This document shows, piece after piece, positions 1 to 64,000 of a stretch of DNA of 64,000 bases. The notes below the pieces were generated by a model that saw only the letters and a program-made list of their open reading frames with translations, made no database searches and had not been told where the DNA came from. This DNA is from a virus. The stretch is from the IMG/VR virus record IMGVR_UViG_3300022927_001476, positions 33,680-97,679 of that record; one strand, given 5' to 3'. The position numbers and the translations under genes were made by a program. Position 1 is the stretch's first letter. Every line of letters begins with the position of its first letter.

Positions 1-112
1 AGAAAAAATGCATCCAGACTTTAGCAATGCTGTAAAGGTACTTGGTATCGATACTATTGGGCCACCTATTCTTACACCGTGGGGTGTACATATTGTATTA
101 AGGACAGGTTAA
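1..112 (+). CDS. C-terminal end of a parvulin-like peptidyl-prolyl isomerase (partial)
   Basis: The gene enters from the left edge in frame 2 and ends at TAA 110-112. The visible 36 residues end in a segment reading IGPPILTPWGVHIVLRTG. This resembles the last strand of PpiC/parvulin rotamase domains, where a 'G.v.sP.kT.fGyHII.v' pattern closes the fold. Parvulins speed up proline isomerisation in protein folding. The stop overlaps the next start (TAATG), so the two genes are probably translationally coupled. Too little of the protein is visible for more than a tentative call. Confidence 0.45.
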   Translation, partial: EKMHPDFSNAVKVLGIDTIGPPILTPWGVHIVLRTG

Positions 113-645
113 TGGTAGAATATGAGTATTACGATTGGAATAGTTTAATTACTGAAACTGACCGACAATCAATGTGTCGAGATGTTTCAGCAGGTATTGA
201 TGCTGGAAACTTCTGGACAAATAGTCCGAAGTATCAAACTAACTGGAATGTATTTCAGCAGTTTACAGATTTGAAGATGAGTTTTATTTGGTCATGTTTT
301 AAATATTTAGGACGTGAAGTACAGATCAAACAAATACAAAGTTGGAGCTTTCGTACAAGTTTAGAAATTGCAGAAGACAGAAACAAGCTATGGCATCATC
401 ACAATCATAATACTGAAACTACTACAGTAAGTGGTGTTTATTATATGCATTTACCTGATGATGTAGCAGACTTAAACACAGCAGGAACAGAATTAGCACC
501 GAACGGTGTTGACGGCGAAGGTAAATTCTTTACACCTTGGAAGACTGGACAGTGGATGATCTATCCTGGAAAAATTTGGCACCGTCCAGGAATTTTACAA
601 TCACACAATGATCGTTTTATTGTAGCGGCAGATATGGAGTTTTGA
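112..645 (+). CDS. 2OG-Fe(II) oxygenase-like protein (PF13759-type)
   Basis: A 177-residue protein. An in-frame GTG at 79 exists, but ATG 112 overlaps the upstream stop and is the better start. The middle holds a His-rich WHHHNHN segment followed by SGVYYMHLP. The C-terminal part reads GQWMIYPGKIWHRPG and ends with a strand like RFIVAADMEF. That order (metal-binding H.H, SGVYY strand, 'P..lwH' distal His, final Arg strand) fits the small phage 2-oxoglutarate/Fe(II) oxygenase family, which hydroxylates unknown substrates. It sits just ahead of folA. Similar proteins occur at 22570, 34780 and, in a different subtype, 54871. The substrate cannot be deduced. Confidence 0.6.
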   Translation: MVEYEYYDWNSLITETDRQSMCRDVSAGIDAGNFWTNSPKYQTNWNVFQQFTDLKMSFIWSCFKYLGREVQIKQIQSWSFRTSLEIAEDRNKLWHHHNHNTETTTVSGVYYMHLPDDVADLNTAGTELAPNGVDGEGKFFTPWKTGQWMIYPGKIWHRPGILQSHNDRFIVAADMEF

Positions 646-646
646 T

Positions 647-1135
647 TTGATTAAAGCAATTTTAGCATGTGATGACAATGGCGGCGTAAGTAAAGACGGT
701 ACATTACCGTGGCCGCATAATACTACAGACTTGCAATGGTTTAAGAACAATACAGCAGGACATGTTGTTGTTATGGGATCCACTACTTGGGCAGATCCCC
801 ACATGCCAAGGCCTTTACCTAAACGTATTAATGTGTTAGTAACTTCGCAAGTATCCAAATATACTAACGACGGAATGGATGGCATTATTCAAGGTGACTT
901 GAACATGCATTTAAGAGTGTTAGAAAAAACATATCCAGGATTAATAATTTGGGTGATTGGCGGGCCTAATATTATTGAGCAGTGTTTAGATAGTATTGAA
1001 GAATTTTATTTAAGTCGTATCCCAGGCAATTATGATTGCGATACGCATTTGCCTTTAGAGCAAATTGAAGAGATGTTCTTTTTGACACACGAAGAAGAAC
1101 ATCCTGAAGTTATATTTCAAATTTGGAAGAAGTGA
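647..1135 (+). CDS. folA: dihydrofolate reductase
   Basis: A 162-residue protein of normal length for DHFR (about 160), which reduces dihydrofolate to tetrahydrofolate with NADPH. The N-terminus reads IKAILACDDNGGVSKDGTLPWP, carrying the 'G.i.....lPW' active-site strand. It is followed by HVVVMGSTTW (the G.kT/SW cofactor motif) and IWVIGGPNII (the IGG motif before the NADP site). The start is TTG at 647, one base after the upstream stop. The gene feeds tetrahydrofolate back to the thymidylate synthase encoded directly downstream, whose start overlaps this stop (TGATG). Confidence 0.93.
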   Translation: MIKAILACDDNGGVSKDGTLPWPHNTTDLQWFKNNTAGHVVVMGSTTWADPHMPRPLPKRINVLVTSQVSKYTNDGMDGIIQGDLNMHLRVLEKTYPGLIIWVIGGPNIIEQCLDSIEEFYLSRIPGNYDCDTHLPLEQIEEMFFLTHEEEHPEVIFQIWKK

Positions 1136-1995
1136 TGAAACAGTATCTTGATGCCCTACAATATATTTTAGACAATGGTGAAGATGTTAGTGACCGTACA
1201 GGTGTAGGTACACGCACAGTATTTGGTTATCAAATGCGTTTTGATTTACGTAAAGAGTTTCCTGCTGTTACTACTAAGAAACTTGCATGGCGAGCTGTTG
1301 TAGGAGAATTATTATGGTTCTTAGAAGGTTCAACAGATGAGCGTAGACTTGCTGAAATTACATTTGAAGCAGACAGAACAGAAATTTGGGAAAAGAAAAC
1401 CATCTGGACTGCTAACGCTGATGCACAGGGTGTAGCACTAGGCTATCGTAATGATGATTTATATAAAGAACTAGGACCTGTATACGGAAGTCAATGGCGT
1501 GATTTTAACGGCGAAGGATTTGATCAAATACACAATATTATTCGCCAACTTACTACAGACCCAGATAGTCGTCGTATTATTCTAAGTGCGTGGAATCCTA
1601 ATCAACTAGAAGATATGGCACTTCCGCCTTGCCATACACTTAGTCAGTTTAAAGTTATTAACGGCAAACTTAGTTGCCAAATGTATCAGCGTAGTGCAGA
1701 TATGTTCTTAGGCGTTCCTTTTAACATTGCTAGTTACAGTTTACTTACGCACATGTTGGCACAAATCTGCGGGTTAGAAGTGGGCGAGTTTGTATGGACT
1801 GGTGGTGATTGCCATATCTATCAAAACCACTTTGAACAAGTTAAACAACAACTTGAGCGTACTCCTATGCAAGGTCCTACACTAGAAATGCCCAAGTTTG
1901 AAAATATTGCAGAACTATTAGAAACTGTTCCTAGTGATTATAAACTTGTTAACTATAATCCAATGGATAGTATTAAGGCACCGATGGCAGTATGA
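1135..1995 (+). CDS. thyA: thymidylate synthase
   Basis: A 286-residue folate-dependent thymidylate synthase that converts dUMP and methylene-tetrahydrofolate to dTMP and dihydrofolate. The catalytic Cys is residue 166 in ALPPCHTLSQF. The RRIILSAWNP phosphate-binding Arg pair and the MYQRSADMFLGVPFNIASYSLL block are intact. The Asn of PFNIAS, which selects dUMP over dCMP in this family, is present, so a dCMP hydroxymethylase is unlikely. A TTG at 1123 would add four residues, but ATG 1135 overlaps the folA stop. With folA and dCMP deaminase it forms a thymidylate operon like T4 frd-td-cd. A dUMP hydroxymethylase role cannot be excluded from sequence alone. Confidence 0.95.
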   Translation: MKQYLDALQYILDNGEDVSDRTGVGTRTVFGYQMRFDLRKEFPAVTTKKLAWRAVVGELLWFLEGSTDERRLAEITFEADRTEIWEKKTIWTANADAQGVALGYRNDDLYKELGPVYGSQWRDFNGEGFDQIHNIIRQLTTDPDSRRIILSAWNPNQLEDMALPPCHTLSQFKVINGKLSCQMYQRSADMFLGVPFNIASYSLLTHMLAQICGLEVGEFVWTGGDCHIYQNHFEQVKQQLERTPMQGPTLEMPKFENIAELLETVPSDYKLVNYNPMDSIKAPMAV

Positions 1996-2393
1996 AACAA
2001 AAATTTATTGAAGCATACATGGACGTTGCAGAACGTTTTGCACAATTAAGTTCAGCAGTGCGTTTAAATGTAGGTGCGATTGTTGTTAAGGATGATAGAA
2101 TTATTAGTATTGGTTACAATGGTATGCCCAGTGGTTGGGATAATGTTTGTGAGCATGAAGGCAAAACTAAGGCAGAAGTGTTACACGCCGAGTCTAACGC
2201 AATCGCTAAACTAGCTCGCTCTCCTGAAAGCGGAGAAGGCGCAAGTATTTTTATTACCCACAGCCCTTGCATTGACTGTGCTAAACTAATCTATCAAAGC
2301 GGAATAGCCGCTGTGTACTACAAAAATGATTATCGTAGTACACAGGGCATTCAGTTTTTAAATAAATCTAATATTAAAGTAATTAAAGTTTAA
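1992..2393 (+). CDS. dCMP deaminase-like cytidine/deoxycytidylate deaminase
   Basis: A 133-residue zinc-dependent deaminase making dUMP from dCMP, the substrate for the upstream thymidylate synthase. The proton-shuttle motif HAE is at residues 65-67 and the second zinc motif PCIDC at 92-96 (Cys93, Cys96). The N-terminus includes the SSAVRLNVGAIVVKD strand and an SIGYNGMPSGWDN substrate loop, as in phage and bacterial dCMP deaminases. The start codon overlaps the thyA stop (ATGA), so translation is coupled. It ends one base before the convergent stop of PhoH. Confidence 0.9.
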   Translation: MKQKFIEAYMDVAERFAQLSSAVRLNVGAIVVKDDRIISIGYNGMPSGWDNVCEHEGKTKAEVLHAESNAIAKLARSPESGEGASIFITHSPCIDCAKLIYQSGIAAVYYKNDYRSTQGIQFLNKSNIKVIKV

Positions 2394-3116
2394 CTACTCA
2401 TCGCCGTATACTTCTAAAATCTCCTTCACTGCATCATGCCTTTCGATATCTTGGTGATCGAACGTAACAGTCGCTAAATGCGAAGCATTACCGTGGCGAT
2501 TTAATTGATTAACAAAGTCAATTAAGCCGTTGTCTTTCATTCTATCTGCCTGGTTAAGGTCTCCTGTTACTGCCATTTTCGAACCTTCGCCGAGACGTGT
2601 AAGTAGCATTTTCATTTGATTTGCTGTAGAGTTTTGCATCTCATCAGCAATAATATATGAACGCTTAAATGTACGACCTCGCATAAATGCTAATGGAGCA
2701 ATTTCAATTACGCCTTCAGCAATCATACCTTCAATGTCTTTTGCTGTGAAATATTCACGCAATACATCAAATATAGGTCTAGTCCACGGAGCCATTTTTT
2801 GTTCTAAAGTACCCGGTAAAAAACCTAGGTCTTCGTCAACTGAAACAGCTGGTCTTGTAACAACAATCTTGTCAATATTACCTTCTTTGAAAAATTTAAT
2901 CGCAGTTAGAACCGCAATAAGAGTTTTGCCCGTGCCTGCAGGTCCGATACCAAAGACAACGTCTTTTCTATCGCTTGCAAGTGTAAGCATATATTCTTCT
3001 TGGGATCTATTACGAGGAATGATTTTAACATTCTTTTGTTTTTCTGGAAGGTAATTATTAATTTGAACAACATTATTGTGAAAGTTCTTACTCTTGCGAG
3101 CTCGCTTTGCACTCAT
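2394..3116 (-). CDS. phoH: PhoH-like P-loop ATPase
   Basis: A 240-residue PhoH family ATPase. The start is ATG 3116, because a strong AAGGAGG ribosome site lies just upstream. Longer in-frame starts up to 3182 would bury that site. Walker A is GPAGTGKT (about residues 58-65), followed by the conserved VVTRPAV and LGFLPG segments, Walker B in YIIADEMQN, and the TGD sensor in MAVTGDLNQ. PhoH proteins are very common in marine phages. Their role is unsettled, with RNA-related ATPase and phosphate-stress links proposed. It is the only minus-strand gene in the first 47 kb and converges on the dCMP deaminase gene. Confidence 0.92.
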   Translation of the reverse strand: MSAKRARKSKNFHNNVVQINNYLPEKQKNVKIIPRNRSQEEYMLTLASDRKDVVFGIGPAGTGKTLIAVLTAIKFFKEGNIDKIVVTRPAVSVDEDLGFLPGTLEQKMAPWTRPIFDVLREYFTAKDIEGMIAEGVIEIAPLAFMRGRTFKRSYIIADEMQNSTANQMKMLLTRLGEGSKMAVTGDLNQADRMKDNGLIDFVNQLNRHGNASHLATVTFDHQDIERHDAVKEILEVYGDE

Positions 3117-3219
3117 GAAGTGTCCTCCTTTATGATATAACTTCATGTAAACATTACTTCTGTTTACAAAAATATTTAGCATCTTAGAGCCAAGTATAAT
3201 CTACTAACACAATATTTTG

Positions 3220-3226
3220 ATAAATA
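3220..3226 (+). promoter_or_regulatory. putative T4-type late promoter box (ATAAATA)
   Basis: The ATAAATA box (context TTTTGATAAATAATAA) lies 24 bp before the start at 3251, in the 134-bp gap between the divergent phoH and the next rightward gene. T4-like late genes are read by a phage sigma (gp55) from TATAAATA boxes without a -35 element. No -35 is visible here. The same box recurs at 6659, 11109, 19959, 41453 and 46258. A/T-rich DNA yields this heptamer by chance, so position matters more than the match. Confidence 0.55.
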
Positions 3227-3250
3227 ATAATATAGGAAATAGGTGCCATT

Positions 3251-3781
3251 ATGAAAGATGTAATTGATGTAATCAAAAATATTCAAGACATATATGAAAG
3301 TGATAAAGCCTTTCAGATACTAAAAGATTTTGAAAGAGTACTCGATGACCTCGATTTATATGTATATGCAAACTGGGAAGACGGCGAATTAGTTCAAGGT
3401 CCTACTATTTCGCGTCATTGGGTCACTTGTTCTTTTATGTGGGACAAAGATAAAATGCCAGACCCTATGGGCGGCAAGCGTTTACTAGATTATGACTGTA
3501 AAGTTACATTTAAACGAGACAAAATTATTAAGCCTCGTAAAATTCGTAAACCTGACGATATTCGCCCTATGACAAAAATGGGTAAACTTGATACACATCC
3601 AATTTGGGTTGTTGAAATTATGATGCCTAAGAAACTCATTGCTGATATTTACAGCGGATATAAAGCACTTAATGATTACGAAACTGATGTTGGAACTGCT
3701 CCAAGCGTTCCGGCACCTGCTGAAACTGAAGGCGCCGATTTGGCAGCCGATGCAACTGCTGATGCGATAGAGACTGTATAA
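3251..3781 (+). CDS. conserved phage protein of unknown function
   Basis: A 176-residue soluble protein I do not recognise. The N-terminal 35 residues are helical (DVIDVIKNIQDIYES), followed by beta-rich segments such as YVYANWEDGELVQGP and WVTCSFMWDKDKMPDP. The C-terminal 25 residues form a low-complexity Ala/Pro/Glu tail (VPAPAETEGADLAADATADA). It follows a late promoter box and is separated from the next gene by one base, so it is probably a late, virion- or assembly-related product. Function unknown. Confidence 0.75.
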   Translation: MKDVIDVIKNIQDIYESDKAFQILKDFERVLDDLDLYVYANWEDGELVQGPTISRHWVTCSFMWDKDKMPDPMGGKRLLDYDCKVTFKRDKIIKPRKIRKPDDIRPMTKMGKLDTHPIWVVEIMMPKKLIADIYSGYKALNDYETDVGTAPSVPAPAETEGADLAADATADAIETV

Positions 3782-3782
3782 C

Positions 3783-4487
3783 ATGGGACTACAAAAACAC
3801 GATTTAAAATTTCTTGTCGATAGTATTATCGAAATTGATTCTTATAAAAGTAAAATGGGCACTGATGAAAATATCATTACGTTAGCATTAAGTGTTAATG
3901 GTCACGAGCCTGCTAAAGATTTAGAAAATTTTGTAGAAAAAGGCTATCCGTTTGTGTTAGATGCTGATGTAAGTTCAGGTGAACAATCTGATGGTACATA
4001 TAAAGTGTTTATTGAAATTGAAAGATCTAAAGATGCTACTACACAAATTTTAGAAATTGCTGACGGAGTTAAAAAACTATCTGGGTTAGATGATTTGAGA
4101 TTTAGATACTATAAAAACTTTAAAAGCAAAGAACTATCAGAAGTTAACTTAGAAGCAACTGTTCCTGTTGATAGTGCATCATATGATATTGCAATCAACG
4201 AAACCCACAACGAAAATTATAAAAACTTTTTTAGTAAAAGTTATGCAGAGTCAGTTGACATGTTAGGTGAAAACACTCTTATTATTAAAAATACGTATGC
4301 ACAAGCATTAAGATTTGAAGTAACTGATTTTGGTAAAGATACTGTGCTTAATGAGACAATCAATATGAATGATATGTCTGAAGTCATTTTCCTTACTAAA
4401 TATCTAGGAGATTATAACATTACTAAGTATGGTAATACAATCGTACTTACAAATGAAAGTTATAGTTTACATTTAAAAAGGATATAG
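3783..4487 (+). CDS. unknown protein, possibly late/virion-related
   Basis: A 234-residue acidic protein with no cysteines, signal peptide or membrane segment. A region reading YKVFIEIERSKDATTQILEIADGVKKLSG suggests an alpha/beta domain. The second half is repetitive beta (LIIKNTYAQALRFEV, NTIVLTNESYSLHLK). It lies between an unknown gene and the lysis cassette, in the same rightward unit that starts at the box at 3220. I do not recognise the family. Confidence 0.75.
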   Translation: MGLQKHDLKFLVDSIIEIDSYKSKMGTDENIITLALSVNGHEPAKDLENFVEKGYPFVLDADVSSGEQSDGTYKVFIEIERSKDATTQILEIADGVKKLSGLDDLRFRYYKNFKSKELSEVNLEATVPVDSASYDIAINETHNENYKNFFSKSYAESVDMLGENTLIIKNTYAQALRFEVTDFGKDTVLNETINMNDMSEVIFLTKYLGDYNITKYGNTIVLTNESYSLHLKRI

Positions 4488-4490
4488 AAT

Positions 4491-5360
4491 ATGAGTTTTG
4501 ATTTTAACTTCACAAAAGAGCATCTCGCAGAAATAATTTCAGCAGATGCTAACGATTGGTATGATGCACTATGCAAACTATTACCAAAATATGGAATTAC
4601 AACAGAACGTAGAGTAGCACACTTCCTAAGCCAATGTGCTCACGAATCAGGTGGCTTTAAAACACTAGAAGAAAATCTAAACTATAGTGCAAAAGCACTT
4701 CGTGCAGTATTTGGTCGTTACTTTGGTGATGCTCCAAAAGCAGATGCTGATGAATATGCACGTAACCCAGAGATGATTGCTAACCGTGTTTACAACGATG
4801 AGTTCCGTAAATACAAGATGGGTAACACACAAGAAGGTGATGGTTGGAGATTTCGTGGTCGTGGACTGAAGCAGTTGACAGGCCGTGACAACTACACACG
4901 CTTTGGTAAGAGTGTAGGCATGACAGCAGAAGAAGCCGCAGAATATGTAGCAACTCCTGCAGGTGCTATTGAGTCAGCTTGCTGGTTCTGGGGCGCAAAC
5001 AATCTAAACGACATTGCAGACACAGACGATGTTGTAAAGATGACTAAAAAGATTAACGGTGGTAACATTGGACTAGAAGATCGTCAAAGACGTTACAAAC
5101 ATGCACTACAAGTACTAGGTATGGATGCAGAAGATCTAGGTGAAGATGATGGCGCAACTATTGATGTTGATGACATTGGTACACTACGCAAAGGTTGCAA
5201 AGGCGAAGGCGTTAAAATGATGCAAGAAGCATTAGGTGTTGGAGCCGATGGTGACTTTGGTCCAGGTACTGAACGTGCTTTAAAAGCATGGCAAAGTGCA
5301 AACGGATTAGTTGCTGATGGTATTGCGGGTCCAAAAACTTTGGAAAAATTACTAGGATAA
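4491..5360 (+). CDS. GH19 chitinase-like endolysin with C-terminal peptidoglycan-binding domain
   Basis: A 289-residue cell-wall hydrolase. Residues about 10-205 are a glycoside hydrolase 19 domain: the catalytic Glu is residue 52 in CAHESGGF, and WRFRGRGLKQLTGRDNYTRFG is the typical substrate-cleft block. Residues about 228-289 form a PG_binding_1 repeat (LRKGCKGEGVKMMQEAL, DGDFGPGTERALKAWQ, GLVADGIAGPKT). GH19 lysins in phages cut the glycan strands of peptidoglycan. There is no signal peptide, so release needs a holin. Spanin-like and membrane genes follow at once, which defines a lysis cassette. Confidence 0.92.
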   Translation: MSFDFNFTKEHLAEIISADANDWYDALCKLLPKYGITTERRVAHFLSQCAHESGGFKTLEENLNYSAKALRAVFGRYFGDAPKADADEYARNPEMIANRVYNDEFRKYKMGNTQEGDGWRFRGRGLKQLTGRDNYTRFGKSVGMTAEEAAEYVATPAGAIESACWFWGANNLNDIADTDDVVKMTKKINGGNIGLEDRQRRYKHALQVLGMDAEDLGEDDGATIDVDDIGTLRKGCKGEGVKMMQEALGVGADGDFGPGTERALKAWQSANGLVADGIAGPKTLEKLLG

Positions 5361-5363
5361 ACT

Positions 5364-5786
5364 ATGTTTAGTTCTTTAAGAATCGCTATTGTACTGACAT
5401 TACTTGCTACAGCAGGTGTAGGATTCTTATGGATTAAAAACTTACAACGTGATTTAGAAATAGCAAGAGAAAATGTTGCTAAACTAGAAGTTGCTGTCCA
5501 AACTAGCGAAGCAAGTTTAAAACTTGAAAGAGCAGAAACAGTAAGATTAGGTGATTTGAACAATCAACTAAGCACGGATTTACAAAAAGCAGAGCAGTAC
5601 GGAGATGAACTTCGTGCTACTCTACAAAAACACGACCTAACACACTTGGCTAATAAAAGGCCTAGTTTGATTGAAAAGAGGATGCAAAATGCGACCAATA
5701 AACTTTGGGATGATCTTGAGTCTATCACTGATCCTAATGGGATGCTCGACGTTCAGCCCGGAACCACAAATAGTAACAGTAACTAA
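5364..5786 (+). CDS. i-spanin-like (Rz-type) inner-membrane coiled-coil protein
   Basis: A 140-residue protein with one N-terminal membrane anchor (about residues 5-24, LRIAIVLTLLATAGVGFLWI). A long periplasmic coiled coil follows (NLQRDLEIARENVAKLEVAV to QKAEQYGDELRATLQ). This is the architecture of phage i-spanins, which pair with an outer-membrane lipoprotein to fuse the two membranes in the last step of lysis. The gene starts three bases after the endolysin stop. A lipoprotein gene begins inside its 3' end in another frame, as in the classic Rz/Rz1 overlap. Confidence 0.75.
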   Translation: MFSSLRIAIVLTLLATAGVGFLWIKNLQRDLEIARENVAKLEVAVQTSEASLKLERAETVRLGDLNNQLSTDLQKAEQYGDELRATLQKHDLTHLANKRPSLIEKRMQNATNKLWDDLESITDPNGMLDVQPGTTNSNSN

Positions 5787-6072
5787 TACCGTAAAAACTA
5801 CTGTACCTATAGTTGCTCATCCAAAGAAAGTTCAATTGAACGATGTTAAGATCTATGTGGTTTCAAAAGAAAACTATGACGAGTTTGTAAAAGAGTTCGA
5901 AGACAAGAATGGCGGGGATGCTTACATTGCTATTAGTGTAAAAGACTACGAAAATCTTAGTTTAAACTTTGCAGAACTAAGACGTTATATTGAACAACAG
6001 AAACAAATTATTGTATACTATGAAGAAGCAGTTAAGCCTGAGCCTGATACTGATACTGCTGAGTCTAAGTAG
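5689..6072 (+). CDS. lipoprotein overlapping the i-spanin gene (o-spanin candidate)
   Basis: A 127-residue protein. ATG 5689 is chosen because an AAGAGGA site precedes it; a TTG at 5671 is also in frame. The N-terminus is a lipoprotein signal peptide ending in the lipobox LMGC, followed by CSTFSPEPQ. The mature part includes IYVVSKENYDEFVKEF and YENLSLNFAELRRYIEQQKQ, a pattern seen in lysis-region proteins of other phages. The gene begins 98 bp inside the i-spanin gene, the usual place for an o-spanin. It is longer than lambda Rz1, so its pairing with the i-spanin is inferred from position and lipobox. Confidence 0.7.
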   Translation: MRPINFGMILSLSLILMGCSTFSPEPQIVTVTNTVKTTVPIVAHPKKVQLNDVKIYVVSKENYDEFVKEFEDKNGGDAYIAISVKDYENLSLNFAELRRYIEQQKQIIVYYEEAVKPEPDTDTAESK

Positions 6073-6184
6073 TTGTACTAGCCAATCTACTTGCACCATA
6101 AAACCTGGCATTGAGGCAAATACTAAAGGTGAAACTATTCAAGAAATGGTGTTACCTAAAGGCGAAGTTAGTTGCTCTTTCTAA
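6020..6184 (+). CDS. small second lipoprotein nested in the previous gene
   Basis: A 54-residue protein starting at ATG 6020, inside the last 53 bp of the preceding lipoprotein gene. It has a textbook lipoprotein signal: KKQ, then a Leu/Ser hydrophobic stretch ending in LSSC (Cys at about residue 19). About 36 mature residues follow and include another Cys pair. Its size and nested position match Rz1-type o-spanins. A 64-residue version from TTG 5990 would spoil the signal peptide. Having two lipoproteins in series leaves open which one partners the i-spanin. Confidence 0.65.
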   Translation: MKKQLSLSLILILLSLSSCTSQSTCTIKPGIEANTKGETIQEMVLPKGEVSCSF

Positions 6185-6224
6185 TAAATAAAATATCAAA
6201 AGGGCATTAATCATATTATCCTTT

Positions 6225-6662
6225 ATGCTTGCTGGGTGTGTTGAACCAATGCAAGATCCTACTGTAACAGCAGTAGAGTTTCTCGGTCTGAATGAATACC
6301 AAAATCGTAATCAAATAAAAGAACTTACAGGTGTAGATCCTGTTCGTACAGAATGGTGTGCGGCTTTTGTAAATGCTATACTTGAAATGGACGGTATACC
6401 TGGTTCAGAAAGTGTAAGCGAAAATCCACTTATGGCAAGAAGTTTTCTATCTTGGGGGGATCCTATAGATCCAGAAGATATCCAAAAAGGTGATGTTGTT
6501 GTTTTTCCAAGAGGCAATAGCAGTTGGCAAGGACACGTAGGATTCTTCATACAAGAATACAATGGACAATGGATAATCCTCGGTGGCAATCAAGACAATA
6601 CAGTTAATTATAAACTATTCAACCCTAGTAGAGCTATCGGAATTAGGCGTCGGCCGGAATAA
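6225..6662 (+). CDS. TIGR02594/CHAP-like peptidoglycan hydrolase, probably a lipoprotein with a non-canonical start
   Basis: From ATG 6225 this is 145 residues. The region around Cys45 (RTEWCAAFVNAIL) and His104 (WQGHVGFF), with GDVVVFPRG between, fits the NlpC/P60-CHAP cysteine peptidase fold of the TIGR02594 family, which cleaves wall peptides. The ATG start leaves a lipobox (MLAGC) at the very N-terminus with no signal before it. The frame continues upstream, without an ATG/GTG/TTG, through KRALIILSF to a stop at 6189-6191. That forms a complete lipoprotein signal if an ATC or other rare start near 6195 is used. It lies in the lysis cassette. Confidence 0.65.
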   Translation: MLAGCVEPMQDPTVTAVEFLGLNEYQNRNQIKELTGVDPVRTEWCAAFVNAILEMDGIPGSESVSENPLMARSFLSWGDPIDPEDIQKGDVVVFPRGNSSWQGHVGFFIQEYNGQWIILGGNQDNTVNYKLFNPSRAIGIRRRPE

Positions 6663-6665
6663 ATA
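6659..6665 (+). promoter_or_regulatory. putative T4-type late promoter box (ATAAATA)
   Basis: The ATAAATA box (context CCGGAATAAATACACA) overlaps the stop codon of the upstream hydrolase gene and lies 23 bp before the ATG at 6689. The gene has its own AGAGAGGG ribosome site at about 6675. Layout and sequence match the other late boxes in this window. Confidence 0.55.
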
Positions 6666-6688
6666 CACATAGTAAAGAGAGGGTTATT

Positions 6689-6973
6689 ATGTGGGAAATG
6701 ATACAACAGATGGCGGGCGACCGCTTATGGATTTATACTAGCATTGTAGGGTCATTACTAGGTGCCGCATTTTTATTCTGGTTTAAAGACACAAGAATGG
6801 CAACATGGGGCGTAACTAAATTTGATGCTACTCTAGAATATCTAGCAATACGCTGGGGCTGGACTTGGCTTCAGAATGATCCAAACGCATGGCGTGTTAA
6901 GTATCCTAAAATCACATCAAAAATTGACGAGCTTGAAGCTCGTATTAAAAAATTAGAGGGGAAACGTAAATGA
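6689..6973 (+). CDS. small membrane protein in the lysis cassette (holin candidate)
   Basis: A 94-residue protein. Residues about 13-33 (LWIYTSIVGSLLGAAFLFWF) form one clear membrane segment, followed by a Trp-rich amphipathic stretch. The end is charged and helical (KIDELEARIKKLEGKRK). Small size, a single membrane helix and a charged C-terminus beside an endolysin and spanins make it a holin or antiholin candidate, on context only. The start of the next gene overlaps its stop (ATGA). Confidence 0.65.
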   Translation: MWEMIQQMAGDRLWIYTSIVGSLLGAAFLFWFKDTRMATWGVTKFDATLEYLAIRWGWTWLQNDPNAWRVKYPKITSKIDELEARIKKLEGKRK

Positions 6974-7311
6974 GCGAAGAAACTAAAAATGTAACTATGG
7001 ATGCTGAAACTGTAGCACGTATGGATACAAACGGAGACGGGCATATCTCTGCAGAAGAAGCGGCAATGGATCTTGAATTCAAACGTAAGCGTTATGAAGA
7101 CATGGATGCTATGCGTGATGCACAGCGTAACATGGCGTGGTTCGCATTGTTTGGTATGCTACTATATCCATTTGCAGTTGTTGCGGCTGGATTCTTAGGC
7201 TTAGAAGAAGCAAGTAAAACATTAGGGTCAATGGCTCCGACATATTTTGTTTCAGTAGCGGCTATTGTCTCTGCATTCTATGCTAAAGAAGCATTTGTAA
7301 AGAACAAATAA
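6970..7311 (+). CDS. membrane protein with a canonical EF-hand loop
   Basis: A 113-residue protein. Residues 19-30 (DTNGDGHISAEE) match all key positions of a calcium-binding EF-hand loop: Asp1, Asn3, Asp5, Gly6, Ile8, Glu12. After a charged helix come two hydrophobic segments, about 53-73 (NMAWFALFGMLLYPFAVVAAG) and 86-106 (MAPTYFVSVAAIVSAFYA). It overlaps the preceding small membrane gene, so the two may act together in membrane permeabilisation. A single EF-hand suggests dimerisation or a calcium-sensing switch, but that is speculative. Confidence 0.7.
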   Translation: MSEETKNVTMDAETVARMDTNGDGHISAEEAAMDLEFKRKRYEDMDAMRDAQRNMAWFALFGMLLYPFAVVAAGFLGLEEASKTLGSMAPTYFVSVAAIVSAFYAKEAFVKNK

Positions 7312-7328
7312 TCAGTTATTGTAAAATC

Positions 7329-7365
7329 TAATAGTCCATACGATAAGTAGTTGTATGGACTATTA
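7329..7365 (+). promoter_or_regulatory. perfect 13-bp inverted repeat enclosing the dnaJ start codon
   Basis: The arms are 7329-7341 (TAATAGTCCATAC) and 7353-7365 (GTATGGACTATTA), with an 11-nt loop. The ATG of the DnaJ gene (7355-7357) is inside the 3' arm. In mRNA this hairpin would hide the start codon until melted. There is no T-run after it, so it is not an intrinsic terminator. Start-site hairpins on heat-shock genes often act as RNA thermometers. Confidence 0.7.
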
Positions 7366-8155
7366 TTCTATCTTAGGCGTCCCTAAGAACGCTTCCGAAC
7401 AAGACATACGAAAAGCATACAAAAAACAAAGTATGCAACACCATCCTGACCGCGGAGGCGACGAAGAACAATTTAAAAAAGTCAACGAAGCATACAGTAC
7501 ACTAAAAGATCCACAGAAACGTCAGCAGTACGATAATCCGCAACCACAAGGTTTTAGGGGTTTTAACGGTCCGTTTAACGGCACTGGATTTGAAGACGTT
7601 TTTTCTAACTTTGGATTTGGTCGACAAAGTGTACGAAATCGTGATATTAATATAGGATGTAATTTAGAATTAAAAGATGTTTACACAGGTAAACAAATTG
7701 TTGTAGCATACAGACTTAATAACGGAAAAGAACAAACAGTTGATCTTAATATTCCTATTGGAGTTCGACAAGGAGACCGTATTCGATTTGCTCAAATGGG
7801 ACAACACGATATACCACAAGTTCCTCCAGGAGATTTATTTGTTCAAATTAATATTATGAATACACCTGAATTTGAAGTTCACGGGTTGGATCTATTAATG
7901 ACAAGAAGAGTAAGTGTATTAAAATTAATAACAGGAACAACTATTGAAATCAAGACACCAAATGATAGTTTTTTAGAACTAAAGATATCAAAAGGCACAC
8001 AACCAGGCACAACATTAAGACTTACTGGAAGAGGTTTACCTAATAGGGCCGGAGGTCAAGGTAGTATTTTAGTAAAAGTTATAGGACAAACTCCGTCAGG
8101 ACTTGATCAAGAAGACATCGAAAAAATTGAACAAATTGAGCAAAAGTACTCTTGA
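7355..8155 (+). CDS. DnaJ/CbpA-like J-domain co-chaperone
   Basis: A 266-residue protein. It opens with MDYYSILGVPKNAS and the HPD tripeptide at residues 30-32, the J-domain motif that stimulates Hsp70 (DnaK) ATPase. A short Gly/Phe-rich linker follows (GFRGFNGPFNGTGF). Next come two substrate-binding beta domains without the Cys-rich zinc finger, so it is a class B (CbpA-like) J protein. It probably recruits host DnaK, since no phage Hsp70 is seen here. The start codon is buried in a hairpin. A sigma70-type promoter for clpA begins at its very end. Confidence 0.9.
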   Translation: MDYYSILGVPKNASEQDIRKAYKKQSMQHHPDRGGDEEQFKKVNEAYSTLKDPQKRQQYDNPQPQGFRGFNGPFNGTGFEDVFSNFGFGRQSVRNRDINIGCNLELKDVYTGKQIVVAYRLNNGKEQTVDLNIPIGVRQGDRIRFAQMGQHDIPQVPPGDLFVQINIMNTPEFEVHGLDLLMTRRVSVLKLITGTTIEIKTPNDSFLELKISKGTQPGTTLRLTGRGLPNRAGGQGSILVKVIGQTPSGLDQEDIEKIEQIEQKYS

Positions 8156-8180
8156 CTTTAAAGATATAAAGTTATATAAT
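8152..8180 (+). promoter_or_regulatory. sigma70-type promoter TTGACT-17-TATAAT
   Basis: The -35 TTGACT (8152-8157) and the perfect -10 TATAAT (8175-8180) are separated by exactly 17 bp. The promoter overlaps the stop of the dnaJ-like gene and lies 28 bp ahead of the ClpA start, with a GGAGA ribosome site in between. It would be read by host RNA polymerase, so clpA is probably an early gene. Confidence 0.85.
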
Positions 8181-8208
8181 AGTTAAATACAAATATGGAG
8201 ATTAATTA

Positions 8209-10461
8209 ATGGTTGAGCCAAGTGAAGAACTACAGGTAGTATTCGATAAAGCAATTAAAGATGCTAGAAGTTTAAATCATGAATACGTAACATTAGAACA
8301 TTTATTGTTTGCAATGTTATGCTCAGATAACTTCTTAAACATTCTAAACGGTTTTGGTATTGAATCAGAAAAGCTAAAGGCTGAAGTTCTTGATTATGTA
8401 AAAACTAAACTAGACGATATCGTTACCGATGTTGAAAAATACAAACCTAAAAAGACACAAACTGTAGAACGTGTAATGAACAGAGCATTTACACAAGTAC
8501 TGTTTAGTGGTCGTCAACAGATTGATATTAGCGATGTATTTCTATCAATGCTTAATGAAAAGAAATCATACGCAACATACTTGATTACTAAGTCTGGCGT
8601 AGATAAGGAACGATTCAGTAATTATCTCAATAGCGAAATTGCTAATGAAATTGAAGACGACGAATTGCAGGGGCAAGCACAGAGAGCATTACGTGCATTT
8701 ACTACCAACCTAAATAGTCAAGTTGAAAACGGAAAAATTGATCCTGTAATTGGTCGGCAAGAAGAAATTGATAGTATTGCATTGTCATTAGGACGCCGTA
8801 ATAAAAATAACGTATTACTTGTTGGTGATCCGGGTGTAGGTAAAACTGCTATTGCAGAAGGTCTTGCATATCGTATTGTTAATAAAGAAGTTCCTAAGTT
8901 TCTTGAAGAGTACAGTGTTTACAATCTAGATATTGGTGCTATGCTTGCTGGTTCAAAATATCGCGGTGACTTTGAAGAACGCTTTAAACTAGTTATGGCC
9001 GCAATTAAAAAGCAAGGTAAAACTATTGTGTTTATTGACGAAGCACATATGATGAATGGCGCAGGTGCTGGCGGATCCAATAATGCAAACGATCTTGCTA
9101 ATATGCTTAAACCTGCTCTAGGTAAAGGTGATATTAAAGTTGTTGCTTCAACTACTTGGGACGAGTATCGCAAGTACTTTGAAAAGGATCGCGCTCTTAT
9201 GCGTCGATTCCAGCGTGTGAGTGTTGACGAGCCTAACAAGGAAACAACAACACAAATTCTATATGGTATTAAAAAGTACTATGAGGAGTTTCATCACACA
9301 ACAATTACTGATCAAGCAATTGAAGAAGCAGTAAAATTGAGTGTAAAATATATTACCGATAAGAAGCTTCCTGATAAAGCAATTGATTTAATCGATCTAG
9401 CATGCTCAAGATTCAAAGTAAATAATATTGAAGATAATCGAGTTGTTGGTCCAGATGAAATTAAATTTGAACTTGCTAAATTTGTAAATCTTCCACCAGA
9501 ACAGATTCAGCAAAAAGAAACTAATAATTTAAGCCAGTTAAACAAAAATCTTAAATTAAATGTTTACGGACAAGATCAAGCAATTGACGAAATTGTTGAC
9601 AAAATTCTTGTTGCACAGGCAGGACTTAAAAGCGAAGACAAACCAATTGGTAGCTTTGTGTTTATGGGACCAACTGGTGTAGGTAAAACAGAGCTTGCTA
9701 AACAACTTGCTAAACATCTAAGCATTGAACTTGCAAGATTTGACATGAGTGAATATCAAGAAAAGCACAGTGTAAGTAAACTTATTGGTTCTCCTCCAGG
9801 TTATGTTGGTCATGACGATTCAAGTGGACAACTTATTAATAAGTTACAAGAATATCCTAATTGTGTACTATTACTTGATGAGATTGAAAAAGCACATCCA
9901 GATGTTGCACAAATCTTGTTGCAAATTATGGACAATGGTAAGATCACGGGTAGCGATGGAAAAGAAGCAGATGCTCGCAACTGTATTCTAATCCTTACTA
10001 CTAACTTAGGCGCTGAGCAAGCTGAGAAAAACACTATTGGATTTAGTCAAGACTTTGCCGAAGATTATGGTGATGATGAATTCAAACGTTTCTTTGCTCC
10101 AGAGTTCCGCAACAGACTAGACGGTGTAGTTACGTTTGGTAAACTAGATAAAGAAATTTCTATTAAGATTGTTGGTAAGTTTTTACTTGAATTAAGAACA
10201 ATGTTAGACGATAAAAATATTTCTTGTGAAATTTCTGATGATGCAATTGACTATATTGTTGAAAAAGGATTTGATTCTAAGATGGGTGCTAGACCAATGC
10301 ATCGATTTATTGATAAGGAAATTAAACGTCCTCTAAGTAAAATGATGTTGTTTGGAGATCTAAGAGATGGTGGCTTGTTAAAGATTGATATTGCCAATGA
10401 TGTCTTAACACTTATTGCACAGAAACAAAATATTGCTGATGAATCGCTTCAACACAACTAA
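8209..10461 (+). CDS. clpA: ClpA-like AAA+ unfoldase
   Basis: A 750-residue protein, close to E. coli ClpA in length. It has an N-terminal Clp repeat domain (about 1-145). The first AAA+ module has Walker A GDPGVGKT (206-213) and Walker B IVFIDEAH. The second has Walker A GPTGVGKT (about 487-494) and the C-terminal D2 small domain with ARPMHRFI. There is no ClpB-type coiled-coil M domain. An IGF tripeptide at 610-612, before the FAPEFRNRLD block, is where ClpA/ClpX carry the ClpP-docking loop. That suggests it could dock on host ClpP and redirect degradation. It is driven by its own sigma70-like promoter and follows a J-protein gene. Confidence 0.9.
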   Translation: MVEPSEELQVVFDKAIKDARSLNHEYVTLEHLLFAMLCSDNFLNILNGFGIESEKLKAEVLDYVKTKLDDIVTDVEKYKPKKTQTVERVMNRAFTQVLFSGRQQIDISDVFLSMLNEKKSYATYLITKSGVDKERFSNYLNSEIANEIEDDELQGQAQRALRAFTTNLNSQVENGKIDPVIGRQEEIDSIALSLGRRNKNNVLLVGDPGVGKTAIAEGLAYRIVNKEVPKFLEEYSVYNLDIGAMLAGSKYRGDFEERFKLVMAAIKKQGKTIVFIDEAHMMNGAGAGGSNNANDLANMLKPALGKGDIKVVASTTWDEYRKYFEKDRALMRRFQRVSVDEPNKETTTQILYGIKKYYEEFHHTTITDQAIEEAVKLSVKYITDKKLPDKAIDLIDLACSRFKVNNIEDNRVVGPDEIKFELAKFVNLPPEQIQQKETNNLSQLNKNLKLNVYGQDQAIDEIVDKILVAQAGLKSEDKPIGSFVFMGPTGVGKTELAKQLAKHLSIELARFDMSEYQEKHSVSKLIGSPPGYVGHDDSSGQLINKLQEYPNCVLLLDEIEKAHPDVAQILLQIMDNGKITGSDGKEADARNCILILTTNLGAEQAEKNTIGFSQDFAEDYGDDEFKRFFAPEFRNRLDGVVTFGKLDKEISIKIVGKFLLELRTMLDDKNISCEISDDAIDYIVEKGFDSKMGARPMHRFIDKEIKRPLSKMMLFGDLRDGGLLKIDIANDVLTLIAQKQNIADESLQHN

Positions 10462-11119
10462 ACTCTTTTATAGAAAGTATCTATATAAATTAAGAATACG
10501 CAACGATGTTGCCGGGCTGTTTAGAGGTCTTAATCTTAGCTATATTAAGTCTAAGTTAGACACTATGCAACAGTTTGCTGAAGGCGAGTTATCAATTCCA
10601 AGCCCCTTTAAATGGGGCTTGCGAACTCCTAAAAATGTATCTTTAGAAATGTTTATGGATGCATGTGTATTATATCGTACATTTTTAGATAATAAAGATA
10701 ACTGCACAATTAGAGTTGAAGGACATGTCATTGACATTTATTCAAACGAAGAAGATTGGTTAGAGAAATTATCTAAGCAAATAAATTGCGAAGAGTTTCA
10801 TGCTCCTAGCAATGAAAATAAAGAGTTTTTAAAAAACAATACTAATGTAGTAATTTGTAATGAAGAGGTTGTGGAATGGCCATATCAAATATATTTTGGA
10901 AAATTTATTGATCCTAACTTTGCTAGTTACTGTGAAAATAATTCTAATATTAAAATAGGAAAAACAGCATTAGAATGTGCTAGATCTAAAGGTTGGTGTT
11001 TAGGATTTTACTTTTGGACCACTACTGAAAAGCAAGCAATGCTGGCTCAAATAGCACTAGGCGGAGGCGTACAAAAAATCATAAAATATGTAAGTCAGTC
11101 CGAATTGCATAAATACTAG
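10439..11119 (+). CDS. unknown protein
   Basis: A 226-residue protein. ATG 10439 (MNRFNTTKLFYRKYLY) overlaps the clpA end by 23 bp; a TTG farther upstream is less likely. The N-terminus is very basic and aromatic. The rest is mixed, including TPKNVSLEMFMDACVLYRTFLD and SKGWCLGFYFWTTTEKQAMLAQI. No known motif is seen. An almost perfect GC-rich palindrome lies inside the reading frame at 10599-10621. Confidence 0.75.
   Translation: MNRFNTTKLFYRKYLYKLRIRNDVAGLFRGLNLSYIKSKLDTMQQFAEGELSIPSPFKWGLRTPKNVSLEMFMDACVLYRTFLDNKDNCTIRVEGHVIDIYSNEEDWLEKLSKQINCEEFHAPSNENKEFLKNNTNVVICNEEVVEWPYQIYFGKFIDPNFASYCENNSNIKIGKTALECARSKGWCLGFYFWTTTEKQAMLAQIALGGGVQKIIKYVSQSELHKY
10599..10621 (+). repeat. intragenic GC-rich palindrome
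   Basis: CAAGCCCC (10599-10606) and GGGGCTTG (10614-10621) are perfect complements around a 7-nt TTTAAAT loop, in otherwise AT-rich coding DNA. No T-run follows. It may be a transcript-stabilising or pausing hairpin. Confidence 0.6.
11109..11115 (+). promoter_or_regulatory. putative late promoter box (ATAAATA) abutting a start codon
   Basis: The ATAAATA box (context TTGCATAAATACTAGT) overlaps the end of the upstream gene and is only 5 bp before ATG 11121. If it acts like a T4 late promoter, transcription would begin about at the start codon and give a leaderless mRNA. The ten bases GCATAAATAC are identical to those at the box at 46258. Confidence 0.5.
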
Positions 11120-11120
11120 T

Positions 11121-11462
11121 ATGCCTAGTACAAGTGAAATAATTTTATCAGCAAACACAGCAACAGACGGTTCTACAGTAACTACTGTTGTTGGATCCGC
11201 CTTTAAGGGCGACGGTTATTATGGACGATCTGATGGTGTCCATACAGTTCAATACGACTTAAACGGAGTTACCGGTGATATTATCATCCAGGCTACTCTT
11301 GCAATAGATCCAGCAGATGCTGACTGGTTCAATGTACATTCGTATACTGCCGCACAAGAAACTACCGTTAGATATACAAATTTTACTGGTAATTTTGTTT
11401 GGATTAGAGCAAAAATAATCATCACAGATGGAACCGTAAATAGCATTAGGCTAAATCATTAG
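11121..11462 (+). CDS. small beta-rich protein, probable virion component
   Basis: A 113-residue protein rich in Thr, Ser, Val and Ile, with no cysteine. It reads as an all-beta domain (TVTTVVGSAFKGDGYYG, VHTVQYDLNGVTGDIIIQATL, VWIRAKIIITDGTVNSIRLNH). The segment 'iiiQAtLaidPadADWF' is typical of small virion proteins annotated in T4-like marine phages. It opens the virion-type cluster and has no clear ribosome site of its own. Translation may be leaderless or coupled to the upstream gene. The exact virion role is unknown. Confidence 0.65.
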   Translation: MPSTSEIILSANTATDGSTVTTVVGSAFKGDGYYGRSDGVHTVQYDLNGVTGDIIIQATLAIDPADADWFNVHSYTAAQETTVRYTNFTGNFVWIRAKIIITDGTVNSIRLNH

Positions 11463-11470
11463 GAAGTAGA

Positions 11471-11734
11471 ATGAAGAATTTTATTAACATTGTATTTGAC
11501 AAAATTGAAGAAGTAGATGATATTGTAGTCGAATCAGTTGCTACAAGTGCATCTAATGCTTTAATGGAAAGTGAAACTAATTATTTGTTATTTGAAGATG
11601 AAAGCAAAACAATCTTAGCAGTTGAAACTCATGTGCAACTAACTGAAGAAGAGTCTAATGAAGTTGCAGTTAATATTGCAAATACATTGTTTGACCTAGG
11701 ATATGAGAGTTTTGATATCGAGGTAAGTGTATAA
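11471..11734 (+). CDS. small acidic protein of unknown function
   Basis: An 87-residue, strongly acidic protein (MKNFINIVFDKIEEVDDIV, ETHVQLTEEESNEVAVNIAN). The pattern of alternating helices suggests a compact alpha/beta fold. It lies between a virion-type gene and a probable internal head protein, and its last base is the first of the next start codon. No family recognised. Confidence 0.7.
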   Translation: MKNFINIVFDKIEEVDDIVVESVATSASNALMESETNYLLFEDESKTILAVETHVQLTEEESNEVAVNIANTLFDLGYESFDIEVSV

Positions 11735-13440
11735 TGAAATTTTTTCAAATTAAAGAAGCTATTAATTCTAAACAATTATTAGAAGCTAATACTGGATTAG
11801 AAGCTCAACATGCAATGCATGATATAAAAACAATTAGTGATGCATTACCAAAAGTTCCTACAGAAGAAGTACAACAAAAAAAGTCACTAATTAATGATCT
11901 TAAAAATATTAAACAATTTTTAAGTAATTTTATTGAAAAAGCAAAGGCTGAGTTAAATCAACCTGCTACAGAATCAATTGAAACTGAAGCTACTCCTGAT
12001 GTTAAAAGAAAGTTAGATCTTCTTAGTCCAAATGCTAAAAAACGTGCACCAGCAATATCTGCTACAGATAATCTTGATGAAGACGCACAAGAAATTTTAG
12101 CTGAAATTATGGATATGATCCAATGGGTCGAAGTTAATGTTGAAGATGAAAGTAAGAAAAAAGAAGGGATAGCTCGTGTTAACAGTTTGTTAGATAAAGT
12201 TACTAATAAATTCGTAGTACTGACACAAGAAAGAGATACTGCTCGTTCACAGCGTGATGAAGCAATTAATTTTGTGAAAGAAGTAACTGGTGTACTTGTA
12301 CAATTAGGTAACAAAGTACAGGGCTTTGAAATTAAAGATCCATCTGAACTAAAAGGCAAAGATAAAACTTCTTATAATAAACTTGCAGTCAATGCAGAAA
12401 AGTTTACAAAGACTTTAAAGCAAGCATTGTTTGGTAAAATACTTGATATGCAAGAAGGAAGTGATGTAACCCAAGATGAGATCAAAGATTTTTTACAAGC
12501 CTGTGTCGACGGTAAAGTAATTAATATGCTAAGACTTATTTCTGTAAACAAAGGTAACGTTAAAGATTTTGTAAATCCAAACTATCAAAAAGTTTTTGAC
12601 ATTTTTGTAAAAGAAAATATCTTTAGTTATTCGCCAGGATCAACTTCAGGAGCTATTGGCCCAGGAGAAATGGCATTATCGATGATGGGCAACCCTGCCG
12701 AAAAAGGTAAAAAGGGTGACTTGAAAATCGGCGATAAGGAAGTTGAAATTAAAGCTAGTGATCGAACAGGTGGGCGTTTTAATAGTAAAGCACTTGCAAA
12801 GGCAACTACAGGTTGGAAAATTTGGGCTGAAAAGATTAATCAAATTTGTCAAAATGCTCCTAAAGATGCAACTATAAAAGTTAAACAAAAAGATGGCACA
12901 TTTAAAAAAATGCCTATGACAAAATATGACGGTAATCAATATAATGTACTTAGAGGGAAAGCGAAACTAGGTAGTAGATATAACTGGAATGGCGGAGGTC
13001 TTGAAAAGTTAAACAATGAAGTATTAGAACCTTATTCAAACTTTGACATGACATATAATCTATTCCATGATACTATTAAAGGATTAGTTCAAAATTACGA
13101 TCAAATTTCAAAACCGGCTTTTAACGACGATGGAACTCCAAATGAACATCATAAGCCTTTTGATCCAAGTGCGTTGATTGGCGGCGCAATTAAGCAGAAT
13201 GGCGAAGTTGACATAGAAAAAATGAATGTTGCGTATTCTAAAATTGCGTATACCAGTTATCATTTAGCAGATGGTATTACTACTATCATGTTATTAAGAA
13301 CTGATAATCTAAATTTCACTATAATTGACGACGGAGATGACTTAGTTGATAACATGGAACGTAATCAAGTTTCTACAGGCGGCGGATTTACATGGAATGA
13401 TGATCAGCAATCGCCGACACCAGGATATATGTCAGCATAG
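11734..13440 (+). CDS. probable internal head protein with PD-(D/E)XK nuclease-like motif
   Basis: A 568-residue protein. It opens with MKFFQIKEAINSKQLLE, a short amphipathic leader followed by Ile/Leu-x-Glu sites. This resembles the T4 capsid-targeting sequence that gp21 protease removes. A long helical/coiled region follows to about residue 220. Near 329-340, GDLKIGDKEVEIKASD gives the Asp...Glu-x-Lys spacing of PD-(D/E)XK nucleases (D329, E338, K340). The C-terminal third is globular with an acidic DDGDD patch. A nuclease carried in the head could act on host DNA at entry, but the fold is inferred from motif spacing only. Confidence 0.6.
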   Translation: MKFFQIKEAINSKQLLEANTGLEAQHAMHDIKTISDALPKVPTEEVQQKKSLINDLKNIKQFLSNFIEKAKAELNQPATESIETEATPDVKRKLDLLSPNAKKRAPAISATDNLDEDAQEILAEIMDMIQWVEVNVEDESKKKEGIARVNSLLDKVTNKFVVLTQERDTARSQRDEAINFVKEVTGVLVQLGNKVQGFEIKDPSELKGKDKTSYNKLAVNAEKFTKTLKQALFGKILDMQEGSDVTQDEIKDFLQACVDGKVINMLRLISVNKGNVKDFVNPNYQKVFDIFVKENIFSYSPGSTSGAIGPGEMALSMMGNPAEKGKKGDLKIGDKEVEIKASDRTGGRFNSKALAKATTGWKIWAEKINQICQNAPKDATIKVKQKDGTFKKMPMTKYDGNQYNVLRGKAKLGSRYNWNGGGLEKLNNEVLEPYSNFDMTYNLFHDTIKGLVQNYDQISKPAFNDDGTPNEHHKPFDPSALIGGAIKQNGEVDIEKMNVAYSKIAYTSYHLADGITTIMLLRTDNLNFTIIDDGDDLVDNMERNQVSTGGGFTWNDDQQSPTPGYMSA

Positions 13441-13449
13441 GAAAATTAT

Positions 13450-14379
13450 ATGAAAAAAACTTTTAAAGATTATCTAGCAGAACAAGAAAAATTTAGAGAT
13501 CACCTTGCTGAAGAAGAATATGACAGACAGCGTGACAAAGATGCAGTAAGTGGTAAGCCTCGCAAATTATCCGTAGGCTCTGGTGGCGGAAAACCTAAAG
13601 GTTATAGCAAAGATGAAGCTGAACAGGCCGCATTGGATAACATAAAGAAAATGCCGCAATTTTCTAAAGAAGATGCTCCTAAAGCATTAAAAGTAGCAGG
13701 TGGAGTAGCACTCGGTACACTAACTGGTGTTGGCGGAGCATTGATTGGACAAATGTTTGCTCCATTCTTAGGTGGCGCGGCTGGCGGTATTGCTGGTGCT
13801 GTTGGAGGATATAAAGCAGGTGCAGGTGGAACTGATGCACTGTGGAACACTATAGCTAGTAAATTTGGAAGCGAAGAGCGAGCACAAAAAGTAGGTATGG
13901 CTCATGCTAAAGCCGCTGCCGATGGTGAAAAAACATTTACTGTTGGAGATAAAGAATATCCTGTAACTCTAAAACCAGAAAACGCAGGAAAAGCTGTACA
14001 AGCAGTTAAACAAGCTGTTGCAACAAGTGAAACTATTAGAATTAAAGAACTTGCAGGTATTAGTGAAGAAACTTACGACGGCGATGACTTTTATGAAGCA
14101 TATGGTGACCTTTGGTTTAATGAAGACGAAATGCTAGACGAAGCAGAATATCAAGGACGCAAAGTCAAACTTGGCAAGCCAATGCGTGGCGATGTTAAAA
14201 AGTTTAAAGTATATGTTAAGAATCCTAAAGGCAACGTAGTTAAAGTTAACTTTGGTGATCCTGACATGAAGATTAAAAAAAGTAATCCAGCACGTAGAAG
14301 AAGTTTCCGTGCAAGACATAACTGTGATAATCCAGGACCACGTACTAAGGCACGTTACTGGTCGTGTAGAAAATGGTAA
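13450..14379 (+). CDS. probable internal head protein with glycine-zipper segment and conserved basic C-terminal domain
   Basis: A 309-residue protein. The leader MKKTFKDYLAEQEKF ends in L-A-E, a good T4 prohead-protease site. Residues about 82-125 are a glycine-zipper hydrophobic stretch (GVALGTLTGVGGALIGQMF, GGAAGGIAGAVGGYKAG), able to insert in membranes. Around residue 200, IKELAGISEE repeats the LAGI-x-E motif also seen in the small gene at 16156. The last 75 residues (GRKVKLGKPMRGDVKKFKVY to RYWSCRKW) form a basic, Cys-containing domain seen at the ends of many marine T4-like head proteins. It may be injected with the DNA. Function inferred, not shown. Confidence 0.6.
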   Translation: MKKTFKDYLAEQEKFRDHLAEEEYDRQRDKDAVSGKPRKLSVGSGGGKPKGYSKDEAEQAALDNIKKMPQFSKEDAPKALKVAGGVALGTLTGVGGALIGQMFAPFLGGAAGGIAGAVGGYKAGAGGTDALWNTIASKFGSEERAQKVGMAHAKAAADGEKTFTVGDKEYPVTLKPENAGKAVQAVKQAVATSETIRIKELAGISEETYDGDDFYEAYGDLWFNEDEMLDEAEYQGRKVKLGKPMRGDVKKFKVYVKNPKGNVVKVNFGDPDMKIKKSNPARRRSFRARHNCDNPGPRTKARYWSCRKW

Positions 14380-14388
14380 GGAAGTAAT

Positions 14389-14733
14389 ATGAAGTTATTT
14401 GAATTTGTAGAAGATAGAATGGGACAAGAAAAAGATAAACTTCCGTACGATGTAGTCGAAGACATTCATTTTCATATGATTAGTGACGATTCATTTTATA
14501 GAAAACATTATCTACCATGTATGGATAGTTTAGGTGAAGATGGCATGGATGAAGAAAAAGTTATGCCTATGATTCATAAATGCGTTAATCACTATTGCAA
14601 TAAATATGACATTAATAAAGAACCAAAAGATTTACTTTCTAACGAAGAAAAAGCGGACTTAGTAAAGAGAGTTTTAGATTACGAAAAAAATCCACCCAAA
14701 GGAGATGACGGTGCGTTTAAGACATCTATTTGA
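14389..14733 (+). CDS. small protein with capsid-targeting-like leader, unknown function
   Basis: A 114-residue protein beginning MKLFEFVEDRM, matching the short leader plus F-V-E pattern of its neighbours. The body is helical with His and Cys residues (DIHFHMISDDSFYRKHYLPC, MIHKCVNHYCNKYDI) that could bind a metal. A GGAAG ribosome site lies before the start. The next gene starts inside its 3' end in another frame. No family recognised. Confidence 0.65.
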   Translation: MKLFEFVEDRMGQEKDKLPYDVVEDIHFHMISDDSFYRKHYLPCMDSLGEDGMDEEKVMPMIHKCVNHYCNKYDINKEPKDLLSNEEKADLVKRVLDYEKNPPKGDDGAFKTSI

Positions 14734-16156
14734 AGCTGAAACAAAAACAGCCGTTGCATCTTTTGGTAGACTTAATCCTCCTACCACTGGCCATAATGCT
14801 ATGGTTGATGAAATTAAAAAAGTGCCAGGGGATCACTTTTTATTTTTAAGTCATTCGCAAGGCGCTAAAAACCCAGATGCTAAACCTGGAACTAAAGCAG
14901 GTGAAAACAAAGATCCTTTAAGTTTTTCAGAAAAACTACCTTTGGTTAAACAAGCATTTCCGAACGTAAATGTAGGATATGCTGATGTTACTAAGATCTT
15001 TGACATGCCTGTAAAATTATATAAATTAGGATATAAAAAACTAATTATAGTTGCTGGCAATGATCGTATGTCTTCATATAAAAGTATATTTCCTAAATAT
15101 AATGGTGTAGAAGGCGATCATGGTTATTACAAATTTGACAATATTGAATTTGTAGAACTTACAAGAGATGAAGAAGCTGAAGGTGTAGAAGGCATGAGTG
15201 CTAGTAAACTACGTCAGGCTGTTCGTAACAATGATTTTGAAAGTTTTAAAAAAGGATTAATTGCTGGTAATCCACAACAATTATTTGACACTATCAAAGA
15301 AAGACTTGCTGTAGATAGTTTAGGAGTAAAACAAGAAGAACCTATAGAAGAGCCTATAGAAGAGCCTGCAAAAGAAGGTATCGGTGCTATGGCTAAAGGT
15401 GCTGTAGGTCATGTTAAAAATGCCGCAACAGCAGGCAAATTAATTTTAAAGTATGACCAAACAGGTAGAGAAGAAGATGCATTTGCGGCGATCAAGCACG
15501 GCTGGCAATGGATTAAAAATCCTAAGATGCGAAGAGGTATTGTAAATCTTGTTAAAAAATATGCAACAAAACAAGGACAAGATTGGCCAACTGCTGTAGC
15601 TCATATTAAAAAGAACACAGGAATAGATGTCTCTAATGTAAACGAATCACAAGATACTCCTACAAGAGACAAAGAAGATTATAACGCAAAGAGAAAAGCA
15701 TTACAAGATATACAAATGGATCCTAATACAGCTAACGATCCAGATCTAAAAAAAGAATTAATTCGACGTCTTGCGTCCTTAGAAAAAAATAAGCCACAAG
15801 AAATTGCCGAACTTAAAGTACAACAACAACGTCCAAAGATTGAGGTAATGTATAATATTGCTGATCGTAAAGACGATAAACCTTTTCCATTAAGTTATAA
15901 AGATACTGGCGGCGCAAGCACAGGTGGACAAGTAATGATCACACCACAACAAGCACAAAAATTTATTAAATTCTACGAACAACGAGCCGATGATGAAAAA
16001 ATATTAATGCAAAAAGCATTGTCTAGTGTTAGCGGTACAATGAACTTGTTAAAGAATCTTGGTATGGAAGCTAATTCTATACTACCTAATAACCCAGATG
16101 CAGAAATTAAAAGTCCTGAAGAGAAACTTAGAGCTAATTTAGCAAAGGGCGTGTAA
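14711..16156 (+). CDS. probable internal head protein with N-terminal nucleotidyltransferase domain
   Basis: A 481-residue protein. GTG 14711 is preferred over ATG 14705, because the GGAG site at 14701-14704 is 6 bp from GTG but touches the ATG. GTG also yields the leader MRLRHLFEAE shared with neighbours. Residues about 12-200 are a Rossmann nucleotidyltransferase of the cytidylyltransferase/NMN-adenylyltransferase type, with FGRLNPPTTGHNAM carrying the (T/H)xGH motif and MSASKLRQAV the second substrate motif. A repeated acidic Pro linker (EEPIEEPIEEP) joins it to helical C-terminal regions. Possible targets are NAD metabolism or nucleotidylation of a host protein at entry. Confidence 0.65.
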   Translation: MRLRHLFEAETKTAVASFGRLNPPTTGHNAMVDEIKKVPGDHFLFLSHSQGAKNPDAKPGTKAGENKDPLSFSEKLPLVKQAFPNVNVGYADVTKIFDMPVKLYKLGYKKLIIVAGNDRMSSYKSIFPKYNGVEGDHGYYKFDNIEFVELTRDEEAEGVEGMSASKLRQAVRNNDFESFKKGLIAGNPQQLFDTIKERLAVDSLGVKQEEPIEEPIEEPAKEGIGAMAKGAVGHVKNAATAGKLILKYDQTGREEDAFAAIKHGWQWIKNPKMRRGIVNLVKKYATKQGQDWPTAVAHIKKNTGIDVSNVNESQDTPTRDKEDYNAKRKALQDIQMDPNTANDPDLKKELIRRLASLEKNKPQEIAELKVQQQRPKIEVMYNIADRKDDKPFPLSYKDTGGASTGGQVMITPQQAQKFIKFYEQRADDEKILMQKALSSVSGTMNLLKNLGMEANSILPNNPDAEIKSPEEKLRANLAKGV

Positions 16157-16383
16157 TGGATATTGAACGTTTAAAACAGCTTGCAGGTATAAATGAATTC
16201 AAAGGATGGACACAATACACTCCTGAGAATATCTCTCAGACTGGTACAGAAAAACGTAAAATAGAACGCGAAAAAAATATTAAACCTGGTACAGATGAAT
16301 GGTTTAAACTTTGGTTTAGTTTACCTCATATGACTGGTTCTGTTAATAAATCTCCAGGATTTCGAGGACGTAAACGCAAATGA
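16156..16383 (+). CDS. small basic protein with LAGINE motif
   Basis: A 75-residue protein starting MDIERLKQLAGINEF, with I-N-E as a possible prohead-protease site. The body reads GTDEWFKLWFSLPHMTG and ends in the very basic GFRGRKRK. It overlaps both neighbours (TAATG at its start, ATGA at its end), so translation is tightly coupled in the head-protein operon. Unknown function; the basic tail could contact packaged DNA. Confidence 0.65.
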   Translation: MDIERLKQLAGINEFKGWTQYTPENISQTGTEKRKIEREKNIKPGTDEWFKLWFSLPHMTGSVNKSPGFRGRKRK

Positions 16384-18239
16384 AATTTCATCAAATCAAA
16401 GAAGGCGTAGGTAGAATTGTTAAAGGTGTTAATACAACACCTGATGTAGGTCCTGACGAAGTTAAAATACAAGCGGCTAAGTTTGGTAATACTGTTGACA
16501 AAGATGGACGACCACCTACACTAAGCAAAAAAGTTAAAGGTTCCAAAACAAATGTATTGTTTAACTTAGGTATGGTTGAAAGTGTTGAAGAACGCTCGCT
16601 TACCAAAAGTGAAAAAAATAAAAAAGAAAAGATAGTTAAAGGCATGAAAAAAGCCAAAGGCGATTTTAAAGATCGTTATGGCAAAGATGCAAAAGCTGTA
16701 ATGTATGCTACAGCAACAAAGATAGCTAAAAAGAAAAAAAAGAAAAAAACTAACGAAAGCAATATTACTAGAAAAGATCTAAAAGATCAAATTCTGCAAG
16801 GTATTAAAGTTGAATTAGAACACACTGACGATCCTAAAATTGCTTTAAAGATCGCTATTGATCATATAAAAGAGGATCCTGCATATTACGATAAATTAAA
16901 ATTTATTGAAAATAAAGAAGTAGCGCAACCAAGTGAAATTTATGTTGACATGGATGGTGTGCTTGCAGACTTCTTTGGTAGTTGGAAGAAACTTATTGGA
17001 AAAGATTGGCGTCAGATTGATGACATTGAACCAGCGTTACAAAAGATACGTGACACAGATGACTTTTGGTTAAAGATACCTCCTACTAAAAATGCAAATA
17101 ATTTGTTAAGTATTATCAAACAAATTAAAGGTAGCTACAATATATTAAGTGCTCCTTTACCTAATGATCCTAATTCAGAACCTCACAAGCGCGAATGGAT
17201 TGAAAAATATCTAAAAAGTTTTCCTCCTAATAAAGTTATCATTACACAAGACAAAGCGAAGTATGCAACCCAATCAGACGGTACACCTAATATATTAATT
17301 GATGACTTTGGACAAAACGTTGCTAAATGGGAAGCCGCAGGTGGTGTTGGATTTAAACATAAAGATCATAAGTTTGAAAGAACGGCTCGCAATTTAGCCG
17401 CTCATTTAAGACAGCCTGCAAAAGAAACTTATACAAGAGAAGAACTACCTCAAATTAGTAGAAAAGATTTAAAACACATTTATTATACTGTAGAAACTAT
17501 TAAAGTTGCAGACATAAAACCTATCCAAAAAGAACGCATCAAAGAAAATTTTACAAGACAACTTAATCGTGTGCAAAAAGGAAAATACAGTCCAATTATT
17601 GTTGACTGTGAAAACAAAATTATAAATGGTCATCATAGATATGACATTATTAAAATGTTAGAGATGGAAGAAATAACTGTTTATAAACTTCCTTTGTATG
17701 TTGAAAATCTAGTAGAGTTTAATAAATTAACTAAAAAAATAGGAGCAGGTGCTCTAGCAGGTGCAATGGCATTAGCACCTATGGGCAAAGCGTTTGCTGG
17801 AGATGCTCCTACTGATCCATTGCCTAACAAGCAGACATCTACTATGGTGCAGAAAGATGTGGGCGGTAAGCAAGATTTATCAAAAATTCAAGCACCAGTA
17901 AAAAAAGATTTTTGGAAAGTTACAATAAACTATAAGGGCAAGGATGTTAATTTAAAACTACCATTTAGCGCAGGAACCAATAAAAAACAGATAAAACAAT
18001 TTGTTGACGATATGATGTCTCAACAAGGTGTAAAGGATTACGCAGTTAAGGATATCGATACTCTTAATAAGGTTCCTATAGATCAATCCATACTGAAAAA
18101 GTTAGTTCAAGAATTAGAAAAAAGAAACGGAAAACAGAGTATTCCATATCTTGCCGGAATGGCAAAGAGAGCAGGTGCTAAACCAGGTGCAGACAATGCA
18201 CACGCAACCGCGGCAATGAAGGCATACTTAGGAAAATGA
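16380..18239 (+). CDS. multidomain probable head protein: DUF5661-like, HAD phosphatase-like, ParB/sulfiredoxin-like
   Basis: A 619-residue mosaic. Leader MKFHQIKEGVG. Residues about 75-120 are a lysine-rich module (EKIVKGMKKAKGDFKDRYG, then a run of lysines). Residues 129-180 resemble DUF5661 (VELEHTDDPKIALKIAIDHI). Residues about 186-355 look like a HAD/5'-nucleotidase domain: nucleophile DMDGVLADFF, later ILIDDFGQN. Residues about 372-455 look ParB/Srx-like with INGHHRYDII. Then comes an internal signal-peptide-like stretch (KKIGAGALAGAMALAPMGKA, then FAGD). The last 120 residues are unrecognised. It may be cut into parts by the prohead protease. Functions are inferred from motifs. Confidence 0.6.
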   Translation: MKFHQIKEGVGRIVKGVNTTPDVGPDEVKIQAAKFGNTVDKDGRPPTLSKKVKGSKTNVLFNLGMVESVEERSLTKSEKNKKEKIVKGMKKAKGDFKDRYGKDAKAVMYATATKIAKKKKKKKTNESNITRKDLKDQILQGIKVELEHTDDPKIALKIAIDHIKEDPAYYDKLKFIENKEVAQPSEIYVDMDGVLADFFGSWKKLIGKDWRQIDDIEPALQKIRDTDDFWLKIPPTKNANNLLSIIKQIKGSYNILSAPLPNDPNSEPHKREWIEKYLKSFPPNKVIITQDKAKYATQSDGTPNILIDDFGQNVAKWEAAGGVGFKHKDHKFERTARNLAAHLRQPAKETYTREELPQISRKDLKHIYYTVETIKVADIKPIQKERIKENFTRQLNRVQKGKYSPIIVDCENKIINGHHRYDIIKMLEMEEITVYKLPLYVENLVEFNKLTKKIGAGALAGAMALAPMGKAFAGDAPTDPLPNKQTSTMVQKDVGGKQDLSKIQAPVKKDFWKVTINYKGKDVNLKLPFSAGTNKKQIKQFVDDMMSQQGVKDYAVKDIDTLNKVPIDQSILKKLVQELEKRNGKQSIPYLAGMAKRAGAKPGADNAHATAAMKAYLGK

Positions 18240-18697
18240 GAATATTCGAACTAATAGAAAACAACGAAAACTTTGCTAACGCAACAAAACAAGATTTTCT
18301 TGCATTTAAAAAATTTGTCAAAGGTACTACACATTTATTTAAGAATTATAATAATATGTCCGAAGAGGAACAAGACGAGTTGCTTGCAGATCTTGTAAAA
18401 TTACAATTTGATAGTAATTTAATGAATAGTTTTCCTAAGTGGAAAGAGTATGCTATTAAAACCATGAAAAATTTGGATGACGAAAGAATTCAAAAAGTAT
18501 TTAAACAGGCAGGACTTGTTGAAAACTTTGCTGACGGTAAGAAAAAAGAAACTATAGAAGAAACTATTCGTAAGCAAGGTGACAAGTATGTTATCTACAG
18601 TAAAGACGGTAAAAAGAAACTTGGCACATACGATAGTCGTAAAGCAGCCGAAAAGCGTCTAGGACAAATAGAGTATTTTAAACATGCTGGTAAGTGA
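18236..18697 (+). CDS. small head-cluster protein with ENFADGK linker and basic C-terminal domain
   Basis: A 153-residue protein with leader MRIFELIENNENF (L-I-E site), a helical N-terminal domain, then the linker VENFADGKKKE. The C-terminal domain reads YVIYSKDGKKKLGTYDSRKAAEKRLGQIEYFKH, a short module found at the end of various phage proteins. The linker's 20-bp coding sequence is repeated exactly in the next gene. It overlaps the previous gene by 4 bp. Possibly a DNA-associated internal head protein; role unknown. Confidence 0.65.
   Translation: MRIFELIENNENFANATKQDFLAFKKFVKGTTHLFKNYNNMSEEEQDELLADLVKLQFDSNLMNSFPKWKEYAIKTMKNLDDERIQKVFKQAGLVENFADGKKKETIEETIRKQGDKYVIYSKDGKKKLGTYDSRKAAEKRLGQIEYFKHAGK
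18521..18540 (+). repeat. 20-bp direct repeat, copy 1 (ENFADGK linker)
   Basis: GAAAACTTTGCTGACGGTAA occurs here and exactly again at 18705-18724, 184 bp downstream. Both copies are read in frame as ENFADGK and lie before a basic C-terminal module, which suggests domain shuffling by recombination between linkers. Confidence 0.85.
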
Positions 18698-18890
18698 GAT
18701 TACAGAAAACTTTGCTGACGGTAAAGTAAAAGGCAAAAGCAGACCAGGACGAGTAAAGAAGTCTGGTGCTAGTTGCAATGGTAGTGTTACAGCATTACGC
18801 AAACGTGCTAAAAATGCAAGTGGTGAAAAGGCTAAAATGTACCACTGGTGCGCCAACATGAAATCAGGTAGAAGCAAAAAAGGTAAATAG
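18684..18890 (+). CDS. small basic protein, DUF5872-like module
   Basis: A 68-residue protein: leader MLVSEITENFADGKVKG, then GKSRPGRVKKSGASCNGSVT and GEKAKMYHWCANMKSGRSK. This is a compact basic Cys-containing domain like DUF5872, which recurs in marine phages. It shares the ENFADGK linker with the preceding gene and overlaps its end by 14 bp. It may bind DNA in the head. Unknown function. Confidence 0.7.
   Translation: MLVSEITENFADGKVKGKSRPGRVKKSGASCNGSVTALRKRAKNASGEKAKMYHWCANMKSGRSKKGK
18705..18724 (+). repeat. 20-bp direct repeat, copy 2 (ENFADGK linker)
   Basis: Exact second copy of the sequence at 18521-18540, near the start of the DUF5872-like gene and also translated as ENFADGK. Confidence 0.85.
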
Positions 18891-18894
18891 TATT

Positions 18895-19962
18895 ATGAGA
18901 TTAAGAGAAATTACATCTAACATTAAACAGCCAATTAACGAATTTGATATTTTAGGCGGATTAAAATGGCTTGGCAGGGCCGCACTAAGTGGGCCAGCAA
19001 CTGCCGCACAAATTGCGTTAACACCTAGTTCTACATCCGCATGGGACACTACTGATGCTCCGGCTATGTTGTATAATAAATTACGTGCAGACGGACGAGA
19101 TGAAGCAACTGCAAATGCCGCGGCATTAGAACTTAGAGATAGAATTAGTCGAGGCGATCACACCGCTATTCAAACATACAGAGATGCTACAGGGGACACT
19201 GGCCAATTGCCATGGGACTTACAAGATTTACAAACTTCAATTGATCAAAGAATTGCATCAGGTGGCGGACGTGGAAACGGTGCCGCTGAACTTGCTCAAA
19301 GGCGAGCAGATGCGGCAAATGGTGTTCCAGGAGCAGGTCCTGCTCCAACAGACAGTCCAAAAGCAGATACTACTGCTCCACAACAGCCATCTACACCTGG
19401 TGCAAGTGATTCATCTAATGCGCCAAGTAGCACAACGGATACTAGACCATCAACTACTGCTCCTAAGACTACTACTGCTCCTAAACAACCAGATGCTGTT
19501 CCAACTTCTGTTGCAAATTTGCCTAATGTTGTTAAAGACGCAGGCGCCGCTCAAGCACTAGCACAATCTAATCCACAAACATCAGCACAATGGGCTGATG
19601 GTATTGCAAAAGCAACTGGTGGTACGCTAGGTGCATCAACTGTACAGTCGTTAGCACAAGGTGCTATGAAATATGCTTTGCCAGCGGCAGCTGTAGTTGC
19701 ATTGTTATACGGTGGTAAAAAATTGCTTGATTATGCAGGTTCTAAAAAGAAAAAAGAATCAATAGGTGAAAATAGCTCTGCTCCAATAGTTGCCGCTAAT
19801 GTGGCATCTGTTGCTAATCCTCAACACGCAAAAGGCCATGTTGGAAAAGATAAAAATGGCTTACCAAAGAAAAACTCAAAGAAACAACCTGGTACTAATT
19901 TAGTAATAAATGCACTAGATGATGACGAGGGCTTCTTTGGCTCCAAGACAATCAAAAGATAA
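18895..19962 (+). CDS. probable head-cluster protein with Pro/Thr/Ser-rich linker and hydrophobic segment
   Basis: A 355-residue protein with leader MRLREITSNIKQPINEFD (I-N-E site). Residues about 25-120 are a helical domain. Residues about 145-205 are a low-complexity Pro/Thr/Ser/Ala linker (TDSPKADTTAPQQPSTPGAS and TTAPKTTTAPKQ). A hydrophobic segment follows (AMKYALPAAAVVALLYGGKK), then a basic tail ending in an acidic LDDDEGFFGS. The linker-plus-membrane layout could suit a protein that leaves the capsid and crosses membranes. No enzyme motif seen. Confidence 0.65.
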   Translation: MRLREITSNIKQPINEFDILGGLKWLGRAALSGPATAAQIALTPSSTSAWDTTDAPAMLYNKLRADGRDEATANAAALELRDRISRGDHTAIQTYRDATGDTGQLPWDLQDLQTSIDQRIASGGGRGNGAAELAQRRADAANGVPGAGPAPTDSPKADTTAPQQPSTPGASDSSNAPSSTTDTRPSTTAPKTTTAPKQPDAVPTSVANLPNVVKDAGAAQALAQSNPQTSAQWADGIAKATGGTLGASTVQSLAQGAMKYALPAAAVVALLYGGKKLLDYAGSKKKKESIGENSSAPIVAANVASVANPQHAKGHVGKDKNGLPKKNSKKQPGTNLVINALDDDEGFFGSKTIKR

Positions 19963-19965
19963 ATA
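19959..19965 (+). promoter_or_regulatory. putative T4-type late promoter box (ATAAATA)
   Basis: The ATAAATA box (context AAAAGATAAATACTGT) overlaps the stop of the preceding gene and lies 17 bp before ATG 19983, with AGGAAAA as ribosome site. It resembles the boxes at 11109 and 46258. Confidence 0.55.
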
Positions 19966-19982
19966 CTGTATAGGAAAACACA

Positions 19983-20945
19983 ATGAGAGAAAAACATTTA
20001 AAAGAAACTGGTTTAGCCGATATGGCATTTAAGGTTGAACAAGACCACGAAGTTCAAATGGCTCGTGCCGAATTATATAAACTAGCTAAGTATGCAATCA
20101 AATTACACGAAATGCTTAAAGGTGTATCAGAGCAACAAGGTTTAGAAGGTTGGGTGCAAGCTAAGATTACAAAGGCCGCTGACTATGTTTCAAGTGTTTA
20201 TCATCATATGGATTACGAAACTAAGTTTGAAGAAGTAACAGAATCCAATAAATCAATTGTAGAAGGCATCGACTCTCCAATAGTGACGATGACTATTCCA
20301 AACACAACTCCTGAGATGGCAGAAAAAATGGAGAGAATTGCTAACGAAAAGAACATCGAGTTTTCAAAACAAGGAAACACTGTTTTTTTGAAGGGTAAAA
20401 GAATTGATATGACAATGCTTACAACTAAAATGGCTATTGCTCAGACAAACATACCAATGGTTCCTGTTGAACCAAAGCGTGGCACTCCAGGTAATCCAAT
20501 CGGCATGTCTAAGGATCAAATGGCAGATCCTGCTAATCAAGACCTAATGCAAAAAGCAAGACGTATGGATGCATTAGGTGATAGTGTAAACTATAAAGGT
20601 TTTTTAAGCAGTTTATTAGAAGAAAAAGTAACAAATAAGTTATCTGAAAAAGTAGAAATGTGTCCAAAAGCATGTTGCGGGAAACCTGTAACAGAATGCT
20701 CATGTGGACCAGATTGTAAACATTGTGATTGCTACGAAAAGAACAAGGCAATGAAGGAATCTAAAAATAACCTATGTGAAGATTGCGGTAAAGAAAAACT
20801 TACCAAAACAGAAATGACAGAAATTGCTAATCTAGAAGAAGGCAAAAAACACGGCAATAGTAAAGTTTATGACAAATGCTGGAAAGGCTGTCGTAAAGTT
20901 GCAGGCAAAAAACGTGGTGAGCCAGGCTCGTGCAAGTGTGACTAA
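19983..20945 (+). CDS. phage protein with conserved helical N-terminus and Cys-rich metal-binding-like C-terminus
   Basis: A 320-residue protein. Residues about 17-80 (QDHEVQMARAELYKLAKYAI, GWVQAKITKAADYVSSVYHH) are a helical module found in marine T4-like phages. From about residue 225 to the end, 14 cysteines appear in clusters: MCPKACCGKPVTECSCGPDC, HCDCYE, CEDCG, DKCWKGC and GSCKC. Such spacing suggests bound zinc or other metal, as in metallothionein-like or zinc-ribbon modules. It has its own late-type promoter box. Function unknown. Confidence 0.7.
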   Translation: MREKHLKETGLADMAFKVEQDHEVQMARAELYKLAKYAIKLHEMLKGVSEQQGLEGWVQAKITKAADYVSSVYHHMDYETKFEEVTESNKSIVEGIDSPIVTMTIPNTTPEMAEKMERIANEKNIEFSKQGNTVFLKGKRIDMTMLTTKMAIAQTNIPMVPVEPKRGTPGNPIGMSKDQMADPANQDLMQKARRMDALGDSVNYKGFLSSLLEEKVTNKLSEKVEMCPKACCGKPVTECSCGPDCKHCDCYEKNKAMKESKNNLCEDCGKEKLTKTEMTEIANLEEGKKHGNSKVYDKCWKGCRKVAGKKRGEPGSCKCD

Positions 20946-21575
20946 ATGTCTCAATCATCCATTGGTGGTTACTATCTAGAAGACAGTGCCGAAGATTTTG
21001 TTTGGCAAACAATAGATCCAGATCATATCTGGGTTATGGATAAACTAATACTTTCACGTAAATTAAAATATAATAGTGGCCCGGTCGGACTTGATGTTCC
21101 GCATCCGGGCTTTTATATTGTACGTCCTTGTGTTAACATGTTAGGACTAGGACTAGGCGCTCAAAAGGTTTGGATCGAACAACAAACAATACATCTTCCA
21201 TTAGGACACTTTTGGTGCGAGTTTTTCGAAGGCGATCATTACAGCATAGATTACTTCAAAGGTAAGCAAATGCTATGTGTACAAGGTAAAAAACCTGAAG
21301 ATACATTTACAAAGTGGACTGATTGGCGCAGAGATGATAAGAAATTTACGTTTCCCACATTACTAAATGAATTAGTTGAACATCATCCTTGGATGAACTG
21401 CGAGTTTATAGGTAACAAACTCATCGAAGTACACCTAAGACGCAACGAAGACTTTGATGGCAACATCAATCATTTCATTCCAGTCTGGAAAGGGCAGGAT
21501 ACTACTCCGCCCAAAGGATACACGTATCGTGAATACCCAGACATCCACGACAGAATTGGTGCTTTTGTTAAATAA
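20946..21575 (+). CDS. unknown protein, possible ATP-grasp-like fold
   Basis: A 209-residue protein. Strands such as GFYIVRPCVNMLGLGLGAQK and HFWCEFFEGDHYSIDYF, with a late acidic/Arg segment LIEVHLRRNEDFDGN, recall an ATP-grasp domain, but the match is loose. It follows the Cys-rich protein with no gap. A terminator-like hairpin lies inside the frame at 21079-21110. A sigma70-type promoter starts 5 bp after its stop. Confidence 0.65.
   Translation: MSQSSIGGYYLEDSAEDFVWQTIDPDHIWVMDKLILSRKLKYNSGPVGLDVPHPGFYIVRPCVNMLGLGLGAQKVWIEQQTIHLPLGHFWCEFFEGDHYSIDYFKGKQMLCVQGKKPEDTFTKWTDWRRDDKKFTFPTLLNELVEHHPWMNCEFIGNKLIEVHLRRNEDFDGNINHFIPVWKGQDTTPPKGYTYREYPDIHDRIGAFVK
21079..21110 (+). terminator. terminator-like GC-rich hairpin inside a reading frame
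   Basis: GCCCGG (21079-21084) pairs with CCGGGC (21105-21110), and CGGA with TCCG inside. TTTTATATT follows directly. The form is that of an intrinsic terminator, yet it lies 130 bp into the gene at 20946. It could attenuate transcription or process mRNA. Whether it works is unknown. Confidence 0.45.
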
Positions 21576-21580
21576 AACGC

Positions 21581-21609
21581 TTGACAAAGCCTAAATAATC
21601 ATATATAAT
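21581..21609 (+). promoter_or_regulatory. perfect-consensus sigma70 promoter TTGACA-17-TATAAT
   Basis: TTGACA (21581-21586) and TATAAT (21604-21609) are both 6/6 with a 17-bp spacer, in the 67-bp gap before the DsbA-like gene. An AAGGAG ribosome site follows. This should be a very strong early promoter leading into the replication block. Confidence 0.9.
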
Positions 21610-21642
21610 TAACTTAAATTACAACTCAACAAGGAGAAAACT

Positions 21643-21903
21643 ATGAGCGATCGTACCTATGGTGCAGAAGAAAAAGCAAAACTCGAGCGTCTTGTCAATG
21701 AAGGCGCAACAGTTCTAAGAGAAATTGAAGATCTTACAATGGGTCTTAAAGAAACAGTTAAAGCCGTAGCAGAAGAACTAGATATTAAACCAGCACTAAT
21801 TAACAAAGCTATCAAAGTAGCACACAAAGGTGACTGGGATAAAGTAAACGATGAGTTTGAAGATCTTGAAACACTAGTTGTTACTGTTGGGAAAGACAAA
21901 TAA
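21643..21903 (+). CDS. DsbA-like double-stranded DNA-binding protein (T4 type)
   Basis: An 86-residue acidic helical protein. The stretch TVKAVAEELDIKPALINKAI with VNDEFEDLETLV resembles T4 DsbA in length and in the order of its helices. That protein binds dsDNA and helps late transcription; it is unrelated to the disulfide oxidoreductase of the same name. It has a perfect sigma70 promoter and AAGGAG ribosome site, so it is probably made early and in quantity. The similarity is judged by eye. Confidence 0.6.
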   Translation: MSDRTYGAEEKAKLERLVNEGATVLREIEDLTMGLKETVKAVAEELDIKPALINKAIKVAHKGDWDKVNDEFEDLETLVVTVGKDK

Positions 21904-21906
21904 TAA

Positions 21907-22188
21907 GTGGAAAAAATAAAAGACTTTTGGCTAGATAGTTATACTAGTGATAAAACTGCATTTGCATTTGAACTTGTAAGTTTTATATTTACAGTTGGTG
22001 CAAGTATGACACTAGCCTTAAATGCCAAAGATCCAAATATGCTTATTGTGTATCCAGGGTTTTTTGTTGGAAGTATAACTCAAGCGTATGCAAGTTATCG
22101 TAGAGGAGCGGCATGGGTATTGCTGTTGACTACTTATTTTGCATGTGTTAACATTTTTGGATTTGGAGTTGCATCACAATGGTGGTAG
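21907..22188 (+). CDS. membrane protein, three hydrophobic segments
   Basis: A 93-residue protein starting at GTG 21907. Hydrophobic segments are FAFELVSFIFTVGASMTLAL (about 19-38), MLIVYPGFFVGSITQAYA (about 45-62) and AAWVLLLTTYFACVNIFGFG (about 68-87). It is followed by two more small membrane genes with overlapping starts and stops, forming a mini-operon of membrane proteins. No family assigned. Confidence 0.7.
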   Translation: MEKIKDFWLDSYTSDKTAFAFELVSFIFTVGASMTLALNAKDPNMLIVYPGFFVGSITQAYASYRRGAAWVLLLTTYFACVNIFGFGVASQWW

Positions 22189-22280
22189 AAGTTTTAAAAC
22201 TTTTAGGACTTCTTGTATTATTTTATGCTGTTCCTATCGGAGCATTAATAATGTGGAATAATGAGGACCCAAAAAAATGA
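22179..22280 (+). CDS. 33-residue membrane peptide
   Basis: A short gene, ATG 22179 to TGA 22280, encoding MVVEVLKLLGLLVLFYAVPI followed by GALIMWNNEDPKK. One hydrophobic helix with a charged tail. It overlaps the upstream gene by 10 bp and the downstream start by 4 bp (ATGA). That double coupling supports it as real. Unknown function; possible membrane regulator or partner of its neighbours. Confidence 0.6.
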   Translation: MVVEVLKLLGLLVLFYAVPIGALIMWNNEDPKK

Positions 22281-22495
22281 TAGTAAAACCTTACCAGTGG
22301 TTAGCTTGGTTCAGTACAGCTTGTTTGTTAGTTGCCGCTACACTAGCCGCATTTAATATCTATCCTTGGTACATCTTTGCGTTTATTGGCAGTAATAGTC
22401 TTTGGGTACTAATAGGTATTCTATGGAAAGAAAAAAGTTTGATTGTGCTAAACGCAGGACTAACCGCAATTTACATTGCGGGATTGATGTTCTGA
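22277..22495 (+). CDS. small membrane protein
   Basis: A 72-residue protein with about three hydrophobic segments: WLAWFSTACLLVAATLAAFN, WYIFAFIGSNSLWVLIGILW and LIVLNAGLTAIYIAGLMF. It starts inside the stop of the 33-residue peptide gene. Unknown function. Its compact hydrophobic build resembles small phage proteins thought to alter the host envelope. Confidence 0.7.
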   Translation: MIVKPYQWLAWFSTACLLVAATLAAFNIYPWYIFAFIGSNSLWVLIGILWKEKSLIVLNAGLTAIYIAGLMF

Positions 22496-22569
22496 TAAGT
22501 AATAATAACGCCAATAGCAATAGCTAGGTAAGTAGATGGTTAAGTTGGCCACAAGCAACGTAGGAAAAA

Positions 22570-23172
22570 ATGAAATTATCGTGTAGTACAATGTACATTT
22601 CTCAGCCCGTCGCTATTAGACATGGTGCAATCGGCTTTAGTAAACAATTCCGACAATCTATTATTGAACACTTTCTTAAATTGAAAGAAGAAAGTGAACC
22701 TACGCACGAGTCTTGGAAAACCGGACACGATATTCATCTTGACCATAACATACTCAATCCATTACTAGACAAAATACACTTATGGTATTGTCATAATGTT
22801 GTAGGACCTCGCGGTCCTAAATTTATAACTAGTCAAGTTTGGAATAATACTCAACGTTTAAATATTGATGCTGAAGTATGGTTCCAAGAGAGCTTACCTG
22901 GGCAAGGTTGCCCACAACATGAACATGGCACATTAAGCCGTTATAGCTGGGTATATTACTTAGATGTTGGTGAAAGTAATAGTCCACTTACATTTGTTGA
23001 AATGAAAGAAACAAAAAACGAAGTATTTCCGGTTGACGAAATACATCTTCCTGTGTATAATGATATGATAGTTATGTTTCCAAGTAACATACATCATAAA
23101 GTTTATCCTGTAAACACAACCAGGTATATACTAGCAGGAAATATTAACGATATCTCGTATAAGGAGAATTAA
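22570..23172 (+). CDS. 2OG-Fe(II) oxygenase-like protein
   Basis: A 200-residue protein. CPQHEHGTLSRYSWVYYLDV carries the first metal His pair and 'YYL' strand. MIVMFPSNIHHKVYPVNTTR carries the distal His and the 2-oxoglutarate-binding Arg. The layout fits PF13759-like phage oxygenases. It directly precedes the DNA polymerase gene, separated only by that gene's start. The GC-rich hairpin at 22802-22819 lies inside it. Substrate unknown. Confidence 0.65.
   Translation: MKLSCSTMYISQPVAIRHGAIGFSKQFRQSIIEHFLKLKEESEPTHESWKTGHDIHLDHNILNPLLDKIHLWYCHNVVGPRGPKFITSQVWNNTQRLNIDAEVWFQESLPGQGCPQHEHGTLSRYSWVYYLDVGESNSPLTFVEMKETKNEVFPVDEIHLPVYNDMIVMFPSNIHHKVYPVNTTRYILAGNINDISYKEN
22802..22819 (+). repeat. 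intragenic hairpin with TCGC tetraloop
   Basis: TAGGACC (22802-22808) and GGTCCTA (22813-22819) are perfect complements around TCGC, inside the oxygenase gene. No T-run follows. Confidence 0.5.
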
Positions 23173-25845
23173 TTGAGTTACGTAGACGCATTATTTGATA
23201 GAGACAATGATATTATTCGTGTTGTCGAACGCAAGGACGGCAAAAGAGAGTATCGAGAGTATCAAGCAAAGTACACGTTTTATTATGAAGACCAACGTGG
23301 CAAATACAAAAGTATCTACGGAACTCCGTTGACTCGAATTGTATGCAAAAATACAAAAGACTTTCGTAAAGAAGTTGCTATTAATAATAGTAAAAAACTA
23401 TTTGAAAGTGATATCAATCCAATCTTCCAATGTTTGAGTGAAAACTATCTTAACCAAGATGCTCCTAAACTAAACATTGCATTTTTCGATATTGAGACGG
23501 ACTTTGATCCGGAACGAGGCTTTGCTGATCCTGCAGATCCATTTATGCCTATTACATCAATATCTGTATATTTGCAGTGGTTAGAAACAATGGTGTGTCT
23601 TGCTGTTCCGCCTAAGACGCTTACTATGGACGAAGCAAAGAAAACACTTGAAGGTATTGACAATGTAATGTTGTTTGAAAAAGAAGGTGATATGATTGAT
23701 ACCTTCTTAACACTAATTGAAGATGCTGATATTTTAAGTGGTTGGAACAGTGAAGGTTATGATATTCCGTACACTGTAAATAGAACTAGTCGTGTACTAA
23801 GCAAAGATGACACACGTAGATTCTGCTTGTGGGGTCAGTTGCCTAAGAAGCGTGAATATGAAAAGTATGGGAAATCAGCTGTTACCTTTGACCTAATAGG
23901 TAGAGTGCATTTAGATAGTTTGGAATTATATCGTAAATACACATATGAAGAAAGACACAGCTACAGGCTTGATGCCATTGGTGAGATCGAAGTTGGTGAA
24001 AACAAAGTCCCTTATGAAGGTACTTTGGACCAGTTGTACAACAATGACTTTAGAAAATTCATCGAATACAACATACAAGATACCGCACTACTGGACAAGC
24101 TGGACAAAAAACTAAGATTTATCGATCTTTCTAATTCGATTGCACACGAAAACACAGTGATGCTACAAACCACTATGGGTGCTGTTGCTGTTACAGAGCA
24201 AGGTATTATTAACGAAGCACACAACAGAGGGTTGCAAGTACCTAATCGTCCAAAGCGCGATGATACAGAAAACACACAAGCCGCAGGTGCATATGTTGCG
24301 TTTCCTAAAAAGGGCTTACACAAGTGGATTGGATCAATGGATTTAAATTCACTATACCCATCTGTAATTCGTGCATTAAATATGGATCCTGCAACTATCG
24401 TTGGACAAATTCGTCCTGATATAAGTGAGTCTCGTGTACGAGAAGATATGGGGCTACAGAAAAAGAGTTTTGCAGGTAGCTGGGAAGGACGCTTTAGTAC
24501 AGAAGAATACGAAGCAGTTATGGACCAGCGCAAAGATATCGCACTAACTATTGATTTTGAAAATGGTCAAACAGAAGTTTTAAGCGGTGCAGAAATACAC
24601 AAATTAATTTTTGATAGTAATATGCCGTGGATGCTTAGTGCTAACGGCACAATCTTTACAACAGAATTTGAAGGAGTTATTCCTGGTCTATTAAAGCGTT
24701 GGTATAGTGAGCGTAAAGATCTGCAAAAGATGTTAAAAAAGGCAAAAGATGCAAAGAACGAAGCAGAAATTGAGTACTGGGATAAAAGACAACTTGTCAA
24801 AAAAATTAACCTTAATAGCTTGTATGGTGCTATTCTTAATCCTGGGTGTCGCTTTTTTGATAAACGTATTGGCCAGAGTACTACACTAACTGGTCGTACT
24901 ATTGTTAAACATATGAGTGCAGAAGTTAACAAAGTTATTACTGGAGTATATGATCATGTTGGCGAAGCAGTTATTTACGGTGACACTGACTCTGTATACT
25001 TTAGTGCGTGGCCTACTTTACATAAAGAAGTAGAAGCTGGTAACATTCCTTGGACTAAAGAAAATGTAATTACACTTTATGATCAAGTATCAGAGGCGGC
25101 TAATGCAACGTTTTTTGATATGATGGCAAAATCATTCCATTGTCCAAAGAGTCGTAGTGATGTTATTGCGGCGGGTAGAGAAATTGTTGCAGAAAGCGGA
25201 CTGTTCATTACTAAAAAGCGTTATGCGGCACTGGTGTATGACACGGAAGGTTTCCGTTCAGACGTAGATGGTAAGCCAGGTAAAGTCAAAGCTATGGGCT
25301 TAGACTTGCGCCGTTCAGATACTCCTGTGTTTATGCAAGAATTCCTAAGCGAACTATTGCTTATGGTATTAACTGATAAGAAAGAAAAAGACATTCTTGA
25401 ACGCATTACAGTGTTCCGTAAGGAGTTTAGTGCAAGACCAGGCTGGGAGAAAGGTTCACCTAAACGTGCAAACAAGATTGGGCATTATCAACGTCTTGAA
25501 GAAAAGCAAGGCAAAGCAAACATGCCTGGACACGTAAGAGCAAGCATCAACTGGAACACGCTGAAGCGTATGAACGGTGACAAGTACTCGCAAGAGATTG
25601 TAGACGGTATGAAAGTTATTGTTTGTAAACTAAAACAGAATCCATTGGGCTATACAAGTGTCGCTTATCCAACAGATGAGCTACGTATTCCAGAATGGTT
25701 TAAGGAACTGCCGTTTGATGATGCGGCAATGGCAGAAACTATCATCGATAATAAACTGGACAATCTAATTGGTGTGTTGAATTATTCATTAGAAGATACT
25801 AAACAACACACTACATTTAATAGTTTGTTCGACTTCGGAGACTAA
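23173..25845 (+). CDS. 43: family B DNA polymerase, T4 gp43-like
   Basis: An 890-residue replicative polymerase (T4 gp43 has 898). The start is TTG 23173, six bases after AAGGAG. The 3'-5' exonuclease motifs are present: FFDIETDFD (ExoI), ILSGWNSEGYDIPY (ExoII) and IQDTALLDKL (ExoIII region). So are polymerase motifs A (DLNSLYPSVIRALNM), B (KKINLNSLYGAI) and C (YGDTDSVY), plus KKRYAAL. It copies the phage genome together with the sliding clamp at 27810. It is continuous, with no intein or split. Confidence 0.97.
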   Translation: MSYVDALFDRDNDIIRVVERKDGKREYREYQAKYTFYYEDQRGKYKSIYGTPLTRIVCKNTKDFRKEVAINNSKKLFESDINPIFQCLSENYLNQDAPKLNIAFFDIETDFDPERGFADPADPFMPITSISVYLQWLETMVCLAVPPKTLTMDEAKKTLEGIDNVMLFEKEGDMIDTFLTLIEDADILSGWNSEGYDIPYTVNRTSRVLSKDDTRRFCLWGQLPKKREYEKYGKSAVTFDLIGRVHLDSLELYRKYTYEERHSYRLDAIGEIEVGENKVPYEGTLDQLYNNDFRKFIEYNIQDTALLDKLDKKLRFIDLSNSIAHENTVMLQTTMGAVAVTEQGIINEAHNRGLQVPNRPKRDDTENTQAAGAYVAFPKKGLHKWIGSMDLNSLYPSVIRALNMDPATIVGQIRPDISESRVREDMGLQKKSFAGSWEGRFSTEEYEAVMDQRKDIALTIDFENGQTEVLSGAEIHKLIFDSNMPWMLSANGTIFTTEFEGVIPGLLKRWYSERKDLQKMLKKAKDAKNEAEIEYWDKRQLVKKINLNSLYGAILNPGCRFFDKRIGQSTTLTGRTIVKHMSAEVNKVITGVYDHVGEAVIYGDTDSVYFSAWPTLHKEVEAGNIPWTKENVITLYDQVSEAANATFFDMMAKSFHCPKSRSDVIAAGREIVAESGLFITKKRYAALVYDTEGFRSDVDGKPGKVKAMGLDLRRSDTPVFMQEFLSELLLMVLTDKKEKDILERITVFRKEFSARPGWEKGSPKRANKIGHYQRLEEKQGKANMPGHVRASINWNTLKRMNGDKYSQEIVDGMKVIVCKLKQNPLGYTSVAYPTDELRIPEWFKELPFDDAAMAETIIDNKLDNLIGVLNYSLEDTKQHTTFNSLFDFGD

Positions 25846-25846
25846 T

Positions 25847-26602
25847 ATGAAATTAACTTTAATCGGATACGGATTTGTAGGCAAGGCTGTATATGAACTA
25901 CTAAAAAATCATTATGATATTAAAATTGTAGATCCTACTTATAATAACAATGAAATTCAAGACGACAGTGACGGATATATCGTGTGTGTGCCAACTCCAT
26001 CGACTGTAACTGGTGTATGTGATATGTCTATTGTTGAGTCAGTAATTAAAGAATGTCCTAATAGCAAACCTATCTTAATTAAAAGTACTATTAGTTTAGA
26101 AGGATGGAAACAACTTGAAACATACAATAAAGAAATTACGTTTAGTCCTGAATTTTTAACTGCGGCAAATGCCAATGAAGATTTTAAAAACCAAGATAAG
26201 ATGTTATTTGGTGGTGGTAATAAAGAATTTTGGAATGATGTGTTTATAGAATGTAAAGCCTTTAATCCAATATACGCAACAGTAGAAGAATTAATTTTAA
26301 CAAAGTATTTACGAAATAGTTTTTTAGCAACAAAGGTTGCTTTCTTTAATGAAGCGTTTAATCTATGTGAAACAGCAGGCATAGATTATAATCAAGTTAA
26401 GGCATTGGTAGGAATGGACGATAGGATTACACATAGTCATATGCAGGTTCCTGGTCCAGATGGTGAAAGAGGATTTGGCGGCGCTTGTTTTCCTAAAGAC
26501 ACAAAAGCATTACTACATAGTGCAGAAGAAATTGGATGTTCGCTACTAATCTTAGAAAGTGCTGTAAAAAGTAATCAACAACTTAGGAGTAAAAATGACT
26601 AA
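25847..26602 (+). CDS. truncated UDP-glucose/GDP-mannose 6-dehydrogenase family protein
   Basis: A 251-residue protein. It has the N-terminal NAD-binding motif GYGFVGKAV and the central-domain catalytic segment GGACFPKDTKAL (Cys of GGxCxPKD). The family oxidises nucleotide sugars to uronic acids in two steps. Usual length is 390-450 residues, and the C-terminal sugar-nucleotide-binding domain is missing. It may therefore be inactive, or may use another partner or substrate. It overlaps a sugar epimerase gene, with a cytidylyltransferase next, making a nucleotide-sugar trio. Confidence 0.8.
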   Translation: MKLTLIGYGFVGKAVYELLKNHYDIKIVDPTYNNNEIQDDSDGYIVCVPTPSTVTGVCDMSIVESVIKECPNSKPILIKSTISLEGWKQLETYNKEITFSPEFLTAANANEDFKNQDKMLFGGGNKEFWNDVFIECKAFNPIYATVEELILTKYLRNSFLATKVAFFNEAFNLCETAGIDYNQVKALVGMDDRITHSHMQVPGPDGERGFGGACFPKDTKALLHSAEEIGCSLLILESAVKSNQQLRSKND

Positions 26603-27314
26603 CATATTAATAACTGGCCATAAAGGATTTATTGGAACTGTACTTACTAGTCGATTAGATAAAAAATTTGATACACTAGGATTAGATATTAAGGAAGGCG
26701 ACGATATTTTAACTTGCGATTTACCGCATCCTAGTGTTGTAGATGTAGTTATACACCTAGCCGGTATTGGAGGAGTTCGAGAAAGTCTAGCTGACCCTAA
26801 AAAATATTGGGATACTAATGTAGAAGGTACTAAACGTATCTTAAATTATTATCCAAATGCAAGAGTGCTAGTCGCAGGATCAAGCTCACAATACGAACCA
26901 GAATTAAATCCGTATGCGGCAAGTAAACATGTAATTGAGTTTATTCCTCATCCTAATGTTTGCTTTATGCGATTCCATACAGTATATGGCCCTAGTCCAA
27001 GAGCAAATATGTTCTTTGATAAGTTACTAAACAATAAACTAGAATATGTTACAGCTCATAAAAGAGACTTTATTCATATTGAAGATCTTTGCGATGGAAT
27101 TGAATTGCTTATTGACAGTCAAGTACAAGGTCCTATTGATATTGGTACAGGAACTACTGTTAGTATCCAAGAAATAAGACCCGATTTACCTGTTAAGTTA
27201 AATACTATTGGTGAACGACAAGTTACCCAGGCAAATACAAGAGCAATGAGAACATTAGGCCACAGACCTAAATACACAGTAGAAAACTTTTTAAAAGAAC
27301 GAGGCTTTAAATGA
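26595..27314 (+). CDS. NAD-dependent sugar epimerase/dehydratase (extended SDR)
   Basis: A 239-residue extended short-chain dehydrogenase. GHKGFIG is the NAD-binding GxxGxxG, HLAGIGGVRESL the substrate loop, and YAASK the catalytic YxxxK. VYGPSPRANMFFDKLL is the sugar-binding region. It is shorter than typical 4-epimerases (about 310). Together with the adjacent dehydrogenase-like and cytidylyltransferase genes it points to sugar-nucleotide synthesis for surface glycans, glycosylated virion proteins or DNA. Exact substrate unknown. Confidence 0.85.
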   Translation: MTNILITGHKGFIGTVLTSRLDKKFDTLGLDIKEGDDILTCDLPHPSVVDVVIHLAGIGGVRESLADPKKYWDTNVEGTKRILNYYPNARVLVAGSSSQYEPELNPYAASKHVIEFIPHPNVCFMRFHTVYGPSPRANMFFDKLLNNKLEYVTAHKRDFIHIEDLCDGIELLIDSQVQGPIDIGTGTTVSIQEIRPDLPVKLNTIGERQVTQANTRAMRTLGHRPKYTVENFLKERGFK

Positions 27315-27745
27315 AAATAGGCTTTACATGTAGTACATTTGATCTGCTTCATGCAGGACATATACAAATGTTACGAGATGCAAGAGAACAATGTGATTAT
27401 CTAATTTGTGGATTACAAATTGATCCCAGTATTGATCGGCCAGAAAAGAACTCACCTGTTCAAACAATTGTTGAAAGACATATTCAACTCAGTGCAGTTA
27501 AGTATGTTGACGAAATTATTCCTTATCAAACAGAAACTGATTTAGAAGATATTCTAAATATGCTTCATATTGATGTAAGGATTCTTGGCGAAGAATATAA
27601 AAACGGCAAATTTACCGGAAGAGCAATATGTGCCAAGCGAGGAATTGAACTTTATTTCAATAAAAGAGAGCATAGATTTAGCTCAAGCGATCTACGCAAA
27701 AGAGTATCGAACAGAGAAGGTAATGCCTATCATCCCCAGGGATAA
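27311..27745 (+). CDS. cytidylyltransferase (glycerol-3-phosphate / ADP-heptose type)
   Basis: A 144-residue nucleotidyltransferase. CSTFDLLHAGHIQML holds the HxGH motif. VERHIQLSAVKYVDEIIPY and EHRFSSSDLRKRV (the RxSSS motif) complete the active site of the TagD/RfaE group, which makes CDP-glycerol or activates sugar phosphates. It overlaps the epimerase by 4 bp. The product presumably feeds a glycan or teichoic-like group transferred by a glycosyltransferase (one lies at 31808). Confidence 0.85.
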   Translation: MKIGFTCSTFDLLHAGHIQMLRDAREQCDYLICGLQIDPSIDRPEKNSPVQTIVERHIQLSAVKYVDEIIPYQTETDLEDILNMLHIDVRILGEEYKNGKFTGRAICAKRGIELYFNKREHRFSSSDLRKRVSNREGNAYHPQG

Positions 27746-27760
27746 AAGGTAAAAAAACAC

Positions 27761-27789
27761 TTGACATTTAAACAAATATGTCGTATAAT
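27761..27789 (+). promoter_or_regulatory. perfect-consensus sigma70 promoter TTGACA-17-TATAAT
   Basis: TTGACA (27761-27766) and TATAAT (27784-27789) with a 17-bp spacer lie in the 64-bp gap before the sliding clamp gene. Predicted transcription starts about 14 bases before ATG 27810 and just includes the AGGAG ribosome site. Confidence 0.9.
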
Positions 27790-27809
27790 CTAACAATAGG
27801 AGAATCATT

Positions 27810-28556
27810 ATGAAAGACATTTTACAAGATATCGTTGCTAAAACACATGCACTAGGCTTTTTGAGTTTGGTAAAAGTTACAGGCGACGAAACATCAACTA
27901 CAGTTGAATCAATGGCAGAGGATCGTTCAGTCATTCTTTCAAGTTCAACTAAACAAAAAGTTGAAGAGTTTGGCGAGAACATTTTTGGTATGCCTAATCT
28001 GGACAAACTTGCATTGCATTTGAAGAATCCAGAATATCAAAAGAATAGTAAACTTACTATTATTAAACAAGAACGCAATGGTGCAACAGTTCCAACTGGT
28101 ATTCACTTTGAAAACGAAGCAGGTGACTTCCAGAACGACTTCCGTTTTATGGTAACTGAAATTATTAACGAAAAACTTAAAAGTGTTAAGTTTAAAGGTG
28201 CAACATGGAATGTTTCACTAACTCCAAGTGTAGCATCTATTACAAGACTTAAATTACAAAGTGCGGCACACTCAGAAGAAACTACATTTACAGCAAAAGT
28301 TGAAGAAACTGGCGGCGTAAAAGATCTAGTATTTTACTTTGGTGACGCAAATACACACGCAGGTAAATTTGTTTTTGCAACCGGTGTTGAAGGAAATCTT
28401 ACACACGCATGGACATATCCAATTGCACAAGTTCAAAGTATTCTTAACTTAGACGGTGATACAACTATGAGTCTAAGTGATCAAGGTGCTATGCAGATTA
28501 GCGTAGATTCAGGCATGGCAACATACGATTATATTTTACCAGCGCAAAGCAAGTAA
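27810..28556 (+). CDS. 45: DNA polymerase sliding clamp, T4 gp45-like
   Basis: A 248-residue protein (T4 gp45 has 228). Segments DRSVILSSSTKQKVEEFGEN and LKLQSAAHSEETTFTAKVEE fit the repeated clamp fold. The end, QGAMQISVDSGMATYDYILP, is the typical C-terminal strand of T4-like clamps. The trimeric ring tethers polymerase to DNA and in T4 also activates late transcription with gp55/gp33. A perfect host-type promoter drives it, consistent with early, abundant expression. Confidence 0.88.
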   Translation: MKDILQDIVAKTHALGFLSLVKVTGDETSTTVESMAEDRSVILSSSTKQKVEEFGENIFGMPNLDKLALHLKNPEYQKNSKLTIIKQERNGATVPTGIHFENEAGDFQNDFRFMVTEIINEKLKSVKFKGATWNVSLTPSVASITRLKLQSAAHSEETTFTAKVEETGGVKDLVFYFGDANTHAGKFVFATGVEGNLTHAWTYPIAQVQSILNLDGDTTMSLSDQGAMQISVDSGMATYDYILPAQSK

Positions 28557-28568
28557 AAGAAAGGACGA

Positions 28569-28754
28569 ATGAGTAAACTCATAGATAAAATAGGCAAACT
28601 ACATTCAAGATTATTTAATTATGTTAGTGAAAAAGCAAAGACAAGCAGAACATGGGCAATAGTACTTACTATTCTTGTTATATACGAGTTGATAGAACAT
28701 TTAGTATATCCGTGGCTTGTACCTTTGTTAGCCTTTAAGGCATTTGGAGAATAG
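28569..28754 (+). CDS. small single-pass membrane protein
   Basis: A 61-residue protein with a basic N-terminus (KLIDKIGKLHSRLFNYVSEK) and a hydrophobic segment from about residue 29 (AIVLTILVIYELIEHLVYPW). It follows the clamp gene by 12 bp and ends 4 bp before the start of the DpdA-like gene. No family recognised. Confidence 0.65.
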   Translation: MSKLIDKIGKLHSRLFNYVSEKAKTSRTWAIVLTILVIYELIEHLVYPWLVPLLAFKAFGE

Positions 28755-28758
28755 TAAA

Positions 28759-30294
28759 TTGAACACGGATCTAACAGCATCACAAAAAGACTACGCAGTA
28801 TTCTTGCCTGCATTAAGTGGGTTTTATGCTACATTTATAGGTAAGCAACGTAGAGAAGAATATGTTGAACAAAGTCGTATTCCTTATCCAAATATGGAAA
28901 GTATGAATTGGTTAAACAAAAAAGAAGGATTGTTTAACTATCACTGGACCTTATATTCAGCAGGACATGCTGAATTAGATATTAACAAGGATGCACCTAA
29001 AGAACTAATGGTGCGTGAACGTGATAGAGAGAACAGTTGGCTACTTGGTGACTCAGGTGGTTTCCAGATTGGTAAGGGTGTTTGGGAAGGTGATTGGAAA
29101 GATCCTAACTGTCCTAAGGCGCAAAAGAAACGTGAGCAAGTTCTTGCGTGGATGGATGCTTACATGGACTATGGAATGATCCTTGATATTCCGGCTTGGG
29201 TGGCACGTTCGCCAGCAGGAGTAAAAGCAACAGGTATTAGTACATATCAAGAAGCAGTTAATGCTACACGCATTAATAATGATTACTTTATGAAACATCG
29301 CACTGGTGCTTGTAAGTTCTTAAATGTTTTGCAAGGTGAAAATCACGCTGACGCAGAAGATTGGTATCAGCAGATGAAAGACTATTGCGATCCAGTTAAG
29401 TATCCTGACACACACTTTAATGGTTGGTCAATGGGTGGTCAGAACATGTGTGATATTCATCTAGCATTAAAACGTATTGTTGCACTACGATTCGACGGAT
29501 TACTTGAAAAAGGCAAACATGACTTCATGCATTTCTTAGGTACAAGTAAACTAGAGTGGGCGACACTGCTAACGGATGTACAAAGAGCAGTTCGAAAGTA
29601 TCACAATCCTAACTTTACAATTACATTTGACTGTGCTAGTCCTTTCCTTGCAACTGCTAACGGACAAATTTACATTCAAACAGAAACTGAAGATAGAACA
29701 AAATGGGTCTATCGAATGGTTCCTAGTATCGACGAGCTAAAATATGCAAATGATACTCGTAATTTTCGCGATGCAGTATTACAAGATGGTATCTTTAAAA
29801 ACTTTACAGATAGTCCATTAACTAAAAATATTAAAGTTAATGATGTTTGTATATATGCCCCCGGAGATACTAATAAAGTAGGCGGACCTAAAATCCTCAA
29901 AGGTGACATTGACCGTGATAAACATGGTAATCCGATCTTAGATGAAAGCGGCAATCCTATTGTAAGAGGAAAAGATTCAACAAGTTGGGATAGCTTTAGC
30001 TATGCTATTCAAATGGGGCATAACGTATGGAGTCACATAAATGCAGTACAAGAAGCAAACAGACAGTATGATAAAGGAAATCTTCCAGCCATGCTTGTTC
30101 AGGAACAGTTTGACAGGGTTTTATTTAGAGATGTTGTGGATGCGATATTCGCAACAGACAACAGAGACAGAGCAAACGAAATCATTGAAGAACACTCAAA
30201 ATTTTGGATGAGTATTATTGGTACTAGGGGTGCAACAGGTAAAAAAACTGTAAATGCACAAACACATTTTGGTAATTTATTTGAGGAAGTATAA
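28759..30294 (+). CDS. dpdA: DpdA-like DNA 7-deazaguanine transglycosylase (TGT superfamily)
   Basis: A 511-residue protein. The start is TTG 28759, eight bases after GGAGA; a TTG at 28744 is less likely. Motifs of the tRNA-guanine transglycosylase fold are present. LLGDSGGFQIGKG gives Asp98, the acid/base position. FNGWSMGGQN lies in the base-recognition loop. TFDCASPFLATANGQIYI gives the probable nucleophile Asp291 (cf. DCVLPTRxxRNG in TGT). The tRNA enzyme's Cys3His zinc site is not evident. Phage DpdA proteins exchange guanine in DNA for preQ0 or derivatives, shielding DNA from nucleases. folE, queD-like, queE and queC-like genes in this window could make preQ0. Confidence 0.78.
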   Translation: MNTDLTASQKDYAVFLPALSGFYATFIGKQRREEYVEQSRIPYPNMESMNWLNKKEGLFNYHWTLYSAGHAELDINKDAPKELMVRERDRENSWLLGDSGGFQIGKGVWEGDWKDPNCPKAQKKREQVLAWMDAYMDYGMILDIPAWVARSPAGVKATGISTYQEAVNATRINNDYFMKHRTGACKFLNVLQGENHADAEDWYQQMKDYCDPVKYPDTHFNGWSMGGQNMCDIHLALKRIVALRFDGLLEKGKHDFMHFLGTSKLEWATLLTDVQRAVRKYHNPNFTITFDCASPFLATANGQIYIQTETEDRTKWVYRMVPSIDELKYANDTRNFRDAVLQDGIFKNFTDSPLTKNIKVNDVCIYAPGDTNKVGGPKILKGDIDRDKHGNPILDESGNPIVRGKDSTSWDSFSYAIQMGHNVWSHINAVQEANRQYDKGNLPAMLVQEQFDRVLFRDVVDAIFATDNRDRANEIIEEHSKFWMSIIGTRGATGKKTVNAQTHFGNLFEEV

Positions 30295-30503
30295 TGTCTA
30301 ATTACACAAATACTAGCGAAAAGATTGAATCACATCTTGAAGAACTAAAACGGAAACATCGAGCCATTGACACAGAGTTAGAAATCAAGTATAATAATCA
30401 AACATTAACTGAAGAAGTACGTAGAATGAAAACAATGAAGTTATGGTTTAAGGACGAAATACATCGACTTGAAGCTGAACTTCGTTCATTAAACGGAGAG
30501 TAG
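30294..30503 (+). CDS. DUF465/YdcH-like small coiled-coil protein
   Basis: A 69-residue protein, almost all helical. HLEELKRKHRAIDTELEIKY and KTMKLWFKDEIHRLEAEL match the DUF465 pattern of 'H..ld.ei' and 'LK..KL.lKDei..l'. Such proteins are small and cytosolic with unknown role. It overlaps the DpdA-like stop by one base (TAATG). Confidence 0.7.
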   Translation: MSNYTNTSEKIESHLEELKRKHRAIDTELEIKYNNQTLTEEVRRMKTMKLWFKDEIHRLEAELRSLNGE

Positions 30504-30511
30504 TAGAAAGA

Positions 30512-31045
30512 ATGAAAAGAGATTACGAAACAGGCACAGCAGATGACATTGTTTTCTTTACAGGCGTAGAAGTTGAAAAGACTCCTGCATATGGAATGAA
30601 GACACTGTTTGTAACTGGTGTGCAACCTTGTGATGTTATACAAAAGCATTATGATGAAGAGCAGTGCGAACATATCTTCTTTGGTGCTAATCATAGTTTT
30701 AATCCAGGTACTAACTTTCCTGAAGATGCAGATCAATGGGATCCTTGGGAAAACATGATTAAAGCGTTTCTAACAGCAGGTAAGATTTGTAGTTTAGACA
30801 TTCCTATTACACTTGCTGAAGCATTTCTTGAATCAAGTTTAGTAGAATATGACAACTTTATCCCACAACTTCGAATTCCATTGCCTTATGCGAAACTGTG
30901 GAACTACAACACTATGTTGAAGATTGATGATAAAGATTTTAAGGCAACTAACCCAGGTGTCTGGTGTCATAGCTTGCACGATCTAATGGACAGAGAAAAG
31001 TTTACAGATTGGACGAAATATGGGCTTGACAAAGTATTGAAATGA
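30512..31045 (+). CDS. conserved unknown protein near the DpdA-like gene
   Basis: A 177-residue soluble protein. It contains the conserved-looking segments HIFFGANHSFNPGTNF and NPGVWCHSLHDLMDREKFTD. His and Cys in the latter could be functional. No motif assignable. It lies between the DpdA-like and QueD-like genes, which hints at a part in the same pathway, and its last 20 bp contain the -35 of the next promoter. Confidence 0.75.
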   Translation: MKRDYETGTADDIVFFTGVEVEKTPAYGMKTLFVTGVQPCDVIQKHYDEEQCEHIFFGANHSFNPGTNFPEDADQWDPWENMIKAFLTAGKICSLDIPITLAEAFLESSLVEYDNFIPQLRIPLPYAKLWNYNTMLKIDDKDFKATNPGVWCHSLHDLMDREKFTDWTKYGLDKVLK

Positions 31046-31054
31046 AAGTATACT
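31026..31054 (+). promoter_or_regulatory. sigma70-type promoter TTGACA-17-TATACT
   Basis: TTGACA (31026-31031) and TATACT (31049-31054, 5/6) with a 17-bp spacer sit at the end of the preceding gene. They would drive the QueD-like gene and those after it, with a leader of about 60 nt. Confidence 0.8.
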
Positions 31055-31120
31055 ATAAAGACAATGCAAGAAAGATATCACGATTATATGTTACGTAGAA
31101 TGAAAGAAGAAGACAATAAA

Positions 31121-31519
31121 ATGAGCAACCCTATGACAACAGCAGAACGTAGTATTTGGGTAACCTTTCAAAAAGAAGGTGTACATATGTACCCAGGTGC
31201 TGATAAAGATCCTAAACTAGCAACCGGCGATTGGGATGACGTATCATTCCTTGGTATTCCACATCGTCATATCTTTCACTTCCGTGTTCGTATTGAAGTA
31301 TTTCATAACGATCGCGATATTGAGTTTATTCAATTTAAACGTTGGATGCAACGACTATATGATGTCGAAGGTGTCCTTGAACTGAATCACAAGTCATGTG
31401 AGATGATCGCAGATGACTTGTATCAAGAAATTTCTGCAAAGTATCCCGGCCGCTTTGTAGAAATTAGTGTCGCTGAAGACAACGAAAACGGCTGTTCTAT
31501 TTTTTATCCAAAGTCATAA
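31121..31519 (+). CDS. QueD-like T-fold protein (6-carboxytetrahydropterin synthase candidate)
   Basis: A 132-residue protein from ATG 31121; in-frame ATGs at 31064-31100 exist, but the promoter position and AAGAAG site favour 31121. PHRHIFHFRVRIEVF resembles the zinc-binding HGH strand of PTPS/QueD. DIEFIQFKRWMQRL matches the 'vvDF..LK' region. KSCEMIADDLYQEI matches 'pTaEniA..i', and VEISVAEDNENG the final 'v.v.Et' Glu. QueD makes 6-carboxytetrahydropterin from dihydroneopterin triphosphate, the product of FolE. The catalytic Cys of QueD is not obvious, so activity is uncertain. Confidence 0.6.
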   Translation: MSNPMTTAERSIWVTFQKEGVHMYPGADKDPKLATGDWDDVSFLGIPHRHIFHFRVRIEVFHNDRDIEFIQFKRWMQRLYDVEGVLELNHKSCEMIADDLYQEISAKYPGRFVEISVAEDNENGCSIFYPKS

Positions 31520-31537
31520 CTAAGAGGAATATATATT

Positions 31538-31807
31538 ATGACAATCGAATTTAATCGCGAAGCGTATAACAAAGTGTTTGAAGACCTAGAACGTTTTAAA
31601 GCGTTTTGTGCAACTGCTTACCTATATGGTCATAACGGCTATACTTGGGACGAAGCAAATCTTTATAACAACAAGAGTCCAGCATGGCAAGCCTATACTA
31701 GGTTCCGCAATGGTGGGAAAAAACGCAATAATGACCGCAACAACAATCGCGGCAATAATAACTATCGCGGCAATAACAACCGATTTAATAGCAACCGAGG
31801 TAACTAA
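31538..31807 (+). CDS. small protein with Arg/Gly/Asn-rich (RGN repeat) tail
   Basis: An 89-residue protein. Residues 1-58 are an acidic/aromatic helical domain (EFNREAYNKVFEDLERFKAF, YGHNGYTWDEAN). The rest is a disordered tail of Asn, Arg and Gly with repeated RGNNN units (NNRGNNNYRGNNNRFNSNRG). RG-rich tails often bind RNA or promote condensation. That is inference from composition; no homologous family is recognised. Confidence 0.7.
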   Translation: MTIEFNREAYNKVFEDLERFKAFCATAYLYGHNGYTWDEANLYNNKSPAWQAYTRFRNGGKKRNNDRNNNRGNNNYRGNNNRFNSNRGN

Positions 31808-32881
31808 ATGACAATTTTCATTGTAGATATTGAAGCAGTAGATACACGCTACACTAAACAGTGGAAAGAGTATCTTCCTAAACAACTGCGAAACTCTACA
31901 AATGAAGAAGTTGTAGTTATTAGTGGAGGGGAAACGCCTCAGGCTACAACGCCTGGGGCTTTCCTTAACTTTGGTGGTACTAATGTTTACAAAAGTAAAC
32001 AACTAGAACAAATAGGAGAAATGTTCTGTGCAGGAACTATTAAGGACGGTGATTATTTTCTCTATACCGATGCCTGGAATCCTACAGTTATACAACTACG
32101 CTACATGGCAGAGCTATTGGGTGTTAACATTCGCATTGGTGGCTTGTGGCATGCAGGCAGTTATGATCCCCAGGATTTCTTAGGTAGGCTAATTGGAAAT
32201 AAACCCTGGGTAAGAAATGCTGAACGTTCTATGTATGAATGTTATGATAACAATTTTTTTGCTACCCAGTTCCACATTGATTTATTCCAACATACTTTTA
32301 AACCTAATGGTTCTCCAGAACGTGATTGGGTAGATACTAGTAAGACAGTAAGAGCAGGTTGGCCTATGGAATATCTAAAAAATAGTTTAGATAGTTATAA
32401 ACATATGCCTAAAGAAAATATTATTTTGTTTCCGCATCGCATTGCTCCTGAAAAACAAATTGAGATCTTTAGAGATCTTAAGGAACACTTAACACAATAC
32501 GAGTTTATTGTTTGTCAAGAACAAGAGCTCACTAAAAACGAATATCACAATCTACTAGGTCGTGCTAAACTTGTGTTTAGTGCTAATTTGCAAGAAACAT
32601 TAGGCATTAGTTGGTACGAAGGATTACTAGTAGATTGTATTCCAATGGTGCCAGATAGACTTAGCTATAGTGAAATGGCAATAAACGAATTTAAATATCC
32701 TAGTATTTGGACTAAGAATTATACCCAATACGAAAAATATAGAGAGCCACTCAAAGAAAAAATTGTTGATTATATGGAAAATTATAAAGATTATTATATT
32801 CCGTTAGATAAACAACGTAAAAAACTTAACAATCAATTTTTTAGTGGAGAGGCGTTGTATAATGCAATCAAAGAAGGATGA
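31808..32881 (+). CDS. GT-B-type glycosyltransferase-like protein
   Basis: A 357-residue protein. The C-terminal half carries NIILFPHRIAPEKQIEIF and then LQETLGISWYEGLLVDCIPM, VPDRLSY, the 'E....E.l..G..pi' acidic motif of GT-B (GT4-like) enzymes that bind a nucleotide sugar. The N-terminal half begins MTIFIVDIEAVDTRY. It may glycosylate phage DNA, a virion protein or host glycan, using sugars from the 25.8-27.7 kb trio. A strong hairpin occurs early in the frame (31930-31964). Confidence 0.65.
   Translation: MTIFIVDIEAVDTRYTKQWKEYLPKQLRNSTNEEVVVISGGETPQATTPGAFLNFGGTNVYKSKQLEQIGEMFCAGTIKDGDYFLYTDAWNPTVIQLRYMAELLGVNIRIGGLWHAGSYDPQDFLGRLIGNKPWVRNAERSMYECYDNNFFATQFHIDLFQHTFKPNGSPERDWVDTSKTVRAGWPMEYLKNSLDSYKHMPKENIILFPHRIAPEKQIEIFRDLKEHLTQYEFIVCQEQELTKNEYHNLLGRAKLVFSANLQETLGISWYEGLLVDCIPMVPDRLSYSEMAINEFKYPSIWTKNYTQYEKYREPLKEKIVDYMENYKDYYIPLDKQRKKLNNQFFSGEALYNAIKEG
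31930..31964 (+). repeat. long intragenic hairpin in the glycosyltransferase gene
   Basis: GGAAACGCCTCAGGC (31930-31944) pairs with GCCTGGGGCTTTCC (31951-31964) around TACAAC, with one G-U pair and one bulged base. It is strikingly GC-rich for the region. The T-run is weak (TTTCCTT). Confidence 0.6.
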
Positions 32882-33260
32882 TAGTTTTACTATCGATATA
32901 AGTGATTTAAAGTTGGACAATTTTGTAGATAATACTACTGCTGATGATGTTACTATTAACTTAGACGATACCTACGGTACAACTACATCGTACTGGGCAG
33001 GTGTCAGTGCAAGTGATATTGCATTTGATAATAGTACTCCGGGTACAATTACTATAGACACTAATACTGCTGACACTATCGATATAAGTTGGATCTACAA
33101 TAATATGAATATAGATCCAAACCAAGTCGATAAGATGTGTGAACTCTATCCAGGTTTAGATAAAGTTTGGCGCAACTTTAAAAGCGTATATGATATGTGC
33201 AAACAAGATTACGAAGGAAAGAAAAAAGCAGGAGAAATTAACGATGACTATCCTTTCTAA
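32862..33260 (+). CDS. unknown acidic protein with conserved C-terminal segment
   Basis: A 132-residue protein from ATG 32862, with GGAGAGG as ribosome site; GTG 32844 is less likely. The N-terminal two thirds are Asp/Thr-rich and beta-like (DDSFTIDISDLKLDNF, TITIDTNTADTIDISW). The C-terminal 45 residues are helical (PNQVDKMCELYPGLDKVWRN, FKSVYDMCKQDYEGKKK). The downstream cupin-like gene starts 17 bp before its end. Unknown role. Confidence 0.7.
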   Translation: MQSKKDDSFTIDISDLKLDNFVDNTTADDVTINLDDTYGTTTSYWAGVSASDIAFDNSTPGTITIDTNTADTIDISWIYNNMNIDPNQVDKMCELYPGLDKVWRNFKSVYDMCKQDYEGKKKAGEINDDYPF

Positions 33261-33762
33261 GATTATGGACAAGCTCGGCAGGCGTCGAGTTATCACAGAC
33301 AGAGACGGAAAGGTACCTTACCTTATCCGTTATTATGTATTTTTAAAAGAACGCAAGAACTTTCCTTTTAATATTACACTACACAAAGTTCTTGTAAGTG
33401 ATGAACCTACACTACATGATCATCCTTGGGGTTATGCTACATTTATTCTTAAAGGTGGTTATTGGGAACACATTCCTATTATTAGTAAAGAAGGTGCAGT
33501 AGTAGGAAGCACAAGAGTATGGCGTGGGCCAGGACATTTCCGTAAGCGTTCAGCAGATGATTTACATTGGCTAGAACTTGCTAAAGACTCAGAAGGTAAT
33601 GAAATTCCTTGTTGGAGTTTGTTCTTTATGGGACGTAAGCAAAAGGAATGGGGCTTTATGAGATTTGTTCAAGTTAAAGATGTTAATAAAATCCACGAAG
33701 CAGGTTACCGTTGGATTCACAATGAAAAATATCTAGCAAGAGGTGCTAAAGACGATGGGTGA
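33244..33762 (+). CDS. cupin-like protein
   Basis: A 172-residue protein from ATG 33244, with an AGGAG site upstream inside the previous gene. LHDHPWGYATFILKGGYWEH gives the His-x-His and Gly/Glu/His pattern of cupin motif 1. GPGHFRKRSADDLHWLEL gives a second motif with His. Cupins bind a metal and act as oxygenases, isomerases or sensors. The substrate is unknown. It may work with sugar or oxygenase genes nearby. Confidence 0.6.
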   Translation: MTILSKIMDKLGRRRVITDRDGKVPYLIRYYVFLKERKNFPFNITLHKVLVSDEPTLHDHPWGYATFILKGGYWEHIPIISKEGAVVGSTRVWRGPGHFRKRSADDLHWLELAKDSEGNEIPCWSLFFMGRKQKEWGFMRFVQVKDVNKIHEAGYRWIHNEKYLARGAKDDG

Positions 33763-34033
33763 TCGTAGGGTAGATGCTATCTTTAATAGCACACAAAACT
33801 ATAATCCATATATTACAGAAAGCACATTTCCTGTAGAACACACTCTTACTGTAGAAGGCCGTGCTATTGTACAGGGTAGAGACATACTAACAGAACTTGA
33901 CGAAATGCGTGATGTTCTGTTATTATTAAAGCGTGATGTAGATATGGAAGCAAAGTATCCTAAACTGCGAGAACTGAAGGATGCTTACGAAGCACAACTT
34001 GAAAAATACAAAACATTTGAGGTACTGAAGTAA
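33755..34033 (+). CDS. small unknown protein with C-terminal coiled coil
   Basis: A 92-residue protein from ATG 33755, overlapping the cupin-like gene by 8 bp. The N-terminus (GDRRVDAIFNSTQNYNPYIT) is extended. Then come FPVEHTLTVEGRAIVQGRDI and an amphipathic helix with LTELDEMRDVLLLLKRD. Resembles small conserved T4-like phage proteins. Unknown function. Confidence 0.7.
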   Translation: MGDRRVDAIFNSTQNYNPYITESTFPVEHTLTVEGRAIVQGRDILTELDEMRDVLLLLKRDVDMEAKYPKLRELKDAYEAQLEKYKTFEVLK

Positions 34034-34242
34034 TGCAACACACAATTCAACAACTAATGGATAAGATTAGTGCAATGCATGGATTGGCTGTGCAAGCACA
34101 TAGAGAAAAATATAAAAAGGCTCCTGGTGAGCCTTATGATGTTGATCATGTTACATATCTTGTAGATCAAATTCAAGCAATGGCGGGCGACATTTATAAT
34201 GATCGTACACTTCATCCTAAACTACAGGCGAAAAAGAAATGA
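34033..34242 (+). CDS. small helical protein of unknown function
   Basis: A 69-residue helical protein (QQLMDKISAMHGLAVQAHRE, YLVDQIQAMAGDIYND). It is coupled to both neighbours (TAATG at its start, ATGA at its end). No motif recognised. Confidence 0.65.
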   Translation: MQHTIQQLMDKISAMHGLAVQAHREKYKKAPGEPYDVDHVTYLVDQIQAMAGDIYNDRTLHPKLQAKKK

Positions 34243-34787
34243 TTAAAAAACACTATTACACTTGGCAAGACGTAGAAAAAATGTGCATTAGTATTGTTAA
34301 TCAAATGTACAAAGACAACTGGCGTCCTGATTACATCGTAGGACTAACACGAGGTGGTAATGTACCTGCTACTATTATTAGTAACATGTTAAACATTCGT
34401 TGTGAGGCATTGAAAGTAAGTTTGCGGGACGACGAGCAAGGTCCTGAAAGTAACTTTTGGATGGCAGAAGATGCTTTTGGTTATGTAGAAAAAGATGAAG
34501 ATCGTATTACAGGTGGTCCACTAGAAAAGAAAATTCTTATTGTAGATGACATTAACGATACAGGTGCTACATTTAATTGGATTGCAAAAGATTGGCAATC
34601 AAGTTGTTTGCCTAACGATCCTAAATGGAATCGTATTTGGGGCAACAATGTTCGTATTGCAGTTCTAACAGATAACATGGCTAGCGAAACTGTTTTGCCT
34701 ATTAGTTATTCATGTCACGAAATTAATAAAGCCGAGGAAGACGTATGGTTAGTTTATCCCTGGGAGAATGTAGGTAGCTATGATTGA
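34239..34787 (+). CDS. phosphoribosyltransferase (purine type)
   Basis: A 182-residue PRTase fold protein. IVGLTRGGNVPATIISNML is the N-terminal pyrophosphate loop. KKILIVDDINDTGATFNWIA is the PRPP-binding motif (VDD.nDTGaT), as in xanthine/hypoxanthine phosphoribosyltransferases. It would convert a purine base to its nucleotide with PRPP. Salvage of purines is the simple reading. Handling of a modified base is possible given the 7-deazaguanine genes, but that is speculation. Confidence 0.85.
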   Translation: MIKKHYYTWQDVEKMCISIVNQMYKDNWRPDYIVGLTRGGNVPATIISNMLNIRCEALKVSLRDDEQGPESNFWMAEDAFGYVEKDEDRITGGPLEKKILIVDDINDTGATFNWIAKDWQSSCLPNDPKWNRIWGNNVRIAVLTDNMASETVLPISYSCHEINKAEEDVWLVYPWENVGSYD

Positions 34788-35364
34788 AAAACAATATATC
34801 TTTCCTGTTCAAGTATTTAGAGCAGTCTACGATAATGCGCAGGAATTACAGAAAAAAATTGTTCCAGAATTTTTAGCAAGAGAAAAATCAGACGAAAGTC
34901 CTGTACGCTATAGTGCTAATGGATATACATCATATGGGTCTAACAGTGATATTCTTAACGATCCGTTGCTAGAAGACCTTAAAGGATTTATCGAACTTTG
35001 TGTACAACAGTGTCATAAAGAAACAAAACTTGCAGGCATTCCGAAATTAGCGGCTAGTTGGTTTAGTATTAACCGCAAATACACTTACCACGAAGAACAC
35101 AATCATTTACCAGACCTATGGAGTGGTGTTTATTATGTGCAAGCAAATCAAGATCACCCCGGACTTACACTAGTTAATAGTAATCAAAAAGCAAATTGGC
35201 CTAAGAGTGGTATTACTGAACTGTGTGAGTCAAACTCTCCTACTGTTACTTGTGCGGCAAGCACAGGAAGTTTAATTATTTTTCCTAGCTACCTGTGGCA
35301 CAAAGTAGAACAACAAATGACTGATAAAGAAAGAATTACGGTGGCATTTAATTATGGAATTTAA
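34780..35364 (+). CDS. 2OG-Fe(II) oxygenase (PF13759-type)
   Basis: A 194-residue protein with a clear family pattern. YHEEHNHLPDLWSGVYYVQA holds the metal His pair and SGVYY strand. STGSLIIFPSYLWHKVEQ holds the distal His. RITVAFNYGI is the final strand with the 2OG-binding Arg. It overlaps the phosphoribosyltransferase gene by 8 bp. This is the clearest member of the four oxygenases in this window. Substrate unknown. Confidence 0.75.
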   Translation: MIEKQYIFPVQVFRAVYDNAQELQKKIVPEFLAREKSDESPVRYSANGYTSYGSNSDILNDPLLEDLKGFIELCVQQCHKETKLAGIPKLAASWFSINRKYTYHEEHNHLPDLWSGVYYVQANQDHPGLTLVNSNQKANWPKSGITELCESNSPTVTCAASTGSLIIFPSYLWHKVEQQMTDKERITVAFNYGI

Positions 35365-35758
35365 AGATATACCTTGGACAGACGTACTAATTGATACTAG
35401 AGACTTTGTTGTATTCAAGGATGGTTATCCTGTCACAGAAGGACACGTTCTTTTTGTTCCTAAGATAGCAGACTGGGATCATCTTGCCAAATGCTATAAA
35501 GCCGCATATGGTTGGGGTTATGACTGGGTTGAAAAAGGATATTGTGATGCTTACAATATCGGACAGAACATAGGCGAAGAAGCAGGACAAACTGTTGATT
35601 GGCCTCATGTGCATCTTATTCCAAGACGCAAAGGCGATATGGAAGATCCAAGAGGCGGTGTTCGCCACGTGATACCCGAGAAGGGAAACTATAAAAAAAA
35701 CGTTGTCGAACTTGAAAACTTAGAAGACGATGTTTATATTAATGAGAATGGTTGTTAA
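35354..35758 (+). CDS. HIT-like nucleotide hydrolase with an altered histidine triad
   Basis: A 134-residue protein. VVFKDGYPVTEGHVLFVPK is the HIT 'f.d..P...gH.LviPk' segment, and GQTVDWPHVHLIPRRKGD is the triad region. The usual H.H.H is W.H.H here: the first His is Trp, while the last two, including the catalytic His, remain. HIT proteins cleave nucleotidyl bonds such as AMP-lysine. The downstream start overlaps the stop (TAATG). Confidence 0.75.
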   Translation: MEFKDIPWTDVLIDTRDFVVFKDGYPVTEGHVLFVPKIADWDHLAKCYKAAYGWGYDWVEKGYCDAYNIGQNIGEEAGQTVDWPHVHLIPRRKGDMEDPRGGVRHVIPEKGNYKKNVVELENLEDDVYINENGC

Positions 35759-36321
35759 TGCACACTAAATTAATTGATTTTGAGTTAGATAAGAAAATAG
35801 ATCCAGAGGATTGGTCGTTAGCTATAGTTGATGAAGATATTGATCCTAGACTTATTGCTGTTTTTACTAGACTTTACTATTTAAATTACTTACAAGAGTT
35901 AGGTGATCAATGTATTTTGATTGCTAACATGACCCGTAGAATTTTGAGATTACATGGAATAGAAGCACATTGTAAAGATGTTATTGCTCATTTCAGAAAT
36001 GTAGATAGAGATTGGAGACAAGTTATAGGTGCTCCTGCAAATATTACTCACGGCGGTGTAATAGATACACACCGTGTAGTAATCACACCCGAGTATGTTA
36101 TAGATTTTGCTCATCGCGATAGTATTCATAAAACATTTGGAGCAAGATCTCCAAGAGGATTTATTGGAAGAAAGCAGTATGATGTATGGCAAAAAACACC
36201 AATGGGTGAAATTAAGTGGGTTGAGCGAGAAGCACATCCTATGGTTAAAAACGTAACATTCCATCAACGTAACCAAGAACGCGATTTAGTTTCTCGCTAC
36301 TTTGATGTTTACCAAATGTAA
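35758..36321 (+). CDS. unknown protein, possible transglutaminase/cysteine-peptidase-like fold
   Basis: A 187-residue protein from ATG 35758. GDQCILIANMTRRILRLHGI, then GGVIDTHRVV and EYVIDFAHRD, give a Cys...His...Asp order on helix-strand-strand. This is reminiscent of transglutaminase-like folds (C in a helix before 'lGi', H and D in later strands). Not certain. It lies after the HIT-like gene in the same tightly packed operon. Confidence 0.55.
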   Translation: MHTKLIDFELDKKIDPEDWSLAIVDEDIDPRLIAVFTRLYYLNYLQELGDQCILIANMTRRILRLHGIEAHCKDVIAHFRNVDRDWRQVIGAPANITHGGVIDTHRVVITPEYVIDFAHRDSIHKTFGARSPRGFIGRKQYDVWQKTPMGEIKWVEREAHPMVKNVTFHQRNQERDLVSRYFDVYQM

Positions 36322-36331
36322 GGAAAGAAAA

Positions 36332-36532
36332 ATGAGAGAACAACTATTAGAAGCATTTGTGTCACACGCTCGTGGACACATTGACAAGCACAAAGCTAAC
36401 GTAGAAGTATACTTGCACAATCCAGCAGGCATTGGCGAGCATCCAGATATTATCGATGCAATCGAAACAGAAATGAAACAGATTGCCGAATATGATGATA
36501 TGTTAGAAATGGTTAATAAGTATTTTAAATAA
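36332..36532 (+). CDS. small conserved phage protein
   Basis: A 66-residue protein from ATG 36332 with an AGGAAAG site. It reads REQLLEAFVSHARGHIDKHK then VEVYLHNPAGIGEHPDIIDA and a helical end. The sequence looks conserved (NPAGIGEH motif) and resembles small genes common in T4-like marine phages. Function unknown. Confidence 0.7.
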   Translation: MREQLLEAFVSHARGHIDKHKANVEVYLHNPAGIGEHPDIIDAIETEMKQIAEYDDMLEMVNKYFK

Positions 36533-37344
36533 TGGCTAAAACACTTTTTATTGGCGACAGTCATGCACACGGTTATTATGAAACTGGGCAAGGCATTCTT
36601 GCTTGGCAAGAAAATAATTACGCAGAAATTTATGCAAAAGCAAATAATAAAGAAACTGTTATATATAGTCAACCAGGCGGATGCAATAGAAAGTATCCTG
36701 CCTGGTTAAAGTCAATGTTAGATCGCTATGATGATATTGACGAAGTGTTTATACAATCTACTTACTGGAATAGGTTTTTATTAAGTTGTTCACGCAATTT
36801 AGATGTAGGTGAAAATACTAATGTTGATTTGTACCTAGACAATGATCAACCAAAAGATGATCTAATACATAGATATACCGATCACAGGGTAACAGAAAAC
36901 TATATAGAAATGATCGACCAGGTTCGAGCAGAAAACTATCAGGATTTCAAAGGTTTTGCATTTGACGATATGGAAGTAAAAGCTGATTGGGCTCCATTTC
37001 ATGAAAAATATATCTATACTAAACTGTGGCACGAGTTAGTGACTCCGTTGCAGTATAAAGATTACTGTTTAGATCTACTTGCTATTGACACAATGTGTGC
37101 TAGACGCAACATTAAATGGTACCAATGGTCAATTAATAACAGAGTATTTGTTCCTGAAAATGTAGAACTATACGGAAATTGGATGGCAGGTAAAAAAGCA
37201 AAATCATCTTCTGAAGGATATTTACAGTTATTAAAAGGTATTAACATTGAAACAGACGAAAATCGGTTAGACGGCGAGCATTATACTACAAAAATACATG
37301 AATTAATTGGAAAAGATTACTTAGAATATGTAAAAAATGCTTGA
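36532..37344 (+). CDS. SGNH/GDSL-like hydrolase
   Basis: A 270-residue protein. FIGDSHAHGYYE is a block I GDS motif, IQSTYWNRF a block III-like strand, and DGEHYTTKIHELIG a block V D-x-x-H. SGNH enzymes act as esterases or deacylases on lipids, sugars or peptidoglycan. It carries no signal peptide. The promoter for folE starts at its end. The assignment rests on two motifs. Confidence 0.55.
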   Translation: MAKTLFIGDSHAHGYYETGQGILAWQENNYAEIYAKANNKETVIYSQPGGCNRKYPAWLKSMLDRYDDIDEVFIQSTYWNRFLLSCSRNLDVGENTNVDLYLDNDQPKDDLIHRYTDHRVTENYIEMIDQVRAENYQDFKGFAFDDMEVKADWAPFHEKYIYTKLWHELVTPLQYKDYCLDLLAIDTMCARRNIKWYQWSINNRVFVPENVELYGNWMAGKKAKSSSEGYLQLLKGINIETDENRLDGEHYTTKIHELIGKDYLEYVKNA

Positions 37345-37369
37345 CAAAAACCTAAATAAAGTGTATACT
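37341..37369 (+). promoter_or_regulatory. sigma70-type promoter TTGACA-17-TATACT
   Basis: TTGACA (37341-37346) and TATACT (37364-37369) have a 17-bp spacer and overlap the upstream stop. The promoter serves folE, the small membrane peptide and queE. The leader from about 37376 to ATG 37417 includes a CGGAG ribosome site. Confidence 0.85.
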
Positions 37370-37416
37370 GTAAAGTATATTGTATGGCAATCCTCTGCCT
37401 TAACATCGGAGATAAA

Positions 37417-38106
37417 ATGAAAATGAGCAAAGCATTACAAATTAAAGGCAAGCTAGAAGACGCAGGCTTGCGCTACTGGGCAGGAGATAACATCTCTGAA
37501 GTCCTACAGAAAGGCGATAAAGAAGAACTTATCGAAGGCGCAACAGAAGCATTTGAACAAGTACTTGACGCACTAGTAATTGATCGACATAACGATCCTA
37601 ACTCAAAAGGTACAGCAAGACGTCTTGCTAAAATGTACTTTAATGAGATTATGGCAGGACGATATGATCCTATTCCAAGTGCAACGGCATTTCCTAATGA
37701 TAGCGACGAACGTTATGAAGGTATGTTAGTAGTTCGTTCAGAACTAAAAAGCATGTGTTCACATCATCATCAGCCTGTAACTGGTACAGCATATATTGGC
37801 ATTATTGCCGCTGAGAAACTTATTGGACTTAGCAAGTACACACGTATTGCACAGTGGTGCGCTCGACGTGGTACACTGCAAGAAGAACTTGCAAATGATA
37901 TTGCACGTGAAATTCAAAAAGCAACTGGTGCAGAACACTTAGGCGTTTACATTCAAGCAACACACGGTTGCTGTGAGAATCGCGGCATCATGGCACATAG
38001 TTCACTTACACAAACAACTGTACTACGTGGTGCATTTAAAACTGATGCAGGTACAAAGAAAGAGTTCTTTGATAACATCAAACTACAACAGGAGTTTAGT
38101 TGCTAA
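37417..38106 (+). CDS. folE: GTP cyclohydrolase I
   Basis: A 229-residue enzyme from ATG 37417, with CGGAGAT upstream; an ATG at 37384 lacks such a site. MCSHHHQPVTGTAYIG gives the zinc Cys114 and the His cluster. ATHGCCENRG gives the second zinc Cys (185-186) and the Arg. It opens GTP to dihydroneopterin triphosphate, the first step for both folates and 7-deazaguanines. Since queE lies just downstream and DpdA- and QueD-like proteins are encoded nearby, its likely job here is preQ0 supply. It could also serve folate for ThyA. Confidence 0.95.
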   Translation: MKMSKALQIKGKLEDAGLRYWAGDNISEVLQKGDKEELIEGATEAFEQVLDALVIDRHNDPNSKGTARRLAKMYFNEIMAGRYDPIPSATAFPNDSDERYEGMLVVRSELKSMCSHHHQPVTGTAYIGIIAAEKLIGLSKYTRIAQWCARRGTLQEELANDIAREIQKATGAEHLGVYIQATHGCCENRGIMAHSSLTQTTVLRGAFKTDAGTKKEFFDNIKLQQEFSC

Positions 38107-38216
38107 TGAGTAATTATATTGCAGTGCGTATGGCACAAGTGTTTATTGTAGTAGTATTTGCAATGGGCATGATTAGTTTAGGTATTGATCTTTATACAGG
38201 AAGGTTGCCATTATGA
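38106..38216 (+). CDS. 36-residue membrane peptide between folE and queE
   Basis: A short gene from ATG 38106 to TGA 38216: MSNYIAVRMAQVFIVVVFAM then GMISLGIDLYTGRLPL. One membrane helix. Its start overlaps the folE stop (TAATG) and its stop overlaps the queE start (ATGA). That coupling keeps ribosomes moving from folE into queE. Function unknown. Confidence 0.6.
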   Translation: MSNYIAVRMAQVFIVVVFAMGMISLGIDLYTGRLPL

Positions 38217-39106
38217 AATTAAGATATTCAGAAGCATTTTACAGTGTGCAAGGTGAAGGTAAATTTGTAGGGGTGCCTAGTGTGTTCTTACGTACCTTTG
38301 GTTGTAATTTTCGTTGTATGAACTTTGGTGTTGATACTAAAAAGAATCGCACAGAACTTCATGCAGAAGGACAAAGATACAATGCAGAAGTAAAAGCATT
38401 AATTGATGCAGGTGTACACGAAACTACAGAAAAGTTTGAGGACTTGCCTATTATTCACACAGGCTGTGATACATATGCAAGCATCTATCCAGAGTTTAAA
38501 CACTTTAATAAACAAGCAGAAGTTGACGAAGTGGTTGAACATTTACTGTCACTTACTCCGAACGGTAAGTGGACACAAGACAACGGTCAAGACATTCATT
38601 TGATCATGACTGGTGGAGAGCCCTTGTTAGCGTGGCAAAAGCTCTACATTGATTTGTTTGAACATCCACGTATGAGAGATCTAAAAAATGTTACATTTGA
38701 AACAAACACTACACAAAAGTTACACGATGATTTCTTCAACTATCTTACAGATCAAGACAGATTTGAAGTTACTTGGAGTTGTTCCCCAAAACTTAGCGTT
38801 AGCGGAGAACCTTGGGAAACTGCTATTAAGCCTGATGTTGCTCGCGAGTATAGCCTTGTTGACGGCAGTGACATTTACCTTAAGTTTGTTGTCGCTAGTC
38901 AAGATGACTTTGAAGAAGTTGAAAGAGCTGTGGAAGAGTACCGTAATGCAGGCATTAAGTGTCCAGTATATCTTATGCCGCTTGGCGGACGTTCAGAAGA
39001 GTATAATCTCAATGTTCGAGAAGTCGCCGAAGCATGTATGGAGCGAGGTTGGAGGTTCACACCAAGACTACACATATCCTTATTCGGAAATGCATGGGGA
39101 ACTTAA
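38213..39106 (+). CDS. queE: QueE-like radical SAM 7-carboxy-7-deazaguanine synthase
   Basis: A 297-residue enzyme that converts 6-carboxytetrahydropterin to CDG in preQ0 synthesis. The start SEAFYSVQGEGKFVGVPSVF is the QueE substrate/cofactor segment. IMTGGEPLL is the SAM-binding GGEP. The iron-sulfur motif is unusual: Cys31-x3-Cys35, then a 49-residue insertion before CDTYAS (Cys85), where standard QueE has C-x3-C-x2-C-D-T in one loop. The insertion is charged and helical. The start overlaps the small peptide gene. Confidence 0.88.
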   Translation: MKLRYSEAFYSVQGEGKFVGVPSVFLRTFGCNFRCMNFGVDTKKNRTELHAEGQRYNAEVKALIDAGVHETTEKFEDLPIIHTGCDTYASIYPEFKHFNKQAEVDEVVEHLLSLTPNGKWTQDNGQDIHLIMTGGEPLLAWQKLYIDLFEHPRMRDLKNVTFETNTTQKLHDDFFNYLTDQDRFEVTWSCSPKLSVSGEPWETAIKPDVAREYSLVDGSDIYLKFVVASQDDFEEVERAVEEYRNAGIKCPVYLMPLGGRSEEYNLNVREVAEACMERGWRFTPRLHISLFGNAWGT

Positions 39107-39227
39107 GAAGCAATACATGAATGAAGCACATGAAAAGGCTATGACAGCAAAGGTCGGTAAGACAGATGAAGAAGAAGCAATTGAAATCGAACAACGCATG
39201 ATACGTGCAAGAGAGGCAGGACTATAA
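39090..39227 (+). CDS. small acidic helical protein downstream of queE
   Basis: A 45-residue gene from ATG 39090, overlapping queE by 17 bp: MHGELKKQYMNEAHEKAMTA then KVGKTDEEEAIEIEQRMIRA. Its stop overlaps the next ATG (TAATG). The frame is open much farther upstream, but that part is a shadow of queE. Charged helix; unknown function. Confidence 0.5.
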   Translation: MHGELKKQYMNEAHEKAMTAKVGKTDEEEAIEIEQRMIRAREAGL

Positions 39228-39625
39228 TGGGATGGTGGAAAAAACTAATTAGAGATGCAGGTATAAACAGTAAAATTGATGAACCTGTAGAAAAAGAAAA
39301 GTCTATTGAAGACGAGCGCAGAGAAATTCTTGCAAAAGAAAAAGAAGAAGCTACTGCGGCCGGTGAACCTTGGGTTGCTGTGCTTGATACTAAAGTAAAC
39401 CCTGATAACATTCGAAACGGATTCTTTGAACTTGATTGGAACAACGAGTTTATTGAACAACTCATTGACGCAGGTTACACAGGTGAAAATCCAGAACAAA
39501 TTGTAGACGGATGGTTTAGAACAATTATTAGTCAAATGTTAGGCGAAGAAGGTATAGATGGTCCTAGGGCCGCTGGATTTATTGATACAACTAAAATTAG
39601 TGAAGATAAAAGTGAAGTAAAGTAA
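39227..39625 (+). CDS. conserved unknown protein
   Basis: A 132-residue protein. The N-terminal 45 residues are highly charged (EPVEKEKSIEDERREILAKE). Then comes a conserved-looking core GEPWVAVLDTKVNPDNIRNG, FFELDWNNEFIEQLIDAGY. Similar small proteins are common in T4-like marine phages. It is coupled to genes on both sides. No function assigned. Confidence 0.75.
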   Translation: MGWWKKLIRDAGINSKIDEPVEKEKSIEDERREILAKEKEEATAAGEPWVAVLDTKVNPDNIRNGFFELDWNNEFIEQLIDAGYTGENPEQIVDGWFRTIISQMLGEEGIDGPRAAGFIDTTKISEDKSEVK

Positions 39626-39726
39626 TGCGTAATGAACTAAAACGGTACATTAAAGAAGAGTTTTTACTTGACAATAGTAGCTCTATACTATATAATGATA
39701 CTGTAAATGACACATTTAAGGCATAG
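39625..39726 (+). CDS. 33-residue peptide
   Basis: A short gene from ATG 39625 (overlapping the previous stop, TAATG) to TAG 39726: MRNELKRYIKEEFLLDNSSS then ILYNDTVNDTFKA. It ends 3 bp before the Rnh start. The sigma70 promoter 39668-39696 lies wholly within it, so the frame may exist only because of spacing. Moderate support. Confidence 0.4.
   Translation: MRNELKRYIKEEFLLDNSSSILYNDTVNDTFKA
39668..39696 (+). promoter_or_regulatory. perfect-consensus sigma70 promoter TTGACA-17-TATAAT
   Basis: TTGACA (39668-39673) and TATAAT (39691-39696), spacer 17 bp, lie 33 bp before the Rnh start. A closer TATACT (39684) would give only a 10-bp spacer. Early promoter for the exonuclease gene. Confidence 0.85.
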
Positions 39727-39729
39727 ATA

Positions 39730-40734
39730 ATGGCAACATATATTTTAATAGATACTGCAAATACGTTCTTTAGAGCTCGTCACGTAGTTCGTGGCGATAT
39801 CGATACGAAAGTAGGTATGGCATTTCATATCACGCTAAACAGTATTAAGAAAGCATGGAATGACTTTAACGGAGATCATGTTATCTTTTGTTTAGAAGGA
39901 CGTAGTTGGCGTAAAGACTATTACGAACCTTACAAACGTAATAGACAAGAAACACGTGATGCATTAACTCCTGCACAGCAAGAAGAAGATACAATCTTTT
40001 GGGAGATGTTCGACGAGTTTAAGAATTTTGTTACAGTAAAGACTAACTGTACAGTAATGCAACATCCGCAACTAGAAGCAGATGATTTGATTGCAGGTTG
40101 GGTACAAGCACACCCTAATGACAATCATATTATTATTAGTACAGATGGTGACTTTGCACAACTTATTGCTCCTAACGTAAAACAGTACAACGGTGTGTCT
40201 AATACAACTATTACACACGAAGGTTACTTTGACGACAAGGGCAAGCCTGTTGTAGATAAGAAAACAAAAGAGCCTAAGCCTGCACCTAATCCTGCGTTTA
40301 TGCTGTTTGAGAAATGTATGCGAGGTGACACTAGTGACAATGTGTTTAGTGCATATCCTGGTGTACGTACAAAAGGCACTAAGAATAAGGTTGGGCTTAC
40401 AGAAGCATTTGAAGATAAGAGTACAAAAGGCTACAATTGGAATAACATGATGTTACAGCGTTGGGTAGATCATAACGGTGTTGAACATCGTGTATTAGAT
40501 GATTACAATCGTAATGTTGTACTATGCGATTTGACTGCACAACCTGCAGAGATTAGAGAAATAATAAATAAGACTATTGCCGAAAATGCAAAGCCTAAAC
40601 AAGTATCTCAAGTTGGGTTGCATCTTATGAAATTCTGTGCAAAGCATGATATGCAACGTATTGCAGATAATATTCAATTATATGCAGATGCACTGAATGC
40701 AAAATATAATATAATGGAGCCAATATATGATTAA
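39730..40734 (+). CDS. rnh: 5'-3' exonuclease / RNase H, T4 Rnh-like
   Basis: A 334-residue FEN-family nuclease that removes RNA primers and flaps from lagging strands. ILIDTANTFFRARHVV, FCLEGRSWRKDYYEPYKRNR and QLEADDLIAGWVQ hold N-terminal acidic residues, ISTDGDFAQL the central pair, and CMRGDTSDNVFSAYPGV the helix-hairpin metal site. Length is near T4 Rnh (305). It belongs with DNA polymerase and the clamp, and has a perfect early promoter. The annotated start is ATG 39730. Confidence 0.92.
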   Translation: MATYILIDTANTFFRARHVVRGDIDTKVGMAFHITLNSIKKAWNDFNGDHVIFCLEGRSWRKDYYEPYKRNRQETRDALTPAQQEEDTIFWEMFDEFKNFVTVKTNCTVMQHPQLEADDLIAGWVQAHPNDNHIIISTDGDFAQLIAPNVKQYNGVSNTTITHEGYFDDKGKPVVDKKTKEPKPAPNPAFMLFEKCMRGDTSDNVFSAYPGVRTKGTKNKVGLTEAFEDKSTKGYNWNNMMLQRWVDHNGVEHRVLDDYNRNVVLCDLTAQPAEIREIINKTIAENAKPKQVSQVGLHLMKFCAKHDMQRIADNIQLYADALNAKYNIMEPIYD

Positions 40735-41203
40735 AGCAAAACCAGTGCTAAAAAATAAGTTTTGGATTATTGAATCTAATGGCGAACGTATTGGTACACT
40801 ATCTAAAGAAGAAGATAAAAGATATATGTACAGTTGTTCAACAGGGACAGAATACTTTAGCGATACTAAATCTTTTAACAGCTACATTGGAGGTGCGAGC
40901 TGGGATAAGACAAGTATTTCAGACGGTAGTAAAATCGATAGAGAAATTCATGGTTTTGCTACAAGCGGAACACCGTATAATGTAATGTATAATGTACAAA
41001 AAAAGTTACCACTTTTTACAAAAAGTAAAAAGTCTAAAAGTTTATATGCGGCAGGTTATTACATTATTAAATTTGACAAAGGATGGGTAAGAAGTTTTTG
41101 CCCTAAGTTAGTTACACTTGAAAAGTATGAATACAAAGGTCCGTTTAAAACAGACTTTACAATGAGACAGGAATTAAGTAATGCAAACAAACGAACCGAT
41201 TAA
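40727..41203 (+). CDS. conserved unknown protein
   Basis: A 158-residue basic protein beginning IKAKPVLKNKFWIIESNGER. The C-terminal half has conserved-looking segments KLPLFTKSKKSKSLYAAGYY and GWVRSFCPKLVTLEKYEYKG. Typical of T4-like marine phages, of unknown function. It overlaps rnh by 8 bp and the next gene by 23 bp. Confidence 0.75.
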   Translation: MIKAKPVLKNKFWIIESNGERIGTLSKEEDKRYMYSCSTGTEYFSDTKSFNSYIGGASWDKTSISDGSKIDREIHGFATSGTPYNVMYNVQKKLPLFTKSKKSKSLYAAGYYIIKFDKGWVRSFCPKLVTLEKYEYKGPFKTDFTMRQELSNANKRTD

Positions 41204-41426
41204 TCCTGCACCTATACAACAATTTGTTCAAATTGTTAAAAGTGCAGAACAAGGAAATCAAAAAGAAATTAGAATTCCGTTAGCACAAGCTAAAAATCTT
41301 GTATATACACTTACAACTATTTTAGCTAATCATCAAGGCAGACTAGAACGATTAGTTATAGAAAATGCAGGTAATGCTGAAGAAGTTGTAACTATTAGCA
41401 TGGACGGTGGTTCCGGATGGAAATAA
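41181..41426 (+). CDS. small conserved protein
   Basis: An 81-residue protein with segments FVQIVKSAEQGNQKEIRIPL, AQAKNLVYTLTTILANHQG and TISMDGGSGWK. Probably a compact helical domain. It ends 65 bp before the next gene, and a late-type box lies in that gap. Function unknown. Confidence 0.7.
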   Translation: MQTNEPINPAPIQQFVQIVKSAEQGNQKEIRIPLAQAKNLVYTLTTILANHQGRLERLVIENAGNAEEVVTISMDGGSGWK

Positions 41427-41452
41427 AGTACTAGTTTTTCTATCAAAAAAAG

Positions 41453-41459
41453 ATAAATA
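41453..41459 (+). promoter_or_regulatory. putative T4-type late promoter box (ATAAATA)
   Basis: The ATAAATA box (context AAAAGATAAATATATA) lies 31 bp before ATG 41491 in a 64-bp gap. The ribosome site AAAGGA follows. Similar to the box at 19959. Confidence 0.5.
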
Positions 41460-41490
41460 TATACGTAGTTAATTTTAAAGGATTACGTAT

Positions 41491-41781
41491 ATGAGTAGAC
41501 CAAAACCAACAATCATTTTAGAATATGTAGATAAAGCAACATATAAGTGCGAACAAGTACTTAAATCTGAAGCTATTTGGGCTGTATTTTATAATGGTGA
41601 ACCGTTTAACCTTAAAACGTCCAATGCAATAACTAACTATCCAGGTCCTAAATATAAAAAGGTTTCTTTTAGTAATCCCGGACATGCACATAATCTAGCA
41701 AAAAAACTCAACGAAATGTTCAAAACTGACGGCTTTAAAGTACATAGACTTGTACAAGGCGATGTTGTTATAGAAGAATGA
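41491..41781 (+). CDS. small conserved phage protein
   Basis: A 96-residue protein: MSRPKPTIILEYVDKATYKC, then AIWAVFYNGEPFNLKTSN and a helical/strand end NPGHAHNLAKKLNEMFKTDG. It looks like a compact alpha/beta protein common in T4-like marine phages. A late-type box precedes it. The next gene overlaps its stop (ATGA). Unknown function. Confidence 0.72.
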   Translation: MSRPKPTIILEYVDKATYKCEQVLKSEAIWAVFYNGEPFNLKTSNAITNYPGPKYKKVSFSNPGHAHNLAKKLNEMFKTDGFKVHRLVQGDVVIEE

Positions 41782-42164
41782 ACTGGAAAGAGACATATAC
41801 TAAGATCTTTCTAAAGCAATCTGATATTGCTATTAGCGAAGCAAATTTAAAACATTATCGTTCTGAATGGTGGCAAAACACTAGAGAAAAATCAGAAGGC
41901 GGATTGCGTCTTACTGATGAAGGTTTTGAATTTATTACAAATACATTAGATCTACAAACTTACGAAGTTCCATTTCCAAGAGACTTCAAAATGACTACTC
42001 AAACTGTTATTTTTTTAGACCAATTTATTACGTGTCCATACTATATAACTTCAAAAAGTATCTATGTAACGGACGAAAAGAAAGCCATGGAACTGCATCT
42101 TTTTAGCGGTGACCTAAGAAAATACGGCTTAACTAAAGCAATTTCAAGATCAAATTCTGAATAA
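41778..42164 (+). CDS. unknown protein
   Basis: A 128-residue protein. NTREKSEGGLRLTDEGFEFI resembles a helix-turn-strand segment, and TQTVIFLDQFITCPYYITSK, SIYVTDEKKAMELHLFSGDL suggest an alpha/beta fold. No motif is recognised. It ends before an inverted repeat overlapping the moxR promoter. Confidence 0.72.
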   Translation: MNWKETYTKIFLKQSDIAISEANLKHYRSEWWQNTREKSEGGLRLTDEGFEFITNTLDLQTYEVPFPRDFKMTTQTVIFLDQFITCPYYITSKSIYVTDEKKAMELHLFSGDLRKYGLTKAISRSNSE

Positions 42165-42171
42165 ATTGGTA

Positions 42172-42192
42172 AGAAAGAGGTTGACTCTTTCT
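42172..42192 (+). promoter_or_regulatory. 8-bp inverted repeat over the -35 box (possible operator)
   Basis: AGAAAGAG (42172-42179) and CTCTTTCT (42185-42192) flank GTTGA. The -35 TTGACT (42181-42186) lies in the loop and right arm, so a dimeric repressor or activator here would control the promoter. No T-run follows. Confidence 0.5.
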
Positions 42193-42209
42193 CATACTGG
42201 TGTTATTAT
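42181..42209 (+). promoter_or_regulatory. sigma70-type promoter TTGACT-17-TATTAT
   Basis: The -35 TTGACT (42181-42186) and -10 TATTAT (42204-42209, 5/6) have a 17-bp spacer. It would drive the MoxR-like gene from about 42216. Confidence 0.7.
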
Positions 42210-42266
42210 ATATACATACTTAGAAACTAAGTTATGGCATTGACTGAAACACAAGAGGAATATAAA

Positions 42267-43358
42267 ATGGAAAATATCGCACTTCGTACTGTAGGACCTA
42301 ACAGCGCAAAGAAAAGCATTGTACGTGCTTTTGCTAAAAAGCGTCCGCTGTTCCTTTGGGGACCTCCAGGTATTGGTAAATCAGATATCATTGCGCAAAT
42401 TACAAATAATGTATTAACTAATTCATTTCTTATTGATATCCGACTATCACTTTGGGAACCTACAGATATTAAAGGTATTCCATATTTTGACAGCAACTCT
42501 AGTACAATGGTTTGGGCGCCTCCAGCAGAACTTCCAACAGAAGAATTTGCGGCGCAATACGACAATATTGTATTGTTTCTAGATGAAATGAACTCTGCGG
42601 CACCAGCTGTACAAGCGGCAGCCTATCAGTTGATTCTAAATCGCCGAGTTGGTACTTACAAATTGCCAGACAATGTTCTTATTGTTGCGGCAGGTAACCG
42701 CGAAGCAGACAAAGGTGTTACTTATCGTATGCCTGCTCCGTTGGCTAACCGTTTTGTTCACTTGGAACTTGCTGTTAATTGGGATGATTACTTTGCGTGG
42801 GCAGTAGAAAATAAAATTCATAAAGATGTTATCGGTTATTTGACTTTTGCTAAGAAAGACTTGTACGACTTTGATCCTAAGTCGCCAAGCCGTTCTTTTG
42901 CAACACCGCGTTCATGGTCGTTTGTTTCTGAACTACTTGAAGACGACGACGATGAAAGCACTACTACTGATTTGGTAAGTGGTGCAATTGGCGAAGGACT
43001 TGCTGTTAAGTTTATGGCACACCGTAAGGTTGCGTCAAAACTCCCTAACCCAACTGACATTTTGACAGGTAAGGTTAAAGAGCTTGAGACTAAAGAAATC
43101 AGTGCCATGTATTCCTTGACAGTCTCACTGTGCTATGAACTGAAAGACGCATGTGACAAAAACGATAAGAAGTTTAACGATAAAGTTAATAACTTCCTAC
43201 GTTTTACAATGGATAATTTTGATACTGAGCTAGTTGTAATGGCTATTCGCCTTGCTCTTACTCAGTACCAATTGCCCATTGATCCGGACGAAGTAGAATG
43301 CTTCGACGAATGGCACGAGCGTTACAGCAAGTATATTAAAGCCGCGCAGGCCGCGTAA
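42267..43358 (+). CDS. MoxR-type AAA+ ATPase
   Basis: A 363-residue protein. ATG 42267 is chosen because AGAGGAA precedes it; ATG 42234 has no such site. Walker A is WGPPGIGKSDII, Walker B IVLFLDEMNSAAPAVQA, sensor 1 VLIVAAGNREADKG, and the arginine finger region RMPAPLANRFVHLEL. MoxR ATPases act as chaperones with VWA-domain partners, often to insert metals or remodel complexes. The next gene encodes such a partner. The pair is widespread in T4-like marine phages, but the target is unknown. Confidence 0.88.
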   Translation: MENIALRTVGPNSAKKSIVRAFAKKRPLFLWGPPGIGKSDIIAQITNNVLTNSFLIDIRLSLWEPTDIKGIPYFDSNSSTMVWAPPAELPTEEFAAQYDNIVLFLDEMNSAAPAVQAAAYQLILNRRVGTYKLPDNVLIVAAGNREADKGVTYRMPAPLANRFVHLELAVNWDDYFAWAVENKIHKDVIGYLTFAKKDLYDFDPKSPSRSFATPRSWSFVSELLEDDDDESTTTDLVSGAIGEGLAVKFMAHRKVASKLPNPTDILTGKVKELETKEISAMYSLTVSLCYELKDACDKNDKKFNDKVNNFLRFTMDNFDTELVVMAIRLALTQYQLPIDPDEVECFDEWHERYSKYIKAAQAA

Positions 43359-43373
43359 ATGGCTACAGAGTTT

Positions 43374-43404
43374 GGACGTTCTCTTTGTATAAAAACGTCC
43401 TTTT
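43374..43404 (+). terminator. intrinsic terminator after the MoxR-like gene
   Basis: GGACGTT (43374-43380) pairs with AACGTCC (43394-43400) and TTTT follows. It lies 15 bp after the MoxR stop and directly before the next sigma70 promoter, insulating the two. Confidence 0.7.
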
Positions 43405-43408
43405 CAGC

Positions 43409-43437
43409 TTGACTTCAACAGTAAATACATGTATACT
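43409..43437 (+). promoter_or_regulatory. sigma70-type promoter TTGACT-17-TATACT
   Basis: TTGACT (43409-43414) and TATACT (43432-43437) with a 17-bp spacer follow the terminator. They drive the VWA/metallopeptidase gene; an AAAAGGAG ribosome site precedes its GTG start. Confidence 0.8.
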
Positions 43438-43469
43438 GTATATAACAGTTAGGGAAAAGGAGAAACAAA

Positions 43470-44741
43470 GTGAGCATCGATACTAAAGGTTACGCACCTA
43501 ATCCAGATATTACTCCAGAAGAACTTAAAGTAATGCGAGAAGAAGTTCTTGATAGGGTTATTGTAGCTCGTGTAGGCCTATTATTGCGCCATCCTTTCTT
43601 CGGTAACATGGCTACTAGACTTAAAGTAGAAGCATGTGATGACTGGTGTCCTACTGCGGCAACTGACGGCCGCCATTTATATTTTAACACTCAATTTTTT
43701 AATGCACTTTCAAATAAAGAAATTGAGTTTGTAATTGCACACGAGATTCTGCATTGTGTATTTGATCATATGTCACGTAGAGAAGATCGTAATCCTGTAT
43801 TACATAACATTGCCGCAGACTATATCGTAAATAATACACTAGTGCGTGATCGTATTGGAGAAATGGTTTCAATCGTACAATGTTATCAAGACTTCAAATA
43901 TGAAGGTTGGACTTCTGAAGAAGTATACGATGATCTATTTAAAAAGGCAGAAGAAAACGGTCAAGAATTTTTAAAACAACTAGGTGAATTGCTAGACGAA
44001 CACATTGACTGGGAAGAAGGTCCAGGCGATAATAATTCAGAAGAAGGAAAAAATAAAAGTCATCCAACTTATTCAAAAGAAGAAATGAAGAAGATTAAGG
44101 ATGAAATTAAAGAAAGTATGATGTCTGCGGCACAAGCCGCTGGTGCAGGCAACGTTCCAGGCGCTGTACAGCGTATGATCAAAGAGCTTACAGAACCTAA
44201 AATGAATTGGCGTGAATTGCTTCGTCAACAGATTCAAAGTACTATTAAAAACGATTATACATTTAGTCGCCCTAGCCGCAAAGGCTGGCATACTGGTGCT
44301 ATTTTGCCCGGTATGAATTTTGATGAAACAATTGATATCTGCATTGCATTAGATATGAGCGGTTCAATTGGTAATGCACAGGCGGCTGACTTCTTAGGTG
44401 AAGTCAAAGGCATTATGGACGAATACAAAGACTACAAGATTAAGATTTGGTGCTTTGATACTGATGTATATAATGAACAAGACTTTACAGCAGATAGCGG
44501 TGAAGATTTGCTAGACTACGAAATTATGGGCGGCGGCGGAACCAGCTTTGATTGTAACTGGAAATATATGAAAGACAATGATATCCAGCCTAAGAAGTTT
44601 TTGATGTTTACAGACGGGTATCCGTTTGGTAGCTGGGGCGAAGACGATTACTGTGATACAGTATTTGTAGTTCATAGTCATCACGATAAAAATTTAAAAG
44701 CACCGTTTGGTATGACGGCGCATTACGATGAAGCGGCATGA
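43470..44741 (+). CDS. VWA-domain protein with HExxH metallopeptidase-like domain (MoxR partner)
   Basis: A 423-residue protein, GTG start. The N-terminal half has FVIAHEILHCVFDHMSRRED, an HExxH zinc motif followed by 'vf.H', as in DUF2201-type putative metallopeptidases. The C-terminal half has DICIALDMSGSIGNAQAADF, the MIDAS DxSGS, then IWCFDTDVYNEQ and GGGGTSFDCNW, MFTDGYPFGSW of a VWA domain. It is the usual partner of MoxR ATPases and is separated from that gene by a terminator and its own promoter. Proteolytic activity is predicted, not shown. Confidence 0.88.
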   Translation: MSIDTKGYAPNPDITPEELKVMREEVLDRVIVARVGLLLRHPFFGNMATRLKVEACDDWCPTAATDGRHLYFNTQFFNALSNKEIEFVIAHEILHCVFDHMSRREDRNPVLHNIAADYIVNNTLVRDRIGEMVSIVQCYQDFKYEGWTSEEVYDDLFKKAEENGQEFLKQLGELLDEHIDWEEGPGDNNSEEGKNKSHPTYSKEEMKKIKDEIKESMMSAAQAAGAGNVPGAVQRMIKELTEPKMNWRELLRQQIQSTIKNDYTFSRPSRKGWHTGAILPGMNFDETIDICIALDMSGSIGNAQAADFLGEVKGIMDEYKDYKIKIWCFDTDVYNEQDFTADSGEDLLDYEIMGGGGTSFDCNWKYMKDNDIQPKKFLMFTDGYPFGSWGEDDYCDTVFVVHSHHDKNLKAPFGMTAHYDEAA

Positions 44742-45016
44742 TAAAGAATAAGATATCAGCACATGATTATTTTAATACAAGGAGATTAGAACATCAATCT
44801 CCTCATTTATCTTGCATTGATTTAAAATTTACATACAACACAGAAAAAGCAATGGTAAAATGGATTCAACAAAATTTGAAGCATCGTTATTACCTAGCCA
44901 AAACAATAGGTATTACTAAAGAGAATAAAATAGATACTGTTATGAGAGTCGGATTTGAAGATGCAAAAGAACTTTCTTATTTCGTTCTTGCATGTCCACT
45001 ATTAAAGTACAACTAA
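44738..45016 (+). CDS. small conserved unknown protein
   Basis: A 92-residue protein. MVKWIQQNLKHRYYLAKTIG and VGFEDAKELSYFVLACPLLK look like a conserved core; the latter recurs in T4-like marine phages. It overlaps the VWA stop by 4 bp (ATGA). Function unknown. Confidence 0.72.
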   Translation: MIKNKISAHDYFNTRRLEHQSPHLSCIDLKFTYNTEKAMVKWIQQNLKHRYYLAKTIGITKENKIDTVMRVGFEDAKELSYFVLACPLLKYN

Positions 45017-45050
45017 ATAATATACGCATATAACTAAAAAGGAGCATAAT

Positions 45051-45299
45051 ATGTCACAAGAAACTACTGCTACGCAAGAAGCACAAGCAACAGCACCAGT
45101 AGAACTAACCGTTCAAGACCTAGGTGTTATTAGATCAATCATCGATGTTGCTAGTCAGCGTGGTGCTTTTAAAGCAAACGAGATGGAAGCTGTTGGTAAA
45201 ACATTTAATAAACTTGATAACTTCCTACAAACTGTACAAAAGGCAGAGGCTGATGCCGCTGAAGCCGCTAAAAAGGAAACTACCGAAGGAGGTAAGTAA
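45051..45299 (+). CDS. small acidic helical protein
   Basis: An 82-residue protein. After an Ala/Thr/Gln-rich start, LTVQDLGVIRSIIDVASQRG, AFKANEMEAVGKTFNKLDNF forms two helices resembling small T4-like proteins of unknown role. An AAAGGAG site precedes ATG 45051. Its stop overlaps the next ATG (TAATG). Confidence 0.72.
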   Translation: MSQETTATQEAQATAPVELTVQDLGVIRSIIDVASQRGAFKANEMEAVGKTFNKLDNFLQTVQKAEADAAEAAKKETTEGGK

Positions 45300-45955
45300 T
45301 GGCTGAAATTAAACATGTTGGTGTGTTAAAGGACAACAAAAGAAAAGTTGTTGTAGCATACAGAGTAATTCCTGGAGAACAACCTGCTGAAAATGCAATT
45401 GTAATTGATACTGCGTCACTAACTGATGCTGATCATGAAGTTTTAATTAGAGCAGTTGAAAGCAATGCAGGACAAACAGCATTTGAATTTGCTGAAGTTA
45501 TGGCAAGAACTTCTTTAAGTGACGGTAGCAACATGCTTGCACGTTTTCATACAACAGGTAAACTACAAAGAGTTAAAATGTCTGCTATTGATATGACACC
45601 TAATACAACAACAAAAATTGGATTAGATGAGCTTAATAAAATCATTGCACAACAGCGAGGTGTTGCTATTTCTGATCTTGCTTTAAAAGATCCTAATTCA
45701 CGCAAGCCAGGCGAAAGTATTACTGAAGCAGGCTCTGTTAATGAAATGGCTCCTCCAAGTGATACTGTAGTTGCTGAATCACAAGTTGCTAATATTCAAG
45801 CACCAACTGATGGTGTACTTTCAGATGCAGATTTAGCCGCTAAATATCGTAGTGATGCTGATAGATTATATAAAGAAGCAAAGGCACTTAGAGCACAAGC
45901 CGAAGAACTTGTCCCGACTGTAAAGAAGAATAAGAGTGTCAAAGAAACTTCCTGA
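45299..45955 (+). CDS. conserved T4-like phage protein of unknown function
   Basis: A 218-residue protein. It opens AEIKHVGVLKDNKRKVVVAY and has VESNAGQTAFEFAEVMARTS, MTPNTTTKIGLDELNKIIAQ and a helical C-terminus (YKEAKALRAQAEELVPTVKK). The N-terminal domain is conserved in T4-like marine phages, where it lies in virion gene clusters. Structural or assembly role is inferred from neighbourhood. Confidence 0.72.
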   Translation: MAEIKHVGVLKDNKRKVVVAYRVIPGEQPAENAIVIDTASLTDADHEVLIRAVESNAGQTAFEFAEVMARTSLSDGSNMLARFHTTGKLQRVKMSAIDMTPNTTTKIGLDELNKIIAQQRGVAISDLALKDPNSRKPGESITEAGSVNEMAPPSDTVVAESQVANIQAPTDGVLSDADLAAKYRSDADRLYKEAKALRAQAEELVPTVKKNKSVKETS

Positions 45956-46250
45956 TGATATAATTAAACATTGGCCTGAAGTTTTTAAAGATATTGACAT
46001 TCACACTATACCCATTAACTATATTAGTACCATTCGAATTGAATTTAAAACTGGTAAAATTTGGGAAATTGACTGCAATGGTAAAAGAACTACTGGCTCT
46101 AACTTAGAAGATGTCCTAGGGGATCTCTTTGATGAATATGGCGACGGTATTGAAAATGTTGACTTTCGTCTTAATAGTGCTAAAATTAAACGAGATGTAC
46201 AGAAGAATACTAGAGCATTTCTTAAGAATCCAACTAAACGGAAATCGTGA
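45936..46250 (+). CDS. small conserved protein of unknown function
   Basis: A 104-residue protein with GTG start at 45936, overlapping the previous gene by 20 bp. KKLPDDIIKHWPEVFKDIDI and IRIEFKTGKIWEIDCNG are conserved-looking and match the usual beginning of its homologues. The C-terminus is basic. No function assigned. Confidence 0.7.
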   Translation: MSKKLPDDIIKHWPEVFKDIDIHTIPINYISTIRIEFKTGKIWEIDCNGKRTTGSNLEDVLGDLFDEYGDGIENVDFRLNSAKIKRDVQKNTRAFLKNPTKRKS

Positions 46251-46257
46251 ATTTGGC

Positions 46258-46264
46258 ATAAATA
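46258..46264 (+). promoter_or_regulatory. putative T4-type late promoter box (ATAAATA)
   Basis: The ATAAATA box (context TTGGCATAAATACATG) starts 8 bp after the previous stop and lies 27 bp before the tail-fibre-like ATG at 46292. It shares the ten bases GCATAAATAC with the box at 11109. An AGGAGC ribosome site follows. Confidence 0.6.
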
Positions 46265-46291
46265 CATGTAACAATGAATTAGGAGCATTAC

Positions 46292-47455
46292 ATGGGTACT
46301 TTACGATTAAAACGAGGCACTAAGACTGCACTTCAAAGCAGTCCTGGTTATACGCCAGCTGAAGGTGAACTCGTTTATACAACAGATAGCAAAGAAGTCT
46401 TTGTAGGTGACGGAGCCACACAAGGTGGTATTCCAGTATCAGTATCAACGCAAAACTTAGAAGATCTAGGCAATGTACAAGCATTAGCCGCACAAAAAGA
46501 TCAAATCTTAGTTTATAATGGTGCAAACTGGGCGGCGACGGATAACCCAGCACTAGACATTCGTGGTAATATTTACGGTGACGATTCAACGCTCCTAGTT
46601 GATGCAATTAACGGCAAAATTGTTGGACCTATTGAAACTACTTCTGTTATTAGTAGTGGCAATATTGTAGGTGATGTAATTGGCGATACTACAGGTACAC
46701 ACACTGGTAACGTAATTGGTGACAGTACAGGTACACACTTTGGTAATACTACTGGATTCCATACAGGTGATACTAAAGGTAGTGTGTTTGGTGATGATAG
46801 CGGACTACTAGTAGACGGTATTAAAGGTTTTATTGTTGGACCTATTCTAACTGAAACAACTCTTACAATTAGACAAGACGCACCTGCTCCAGTTAACAGT
46901 CTCTTAATTCAAGCACATTCTGCAGATGGTGCAACAGGACCAAAAATTAGAACTGAAGGTTCACGTGGTACTCTTGACAATCCGTTAGCTGTAATTGGTG
47001 GCACTACAGGTGACGCACTTACAGATATTCACGGTTTTGGTTGGGACGGAACTCAACAAACATTAGCTGGACAAATTAAAATTGCAGTTGATCTAGACGA
47101 AACAGTGTCAGACGGTATTATACCTGGAAGAATATTATTCCTACCATCAAACCAAACGGGCAATGTTACACTTGCACAAGTTATGACTTGGAATAGTAAA
47201 GGCAGACTTGGCTTAGGTACTAACAGACCTGATAACGTATTACACGTAGCAGGCGATGCAAAAATTACTACTGACCTTGAAGTACAAGGTACAGCAACAA
47301 TAAACAACAGTATTAACACTGGATATCATCAGTTTGCTAGTTTGACTACTATTGAACGTGATGCACTTACTCCAGTTAACGGAATGGTTATTTATAATTC
47401 AGATACTGAAAAATTCCAAGGCCGCGAAAACGGATCATGGGTTAACTTAGTCTAA
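46292..47455 (+). CDS. tail-fibre-like virion protein with GD/GT/GN repeats
   Basis: A 387-residue protein. Residues 1-46 (MGTLRLKRGTKTALQSSPGY, GELVYTTDSKEVFVGDG) match the small N-terminal module found on many phage tail fibres and tropism proteins. Residues about 123-170 are short repeats such as VIGDTTGTHTGNVIGDSTGT, likely a beta-helical or triple-stranded shaft. A pair of longer repeats also occurs (GDDSTLLVDAINGKIVGPI, GDDSGLLVDGIKGFIVGPI). The end has LHVAGDAKITTDLEVQGTAT and a possible receptor-binding tip. A late-type promoter precedes it. Confidence 0.78.
   Translation: MGTLRLKRGTKTALQSSPGYTPAEGELVYTTDSKEVFVGDGATQGGIPVSVSTQNLEDLGNVQALAAQKDQILVYNGANWAATDNPALDIRGNIYGDDSTLLVDAINGKIVGPIETTSVISSGNIVGDVIGDTTGTHTGNVIGDSTGTHFGNTTGFHTGDTKGSVFGDDSGLLVDGIKGFIVGPILTETTLTIRQDAPAPVNSLLIQAHSADGATGPKIRTEGSRGTLDNPLAVIGGTTGDALTDIHGFGWDGTQQTLAGQIKIAVDLDETVSDGIIPGRILFLPSNQTGNVTLAQVMTWNSKGRLGLGTNRPDNVLHVAGDAKITTDLEVQGTATINNSINTGYHQFASLTTIERDALTPVNGMVIYNSDTEKFQGRENGSWVNLV
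46658..46801 (+). repeat. in-frame repeat region of the fibre shaft
   Basis: Repeats read GD-x-x-G-x-H-x-G-N in the protein. In DNA, variants of ACAGGTACACAC recur about every 45 bases. Such repeats vary in number by recombination and alter fibre length. Confidence 0.6.
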
Positions 47456-48610
47456 GTTATACTGTTTAAGTAATTCTTTTCTACTTATTTTACCTTGTCC
47501 TTTACGTGGAATACTTTCTACGTAAAAGACCTTCTTAGGTATTTTATACCATGCAATTTCTTTAGATAATTGTTCTGTATCTATTTGACCAACAACTACT
47601 GCATAAACACTATCGTAGCCAAACACTACACAATCTATTGCTCCACATTTAATTAATGCTTCTTCTACTTCGTAAGGCATAATTTTAATACCTTCTTGGT
47701 TAATTACATCTTTAACTCTACCAGTAATAAACAAAAATCCTTCATCGTCGATATATCCTAAGTCTCCAGTATGATAACCATCAACTACAATTTCACCATT
47801 ATCAAATGTTACAGTTTTATTTGGTAACACAAATCCAACGCTACCATGTTTTTGAGGATAATGCATAATACTAATTGTTCCTGTTTCATTTAGCCCATAT
47901 GAATCAGTTGTAATACAATTAAAATAATTTTGTACTTCATATTTAAAATCTTTGTACATAGGTGCTCCGACTGTACGAATGTGTCGTACACTCATAGTTT
48001 CGTACGGTACTTTGCAATACTTCATTAATTTTAATAAAATACTAGGATTAGCTACAAAGAACGTAGGTTTAACTTTAGGCCATGATTCCCATACGTTATC
48101 TAAAACATAATATGTTGCACCAGTTCTATAACAAATTGAGAATAATTGAAAGCCTATACAAGCCCAAAGTGGAATACAATTTACAGTAGAATCTTTATTT
48201 GTAATATTAGCATGTATTTGTATGTTTGTATCTAAACCTTCAGTGTCATGATCATCTCTTGTTAGTGGTATTAATCTAAGTGCATCAGTACTACCGCTTG
48301 ATACAAACGCTGTTATCTCGTCATCATTACATTGATTATATCTAGGCTCTGGTAATACATCGTCCCATATATCAACATCATAATACTTACGTTCGATCTC
48401 TGTTGCTTTGTAGTCCATTACTACAACACTGCATACACTCATTACTCCGTATATTTTCATTAGATTAGTACAATTACTGTATACTCCTAATCTACAAGTT
48501 TTATCGTATCCTGCATCAATTAATTCTTTAGCATAACTTTGTGCTAAAGAATCAAATTGTTCTTTTGTATATGTATCACCATTCTCGAAAGAAAGTATTA
48601 TATTGTTCAC
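47447..48610 (-). CDS. AMP-forming acyl/aryl-CoA synthetase-like ligase
   Basis: A 387-residue ANL-superfamily enzyme, GTG start. FVSSGSTDALRLIPLTRDD is the P-loop region (A3), but the usual TGxPK lysine motif is altered to TDALRLI. YGLNETGTIS is A5. HTGDLGYIDDEGFLFITGRV, KDVINQEGIKIMPYEVEEAL is A7/A8, and GKISRKEL holds the C-terminal catalytic Lys. It activates a carboxylic acid as an adenylate. It is the last gene of a minus-strand operon with TctC and TctA, which suggests it activates an imported acid. It overlaps the convergent fibre gene by 9 bp. Confidence 0.82.
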   Translation of the reverse strand: MNNIILSFENGDTYTKEQFDSLAQSYAKELIDAGYDKTCRLGVYSNCTNLMKIYGVMSVCSVVVMDYKATEIERKYYDVDIWDDVLPEPRYNQCNDDEITAFVSSGSTDALRLIPLTRDDHDTEGLDTNIQIHANITNKDSTVNCIPLWACIGFQLFSICYRTGATYYVLDNVWESWPKVKPTFFVANPSILLKLMKYCKVPYETMSVRHIRTVGAPMYKDFKYEVQNYFNCITTDSYGLNETGTISIMHYPQKHGSVGFVLPNKTVTFDNGEIVVDGYHTGDLGYIDDEGFLFITGRVKDVINQEGIKIMPYEVEEALIKCGAIDCVVFGYDSVYAVVVGQIDTEQLSKEIAWYKIPKKVFYVESIPRKGQGKISRKELLKQYNLD

Positions 48611-49659
48611 TTTTTAATTATTCCTGGTTTAAGTACACTAGCTAATCCTAATGCTTCTTTATTGAATTTAACAAGATTTGTTAATGCATCTAGTGTTACA
48701 AGACTCATTAATGTATCTCTATGTGCATTTCCGTCAGCGCCAATTTTCCAATTATAAACGCCAACTTTGTTTTCTATAATTTTCTTACTATCTTTATTTA
48801 AAGACATATCATATAATGCTTGCTGTAATTTGGCAGTATTTGGATTGCCTTTGCGTACCCACAATGCTTTTTGCATACCGTCGCGAAAACTTTTTACAAG
48901 TTTATATGAATCATAGAAATCTCCGCTTGGCTTAACACCCCAACGTTTTTCAAATAGTATTTCAAGTTGGTATCCAGGATAGTTTGGATCATCTCCATGA
49001 TCTCCTGTTTCACTGTTTAGAATACCATGATGAAACCAAATTTCTGAATTATCATCTGATTCAACATGCTTTTTATATGCCGCTGGATTTTCTCTAGTAG
49101 CGTTTAGTTCACCACGTTTAAATGCTAGTCGACGTTCGCCACCGCTCATGCCTTTAACCCATGTTACGTTCTCTTTAAAACAAGCGATATATTCATCAAC
49201 TGTTTTGTCTGGTCCACATAGTAGAAGTGTCATTGCGAATGCTTCTGGAACCATACCTGAACCTGCCGCAAATCTAATACCACCATAGTCTAAATCAATA
49301 GCACGATTCTTGCCTACAATAATATTCAAGTTCATAAGTCCAATACTTTCGTATTCGGCATAGTTATAATCAACTTCTTCTTGTAGGAAACTTACACCGT
49401 TACCACCATGACTTACCATAATTACATCATTGTCATATTGCATTTCGTTATGAAATGTATCAAATCCTGGAATGTCTCGAGCGCCAGGAATATGTACAAT
49501 ATTAATATCTTCATTGAGATATTTTTCTAATTCTTTAGCAACGATTTCTGCCCAAACACTTGTACCATCTCCTGGTTTTTGTGGTACTACCATCGTATAA
49601 TCTGCATTTGCTACAGTAGCAAACATTACTAATACTAAACTCATAATTAACTTACGCAT
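48607..49659 (-). CDS. tctC: TctC-like periplasmic solute-binding protein
   Basis: A 350-residue protein with a cleavable signal peptide (MRKLIMSLVLVMFATVANA then DYTMVVPQKPG). The mature part fits the tripartite tricarboxylate transporter (TTT) binding protein: TMVVPQKPGDGTSVWAEIVA, NIVHIPGARDIPGFDTF and the GMSGGERRLAFKRGE segment. TTT proteins bind small organic acids in the periplasm. It lies directly after tctA (8-bp overlap), as in bacterial operons, but TctB is missing. A GGAG ribosome site precedes ATG 49659. Phages seldom carry transporters of this kind. Confidence 0.82.
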   Translation of the reverse strand: MRKLIMSLVLVMFATVANADYTMVVPQKPGDGTSVWAEIVAKELEKYLNEDINIVHIPGARDIPGFDTFHNEMQYDNDVIMVSHGGNGVSFLQEEVDYNYAEYESIGLMNLNIIVGKNRAIDLDYGGIRFAAGSGMVPEAFAMTLLLCGPDKTVDEYIACFKENVTWVKGMSGGERRLAFKRGELNATRENPAAYKKHVESDDNSEIWFHHGILNSETGDHGDDPNYPGYQLEILFEKRWGVKPSGDFYDSYKLVKSFRDGMQKALWVRKGNPNTAKLQQALYDMSLNKDSKKIIENKVGVYNWKIGADGNAHRDTLMSLVTLDALTNLVKFNKEALGLASVLKPGIIKK

Positions 49660-51085
49660 AATCTATTCTCCTTTTTGATTTTAATGCCCAAATTAGTGTT
49701 ACAATTATTATAAAAACTAATCCTAAGAATATTGGTTTATCTAACAGTTTATCAAATGTATAAAGTCCTGACATTTGAATTGTAAGAGCCTCTATTCTGT
49801 CAGATAGAATAAAGGCAAATAGCAGTGCAGGTCTGCTAAATTTGTATTTCTTTGCTAATAGTCCTACCACACTACATATAGCAAGTATAAAGTAATCTTC
49901 CCAACCGCCTGTATATTGTACACAAGCAAGTACTATAAAGCCTAATAGCAACGGAAAGTAGTATTTGTAGGGTATTTGTGCTATTCGGGCTATAAATGGC
50001 GTCGTAAACAAGCATACAGCGCCTACAAGCACTGTTGCAAGCATAAAGCCGTATAACATACTATCAAAGAATTTAGTGTCATTTGCAAGCTCTAAGGTAC
50101 CTAATTCAAAATTTAAATATGCAAACAAGGCCATTACAATGGCAGCAAAGGGTGCGCCTGGAATACCAAACAGTACTGTAGGAATCATGCTGGTTGCTTT
50201 TTGTGCATTGTTAGCACCTTCTGGTCCTATAACACCTTTGATATTTCCATTACCAAACTTGTCTTTAGGATGACTTGCAACTGTCGAACTGTATGCCATC
50301 CAATCTGCAACTGCGCCGCCTAATCCGGGCAATAAGCCGACAAATGCGCCAATGATTCCTCCACGCAATGCATCACGTTTATTATTCCAGACAGCAAGTA
50401 TTCCTTCTTTAGTTTGTGTACCATTTGCAAATGCTGGATTGCTAGTATTTGTACGATATTTAAGACCGCTTAATAATTCTGGAATAGCAAACAATCCGGC
50501 AACTAACGGCATTAATTGTACGCCTGCGCCAAGATATTCCCAACCGCCGGTCCATCGGTCTACATTAGTTGTAGGATCAACTCCTATTAATCCTATAAAC
50601 ATACCAAAGCACAATGCAATTACACTTCTAACCCAAAACTTATTTGTTATAAATGTTACGCATACTAACGCTAACATTGTAAATGCCCATAATTCTGGAA
50701 CACCAAATATCATTATTAGATCAGTATAATAAGGTAACAAGAAGAATGTAAGTGACCCCCATATTAATCCGTTCAATGTACTTGTAGTTACTGCGGCGCT
50801 AATAGCATATGTTGCTTTACCCTGTAGTGCTAATGGAAAGCCGTCTACCATAGTTGCCGCGGCTGAGTTTGCACCAGGTATTCCTAACAGTACACCTGTA
50901 TAAGTATCACCTGTTGTGCTTGCGGCTACAACTGCCATAACAAATATAACTGCTAGATACGGATCTGGAAATAAAGTAATAAATGAAAATACAAATATTA
51001 AACCTGTAGTTGCTCCTGCACCTGGCAGAATACCAATTATTAATCCATAAAATGTTCCTGCGAGTAGTGCCAATATCGAAGCCAA
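49652..51085 (-). CDS. tctA: TctA-like large membrane subunit of a tripartite tricarboxylate transporter
   Basis: A 477-residue very hydrophobic protein with about 11-12 membrane helices. The start is TTG 51085, six bases after GGAG. It has the TctA signature loops: IGILPGAGATTGLIFVFS, TTGDTYTGVLLGIPGANSAA and, in the second half, FVGLLPGLGGAVADWMAY and SMIPTVLFGIPGAPFAAIVM. Length is near normal (about 500). The TctB subunit (4 helices) is not in the window, so the system may use a host TctB or work as a pair. The cargo is unknown; it may feed the ligases and radical SAM enzymes nearby. Confidence 0.92.
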   Translation of the reverse strand: MASILALLAGTFYGLIIGILPGAGATTGLIFVFSFITLFPDPYLAVIFVMAVVAASTTGDTYTGVLLGIPGANSAAATMVDGFPLALQGKATYAISAAVTTSTLNGLIWGSLTFFLLPYYTDLIMIFGVPELWAFTMLALVCVTFITNKFWVRSVIALCFGMFIGLIGVDPTTNVDRWTGGWEYLGAGVQLMPLVAGLFAIPELLSGLKYRTNTSNPAFANGTQTKEGILAVWNNKRDALRGGIIGAFVGLLPGLGGAVADWMAYSSTVASHPKDKFGNGNIKGVIGPEGANNAQKATSMIPTVLFGIPGAPFAAIVMALFAYLNFELGTLELANDTKFFDSMLYGFMLATVLVGAVCLFTTPFIARIAQIPYKYYFPLLLGFIVLACVQYTGGWEDYFILAICSVVGLLAKKYKFSRPALLFAFILSDRIEALTIQMSGLYTFDKLLDKPIFLGLVFIIIVTLIWALKSKRRIDYA

Positions 51086-51108
51086 TATTTTCTCCTTGTA
51101 TATAATTA

Positions 51109-51137
51109 ATTATATCAGGAGAACATTTTTTTGAAAA
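51109..51137 (-). promoter_or_regulatory. possible promoter for the tctA-tctC-ligase operon
   Basis: On the minus strand a perfect TATAAT (51114-51109) lies 17 bp from TTTTCA (51137-51132, 4/6). The palindrome TATAATTAATTATA makes a -10 on the other strand too. Weaker than the plus-strand early promoters. Confidence 0.4.
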
Positions 51138-51142
51138 AATGT
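51123..51142 (+). repeat. inverted repeat next to the methyltransferase ribosome site
   Basis: ACATTTTT (51123-51130) and AAAAATGT (51135-51142) flank TTGA, directly before the GGAG site (51143-51146) of the gene at 51154. It could be an operator for the divergent genes or modulate translation. Confidence 0.45.
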
Positions 51143-51153
51143 GGAGAAAAATT

Positions 51154-51879
51154 ATGAATACACGAATTTTTTCGCTAGTTATGAAAAATTTAGAAGAAAC
51201 CTTTAATTTATCTAAGTACAAAGGTTTACAATTAAACAAGGATAGTATAGTAGACGACCTACCGTTTACTCCTGTGCGTAAAGAAAAGTTTGCACAAAAC
51301 ATCATGCACGAGTTAGATATTGAACATTTAGACTTAACTGGTACTATTGAACAATTTGTACAATCGTTAGATACCTTTTATATGAAAAGATTCTTTGGAG
51401 AAATTTGGAAACCTAATACTGACAATCATACTTACAGTGGTTGGAATATTGTGGAACGAATAAACAAACAGAATCCACGTAATGTATTAGACTTTGGATG
51501 CGGATATAATCAATTTAAACCACGTATTAAAAATCTAACAGGCATTGATCCATTTAACGATAACGCAGACTATATGGTAGATATTTTAGAGTTTAATGTA
51601 GATGAAAAATATGATCACATGATTGTGTTTGGCAGTTTAAATTTTGGTGACGAAAATGATATCCGTATAAGATTTGATAAGTTATATAATTTATTAGACA
51701 CTAACGGTAGAATGTACTTTAGAGTTAATCCGGGAATACTATGGCCAAAAGGACCATATGTAGATATATTCCCATGGACCTTCGAATTCGCTTACAAACT
51801 TGCTAAAGAATATAATTGTAATTTAGAACAGTACAAAAAAGATAATACAAGAATATATTTTGAATTATTAAAGATGTGA
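51154..51879 (+). CDS. SAM-dependent methyltransferase with a possible degenerate carrier-protein-like N-terminus
   Basis: A 241-residue protein from ATG 51154, seven bases after GGAG; ATG 51139 is less likely. Residues about 105-240 are a class I methyltransferase: NVLDFGCGYNQFKPR is the SAM-binding motif I, LTGIDPF the acidic strand 2. The first 75 residues (IVDDLPFTPVRKEKFAQNIM, HELDIEHLDLTGTIEQFVQS) resemble an acyl carrier protein in helix order but lack the DSL serine. It is divergent from tctA. With two ANL ligases nearby, a carrier-bound intermediate is conceivable but unproven. Confidence 0.65.
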   Translation: MNTRIFSLVMKNLEETFNLSKYKGLQLNKDSIVDDLPFTPVRKEKFAQNIMHELDIEHLDLTGTIEQFVQSLDTFYMKRFFGEIWKPNTDNHTYSGWNIVERINKQNPRNVLDFGCGYNQFKPRIKNLTGIDPFNDNADYMVDILEFNVDEKYDHMIVFGSLNFGDENDIRIRFDKLYNLLDTNGRMYFRVNPGILWPKGPYVDIFPWTFEFAYKLAKEYNCNLEQYKKDNTRIYFELLKM

Positions 51880-52593
51880 CACGGCTTTAGCAAACTCTAC
51901 TGTTTTGATAAAAGCTGTTTCGTTAAATTTAAGATCAAACTTGTTACATAATGTTAAGAAAAATTCTTTATCGTATAATTGAGAAACTTCTTTAATAATA
52001 AAATCTTTATCATCTGCCTTTTGTTTGTAACCGTTTATCTGCATAGTAAGGTCGTTAATTAAACATTCTTTAAATGTTATTCCGTGTTCGTTTGCTTTAT
52101 CAGTATATAAATCTTTAAAAAGATAATTTCTATTTTTTGGATCTACATAATAATGACATGTACTATTCATCCACCTAGTATATAATAGTTCTATATCTTC
52201 AGGAATGATTACAAAATGTTTTGCCGGATTAAAAAAATTCTTTACTCTATCTAAATCTGAGTGCAGTGTATATACAAAATTGTTAGGATAAAGATGTTGT
52301 TTCCATTTTTTAATTTCGTCTTGTGAATATTCTCTACCTTGCTTTTCGGCCATATCTAACACAGGAGGAATAGTTTTGTCACATACTCCTTTACCTAAAG
52401 CACCTTTAAATCTTTTATTGAAATGTAATCTTGAAAAATTAGAATCGTGCATAATATCAAACGGTTCCCAAGGATTGATTCCGTTTTGTATATGATCATA
52501 CCAACTGACATTATTACAACTAGAAATAATTCTTCCTGCAATATGTCCACCAGATCCCATAGGAAAATTAACTGTAATTGAATTATTATACAT
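51868..52593 (-). CDS. unknown protein, possible sulfotransferase-like P-loop fold
   Basis: A 241-residue protein from ATG 52593, after an AGGAAG site. TVNFPMGSGGHIAGRIISSC resembles the phosphate-binding strand-loop-helix of sulfotransferase-like enzymes. The rest is helical with aromatic and basic residues (KNFFNPAKHFVIIPEDIELL). It overlaps the short ligase gene upstream and converges on the methyltransferase gene. Confidence in the fold is low. Confidence 0.6.
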   Translation of the reverse strand: MYNNSITVNFPMGSGGHIAGRIISSCNNVSWYDHIQNGINPWEPFDIMHDSNFSRLHFNKRFKGALGKGVCDKTIPPVLDMAEKQGREYSQDEIKKWKQHLYPNNFVYTLHSDLDRVKNFFNPAKHFVIIPEDIELLYTRWMNSTCHYYVDPKNRNYLFKDLYTDKANEHGITFKECLINDLTMQINGYKQKADDKDFIIKEVSQLYDKEFFLTLCNKFDLKFNETAFIKTVEFAKAVSHL

Positions 52594-53263
52594 CAAGTCT
52601 TCCTAAATAATATAATCCTTTATTCTTATATGTTACAAGATCGCCTGTTGCAAACCAATCGTCATATATACACATTGGACTTTTTACATATAATTGATTT
52701 TCTTTAACTTTATAATTGCACCAAAATGTATTGCCCAAAATATTATCTTCTGCTGTGTCTCCAGGCTTGTACAACTTATTAATTACACATGGTCCAATTT
52801 CACTCATACCCCAATTTGCTAAAACTGTAGCACCTTGATCTATAAATGCTTGTATGTGATGTTTAGGAATTGGATCACTGCCCATTGCAACAAATTTACC
52901 CGTCAAATCAGCTGTTTTAAAGCCCTTAGTGCTTAGTAGTGCTTCGCACATAGCAGGAGCAATAAACGTGTGTGTATGACGCTTAAAACGCTTTAAAAAG
53001 GTATATGCGTTGAACTTTTCAATAGTTATATCACACCCTAATGTATATGCTGGCAAACTTTGAAGTAATAACCCACCTGCATGAGTCATTCTAGTAACTG
53101 TGTATACACTACTATTTTTGGTTAGTTTTTGAGCAGTAATTGCAGTATTAATGCAGTGTTTTAGATTTTCAGGATCTCTATAAATTTGCTTAGGTGTACC
53201 TGTAGTACCACTAGAACTTATATTACATCCTTGTTTTAAGATAGTGTCAAAGTTCAGTTCCAT
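52586..53263 (-). CDS. short AMP-dependent ligase lacking the C-terminal subdomain
   Basis: A 225-residue ANL enzyme core. ISSSGTTGTPKQIYRDPENL is a canonical A3 phosphate loop, LANWGMSEIGPCVIN is A5, and WFATGDLVTYKNKGLYYLGR is A7/A8. It ends at this hinge, so the mobile C-terminal domain with the catalytic lysine is absent. It is about half normal length. It might still adenylate weakly, or pair with another protein. The aminotransferase gene upstream on this strand overlaps it by 17 bp. Confidence 0.75.
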   Translation of the reverse strand: MELNFDTILKQGCNISSSGTTGTPKQIYRDPENLKHCINTAITAQKLTKNSSVYTVTRMTHAGGLLLQSLPAYTLGCDITIEKFNAYTFLKRFKRHTHTFIAPAMCEALLSTKGFKTADLTGKFVAMGSDPIPKHHIQAFIDQGATVLANWGMSEIGPCVINKLYKPGDTAEDNILGNTFWCNYKVKENQLYVKSPMCIYDDWFATGDLVTYKNKGLYYLGRLDV

Positions 53264-54083
53264 ACTGTGTTTTCTTATCCTCGTACTTTTGTATTAATAG
53301 ATCAGTAACCGAACCTGTGATAGTCGTTGGTGTCACACCTCCACTTGAACTTGTAATAAAAACTTCGTCTGCTGATAAAAACATTTGTTGTGTAATTGGC
53401 ATACGCTTAAAAGTAATATTGTTTTCTTTAGCAATATCTTCTACAACACTCATAGTAATACCTTTAAGAACATTCTTATCTGATGTTTTAATTACTCCGT
53501 CTTTAACAATTCCAACATTAAACCCTGGACCTTCTGTAACAAATCCGTCTACATCAACTAATACTGTAGTATCAAAGCCGGCAGGAGTTTTACGTTGACT
53601 AAGTGTTAAATCTATCCAAGCCATGTTTTTATATTCTTGTCCATAGTAATCATCGTTAACTCTATTTGTATTTTTGTCCAAATACAGTTTTACCATCGGT
53701 GTACTTGCTATAGGATAACTTGGTTTAATATACATTGCAAAATTTACAGGACAGTTTTCTAAGTCTCTAGGATTACCACTAGGCGGAAATCCTCTCCAGA
53801 TTATAAACCATACAAATGCATTATCAATTGGATTACGCTTTGCTAATTCTTTAATAATCTCTAGAGGATCGACGTCTGGAATAGTTAGTCCGTAGCGTTC
53901 TGCACTATTACGGAATCTTTGCAAGTGTCTTTCATAACAAAATGCTTTGCCGTTGTATACTGGCATAACATCATATGTAGCATCACAATGAATGAAACCA
54001 AAGTCAAGTATACTTGGTCCAATCTCTCCTAACGGTTTGTATTCACCGTTTTTATATGCTAATAAGTCTAATACGTTAGTCAT
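53247..54083 (-). CDS. class IV PLP-dependent aminotransferase
   Basis: A 278-residue protein from ATG 54083. ILDFGFIHCDATYDVMPVYN, then FCYERHLQRFRNSAERYGL give the fold-type IV N-terminal region. YKNMAWIDLTLSQR carries the PLP-binding Lys. VLVDVDGFVTEGPGFNVGIV gives the E-G-x-x-x-N motif, and FITSSSGGVTPTTI the cofactor phosphate loop. Members are branched-chain, D-alanine or aminodeoxychorismate lyase-like enzymes. It would put an amino group on a keto acid, perhaps a building block for the two ligases beside it. Confidence 0.88.
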   Translation of the reverse strand: MTNVLDLLAYKNGEYKPLGEIGPSILDFGFIHCDATYDVMPVYNGKAFCYERHLQRFRNSAERYGLTIPDVDPLEIIKELAKRNPIDNAFVWFIIWRGFPPSGNPRDLENCPVNFAMYIKPSYPIASTPMVKLYLDKNTNRVNDDYYGQEYKNMAWIDLTLSQRKTPAGFDTTVLVDVDGFVTEGPGFNVGIVKDGVIKTSDKNVLKGITMSVVEDIAKENNITFKRMPITQQMFLSADEVFITSSSGGVTPTTITGSVTDLLIQKYEDKKTQYGTEL

Positions 54084-54333
54084 CAAAATGTACCTTCTTT
54101 AATTGAGGATCATCAGGCAATTTTTCTTTGAGGACTTTTAAACGATTAATTCTCCATTCAAGGAGTTTAAAATCTAATACCCAAGGAAAAATAGCGTGAA
54201 TCAAACTTCCTATAGTTACTGCTAATAAAAAGAAAAATTCGTTCATTGCTAAACGAAAGTGCCACCAATAGCCCGCATCAGGCTTACCGGCTTTATTCTT
54301 TGCTTCGTCTAAGTGTTTAGGATTGTACCACAT
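54076..54333 (-). CDS. small membrane-associated protein
   Basis: An 85-residue protein. MWYNPKHLDEAKNKAGKPDA, then GYWWHFRLAMNEFFFLLAVT, IGSLIHAIFPWVLDF is one membrane segment, followed by a basic/charged tail. It overlaps both neighbours in the minus-strand operon. Resembles small DUF6356-type phage membrane proteins. Unknown function. Confidence 0.65.
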   Translation of the reverse strand: MWYNPKHLDEAKNKAGKPDAGYWWHFRLAMNEFFFLLAVTIGSLIHAIFPWVLDFKLLEWRINRLKVLKEKLPDDPQLKKVHFDD

Positions 54334-54874
54334 AGTCTCCTTTCAGCAAACTTCTACGTCTAGTGTATTCATTAATGTTTAATTTCCAGACGGTTTGCTC
54401 AGTGTAATATAACATCATTTCACTATGTTTGTCAAGTATTTTCTGTTTTGCCAATAATCCCATCAACTTGTGATTACGAGCGGCTTTACCATTAGAATGT
54501 TCATGATGTATGTTTGTGCTAATATATAGTTGATCAGTAGGGCACCATTCTATAAAACGAGGAATCATTTCACGTTGTGTAATACTGTTCCAATCTCCTT
54601 TACCTAGTCCCCGAAAGGTATCAGTTTGAGGTAACTCACAGCCTCTAAACATAATGCGCCATGCTGTATCACCAACTTCAGGCAAAGGATGACATCCTGC
54701 TACTGCCACTATTTCACTATCTTTAATTGCGCAAAAAAATTCACCGTGTTCTTTGCACCAATCAAACTTCATTGCTTTTAAACTTGAATTATTTTCGTAG
54801 CCTAGTTGCTTTGCTTTAGAGCAAAATATTTCTAACTTAGGTATGTGTTCATCAGTAATTGTTGTAACAATCAT
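54317..54874 (-). CDS. GNAT-like acetyltransferase
   Basis: A 185-residue protein. TTITDEHIPKLEIFCSKAKQ and FCAIKDSEIVAVAGCHPLPE match the first helices and strands of the GNAT fold ('...v.....ivG...'). STNIHHEHSNGKAARNHKLM resembles the later acceptor region. The acetyl-CoA loop (Q/RxxGxG/A) is weak. It may acylate an amino sugar or amino acid made in the island. Fold call is tentative. Confidence 0.55.
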   Translation of the reverse strand: MIVTTITDEHIPKLEIFCSKAKQLGYENNSSLKAMKFDWCKEHGEFFCAIKDSEIVAVAGCHPLPEVGDTAWRIMFRGCELPQTDTFRGLGKGDWNSITQREMIPRFIEWCPTDQLYISTNIHHEHSNGKAARNHKLMGLLAKQKILDKHSEMMLYYTEQTVWKLNINEYTRRRSLLKGDYVVQS

Positions 54875-55503
54875 AGGTAACTCAAATTATCTGAAATAAT
54901 ATTTACAGTTTCTTCATTAAGGTCTACATTTACAACTATCATATATGAAGGTTTAAAACTAGTATTAAATAGGTAATGTGTTTTAAGAGTATCTACAAAG
55001 TACACACATCCATTATCCCAATGCTCAATCTTACCATCAATTATAAAACTAAAATTTGGTGGGTTAACATTGCGTAACGGAATTAGTAATCTAAAACTAT
55101 CTATTTTTGTAGTCTTATTATCTCTATGAGGAGGAAAATATCCGCCGGGGTCGAGTTTTAAAATATGAGTTCTAAAAATATGTTGCTTTAGTGGTGCTAG
55201 ACATGCTTGTAATTCAGGAGATTTATTATACACATCTGTGTACGTTTTAAAATCTCTTTCACTATAGTCTGTATTATTATCTTTATTGTATTCAATTAAA
55301 CTATCTAGATCAGGAATACCAGAGACGCCTCCATCAAGACTTGTAATACTTAATCCGTACCTATTAACAGACTTCCTTGGGTTGTAAGGTACATACTCAA
55401 AGTCTTGTTCAGTAAGGTTAAGGAACTTATTAACATCATTTAGAACAAGATTTAATTTAAACACTGTTCCGTATGCTGTTAAATGGTTGTAGAGGTTAAT
55501 CAC
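54871..55503 (-). CDS. Asp/Asn beta-hydroxylase-like 2OG-Fe(II) oxygenase
   Basis: A 210-residue protein, GTG start. HILKLDPGGYFPPHRDNKTT is the jelly-roll 'G....pH.D' metal motif. SFRLLIPLRNVNPPNFSFII and a later HYLFNTSFKPSYMIVVNVD strand complete the core. The layout fits aspartyl/asparaginyl beta-hydroxylase-like enzymes. It is the first gene of a minus-strand operon that runs to the gene at 51868, and could hydroxylate an amino acid or peptide used there. Confidence 0.72.
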   Translation of the reverse strand: MINLYNHLTAYGTVFKLNLVLNDVNKFLNLTEQDFEYVPYNPRKSVNRYGLSITSLDGGVSGIPDLDSLIEYNKDNNTDYSERDFKTYTDVYNKSPELQACLAPLKQHIFRTHILKLDPGGYFPPHRDNKTTKIDSFRLLIPLRNVNPPNFSFIIDGKIEHWDNGCVYFVDTLKTHYLFNTSFKPSYMIVVNVDLNEETVNIISDNLSYL

Positions 55504-55538
55504 TTTCGCTAATCCATTCGATATCTTTTAGTAAATAT

Positions 55539-55571
55539 ATGTGTATTTAATAAGAAAAAAAGGATACACAT
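55539..55571 (+). repeat. 8-bp inverted repeat in the divergent gap
   Basis: ATGTGTAT (55539-55546) and ATACACAT (55564-55571) are separated by 17 bp, in the 74-bp gap between divergent genes. The A-rich loop contains the AAAAGGA ribosome site of the QueC-like gene. Could be an operator or a translation-control hairpin. Confidence 0.45.
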
Positions 55572-55577
55572 TACAAT

Positions 55578-56375
55578 ATGGCATATGTATACAGAAGCAA
55601 AGGTTCATATCCTCCTAAGAATCAAAAAATAATAGAACATACGTATAAAGCTAAAAGCGGATTAGATGCTATAGTGCCTATCAATCCCGAATGGGAGAAC
55701 ATGGGAGTTCAAATAAGTGGAGGTATGGATAGTGCCTTGTTACTCTATCTAGTAGCAAAGACAGTAAAAGATAATAATTATACTATCAACGTAAGACCTA
55801 TACATTTTGATATCCCTACTAAGTTACCTGTACAACCTCTTGCTATTATAAAAAAAGTAGAAGAATTATTAGACTTTAAATTTGGAGATATTATAGAATA
55901 CGCTATTCCTTTAGAACAGTGTACAAAAGAAGCAACTATGTCAGGGGTTGGCAAGAAAGAATTTATTATACTTAAAATTAGAGAAATGTTAATGTCTAAA
56001 GTTGTTAATTTTGAAGTTAACGGAAATACAAAAAATCCACCTGTTGAGTTTAGAAAACATTTTCCAAATGATGAATTTAGACAAAAGAATAGAGACCGAA
56101 CACTTGACATTTACACAGGACCATATAATGCTTCACCGCTTTCTCACTTAGATAAAGCAGATGTTGTAAGCCTGTATAAAAAATATAATCTAATCGACGA
56201 ATTAATGACGTTAACATGTTCATGTGATAACTGGAGAGATCAAATTATTGCGAAAAAATTAGATATCCCTTGTGGTCAATGTTGGTGGTGCTACGAACGA
56301 GCATACGGACTTAGTCAAAATAATATTCAAGATCCTACACCTGTAAAGAAATTTGAAGATGAAAATTCCAAGTAA
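55578..56375 (+). CDS. QueC-like PP-loop ATPase (7-cyano-7-deazaguanine synthase candidate)
   Basis: A 265-residue protein. QISGGMDSALLLYLV (47-52, SGGMDS) is the PP-loop that adenylates a carboxyl or carbonyl. The C-terminus has Cys214, Cys216 and PCGQCWWCYERAYG (Cys232, 235, 238), like the zinc site of QueC (CxxCGxCxxCxxR). QueC turns CDG into preQ0 with ATP and ammonia, so it would complete a folE-queD-queE-queC set. The middle part differs from bacterial QueC, and it sits in the radical SAM island, so another PP-loop amidation role is possible. Confidence 0.68.
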   Translation: MAYVYRSKGSYPPKNQKIIEHTYKAKSGLDAIVPINPEWENMGVQISGGMDSALLLYLVAKTVKDNNYTINVRPIHFDIPTKLPVQPLAIIKKVEELLDFKFGDIIEYAIPLEQCTKEATMSGVGKKEFIILKIREMLMSKVVNFEVNGNTKNPPVEFRKHFPNDEFRQKNRDRTLDIYTGPYNASPLSHLDKADVVSLYKKYNLIDELMTLTCSCDNWRDQIIAKKLDIPCGQCWWCYERAYGLSQNNIQDPTPVKKFEDENSK

Positions 56376-57540
56376 AACATTTTGCAGTATGGCATGGGAT
56401 CATCAGTTTATTGATCCTACTGCACGAGTAAAACCATGTTGTAGGTTTGCTGAAAAGTTTAGACCAAAGGATCATAACCTAAACGATAAAACATTAAGTG
56501 AAATATTTTATGGTGACTGGATGGAAGAAATCCGTCGTAAGATGCTTGCTGGTGAACAAGTAGACGGGTGTGTACGTTGCTATCAAGAAGAAGAGTCTGG
56601 AAAAAAGAGCTTACGTGAACGCTATCTTGATAACGAAGCATTGCCAATTGATCAGTTAGTTGATATTGAAAATCCAAAAATAGGTTGGATCGAACTTGCT
56701 ATTAGTAATGACTGTAATCTTGCATGTCGTATGTGCGATAGTAGATACAGTTGGAAATGGTTTAATGAAGAAAAGTTAATCTACGGAAAATCGTTTAATG
56801 AAGTAGAAAAAAGTAAAAGTGATATTACTAACATATATCCGTTTATTAATGATTTAGTTCATGTAAAATTTACAGGCGGCGAGCCATTGATGACTAAAGA
56901 CCAATGGGTACTTGTAGATAAAATGCTTGCTGAAAGAGATTGCAGTGAAATATTTTTAAACTATAGTACTAACTGTACTATTATGCCAAAAGACAGCTGG
57001 ATTGAAAAATGGAGTAAATTTAAAAAAGTAGAATTTGCTCTTAGTTTTGATAGTGCTAATCCATCAGAAAGTGAATACATTCGCTGGCCTGCTAAGTACG
57101 AAACTACAGAAGCAGTTACTAAACGTTTTTTAGAACTTAAAAAGAGTCACGGATTTGATGTACTATTGCGTAGTACTATTAGCATACTCAATGTGTGGAA
57201 TATGCCTGAAAGTTTAGAATGGTGGTGGGAAAACGATCACGGATTTAAAGTTATGAATCCAACACACTTAACATATCCTGAGAAACTCTGTGTAACATCA
57301 TTGCCTGAACATATCAAAAAACGTGTTACAGAAAAATTTAACAACTATCAAAAAACTTGTACTAACCCAAAAATTAATAAAAATTTAGATTATATTAAAA
57401 ATTTTATGAATAGCAAGGATGATAGTTATTTACTTCCTAATCTTAAACGATATATAGAAATTACAGATAAGCATAGAGGACAAAACTTTTTTGAAAGTTA
57501 TCCACAATTTTCAGATATATTTGTAACTATTAAAGATTAA
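56359..57540 (+). CDS. radical SAM protein with N-terminal Cys cluster (twitch/SPASM-like), subfamily C
   Basis: A 393-residue protein from ATG 56359; TTG 56353 would add two residues. An N-terminal Cys cluster (Cys9, Cys27, Cys28, Cys71, Cys74) is placed before the radical SAM core, whose CNLACRMC motif is at residues 119-126. FTGGEPLM is the SAM-binding GGEP. Usually auxiliary-cluster domains come last, so this order is reversed. It is the only plus-strand radical SAM gene. Its closest relative here is the protein at 61713. It overlaps the QueC-like gene by 17 bp. Substrate unknown, perhaps peptides. Confidence 0.85.
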   Translation: MKIPSKTFCSMAWDHQFIDPTARVKPCCRFAEKFRPKDHNLNDKTLSEIFYGDWMEEIRRKMLAGEQVDGCVRCYQEEESGKKSLRERYLDNEALPIDQLVDIENPKIGWIELAISNDCNLACRMCDSRYSWKWFNEEKLIYGKSFNEVEKSKSDITNIYPFINDLVHVKFTGGEPLMTKDQWVLVDKMLAERDCSEIFLNYSTNCTIMPKDSWIEKWSKFKKVEFALSFDSANPSESEYIRWPAKYETTEAVTKRFLELKKSHGFDVLLRSTISILNVWNMPESLEWWWENDHGFKVMNPTHLTYPEKLCVTSLPEHIKKRVTEKFNNYQKTCTNPKINKNLDYIKNFMNSKDDSYLLPNLKRYIEITDKHRGQNFFESYPQFSDIFVTIKD

Positions 57541-57853
57541 AAATAATGTGTTCGTTAATTGTGTGAGCGCCGCCTTCATTTTTTATGTCAGCAGGATTTT
57601 TACTACAAAATTTCTTACAAGCATAGAAGCAATCTGATTTATTCCAACTATTTTCTAATTTAGTTAATGCTTTACTTTCCCTTAAATCCTGTATGGATTT
57701 ATTTTGTGTATGCAAGTCTTTTAGATCTTCTCCGAGAAATTCTTTTAGATCATCAACATAAGGTTGATTAGCTATCCAACAGCATGGATAATAATAACCA
57801 TCACTATCAATATATTCTGCGGCTTTATTAATCTTACATCGTGGATAGATCAT
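57530..57853 (-). CDS. free-standing SPASM-like Cys domain (split from the upstream radical SAM core)
   Basis: A 107-residue protein. RCKINKAAEYIDSDGYYYPC, CW, then SDCFYACKKFCSKN give six or more Cys in the order of a SPASM auxiliary iron-sulfur domain. Its start ATG 57853 lies 20 bp inside the radical SAM core gene, one frame away. A run of six T (57853-57858) sits at the junction. Deleting one base would join the two into one SPASM protein like the one at 60772. It could be a natural split, a frameshift product or a sequence error. Confidence 0.75.
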   Translation of the reverse strand: MIYPRCKINKAAEYIDSDGYYYPCCWIANQPYVDDLKEFLGEDLKDLHTQNKSIQDLRESKALTKLENSWNKSDCFYACKKFCSKNPADIKNEGGAHTINEHIIFNL

Positions 57854-58457
57854 TTTTTATATTTTCTTCAAGTTGATTAATTGTTATTGTAGGATTAAAT
57901 TTATCACTATTGCGATTACTTTGTACTATCATAAACTGATCAAAATTTAATTGTTTAGCTATTACTAATGCTTGTGTAATAGTATTTTGATTATATTTAA
58001 AAAGTATATGTTTCCATATTAACTTAGTTGAACTATTATTTTTTCTAAATGCTTCTATACCCTTTACAATTAAATCCCACTTAGAATTTACTCGGTACAT
58101 GTGATTATTACTTTCAATACCATCAATACTAAAATTAATTTCGTCGTTGGCATCAAACACTTTTGCTAATTTACTCCACCAATCTTTACTTCTATAACTT
58201 CCGTTAGTATGTAAAATTAATTTAGCAGTGTTGTTCTTTTCTTTAATCTTACGTATTAATCCGATAAAATCTTTATGATATATTGGATCGCCGTGGTTTC
58301 CACAAATAATAATTTCGTCAAACGTAGATGTTAAATCACTATAGTGCTCAATATCACAATCTGTATTTTGTATTTTATCTGAATATATTGTTCTTGGACA
58401 CAAAGGACATTGTAATGGACATCTTGAAGTTGGTTCAATATGAATTATTCCGGGCAC
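57834..58457 (-). CDS. radical SAM core protein, subfamily B (split from its SPASM domain)
   Basis: A 207-residue protein, GTG start 58457. IHIEPTSRCPLQCPLCPRTI has the C-x3-C-x2-C motif (Cys13, 17, 20). ICGNHGDPIYH replaces the GGEP segment, as in its paralogue at 60772 where it reads NFCGSVDEP. The C-terminal auxiliary domain is missing here and encoded separately by the overlapping gene at 57530. It overlaps the upstream radical SAM gene by 13 bp. Confidence 0.85.
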   Translation of the reverse strand: MPGIIHIEPTSRCPLQCPLCPRTIYSDKIQNTDCDIEHYSDLTSTFDEIIICGNHGDPIYHKDFIGLIRKIKEKNNTAKLILHTNGSYRSKDWWSKLAKVFDANDEINFSIDGIESNNHMYRVNSKWDLIVKGIEAFRKNNSSTKLIWKHILFKYNQNTITQALVIAKQLNFDQFMIVQSNRNSDKFNPTITINQLEENIKNDLSTM

Positions 58458-59569
58458 ACTACTTTCCTTTTTGGTATTTTTGAATCTGCACTTGAGACAC
58501 AGGAGTTTGTAATGCAGGGCATAGGGGTATCAAAGAGTTTAAATCCTGTTTCAATATTTCCAAGCGGCACATCGTGACAGGAATAGGATCGCTTAACGGA
58601 ACCGTCGGGCTCTCTAATAATGATTCCTTGGTATCCGGCATTGCAATTCCAACCTTTAAAGTTATTAAAATTAAAAGCATTAAAACGCTCAGCTTGATCC
58701 ATGTACCATTTTTTTCCATTTTTATCCTCAAATTCTACTTGCATATGCCAAGGTACACTAGCGTCGTTGGTGCCATTTATTCCTTTAGGTATTTCGAATG
58801 ACGGTTTAGGCCTGCCGTCCCATTTTCGTTTACTTTCTGTGTATGCCCTTTGCGGCATTCCGTTGTAGAGTTTTTTAAGTTGTTCTTCTGTATATCCATC
58901 AACCACTCTTGAGGCAGTTGGATCGGACTGAGGCTTAAGAGTGACATTGATACCTTGCTCGTGGAAGAACAGAGCGTTTTCCCAATCTCTTTCAAACCAT
59001 TCAGGAACCATAACTTGATTAATTGTAATTTGTACATCGTTTTCTTGACACAGGATTAATTTGTCTGCGAACTCCTGCATCTTCTCCTTTGTGTTTACAT
59101 GTTCTGTATGCAGACTTGCTGTAATACTTGCCCTATGAAAGGGCTTTGCATAATCAACATAAGTTTCAAACCACTTCATATTTCTACTACAATTTGAAGT
59201 CATGTGTATACTTGTATAGTTTGTGTTTTCTACATCTTCTGCAAGATGTTTGAGAATGTCCAAGTATCCAGGATGGAAAGTAGGCTCTCCTCCCGACAAG
59301 GAGAAGTGGAAGCTGTTAAAACCATTATCTCTTGCTTGTCTTTTTATTTCGTCCACTGTTCGTAGACATAATACAGTTGGTCTATGATCTTTTCTGTCAC
59401 TGCGAGCGTACGGCCAGCAGTAAGAGCATTTATAATTACAAAAACGGCCGAGCAACCAACTAACAGTAAAAAGATCCCTATAGAGTAGAGTTCTTTGCCC
59501 CACAGAGACAATATCCTCAAGAGGAATTTTAGTAAAATCATAATTGCTCCATTTTAGGTCTTCAGTCAT
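58445..59569 (-). CDS. radical SAM protein with C-terminal Cys motifs, subfamily A
   Basis: A 374-residue protein. LLGRFCNYKCSYCWPYARSD carries the cluster motif (Cys44, 48, 51). SLSGGEPTFHPGYLDIL binds SAM. GWNCNAGYQG, then SYSCHDVPLGN and CITNSCVSS give C-terminal Cys motifs for auxiliary clusters. It shares the 'GRxCNYxCSYC' opening with the proteins at 59588 and 62770, so these are paralogues. The minus-strand operon continues upstream. Confidence 0.87.
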   Translation of the reverse strand: MTEDLKWSNYDFTKIPLEDIVSVGQRTLLYRDLFTVSWLLGRFCNYKCSYCWPYARSDRKDHRPTVLCLRTVDEIKRQARDNGFNSFHFSLSGGEPTFHPGYLDILKHLAEDVENTNYTSIHMTSNCSRNMKWFETYVDYAKPFHRASITASLHTEHVNTKEKMQEFADKLILCQENDVQITINQVMVPEWFERDWENALFFHEQGINVTLKPQSDPTASRVVDGYTEEQLKKLYNGMPQRAYTESKRKWDGRPKPSFEIPKGINGTNDASVPWHMQVEFEDKNGKKWYMDQAERFNAFNFNNFKGWNCNAGYQGIIIREPDGSVKRSYSCHDVPLGNIETGFKLFDTPMPCITNSCVSSADSKIPKRKVVCPE

Positions 59570-59587
59570 AATACTATACTAACACAC

Positions 59588-60772
59588 TTATTGATCTTTG
59601 TCAACCTTCCATTCAATCATATCTTTAATTAAATGATAATGTTCCCAGTCTTTAATCTTAGGAACTTTTAAATCTAAATTATCTGTACATCTCCACTTAG
59701 GACATCTAATAGGTTCTAAAGGAAGATCAATTGAGTCTTTATCATAAATGTTTCCTCTCTTTCCTCCAACGTGACAACTGCCAATATAAATGTCTCCCGG
59801 AGGAGTTACTTTTAAATGTTTTACACCTGCCCAACATAGCCAGCCTTCATAATTATTTTTCTTGTCAAAATTAAGTTCGTTGTAATGAAAGTCAATATCT
59901 TTGTATTGTTTTTCTTCATCTTGGAACCAAAACTTTAATTTACGTTTATCTGGAGTAACAGTGCTTTCATAAATTCTCTTAATTTTATCTTCTTCGCCTT
60001 CTTTATAAAATTTCTTTTCTCTAGTTTCAATTACCTTAATTTCTACTTCGTCGTCCGTAGACAATAGTATTTTAGGATCCATTGTATCATTATTTTTTTC
60101 AAAGTCTAGTTTTGTTCTAGGTAATAGTTCATTACTATTGCCGCCTGGTGGACGTATATATCTATGTTCAATATTAGTAATGCCATGATTCCTAAATGCA
60201 GTTTCCATTTTTTCAATATTATTAAACTGCTCAGGATAAACCATAAATCTTAATATTAAATTTTTTCGAGTATAACCGTTTTTAAAGTCTTTATGATTAA
60301 GTCCTTTTTCTTCTTGTTCTTTATTCCATGCCACACGCCAATCATCCAGTTCAATAAACTTTTCAATAAATTCATCAACCTTATCTGCCATGTGTTCAAA
60401 ATGAAAACTAACTGTAATACTGTCTAGATATCGGAATAGCTCTTTTAAATATTTTGCAGTTCTACTTCCATTAGTAGTAATACTAATAAATCTTGCACCT
60501 TTTTCTTCTTTAATGTACTTACACAACTCCATAAACTTTGGATTCACAGTAGGCTCTCCACCTGTCAAACTCCAAAATACATTAGTGCCATGTTCTTCAT
60601 AAACTACATCAACAAGACGCTTCATGTTTTCTAACGGAACGTGTGGACTATGATTATCGTGCAAATAATCTACACAATAACTGCAATCATAATTACATCT
60701 TTTTCCAATATACCAATCGACACTAAATGCGCCAGTTGGATTAAATTTAAAATAACTTGCTACTGGTTCCAT
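59588..60772 (-). CDS. radical SAM protein with C-terminal Cys motifs, subfamily A
   Basis: A 394-residue protein. YIGKRCNYDCSYCVDYLHDN carries the cluster motif (Cys26, 30, 33), followed by SPHVPLENMK. WSLTGGEPTVNPKFMEL binds SAM. The insertion between about residues 150 and 260 is long and charged. GWLCWAGVKHL, then YIGSCHVGGKRGN and IRCPKWRC complete the auxiliary Cys. The start overlaps the upstream stop (TAATG). Paralogue of the proteins at 58445 and 62770. Confidence 0.87.
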   Translation of the reverse strand: MEPVASYFKFNPTGAFSVDWYIGKRCNYDCSYCVDYLHDNHSPHVPLENMKRLVDVVYEEHGTNVFWSLTGGEPTVNPKFMELCKYIKEEKGARFISITTNGSRTAKYLKELFRYLDSITVSFHFEHMADKVDEFIEKFIELDDWRVAWNKEQEEKGLNHKDFKNGYTRKNLILRFMVYPEQFNNIEKMETAFRNHGITNIEHRYIRPPGGNSNELLPRTKLDFEKNNDTMDPKILLSTDDEVEIKVIETREKKFYKEGEEDKIKRIYESTVTPDKRKLKFWFQDEEKQYKDIDFHYNELNFDKKNNYEGWLCWAGVKHLKVTPPGDIYIGSCHVGGKRGNIYDKDSIDLPLEPIRCPKWRCTDNLDLKVPKIKDWEHYHLIKDMIEWKVDKDQ

Positions 60773-61713
60773 TATAGTTTATCCTTTATAAACTTATCTC
60801 TTTTGTTTTCTTTACATACTTGCTCACATCTTGGAATTTTATTGTCTGACGTCCAACTGTTTTTAATATCAGTCCAAACTTTTCCGTTAATTGCTTGCTC
60901 TAAGCTAACATTTTTTAAATTAATATCTGTTAGATAATCTTGTTGTTCTAGTATGTCTTCAAATCTATCCTTTGGAATAGAAGATACAGAATATTCTAAC
61001 ATCTTTGCATTTAAATGACAGCATGGAATTACATTTCCCATATGATTTACAAAAATACGTTTTTGATTACCGTACTTGCAACTGATACAATTAGACTCTT
61101 CTACTTCAACTTTTTTATGTTTTACTCCGCCAGTATCTTTTCTATGACTAATGATCGTTTTAAATTCTTTAAAGCCTTCATTTGTTGCCATTTGTTTTGC
61201 AACTTCTAGTTGGTGTTCATTGTGTTCAAATACAATAAACTGCCAATTGGCTTTGCCGCCTGCTCCAATAAATGCTCTATAATTTTGCTGTACTTTTTTA
61301 AAATTAGAGCCTTCTCTATAAACTTCACTTAGTTCGTCGCTACCATCAATGCCCCATGTTACCTTATGGCTCGGCGGCATAATCTTTGCTAGTTTTTCCC
61401 ACCATTGTGTAGTACGCAAACTACCATTGGTTGCAACATTAATATGACATCCCCATTCTGCAAAGTGTTCTACTATTTCATGAAACTGAGGATGACTGCA
61501 AGGTTCGTCCACACTGCCACAAAAATTGATAATCTTAATATTAGGAAACATTTCCTTTTGAAATCTTTGCTTAATAACTTCAAGATCTAAATAAGTTTTA
61601 TTTAAAATTTGATCTGCATGTTTAGATATCACTCTAAAACAACCTTTGCACTTAATATTACAAAAGCTAGTAAGTTCAATATCAATCCATTCTAGTGTAT
61701 CAGTTGTCCACAT
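60772..61713 (-). CDS. radical SAM-SPASM protein, subfamily B
   Basis: A 313-residue protein. IELTSFCNIKCKGCFRVISK has the cluster motif (Cys18, 22, 25). IINFCGSVDEPCSHPQF is a divergent GGEP segment. ESNCISCKYGNQKRIFVNHM, GNVIPCCHLNAK and IPRCEQVCKEN form a C-terminal SPASM domain. It is the intact counterpart of the split gene pair at 57530/57834. It is coupled to both neighbours in the operon. Confidence 0.87.
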   Translation of the reverse strand: MWTTDTLEWIDIELTSFCNIKCKGCFRVISKHADQILNKTYLDLEVIKQRFQKEMFPNIKIINFCGSVDEPCSHPQFHEIVEHFAEWGCHINVATNGSLRTTQWWEKLAKIMPPSHKVTWGIDGSDELSEVYREGSNFKKVQQNYRAFIGAGGKANWQFIVFEHNEHQLEVAKQMATNEGFKEFKTIISHRKDTGGVKHKKVEVEESNCISCKYGNQKRIFVNHMGNVIPCCHLNAKMLEYSVSSIPKDRFEDILEQQDYLTDINLKNVSLEQAINGKVWTDIKNSWTSDNKIPRCEQVCKENKRDKFIKDKL

Positions 61714-62777
61714 TATTCAAAGCACCACGGTAAGGTTGTTTTACTATCAGTTCCTCTTGCATTATCAAGTTCCAATAGATAGTTTTGCATTTTAATATTC
61801 TTTTCGTTGTCAAATTTATAATCTTTTAAAAATTCTTTTAATAAATCTATCGACGTTGTATCTTTAACTCTTTCAACTACTGATGGTTTTAAACTATTAA
61901 TACTTAAATGAGAAGGCGTATTAAGTTTATGTATTTCCCATCGACCCCAATTTGATACTTTGTTGACTGTTTTATCTACATTTGGAAGATTCATTGCTTG
62001 AACTGTTATATTAAAATAAAAATCTTTAGTAATACTAGTTAGCTCTTTAACATTCTTAACAAAAGTTTCGTGCTTTGTAGGATACCTAATGATTTCATTA
62101 ACTGTTCCCCATCCGTCTATACTAATTCCAAAGTTTAGTTTTTTAAAGCGTTTTAATATCTTTAATAACTTTGGTGTATTACTCACTGCATTAGTTTGAA
62201 CTACAATCATTGTATTGTTACAATTCCAAGGGTGTTCTGATAATTTAGTAAGAAATGTTTGAACTGCTTTCATATAGAAAGGTTCGCCGCCTGCAATATA
62301 GATTTCTTCAGCAACGTTGATACAATTATCATAAATCCAGTCCCAGTCTAGCCCTTCTCTATCATTTTGTTCTAAATAAACTTTTCCATTATACTTTTCA
62401 AAAATTTCTAAGTCTTCTCCCCACTTAGAGCTATTGTAAGGATTACACATTGCACATTTTAAATTACATGTGAATCCTGGTCTAAGGTCCCATCTTAAAA
62501 GTTTTCCAGGAGATCCTCTTAATAAACTTTTTTGCCTCTTACTTTGTAAGCCTATTATTTCTTTAGATATACAACTTTGGCATTCAGGACGTTTCCAATC
62601 ATCCTTAAATCCTTGTTGTATATTTTTAATAATAGGATTATCAACTAGTTCTTGAATGTTTTTTACTGCATTATATTCTGTTTGCTTAAAAAGGCAACAT
62701 GGCGAAATAAGATATCCGCTACTCCGTTTATCTACATAAATGCTGTTTAGTGATTCTAAACACTTATAATCAGACAT
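61713..62777 (-). CDS. radical SAM protein with N-terminal Cys cluster, subfamily C
   Basis: A 354-residue protein. Cys6, Cys27, Cys28, Cys66 and Cys69 form an N-terminal auxiliary cluster (ISPCCLFKQ, RPECQSCISK). DLRPGFTCNLKCAMCNPYNS is the core motif (Cys104, 108, 111), and IYIAGGEPFYMKAVQ binds SAM. The reversed domain order is shared with the plus-strand protein at 56359. It ends in LPWCFE, with another Cys. The start overlaps the upstream gene by 8 bp. Confidence 0.85.
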   Translation of the reverse strand: MSDYKCLESLNSIYVDKRSSGYLISPCCLFKQTEYNAVKNIQELVDNPIIKNIQQGFKDDWKRPECQSCISKEIIGLQSKRQKSLLRGSPGKLLRWDLRPGFTCNLKCAMCNPYNSSKWGEDLEIFEKYNGKVYLEQNDREGLDWDWIYDNCINVAEEIYIAGGEPFYMKAVQTFLTKLSEHPWNCNNTMIVVQTNAVSNTPKLLKILKRFKKLNFGISIDGWGTVNEIIRYPTKHETFVKNVKELTSITKDFYFNITVQAMNLPNVDKTVNKVSNWGRWEIHKLNTPSHLSINSLKPSVVERVKDTTSIDLLKEFLKDYKFDNEKNIKMQNYLLELDNARGTDSKTTLPWCFE

Positions 62778-63948
62778 CTAAGATTTCCACATTAAAATGA
62801 TTCTGTAGTGTGTCTTTGTAACTGTCTTTAAATTTACTTTTAGGTGCACATAATCCACAACTACATGTTTGTTTAGGACAAACAATTGTTGGCATTTTAT
62901 TCATTGATAACTTTTCTTTAAGATCTGCAATAATCTTTTTACCTTCACTTATTTTACCTATTGGACCTCTTGTACCATCAAATCGTGCTTGACATGTTTG
63001 ATGATGGAATACCTGATCTGTCTGTTGTTCTAAATGTAGGAAAAACCAATTTACACTACAATGCCAACCTTTAAACTCTCGCATGTTAACAAAGGTACTT
63101 TTGCGACTTTCGCCGCCAGCACTACTTAGACACATCTCTCGCATACCACAACATGGTCTTCCGATACTACTTCCTAAAACTTTTGTTGCTTCATTTTTCT
63201 TTTCGCCTGCGGCACTTAATACTTTTGATACTTCTTCTTCATCATTTAGTTTAGCATTTTTATATTTCCAATAATTTTTAATGTAATCTAATTGATCTGG
63301 TGTGTACTCATGAGCAAAAGTTGCTTTACTGTCAGGTTCTTCTCCAATAACCCTTGGAACATATTTACAACCAAGTGTGTCTAACCATTTGCACAATTCT
63401 TTACATTCGTCAAATTGTTGAGCATGAAACATAACATTAACATTCATTCGAAAGTCTTTAGGATATTTTATTTCTGCTTCACGAAATTGTTTAATTCTAT
63501 CCTTAACTTGCTGTCGTAATTTATCATCCGATTCAGTATGATAGCTAACTGTTACATGTTGTATATTTTCGATAACTGCTTCAGCCATTTTTTCACTCAT
63601 AGCCCCGTTAGTAGTTAATCCTATATTGGCATCCCATTTATGAGAATACTTTTTATAATATTCGTCATTTAAATATTTTACAAAAGGAATAAAATTAGGA
63701 TTTACTGTAGGTTCGCCGCCTGTAAAACTAATACTTGCTAATTTATTATTTCTATACTGCATATAGGTATCAATGTATTCAAACAAAAAGTCAGTATTAG
63801 ATTTAAGATCGTCTAATGATGCGTGAGGACTAAAATTGTCATGCCTATGAGCAGGGCAATAACTACAATCATAATTGCAACGTCGGCCTAAATCCCAAGT
63901 AATTTGGAAAATATTTCCTGATAATAAATCTATAGTGTCAAAACTCAT
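62770..63948 (-). CDS. radical SAM protein with C-terminal Cys motifs, subfamily A
   Basis: A 392-residue protein. DLGRRCNYDCSYCPAHRHDN has the cluster motif (Cys24, 28, 31), followed by SPHASLDDLK as in the protein at 59588. SFTGGEPTVNPNFIPFV binds SAM. C-terminal motifs RPCCGMREMC, GWHCSVNW, HHQTCQARFDGTRG and CPKQTCSCGLC give at least nine Cys for auxiliary clusters. This is the most Cys-rich of the seven. Its start overlaps the stop of a gene running off the right edge. Confidence 0.87.
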   Translation of the reverse strand: MSFDTIDLLSGNIFQITWDLGRRCNYDCSYCPAHRHDNFSPHASLDDLKSNTDFLFEYIDTYMQYRNNKLASISFTGGEPTVNPNFIPFVKYLNDEYYKKYSHKWDANIGLTTNGAMSEKMAEAVIENIQHVTVSYHTESDDKLRQQVKDRIKQFREAEIKYPKDFRMNVNVMFHAQQFDECKELCKWLDTLGCKYVPRVIGEEPDSKATFAHEYTPDQLDYIKNYWKYKNAKLNDEEEVSKVLSAAGEKKNEATKVLGSSIGRPCCGMREMCLSSAGGESRKSTFVNMREFKGWHCSVNWFFLHLEQQTDQVFHHQTCQARFDGTRGPIGKISEGKKIIADLKEKLSMNKMPTIVCPKQTCSCGLCAPKSKFKDSYKDTLQNHFNVEILDV

Positions 63949-64000
63949 ACTAATTCTTTCTCAGTTAATTTTTTAAAAAGCCATTGTGCTTCCCATTTAT
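63945..64000 (-). CDS. C-terminal end of an upstream gene (partial)
   Basis: On the minus strand the last 17 residues are KWEAQWLFKKLTEKELV, ending in TGA that overlaps the next ATG (ATGA). Too short to identify. The coupling shows that the radical SAM operon continues past the window edge. Confidence 0.55.
   Translation of the reverse strand, partial: KWEAQWLFKKLTEKELV

Follow-up and report, generated by a model that had tools for sequence, protein, structure and literature searches.

A radical SAM-rich gene island at the tail-fibre locus of a T4-like phage, with a possible role in making a glycan-like surface molecule

Adjoining its tail-fibre gene, a T4-like phage carries a dense, swappable island of biosynthetic genes that may build or decorate a glycan-like surface molecule, a reading that we hold tentatively and place not far short of an even chance. 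Most likely, an unusual glycan-like group would be made, transferred and decorated, either at the surface of the host or on fibres of the virion itself. The window analyzed here is a stretch of 64,000 nt (positions 33,680-97,679 of IMG/VR record IMGVR_UViG_3300022927_001476) from one phage contig of 97.7 kb, and its right edge coincides with the end of that contig. Inspection by eye and the clamp loader mark the phage as T4-like; the loader is nearest to that of jumbo phage PA5oct (56%). A megablast of window segment 1-25000 returned just two short matches, and a tRNA search of the window found none. The window also carries a FolE gene (37384-38106; PF01227, 135 bits) and, by eye, a QueE-like gene (38213-39106; PF04055, 22.4 bits, under cut-off); a QueD-like gene, likewise recognized by eye, lies at L008:7644-8093. 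As the initial annotation described, the block consists mostly of overlapping minus-strand genes (16 of 19 ORFs). Its parts are listed below with the bordering fibre gene; the enzymes are assigned by family and fold, and their substrates are putative.

46292-47455, plus strand: tail-fibre-like protein with an Mtd_N domain (PF18454, 43 bits), the conserved left border of the island; position kept in 20 TctA loci.
47447-48610, minus strand: ANL1, an N-terminally short AMP-forming ligase (PF00501, 56.9 bits, profile 122-354); 15 further ORFs in the viral loci examined.
48607-49659, minus strand: TctC-like putative binding protein; 33 further ORFs in viral loci, 62-100%.
49652-51085, minus strand: TctA carboxylate permease (PF01970, E 1.9e-93); 40 viral loci.
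51139-51879, plus strand: methyltransferase-like protein (PF13489, 15.2 bits, under the cut-off of 27); relatives adjoin TctA.
51868-52596, minus strand: Unk242, sulfotransferase-like predicted fold (no family above cut-off; model pLDDT 71).
52586-53263, minus strand: ANL2, half-size AMP-binding protein (PF00501, 58.1 bits, profile 170-352); 20 further ORFs, 223-252 aa.
53247-54086, minus strand: class IV aminotransferase, a fold-type IV amine or branched-chain transaminase (PF01063, 122.7 bits; PDB 6fte, E 9.6e-36).
54076-54333, minus strand: DUF6356-like small protein, membrane-type by eye (PF19883, 23 against a cut-off of 24.4).
54317-54874, minus strand: GNAT-like protein (PF00583, 13.8 bits, under the cut-off of 20.7); 8 further ORFs at 83-100%.
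54871-55503, minus strand: Asp/Asn hydroxylase-like oxygenase (PF05118, 26.8 bits; 50% to AspH of Pelagibacter phage Mosig).
55578-56375, plus strand: PP-loop, QueC-like protein (PF06508, 29.6 bits; TIGR00364 not reached).
56353-57540, plus strand: rSAM G (rS_G), N-terminal twitch type (PF04055; NF033640, 302 bits, cut-off 170).
57530-57853, minus strand: free SPASM-like domain (PF13186, 16.9 bits, cut-off 21.5); relatives (family F19) in 5 loci.
57834-58457, minus strand: rSAM F, core only (PF04055, 38.6 bits).
58445-59569, minus strand: rSAM E (rS_E), marker of the wider system (PF04055, 51.8 bits); 7 invariant Cys in a 27-row alignment; Bdellovibrionota relatives.
59588-60772, minus strand: rSAM D (rS_D) (PF04055, 62.8 bits).
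60772-61713, minus strand: rSAM C (rS_C) with SPASM (PF04055, 35.9 bits; PF13186, 29.6 bits).
61713-62777, minus strand: rSAM B (rS_B), N-terminal twitch type (PF04055, 37.6 bits; NF033640, 191 bits, cut-off 170).
62770-63948, minus strand: rSAM A (PF04055, 52.9 bits).

All seven radical SAM (rSAM) genes counted by the initial annotation are real: each ORF scores above the curated PF04055 cut-off and carries one CxxxCxxC triad. The N_Twi_rSAM model (NF033640) is passed by rS_G, rS_B and L010:4785-6197 (426 bits), the remaining five window rSAMs falling under its cut-off. The rS_E alignment has 97 invariant columns in its 27 rows; L155, whose rS_E is truncated at the locus end, was omitted from the rS_E tree. 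F19 is found in five loci, namely the near relatives L010 and L011 and the more distant L096, L115 and L122, which makes a frameshift error an improbable origin for the free SPASM piece. The other family labels first proposed stood in part. The two AMP-binding proteins, the class IV aminotransferase, TctA and the Asp/Arg hydroxylase score above cut-off, whereas SPASM, methyltransferase and GNAT remain below it. The PP-loop protein passes the PF06508 QueC model (cut-off 22 bits) but fails the QueC equivalog TIGR00364, its 23.3 bits lying far short of 150.3. The TctC-like protein was unmatched in Pfam, PHROG, NCBIfam and PDB, and its label, which is unproven, reflects its position beside TctA and a start that by eye resembles a signal peptide. 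No TctB small membrane subunit was matched among the 19 block ORFs, where a divergent copy could escape. For Unk242, Foldseek by itself left the fold undecided; its model, of middling confidence, gave a VIA match at Z 10.0 (rmsd 3.6, 172 aligned), and sulfotransferases made up 49 of the 50 VIA matches listed.

The block genes are under purifying selection, with dN/dS of 0 to 0.20 against a near relative across 17 of the 19 (rS_B is absent from that relative, and the rS_C comparator protein is identical). In the same comparison identity is 73% for the aminotransferase and 77% for rS_G, against 88-100% for the remaining 15 genes; with the missing rS_B, this points to gene turnover. That the block is a misassembly or a bacterial fragment has a negligible probability. 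The strand skew flips at ~47 kb, rS_E has relatives in bacterial chromosomes, and G+C in 2-kb windows falls from 0.33-0.41 before the junction to 0.31-0.37 after it, a mild shift where an abrupt change near 47.45 kb had been named as a warning sign. However, the fibre/ANL1 junction repeats in contigs of four other metagenomes (L123 and L114 at 100%, L090 and L105 at 93%), the island occupies the same site by the fibre gene in 20 of 40 TctA loci, and in a relative tail-type genes, recognized by eye, lie on its far side. Misassembly is therefore excluded.

The arrangement is conserved in related viral loci. The same six left-flank genes, five or six of them kept in order, occur in 20 of the 40 TctA-selected loci. 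Among TctA loci of at least 15 kb, the order is found in 16 of 19 (L104, L110 and L121 are without the fibre-side flank), and at least one of these rSAMs in 17 of 19. This conservation of gene order and rSAM content, the check proposed at the outset, supports the multi-step pathway that the initial annotation had suggested. A set of 31 virus records was drawn from larger contigs.

The window block is about 60% of an island of roughly 28 kb. In a relative, the island extends to about 28 kb and contains at least 11 rSAM genes together with genes for the methyltransferase-like F3 and the glycosyltransferase-like F4, both located outside the window and seen in relatives only. To the right of position 64000, where a look for a precursor peptide or modified-base genes had been proposed, the contig ends; the relative continues with more rSAMs, F3 and F4. 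Besides the Unk242 model, structure-based annotation covers F4, which is predicted to have a GT-A-type fold (L011:1595-2296; model pLDDT 91.3). Foldseek against PDB gave 51 matches at E<=1e-3; among the matches listed, 49 of 50 are glycosyltransferases, and the query-normalized TM-scores are modest (0.33-0.50). The VIA match to B4GALNT1 reaches Z 11.9 (rmsd 2.7, 139 aligned), a score nearly equaled by nucleotidyltransferases of related fold (Z 10-11). F4 is not new to databases: its model is matched at TM 0.86 by two entries from uncultured Caudovirales phages, both annotated as 'uncharacterized proteins'. By sequence, PDB held no relative of the TctC-like protein, two giant F4 proteins and one GT8-looking protein. 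In L181 and L182, F4-F4-F3 is fused as one polypeptide, and some phages with the rSAM-F3-F4 system exceed 320 kb.

The rSAM genes are linked with F3 and F4. Relatives occur in at least 583 viral stretches for rS_D and at least 596 for F4, and for PhoH they number at least 337; each locus set comprises the best 80 of these, with redundancy kept. F0-F2 are rSAM classes, not orthologues; F1, built by single linkage, pools rS_E, D and A types. These classes lie within 5 kb in 70 of 80 F4-selected loci (one, L171, sits on a training contig) versus 3 of 80 PhoH-selected controls, and F3 is present in 43 versus 0, so the absence of co-occurrence that would have spoken against the block was not observed. 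Three or more rSAMs occur in 70 of the best 80 rS_D loci, but F4 in only 30 and F3 in 62, the last two counts being lowered in part by cut loci. The F0-F4 profiles were trained on 18 viral loci together with the bacterial loci, and the rS_D-locus and TctA-locus counts are not independent of these profiles. In the neighbor tallies, which excluded F0-F2 members and ORFs of <110 or >900 aa, PF04055 was still matched by 6 of 125 bacterial and 8 of 110 viral ORFs. The viral tally (13 loci, 110 ORFs) includes AspH (9), QueC-like (5), DegT aminotransferase (2), carbamoyltransferase (1) and UDP-sugar dehydrogenase (1), and GT2 is not among the 25 families listed of 27 matched.

The QueC-like genes raise the possibility, improbable in our view, that the island serves nucleobase modification, with the QueC-like, FolE, QueE-like and QueD-like proteins constituting a preQ0 pathway and some rSAMs modifying a phage DNA base further. 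Besides the four genes themselves, this is favored by the PP-loop gene being the sole QueC match both in the source contig (G000) and in a 146-kb relative; the shortfall against the QueC equivalog argues against it. Moreover, only 7 of 15 island-bearing virus records, which are fragments, match QueC (2 over cut-off) and 6 match FolE, so that rSAM arrays appear to exist without either.

A chromosomal counterpart is found in Bdellovibrionota, where rS_E relatives of 56-67% identity cluster with F3, F4 and rSAM genes of the rS_C and twitch types. Among 191 genomes of that phylum, 12 have rS_E, 12 have F4 and 10 have both (Fisher 3e-13). Without the six genomes behind the F4 profile, which include G144 (by coordinates the genome of L155), F4 is present in 4 of 6 rS_E genomes versus 2 of 179 others (5e-6). 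Near rS_E in 14 bacterial loci, 15 of 125 ORFs are GT2 (PF00535), or 71 per Mb over 211 kb; the background in 11 of those genomes is ~15-fold lower (169 in 36.7 Mb, 4.6 per Mb), with slightly unlike thresholds in the two counts. Unlike the viral island, these clusters are GT2-rich and TctA is missing from 11 of 11 rS_E-bearing genomes; Bdellovibrionota were accordingly dropped as transporter source and as host. A TctA relative occurs in 64 of 190 genomes of G043's class, but with the best at 48% and the others at most 35% among the matches listed, the viral transporter gives no pointer to a host.

Peptides are frequent substrates of SPASM and twitch rSAMs. It is therefore conceivable, but unlikely, that those of the island mature, in a RiPP-like manner, either a peptide or a protein of the virion, for instance the neighboring fibre. 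The window rSAMs show a weak NCBIfam likeness to maturases, and the fibre gene adjoins the block; nevertheless, all maturase equivalogs among the matches listed (best 25 per protein) are far under cut-off, and the GT-type partners and GT2 density point away from a peptide. As first reported, no RiPP precursor is present within the block, which is 99.1% coding and, with no gap above 74 nt, leaves no room for one.

Among the peptide, amino acid, sugar and base products originally considered, sugar or glycan fits best as judged from gene context: the F4 fold, the rSAM-F3-F4 linkage, the GT2 density around bacterial rS_E, the viral neighbor genes, the site by the fibre, gene turnover and the comparable island of phage Mosig. 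The glycan-like product, its location and the order of the steps are what we infer. A carboxylate would be imported by TctA with its partner and activated by ANL1 and ANL2, amino groups would be supplied by the class IV aminotransferase, and an acyl group might be transferred by the GNAT-like protein. Hard C-H chemistry on a precursor, either sugar or acyl, would fall to the rSAM enzymes, its decoration to the oxygenase, the methyltransferases and the sulfotransferase-like protein, and its attachment to the F4 GT-A-fold proteins. If phages swap rSAM genes, the product would differ among them, in keeping with a receptor being masked or changed. A role in host metabolism, in which carboxylate uptake and cofactor-type enzymes boost the infected cell, appears rather doubtful: TctA belongs to an uptake permease family and has been listed, for a viral contig of SUP05, among putative auxiliary genes (PMC4164917), but the rSAM/F3/F4 linkage, the fibre site and gene swapping better fit a surface or recognition role.

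More broadly, F0, F1 and F2 with F3 and F4 could represent an undescribed biosynthetic system of uncultured phages and Bdellovibrionota that makes a new class of radical-edited glycoconjugate, a swappable fibre-locus cassette repainting the infected cell or the phage's own fibres; we consider this possible rather than probable. The markers rS_E, F3 and F4 turn the puzzle of rSAM-rich phages into a defined gene set, which the Bdellovibrionota counterpart makes testable without the virus. If true, many C-H-activating enzymes within one viral pathway would offer new enzymology and possibly a general route by which aquatic phages alter surfaces.

That such a set is unusual in phages holds against isolates, in whose collections it is nearly invisible (rS_E and F4 match none of 50,697 phage records), and less so against uncultured viruses. 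Distant matches only were obtained in those records for rS_D, TctA, AT4, rS_G, ANL1, rS_C and one extended-island rSAM. Phages rich in rSAMs have been in print since 2010, with no function given in the sections available (PMC2853527). In that account, rSAM proteins number 11 in Campylobacter phage CP220 and 12 in CPt10, and five belong to a central module that is interchangeable. The island likewise has several rSAM genes in a module differing among close phages, its rS_C matches a CP220/CPt10 protein at 25%, and in CP220 the rSAM module is followed by two genes whose products have a nucleotide-diphospho-sugar-transferase domain. However, CP220/CPt10 have no rS_E or F4 match, and the amidinotransferase reported for their module was not matched among the island's 19 window ORFs, the remaining island being partly scanned. 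The marine T4-like TARA_ERS488813_N000010 has 12 rSAM genes and an Fe-S carrier gene, discussed as Fe-S metabolism in a section that gives no partner genes, site or function (PMC5332604). Viral contigs from the Tasman Sea are enriched in rSAM and glycosyltransferase genes, and ahbD-type rSAM genes were counted in Baltic viruses; the sections available of these virome studies are gene tallies in which no cluster is described (PMC7150976 / PMC9301287). A search for Bdellovibrio with radical SAM and glycosyltransferase, with preprints and most subscription journals outside its scope, yielded nothing relevant. The pelagimyophage host-recognition cluster combines LPS-type genes with rSAM cassettes around the tail fibre and varies among phages (PMC7029224); the island, too, sits at tail-fibre genes. 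Next to its fibre genes, Pelagibacter phage Mosig carries a comparable island, with AspH, acetyltransferase, ArnB-like aminotransferase, carbamoyltransferase, epimerase and three genes annotated as molybdenum-cofactor enzymes; in contrast to the present island, TctA and ANL are not annotated in the stretch examined. Within the literature searched, the gene set as defined here appears to be new, as do its counterpart in Bdellovibrionota and its distribution among uncultured viruses.

The block at 47447-63948, the part of the island that lies inside the window, comprises 19 ORFs, 16 of them on the minus strand and most overlapping their neighbours; 99.1% of it is coding, and in a comparison with one near relative, dN/dS is 0 to 0.20 in 17 of the 19 genes. 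The initial annotation claimed seven radical SAM (rSAM) genes, and indeed seven ORFs pass the PF04055 cut-off, each with a CxxxCxxC triad. Its labels for ANL (AMP-forming) ligases, an aminotransferase, the carboxylate permease TctA and an Asp/Asn hydroxylase-like protein (AspH) also stand; those for a QueC-like PP-loop protein, a methyltransferase, a GNAT protein and a SPASM piece are approximate, and that for TctC is unproven. Several gene labels were assigned by eye, and all contigs are possibly incomplete. The two ANL ligases (47447-48610 and 52586-53263) are both short, each in a different manner, and may act as a pair; the short form (223-252 aa) is retained in 21/21 ORFs that passed the filter.

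Misassembly and a lack of co-occurrence in related phages had both been named as possible refutations. The junction with the tail-fibre gene recurs in contigs of four metagenomes, and the block is repeated in three near-relative contigs; it is not an assembly artefact. Moreover, in 20 of the 40 viral loci fetched via TctA alone, a common set of six left-flank genes is present in conserved order, either complete or with one gene missing, as it is in 16 of the 19 such loci of at least 15 kb (the exceptions being L104, L110 and L121). The viral TctAs, including that of the window (49652-51085), form a separate group (40 viral loci, 39 of them at 65-100% identity) distant from alphaproteobacterial TctA (best 48%).

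The source, an IMG/VR virus contig, has 97,679 bases, of which the window covers 33680-97679, so the right end of the window is the contig end. In G001, a related virus contig of 145,946 bases with 12 PF04055 matches overall, the island extends beyond this point and spans approx. 45.9-73.7 kb by coordinates. There it includes members of a methyltransferase-like family (F3) and a glycosyltransferase-like family (F4), and its features are as follows (L010 being a viral locus):
Past the window-equivalent part, SGNH-like gene (by eye)
L010:1644-6197, four additional rSAMs
L010:604-1440, F3
After F3, first copy of F4
Between the two F4 copies, weak rSAM (PF04055 25.8 bits, below the cut-off)
After the weak rSAM, second copy of F4
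After the second F4, two GT8-looking genes that match no Pfam family
Beyond the GT8-looking genes, tail-type proteins (by eye)

Neither F3 nor F4 has a Pfam match, nor a PHROG match for the members tried, and one F4 sequence and one of rS_E, a window rSAM used as a marker query, found no match among 50,697 phage records. An F4 profile search recovered at least 596 viral relatives. Among the best 80 of these loci, rSAMs of classes F0, F1 or F2 lie within 5 kb in 70 and F3 in 43, versus 3/80 and 0/80 for PhoH-picked controls (Fisher 5e-30); the best 80 viral loci selected by a second marker, rS_D, hold F3 in 62, F4 in 30 and at least three rSAMs in 70. These viral locus sets are redundant and cut short, and class F1 pools several rSAM types. 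In two loci, F4, F4 and F3 are fused. Giant F4 proteins of about 870-970 aa (L206:3090-5705, L241:2769-5687, L243:3027-5711) appear by eye to consist of ~110-aa repeats resembling half an F4 domain, followed by one full domain; those of L206 and L241 have no PDB match by sequence. All 31 viral records scanned contain 3 to 18 PF04055 matches; the 20 selected by an rSAM carry little weight because of that selection, and the 11 selected by TctA likewise have 3 to 18 each. Conservation of rS_E is striking: in an alignment of 27 viral rows, 97 columns are invariant. The triad is among them, as are four C-terminal cysteines, a pattern suggestive of a single auxiliary cluster.

A counterpart exists in Bdellovibrionota. 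Searched with the rS_E profile, GTDB genomes yielded 25 loci, of which 19 are titled as this phylum or its members and one has no taxon in its title; the remaining five lie on contigs from other MAGs, and at least two of these contigs (L132, L156) look viral by gene content. The bacterial loci appear chromosomal, since housekeeping genes occur in the neighbourhood of rS_E (e.g., one tRNA synthetase, one UvrD). All three rSAM classes occur in 16 of 20 bacterial loci, F4 in 10 and F3 in 8. Family-2 glycosyltransferases account for 15 of 125 neighbouring ORFs (14 loci), i.e., 71 per Mb near rS_E (211 kb) versus 4.6 per Mb genome-wide in 11 of the genomes. Among 191 sampled genomes of the phylum, 12 have rS_E, 12 have F4 and 10 have both; with the six source genomes of the F4 profile removed, F4 occurs in 4/6 rS_E genomes versus 2/179 others. 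In a 51-row tree, rS_E of the window and its marine relatives group with Bdellovibrionota, apart from 23 other viral rows (support 100/100), which suggests that genes moved between phages and these bacteria; the tree is midpoint-rooted and gives no direction of transfer. Upstream of rSAM genes in L136 (6708-7181), L133 and L134 lies a 157-158-aa protein, with a signal-like start by eye in L136, that is a possible protein substrate; the protein next to it has ~300-330 aa and looks oxygenase-like by eye in L136.

The F4 model, a confident one (pLDDT 91.3), has a GT-A-type fold and is closely matched by two uncultured-phage proteins in BFVD; the weaker model of Unk242 (51868-52596, minus strand) looks sulfotransferase-like. 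AspH, aminotransferases, one carbamoyltransferase and one UDP-sugar dehydrogenase are among the island neighbours of 13 viral loci, and the window itself has sugar-type genes:
25847-27745, UDP-sugar dehydrogenase, epimerase and cytidylyltransferase
Given these folds and neighbours, the fibre-side site, gene swapping and the published host-recognition clusters of pelagimyophages (PMC7029224), the best reading, at somewhat less than even confidence, is that the island would be a workshop for a putative surface glycan.

Genes elsewhere in this phage suggest a preQ0 pathway, for which the PP-loop protein of the island may serve as QueC:
37384-38106, FolE (PF01227)
38213-39106, QueE-like rSAM (by eye; PF04055 22.4 bits, below the cut-off)
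L008:7644-8093, QueD-like gene (by eye)
HesB/IscA-like and ferredoxin-like genes on the same contig (by eye; L008:11523-11846, L009:16132-16470) could supply Fe-S clusters and electrons to the rSAM enzymes. The clamp loader (L009:14976-15938) most closely matches that of the Pseudomonas jumbo phage PA5oct and relatives (56%); together with two rSAM-array viral records of more than 320 kb, this indicates that the lineage may extend to jumbo size.

Many rSAMs in one phage are not new. Clear precedents are CP220 and CPt10, with 11 and 12 rSAMs and an exchangeable five-gene module (PMC2853527), a TARA T4-like genome with 12 rSAMs (PMC5332604), and the rSAM cassettes of pelagimyophages (PMC7029224). 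What appears to be new, as far as the literature was searched, is the defined rSAM set with F3 and F4 and its linkage statistics, the Bdellovibrionota counterpart of this set, and also the module of TctA, ANL and sulfotransferase-like genes at its recurring site.
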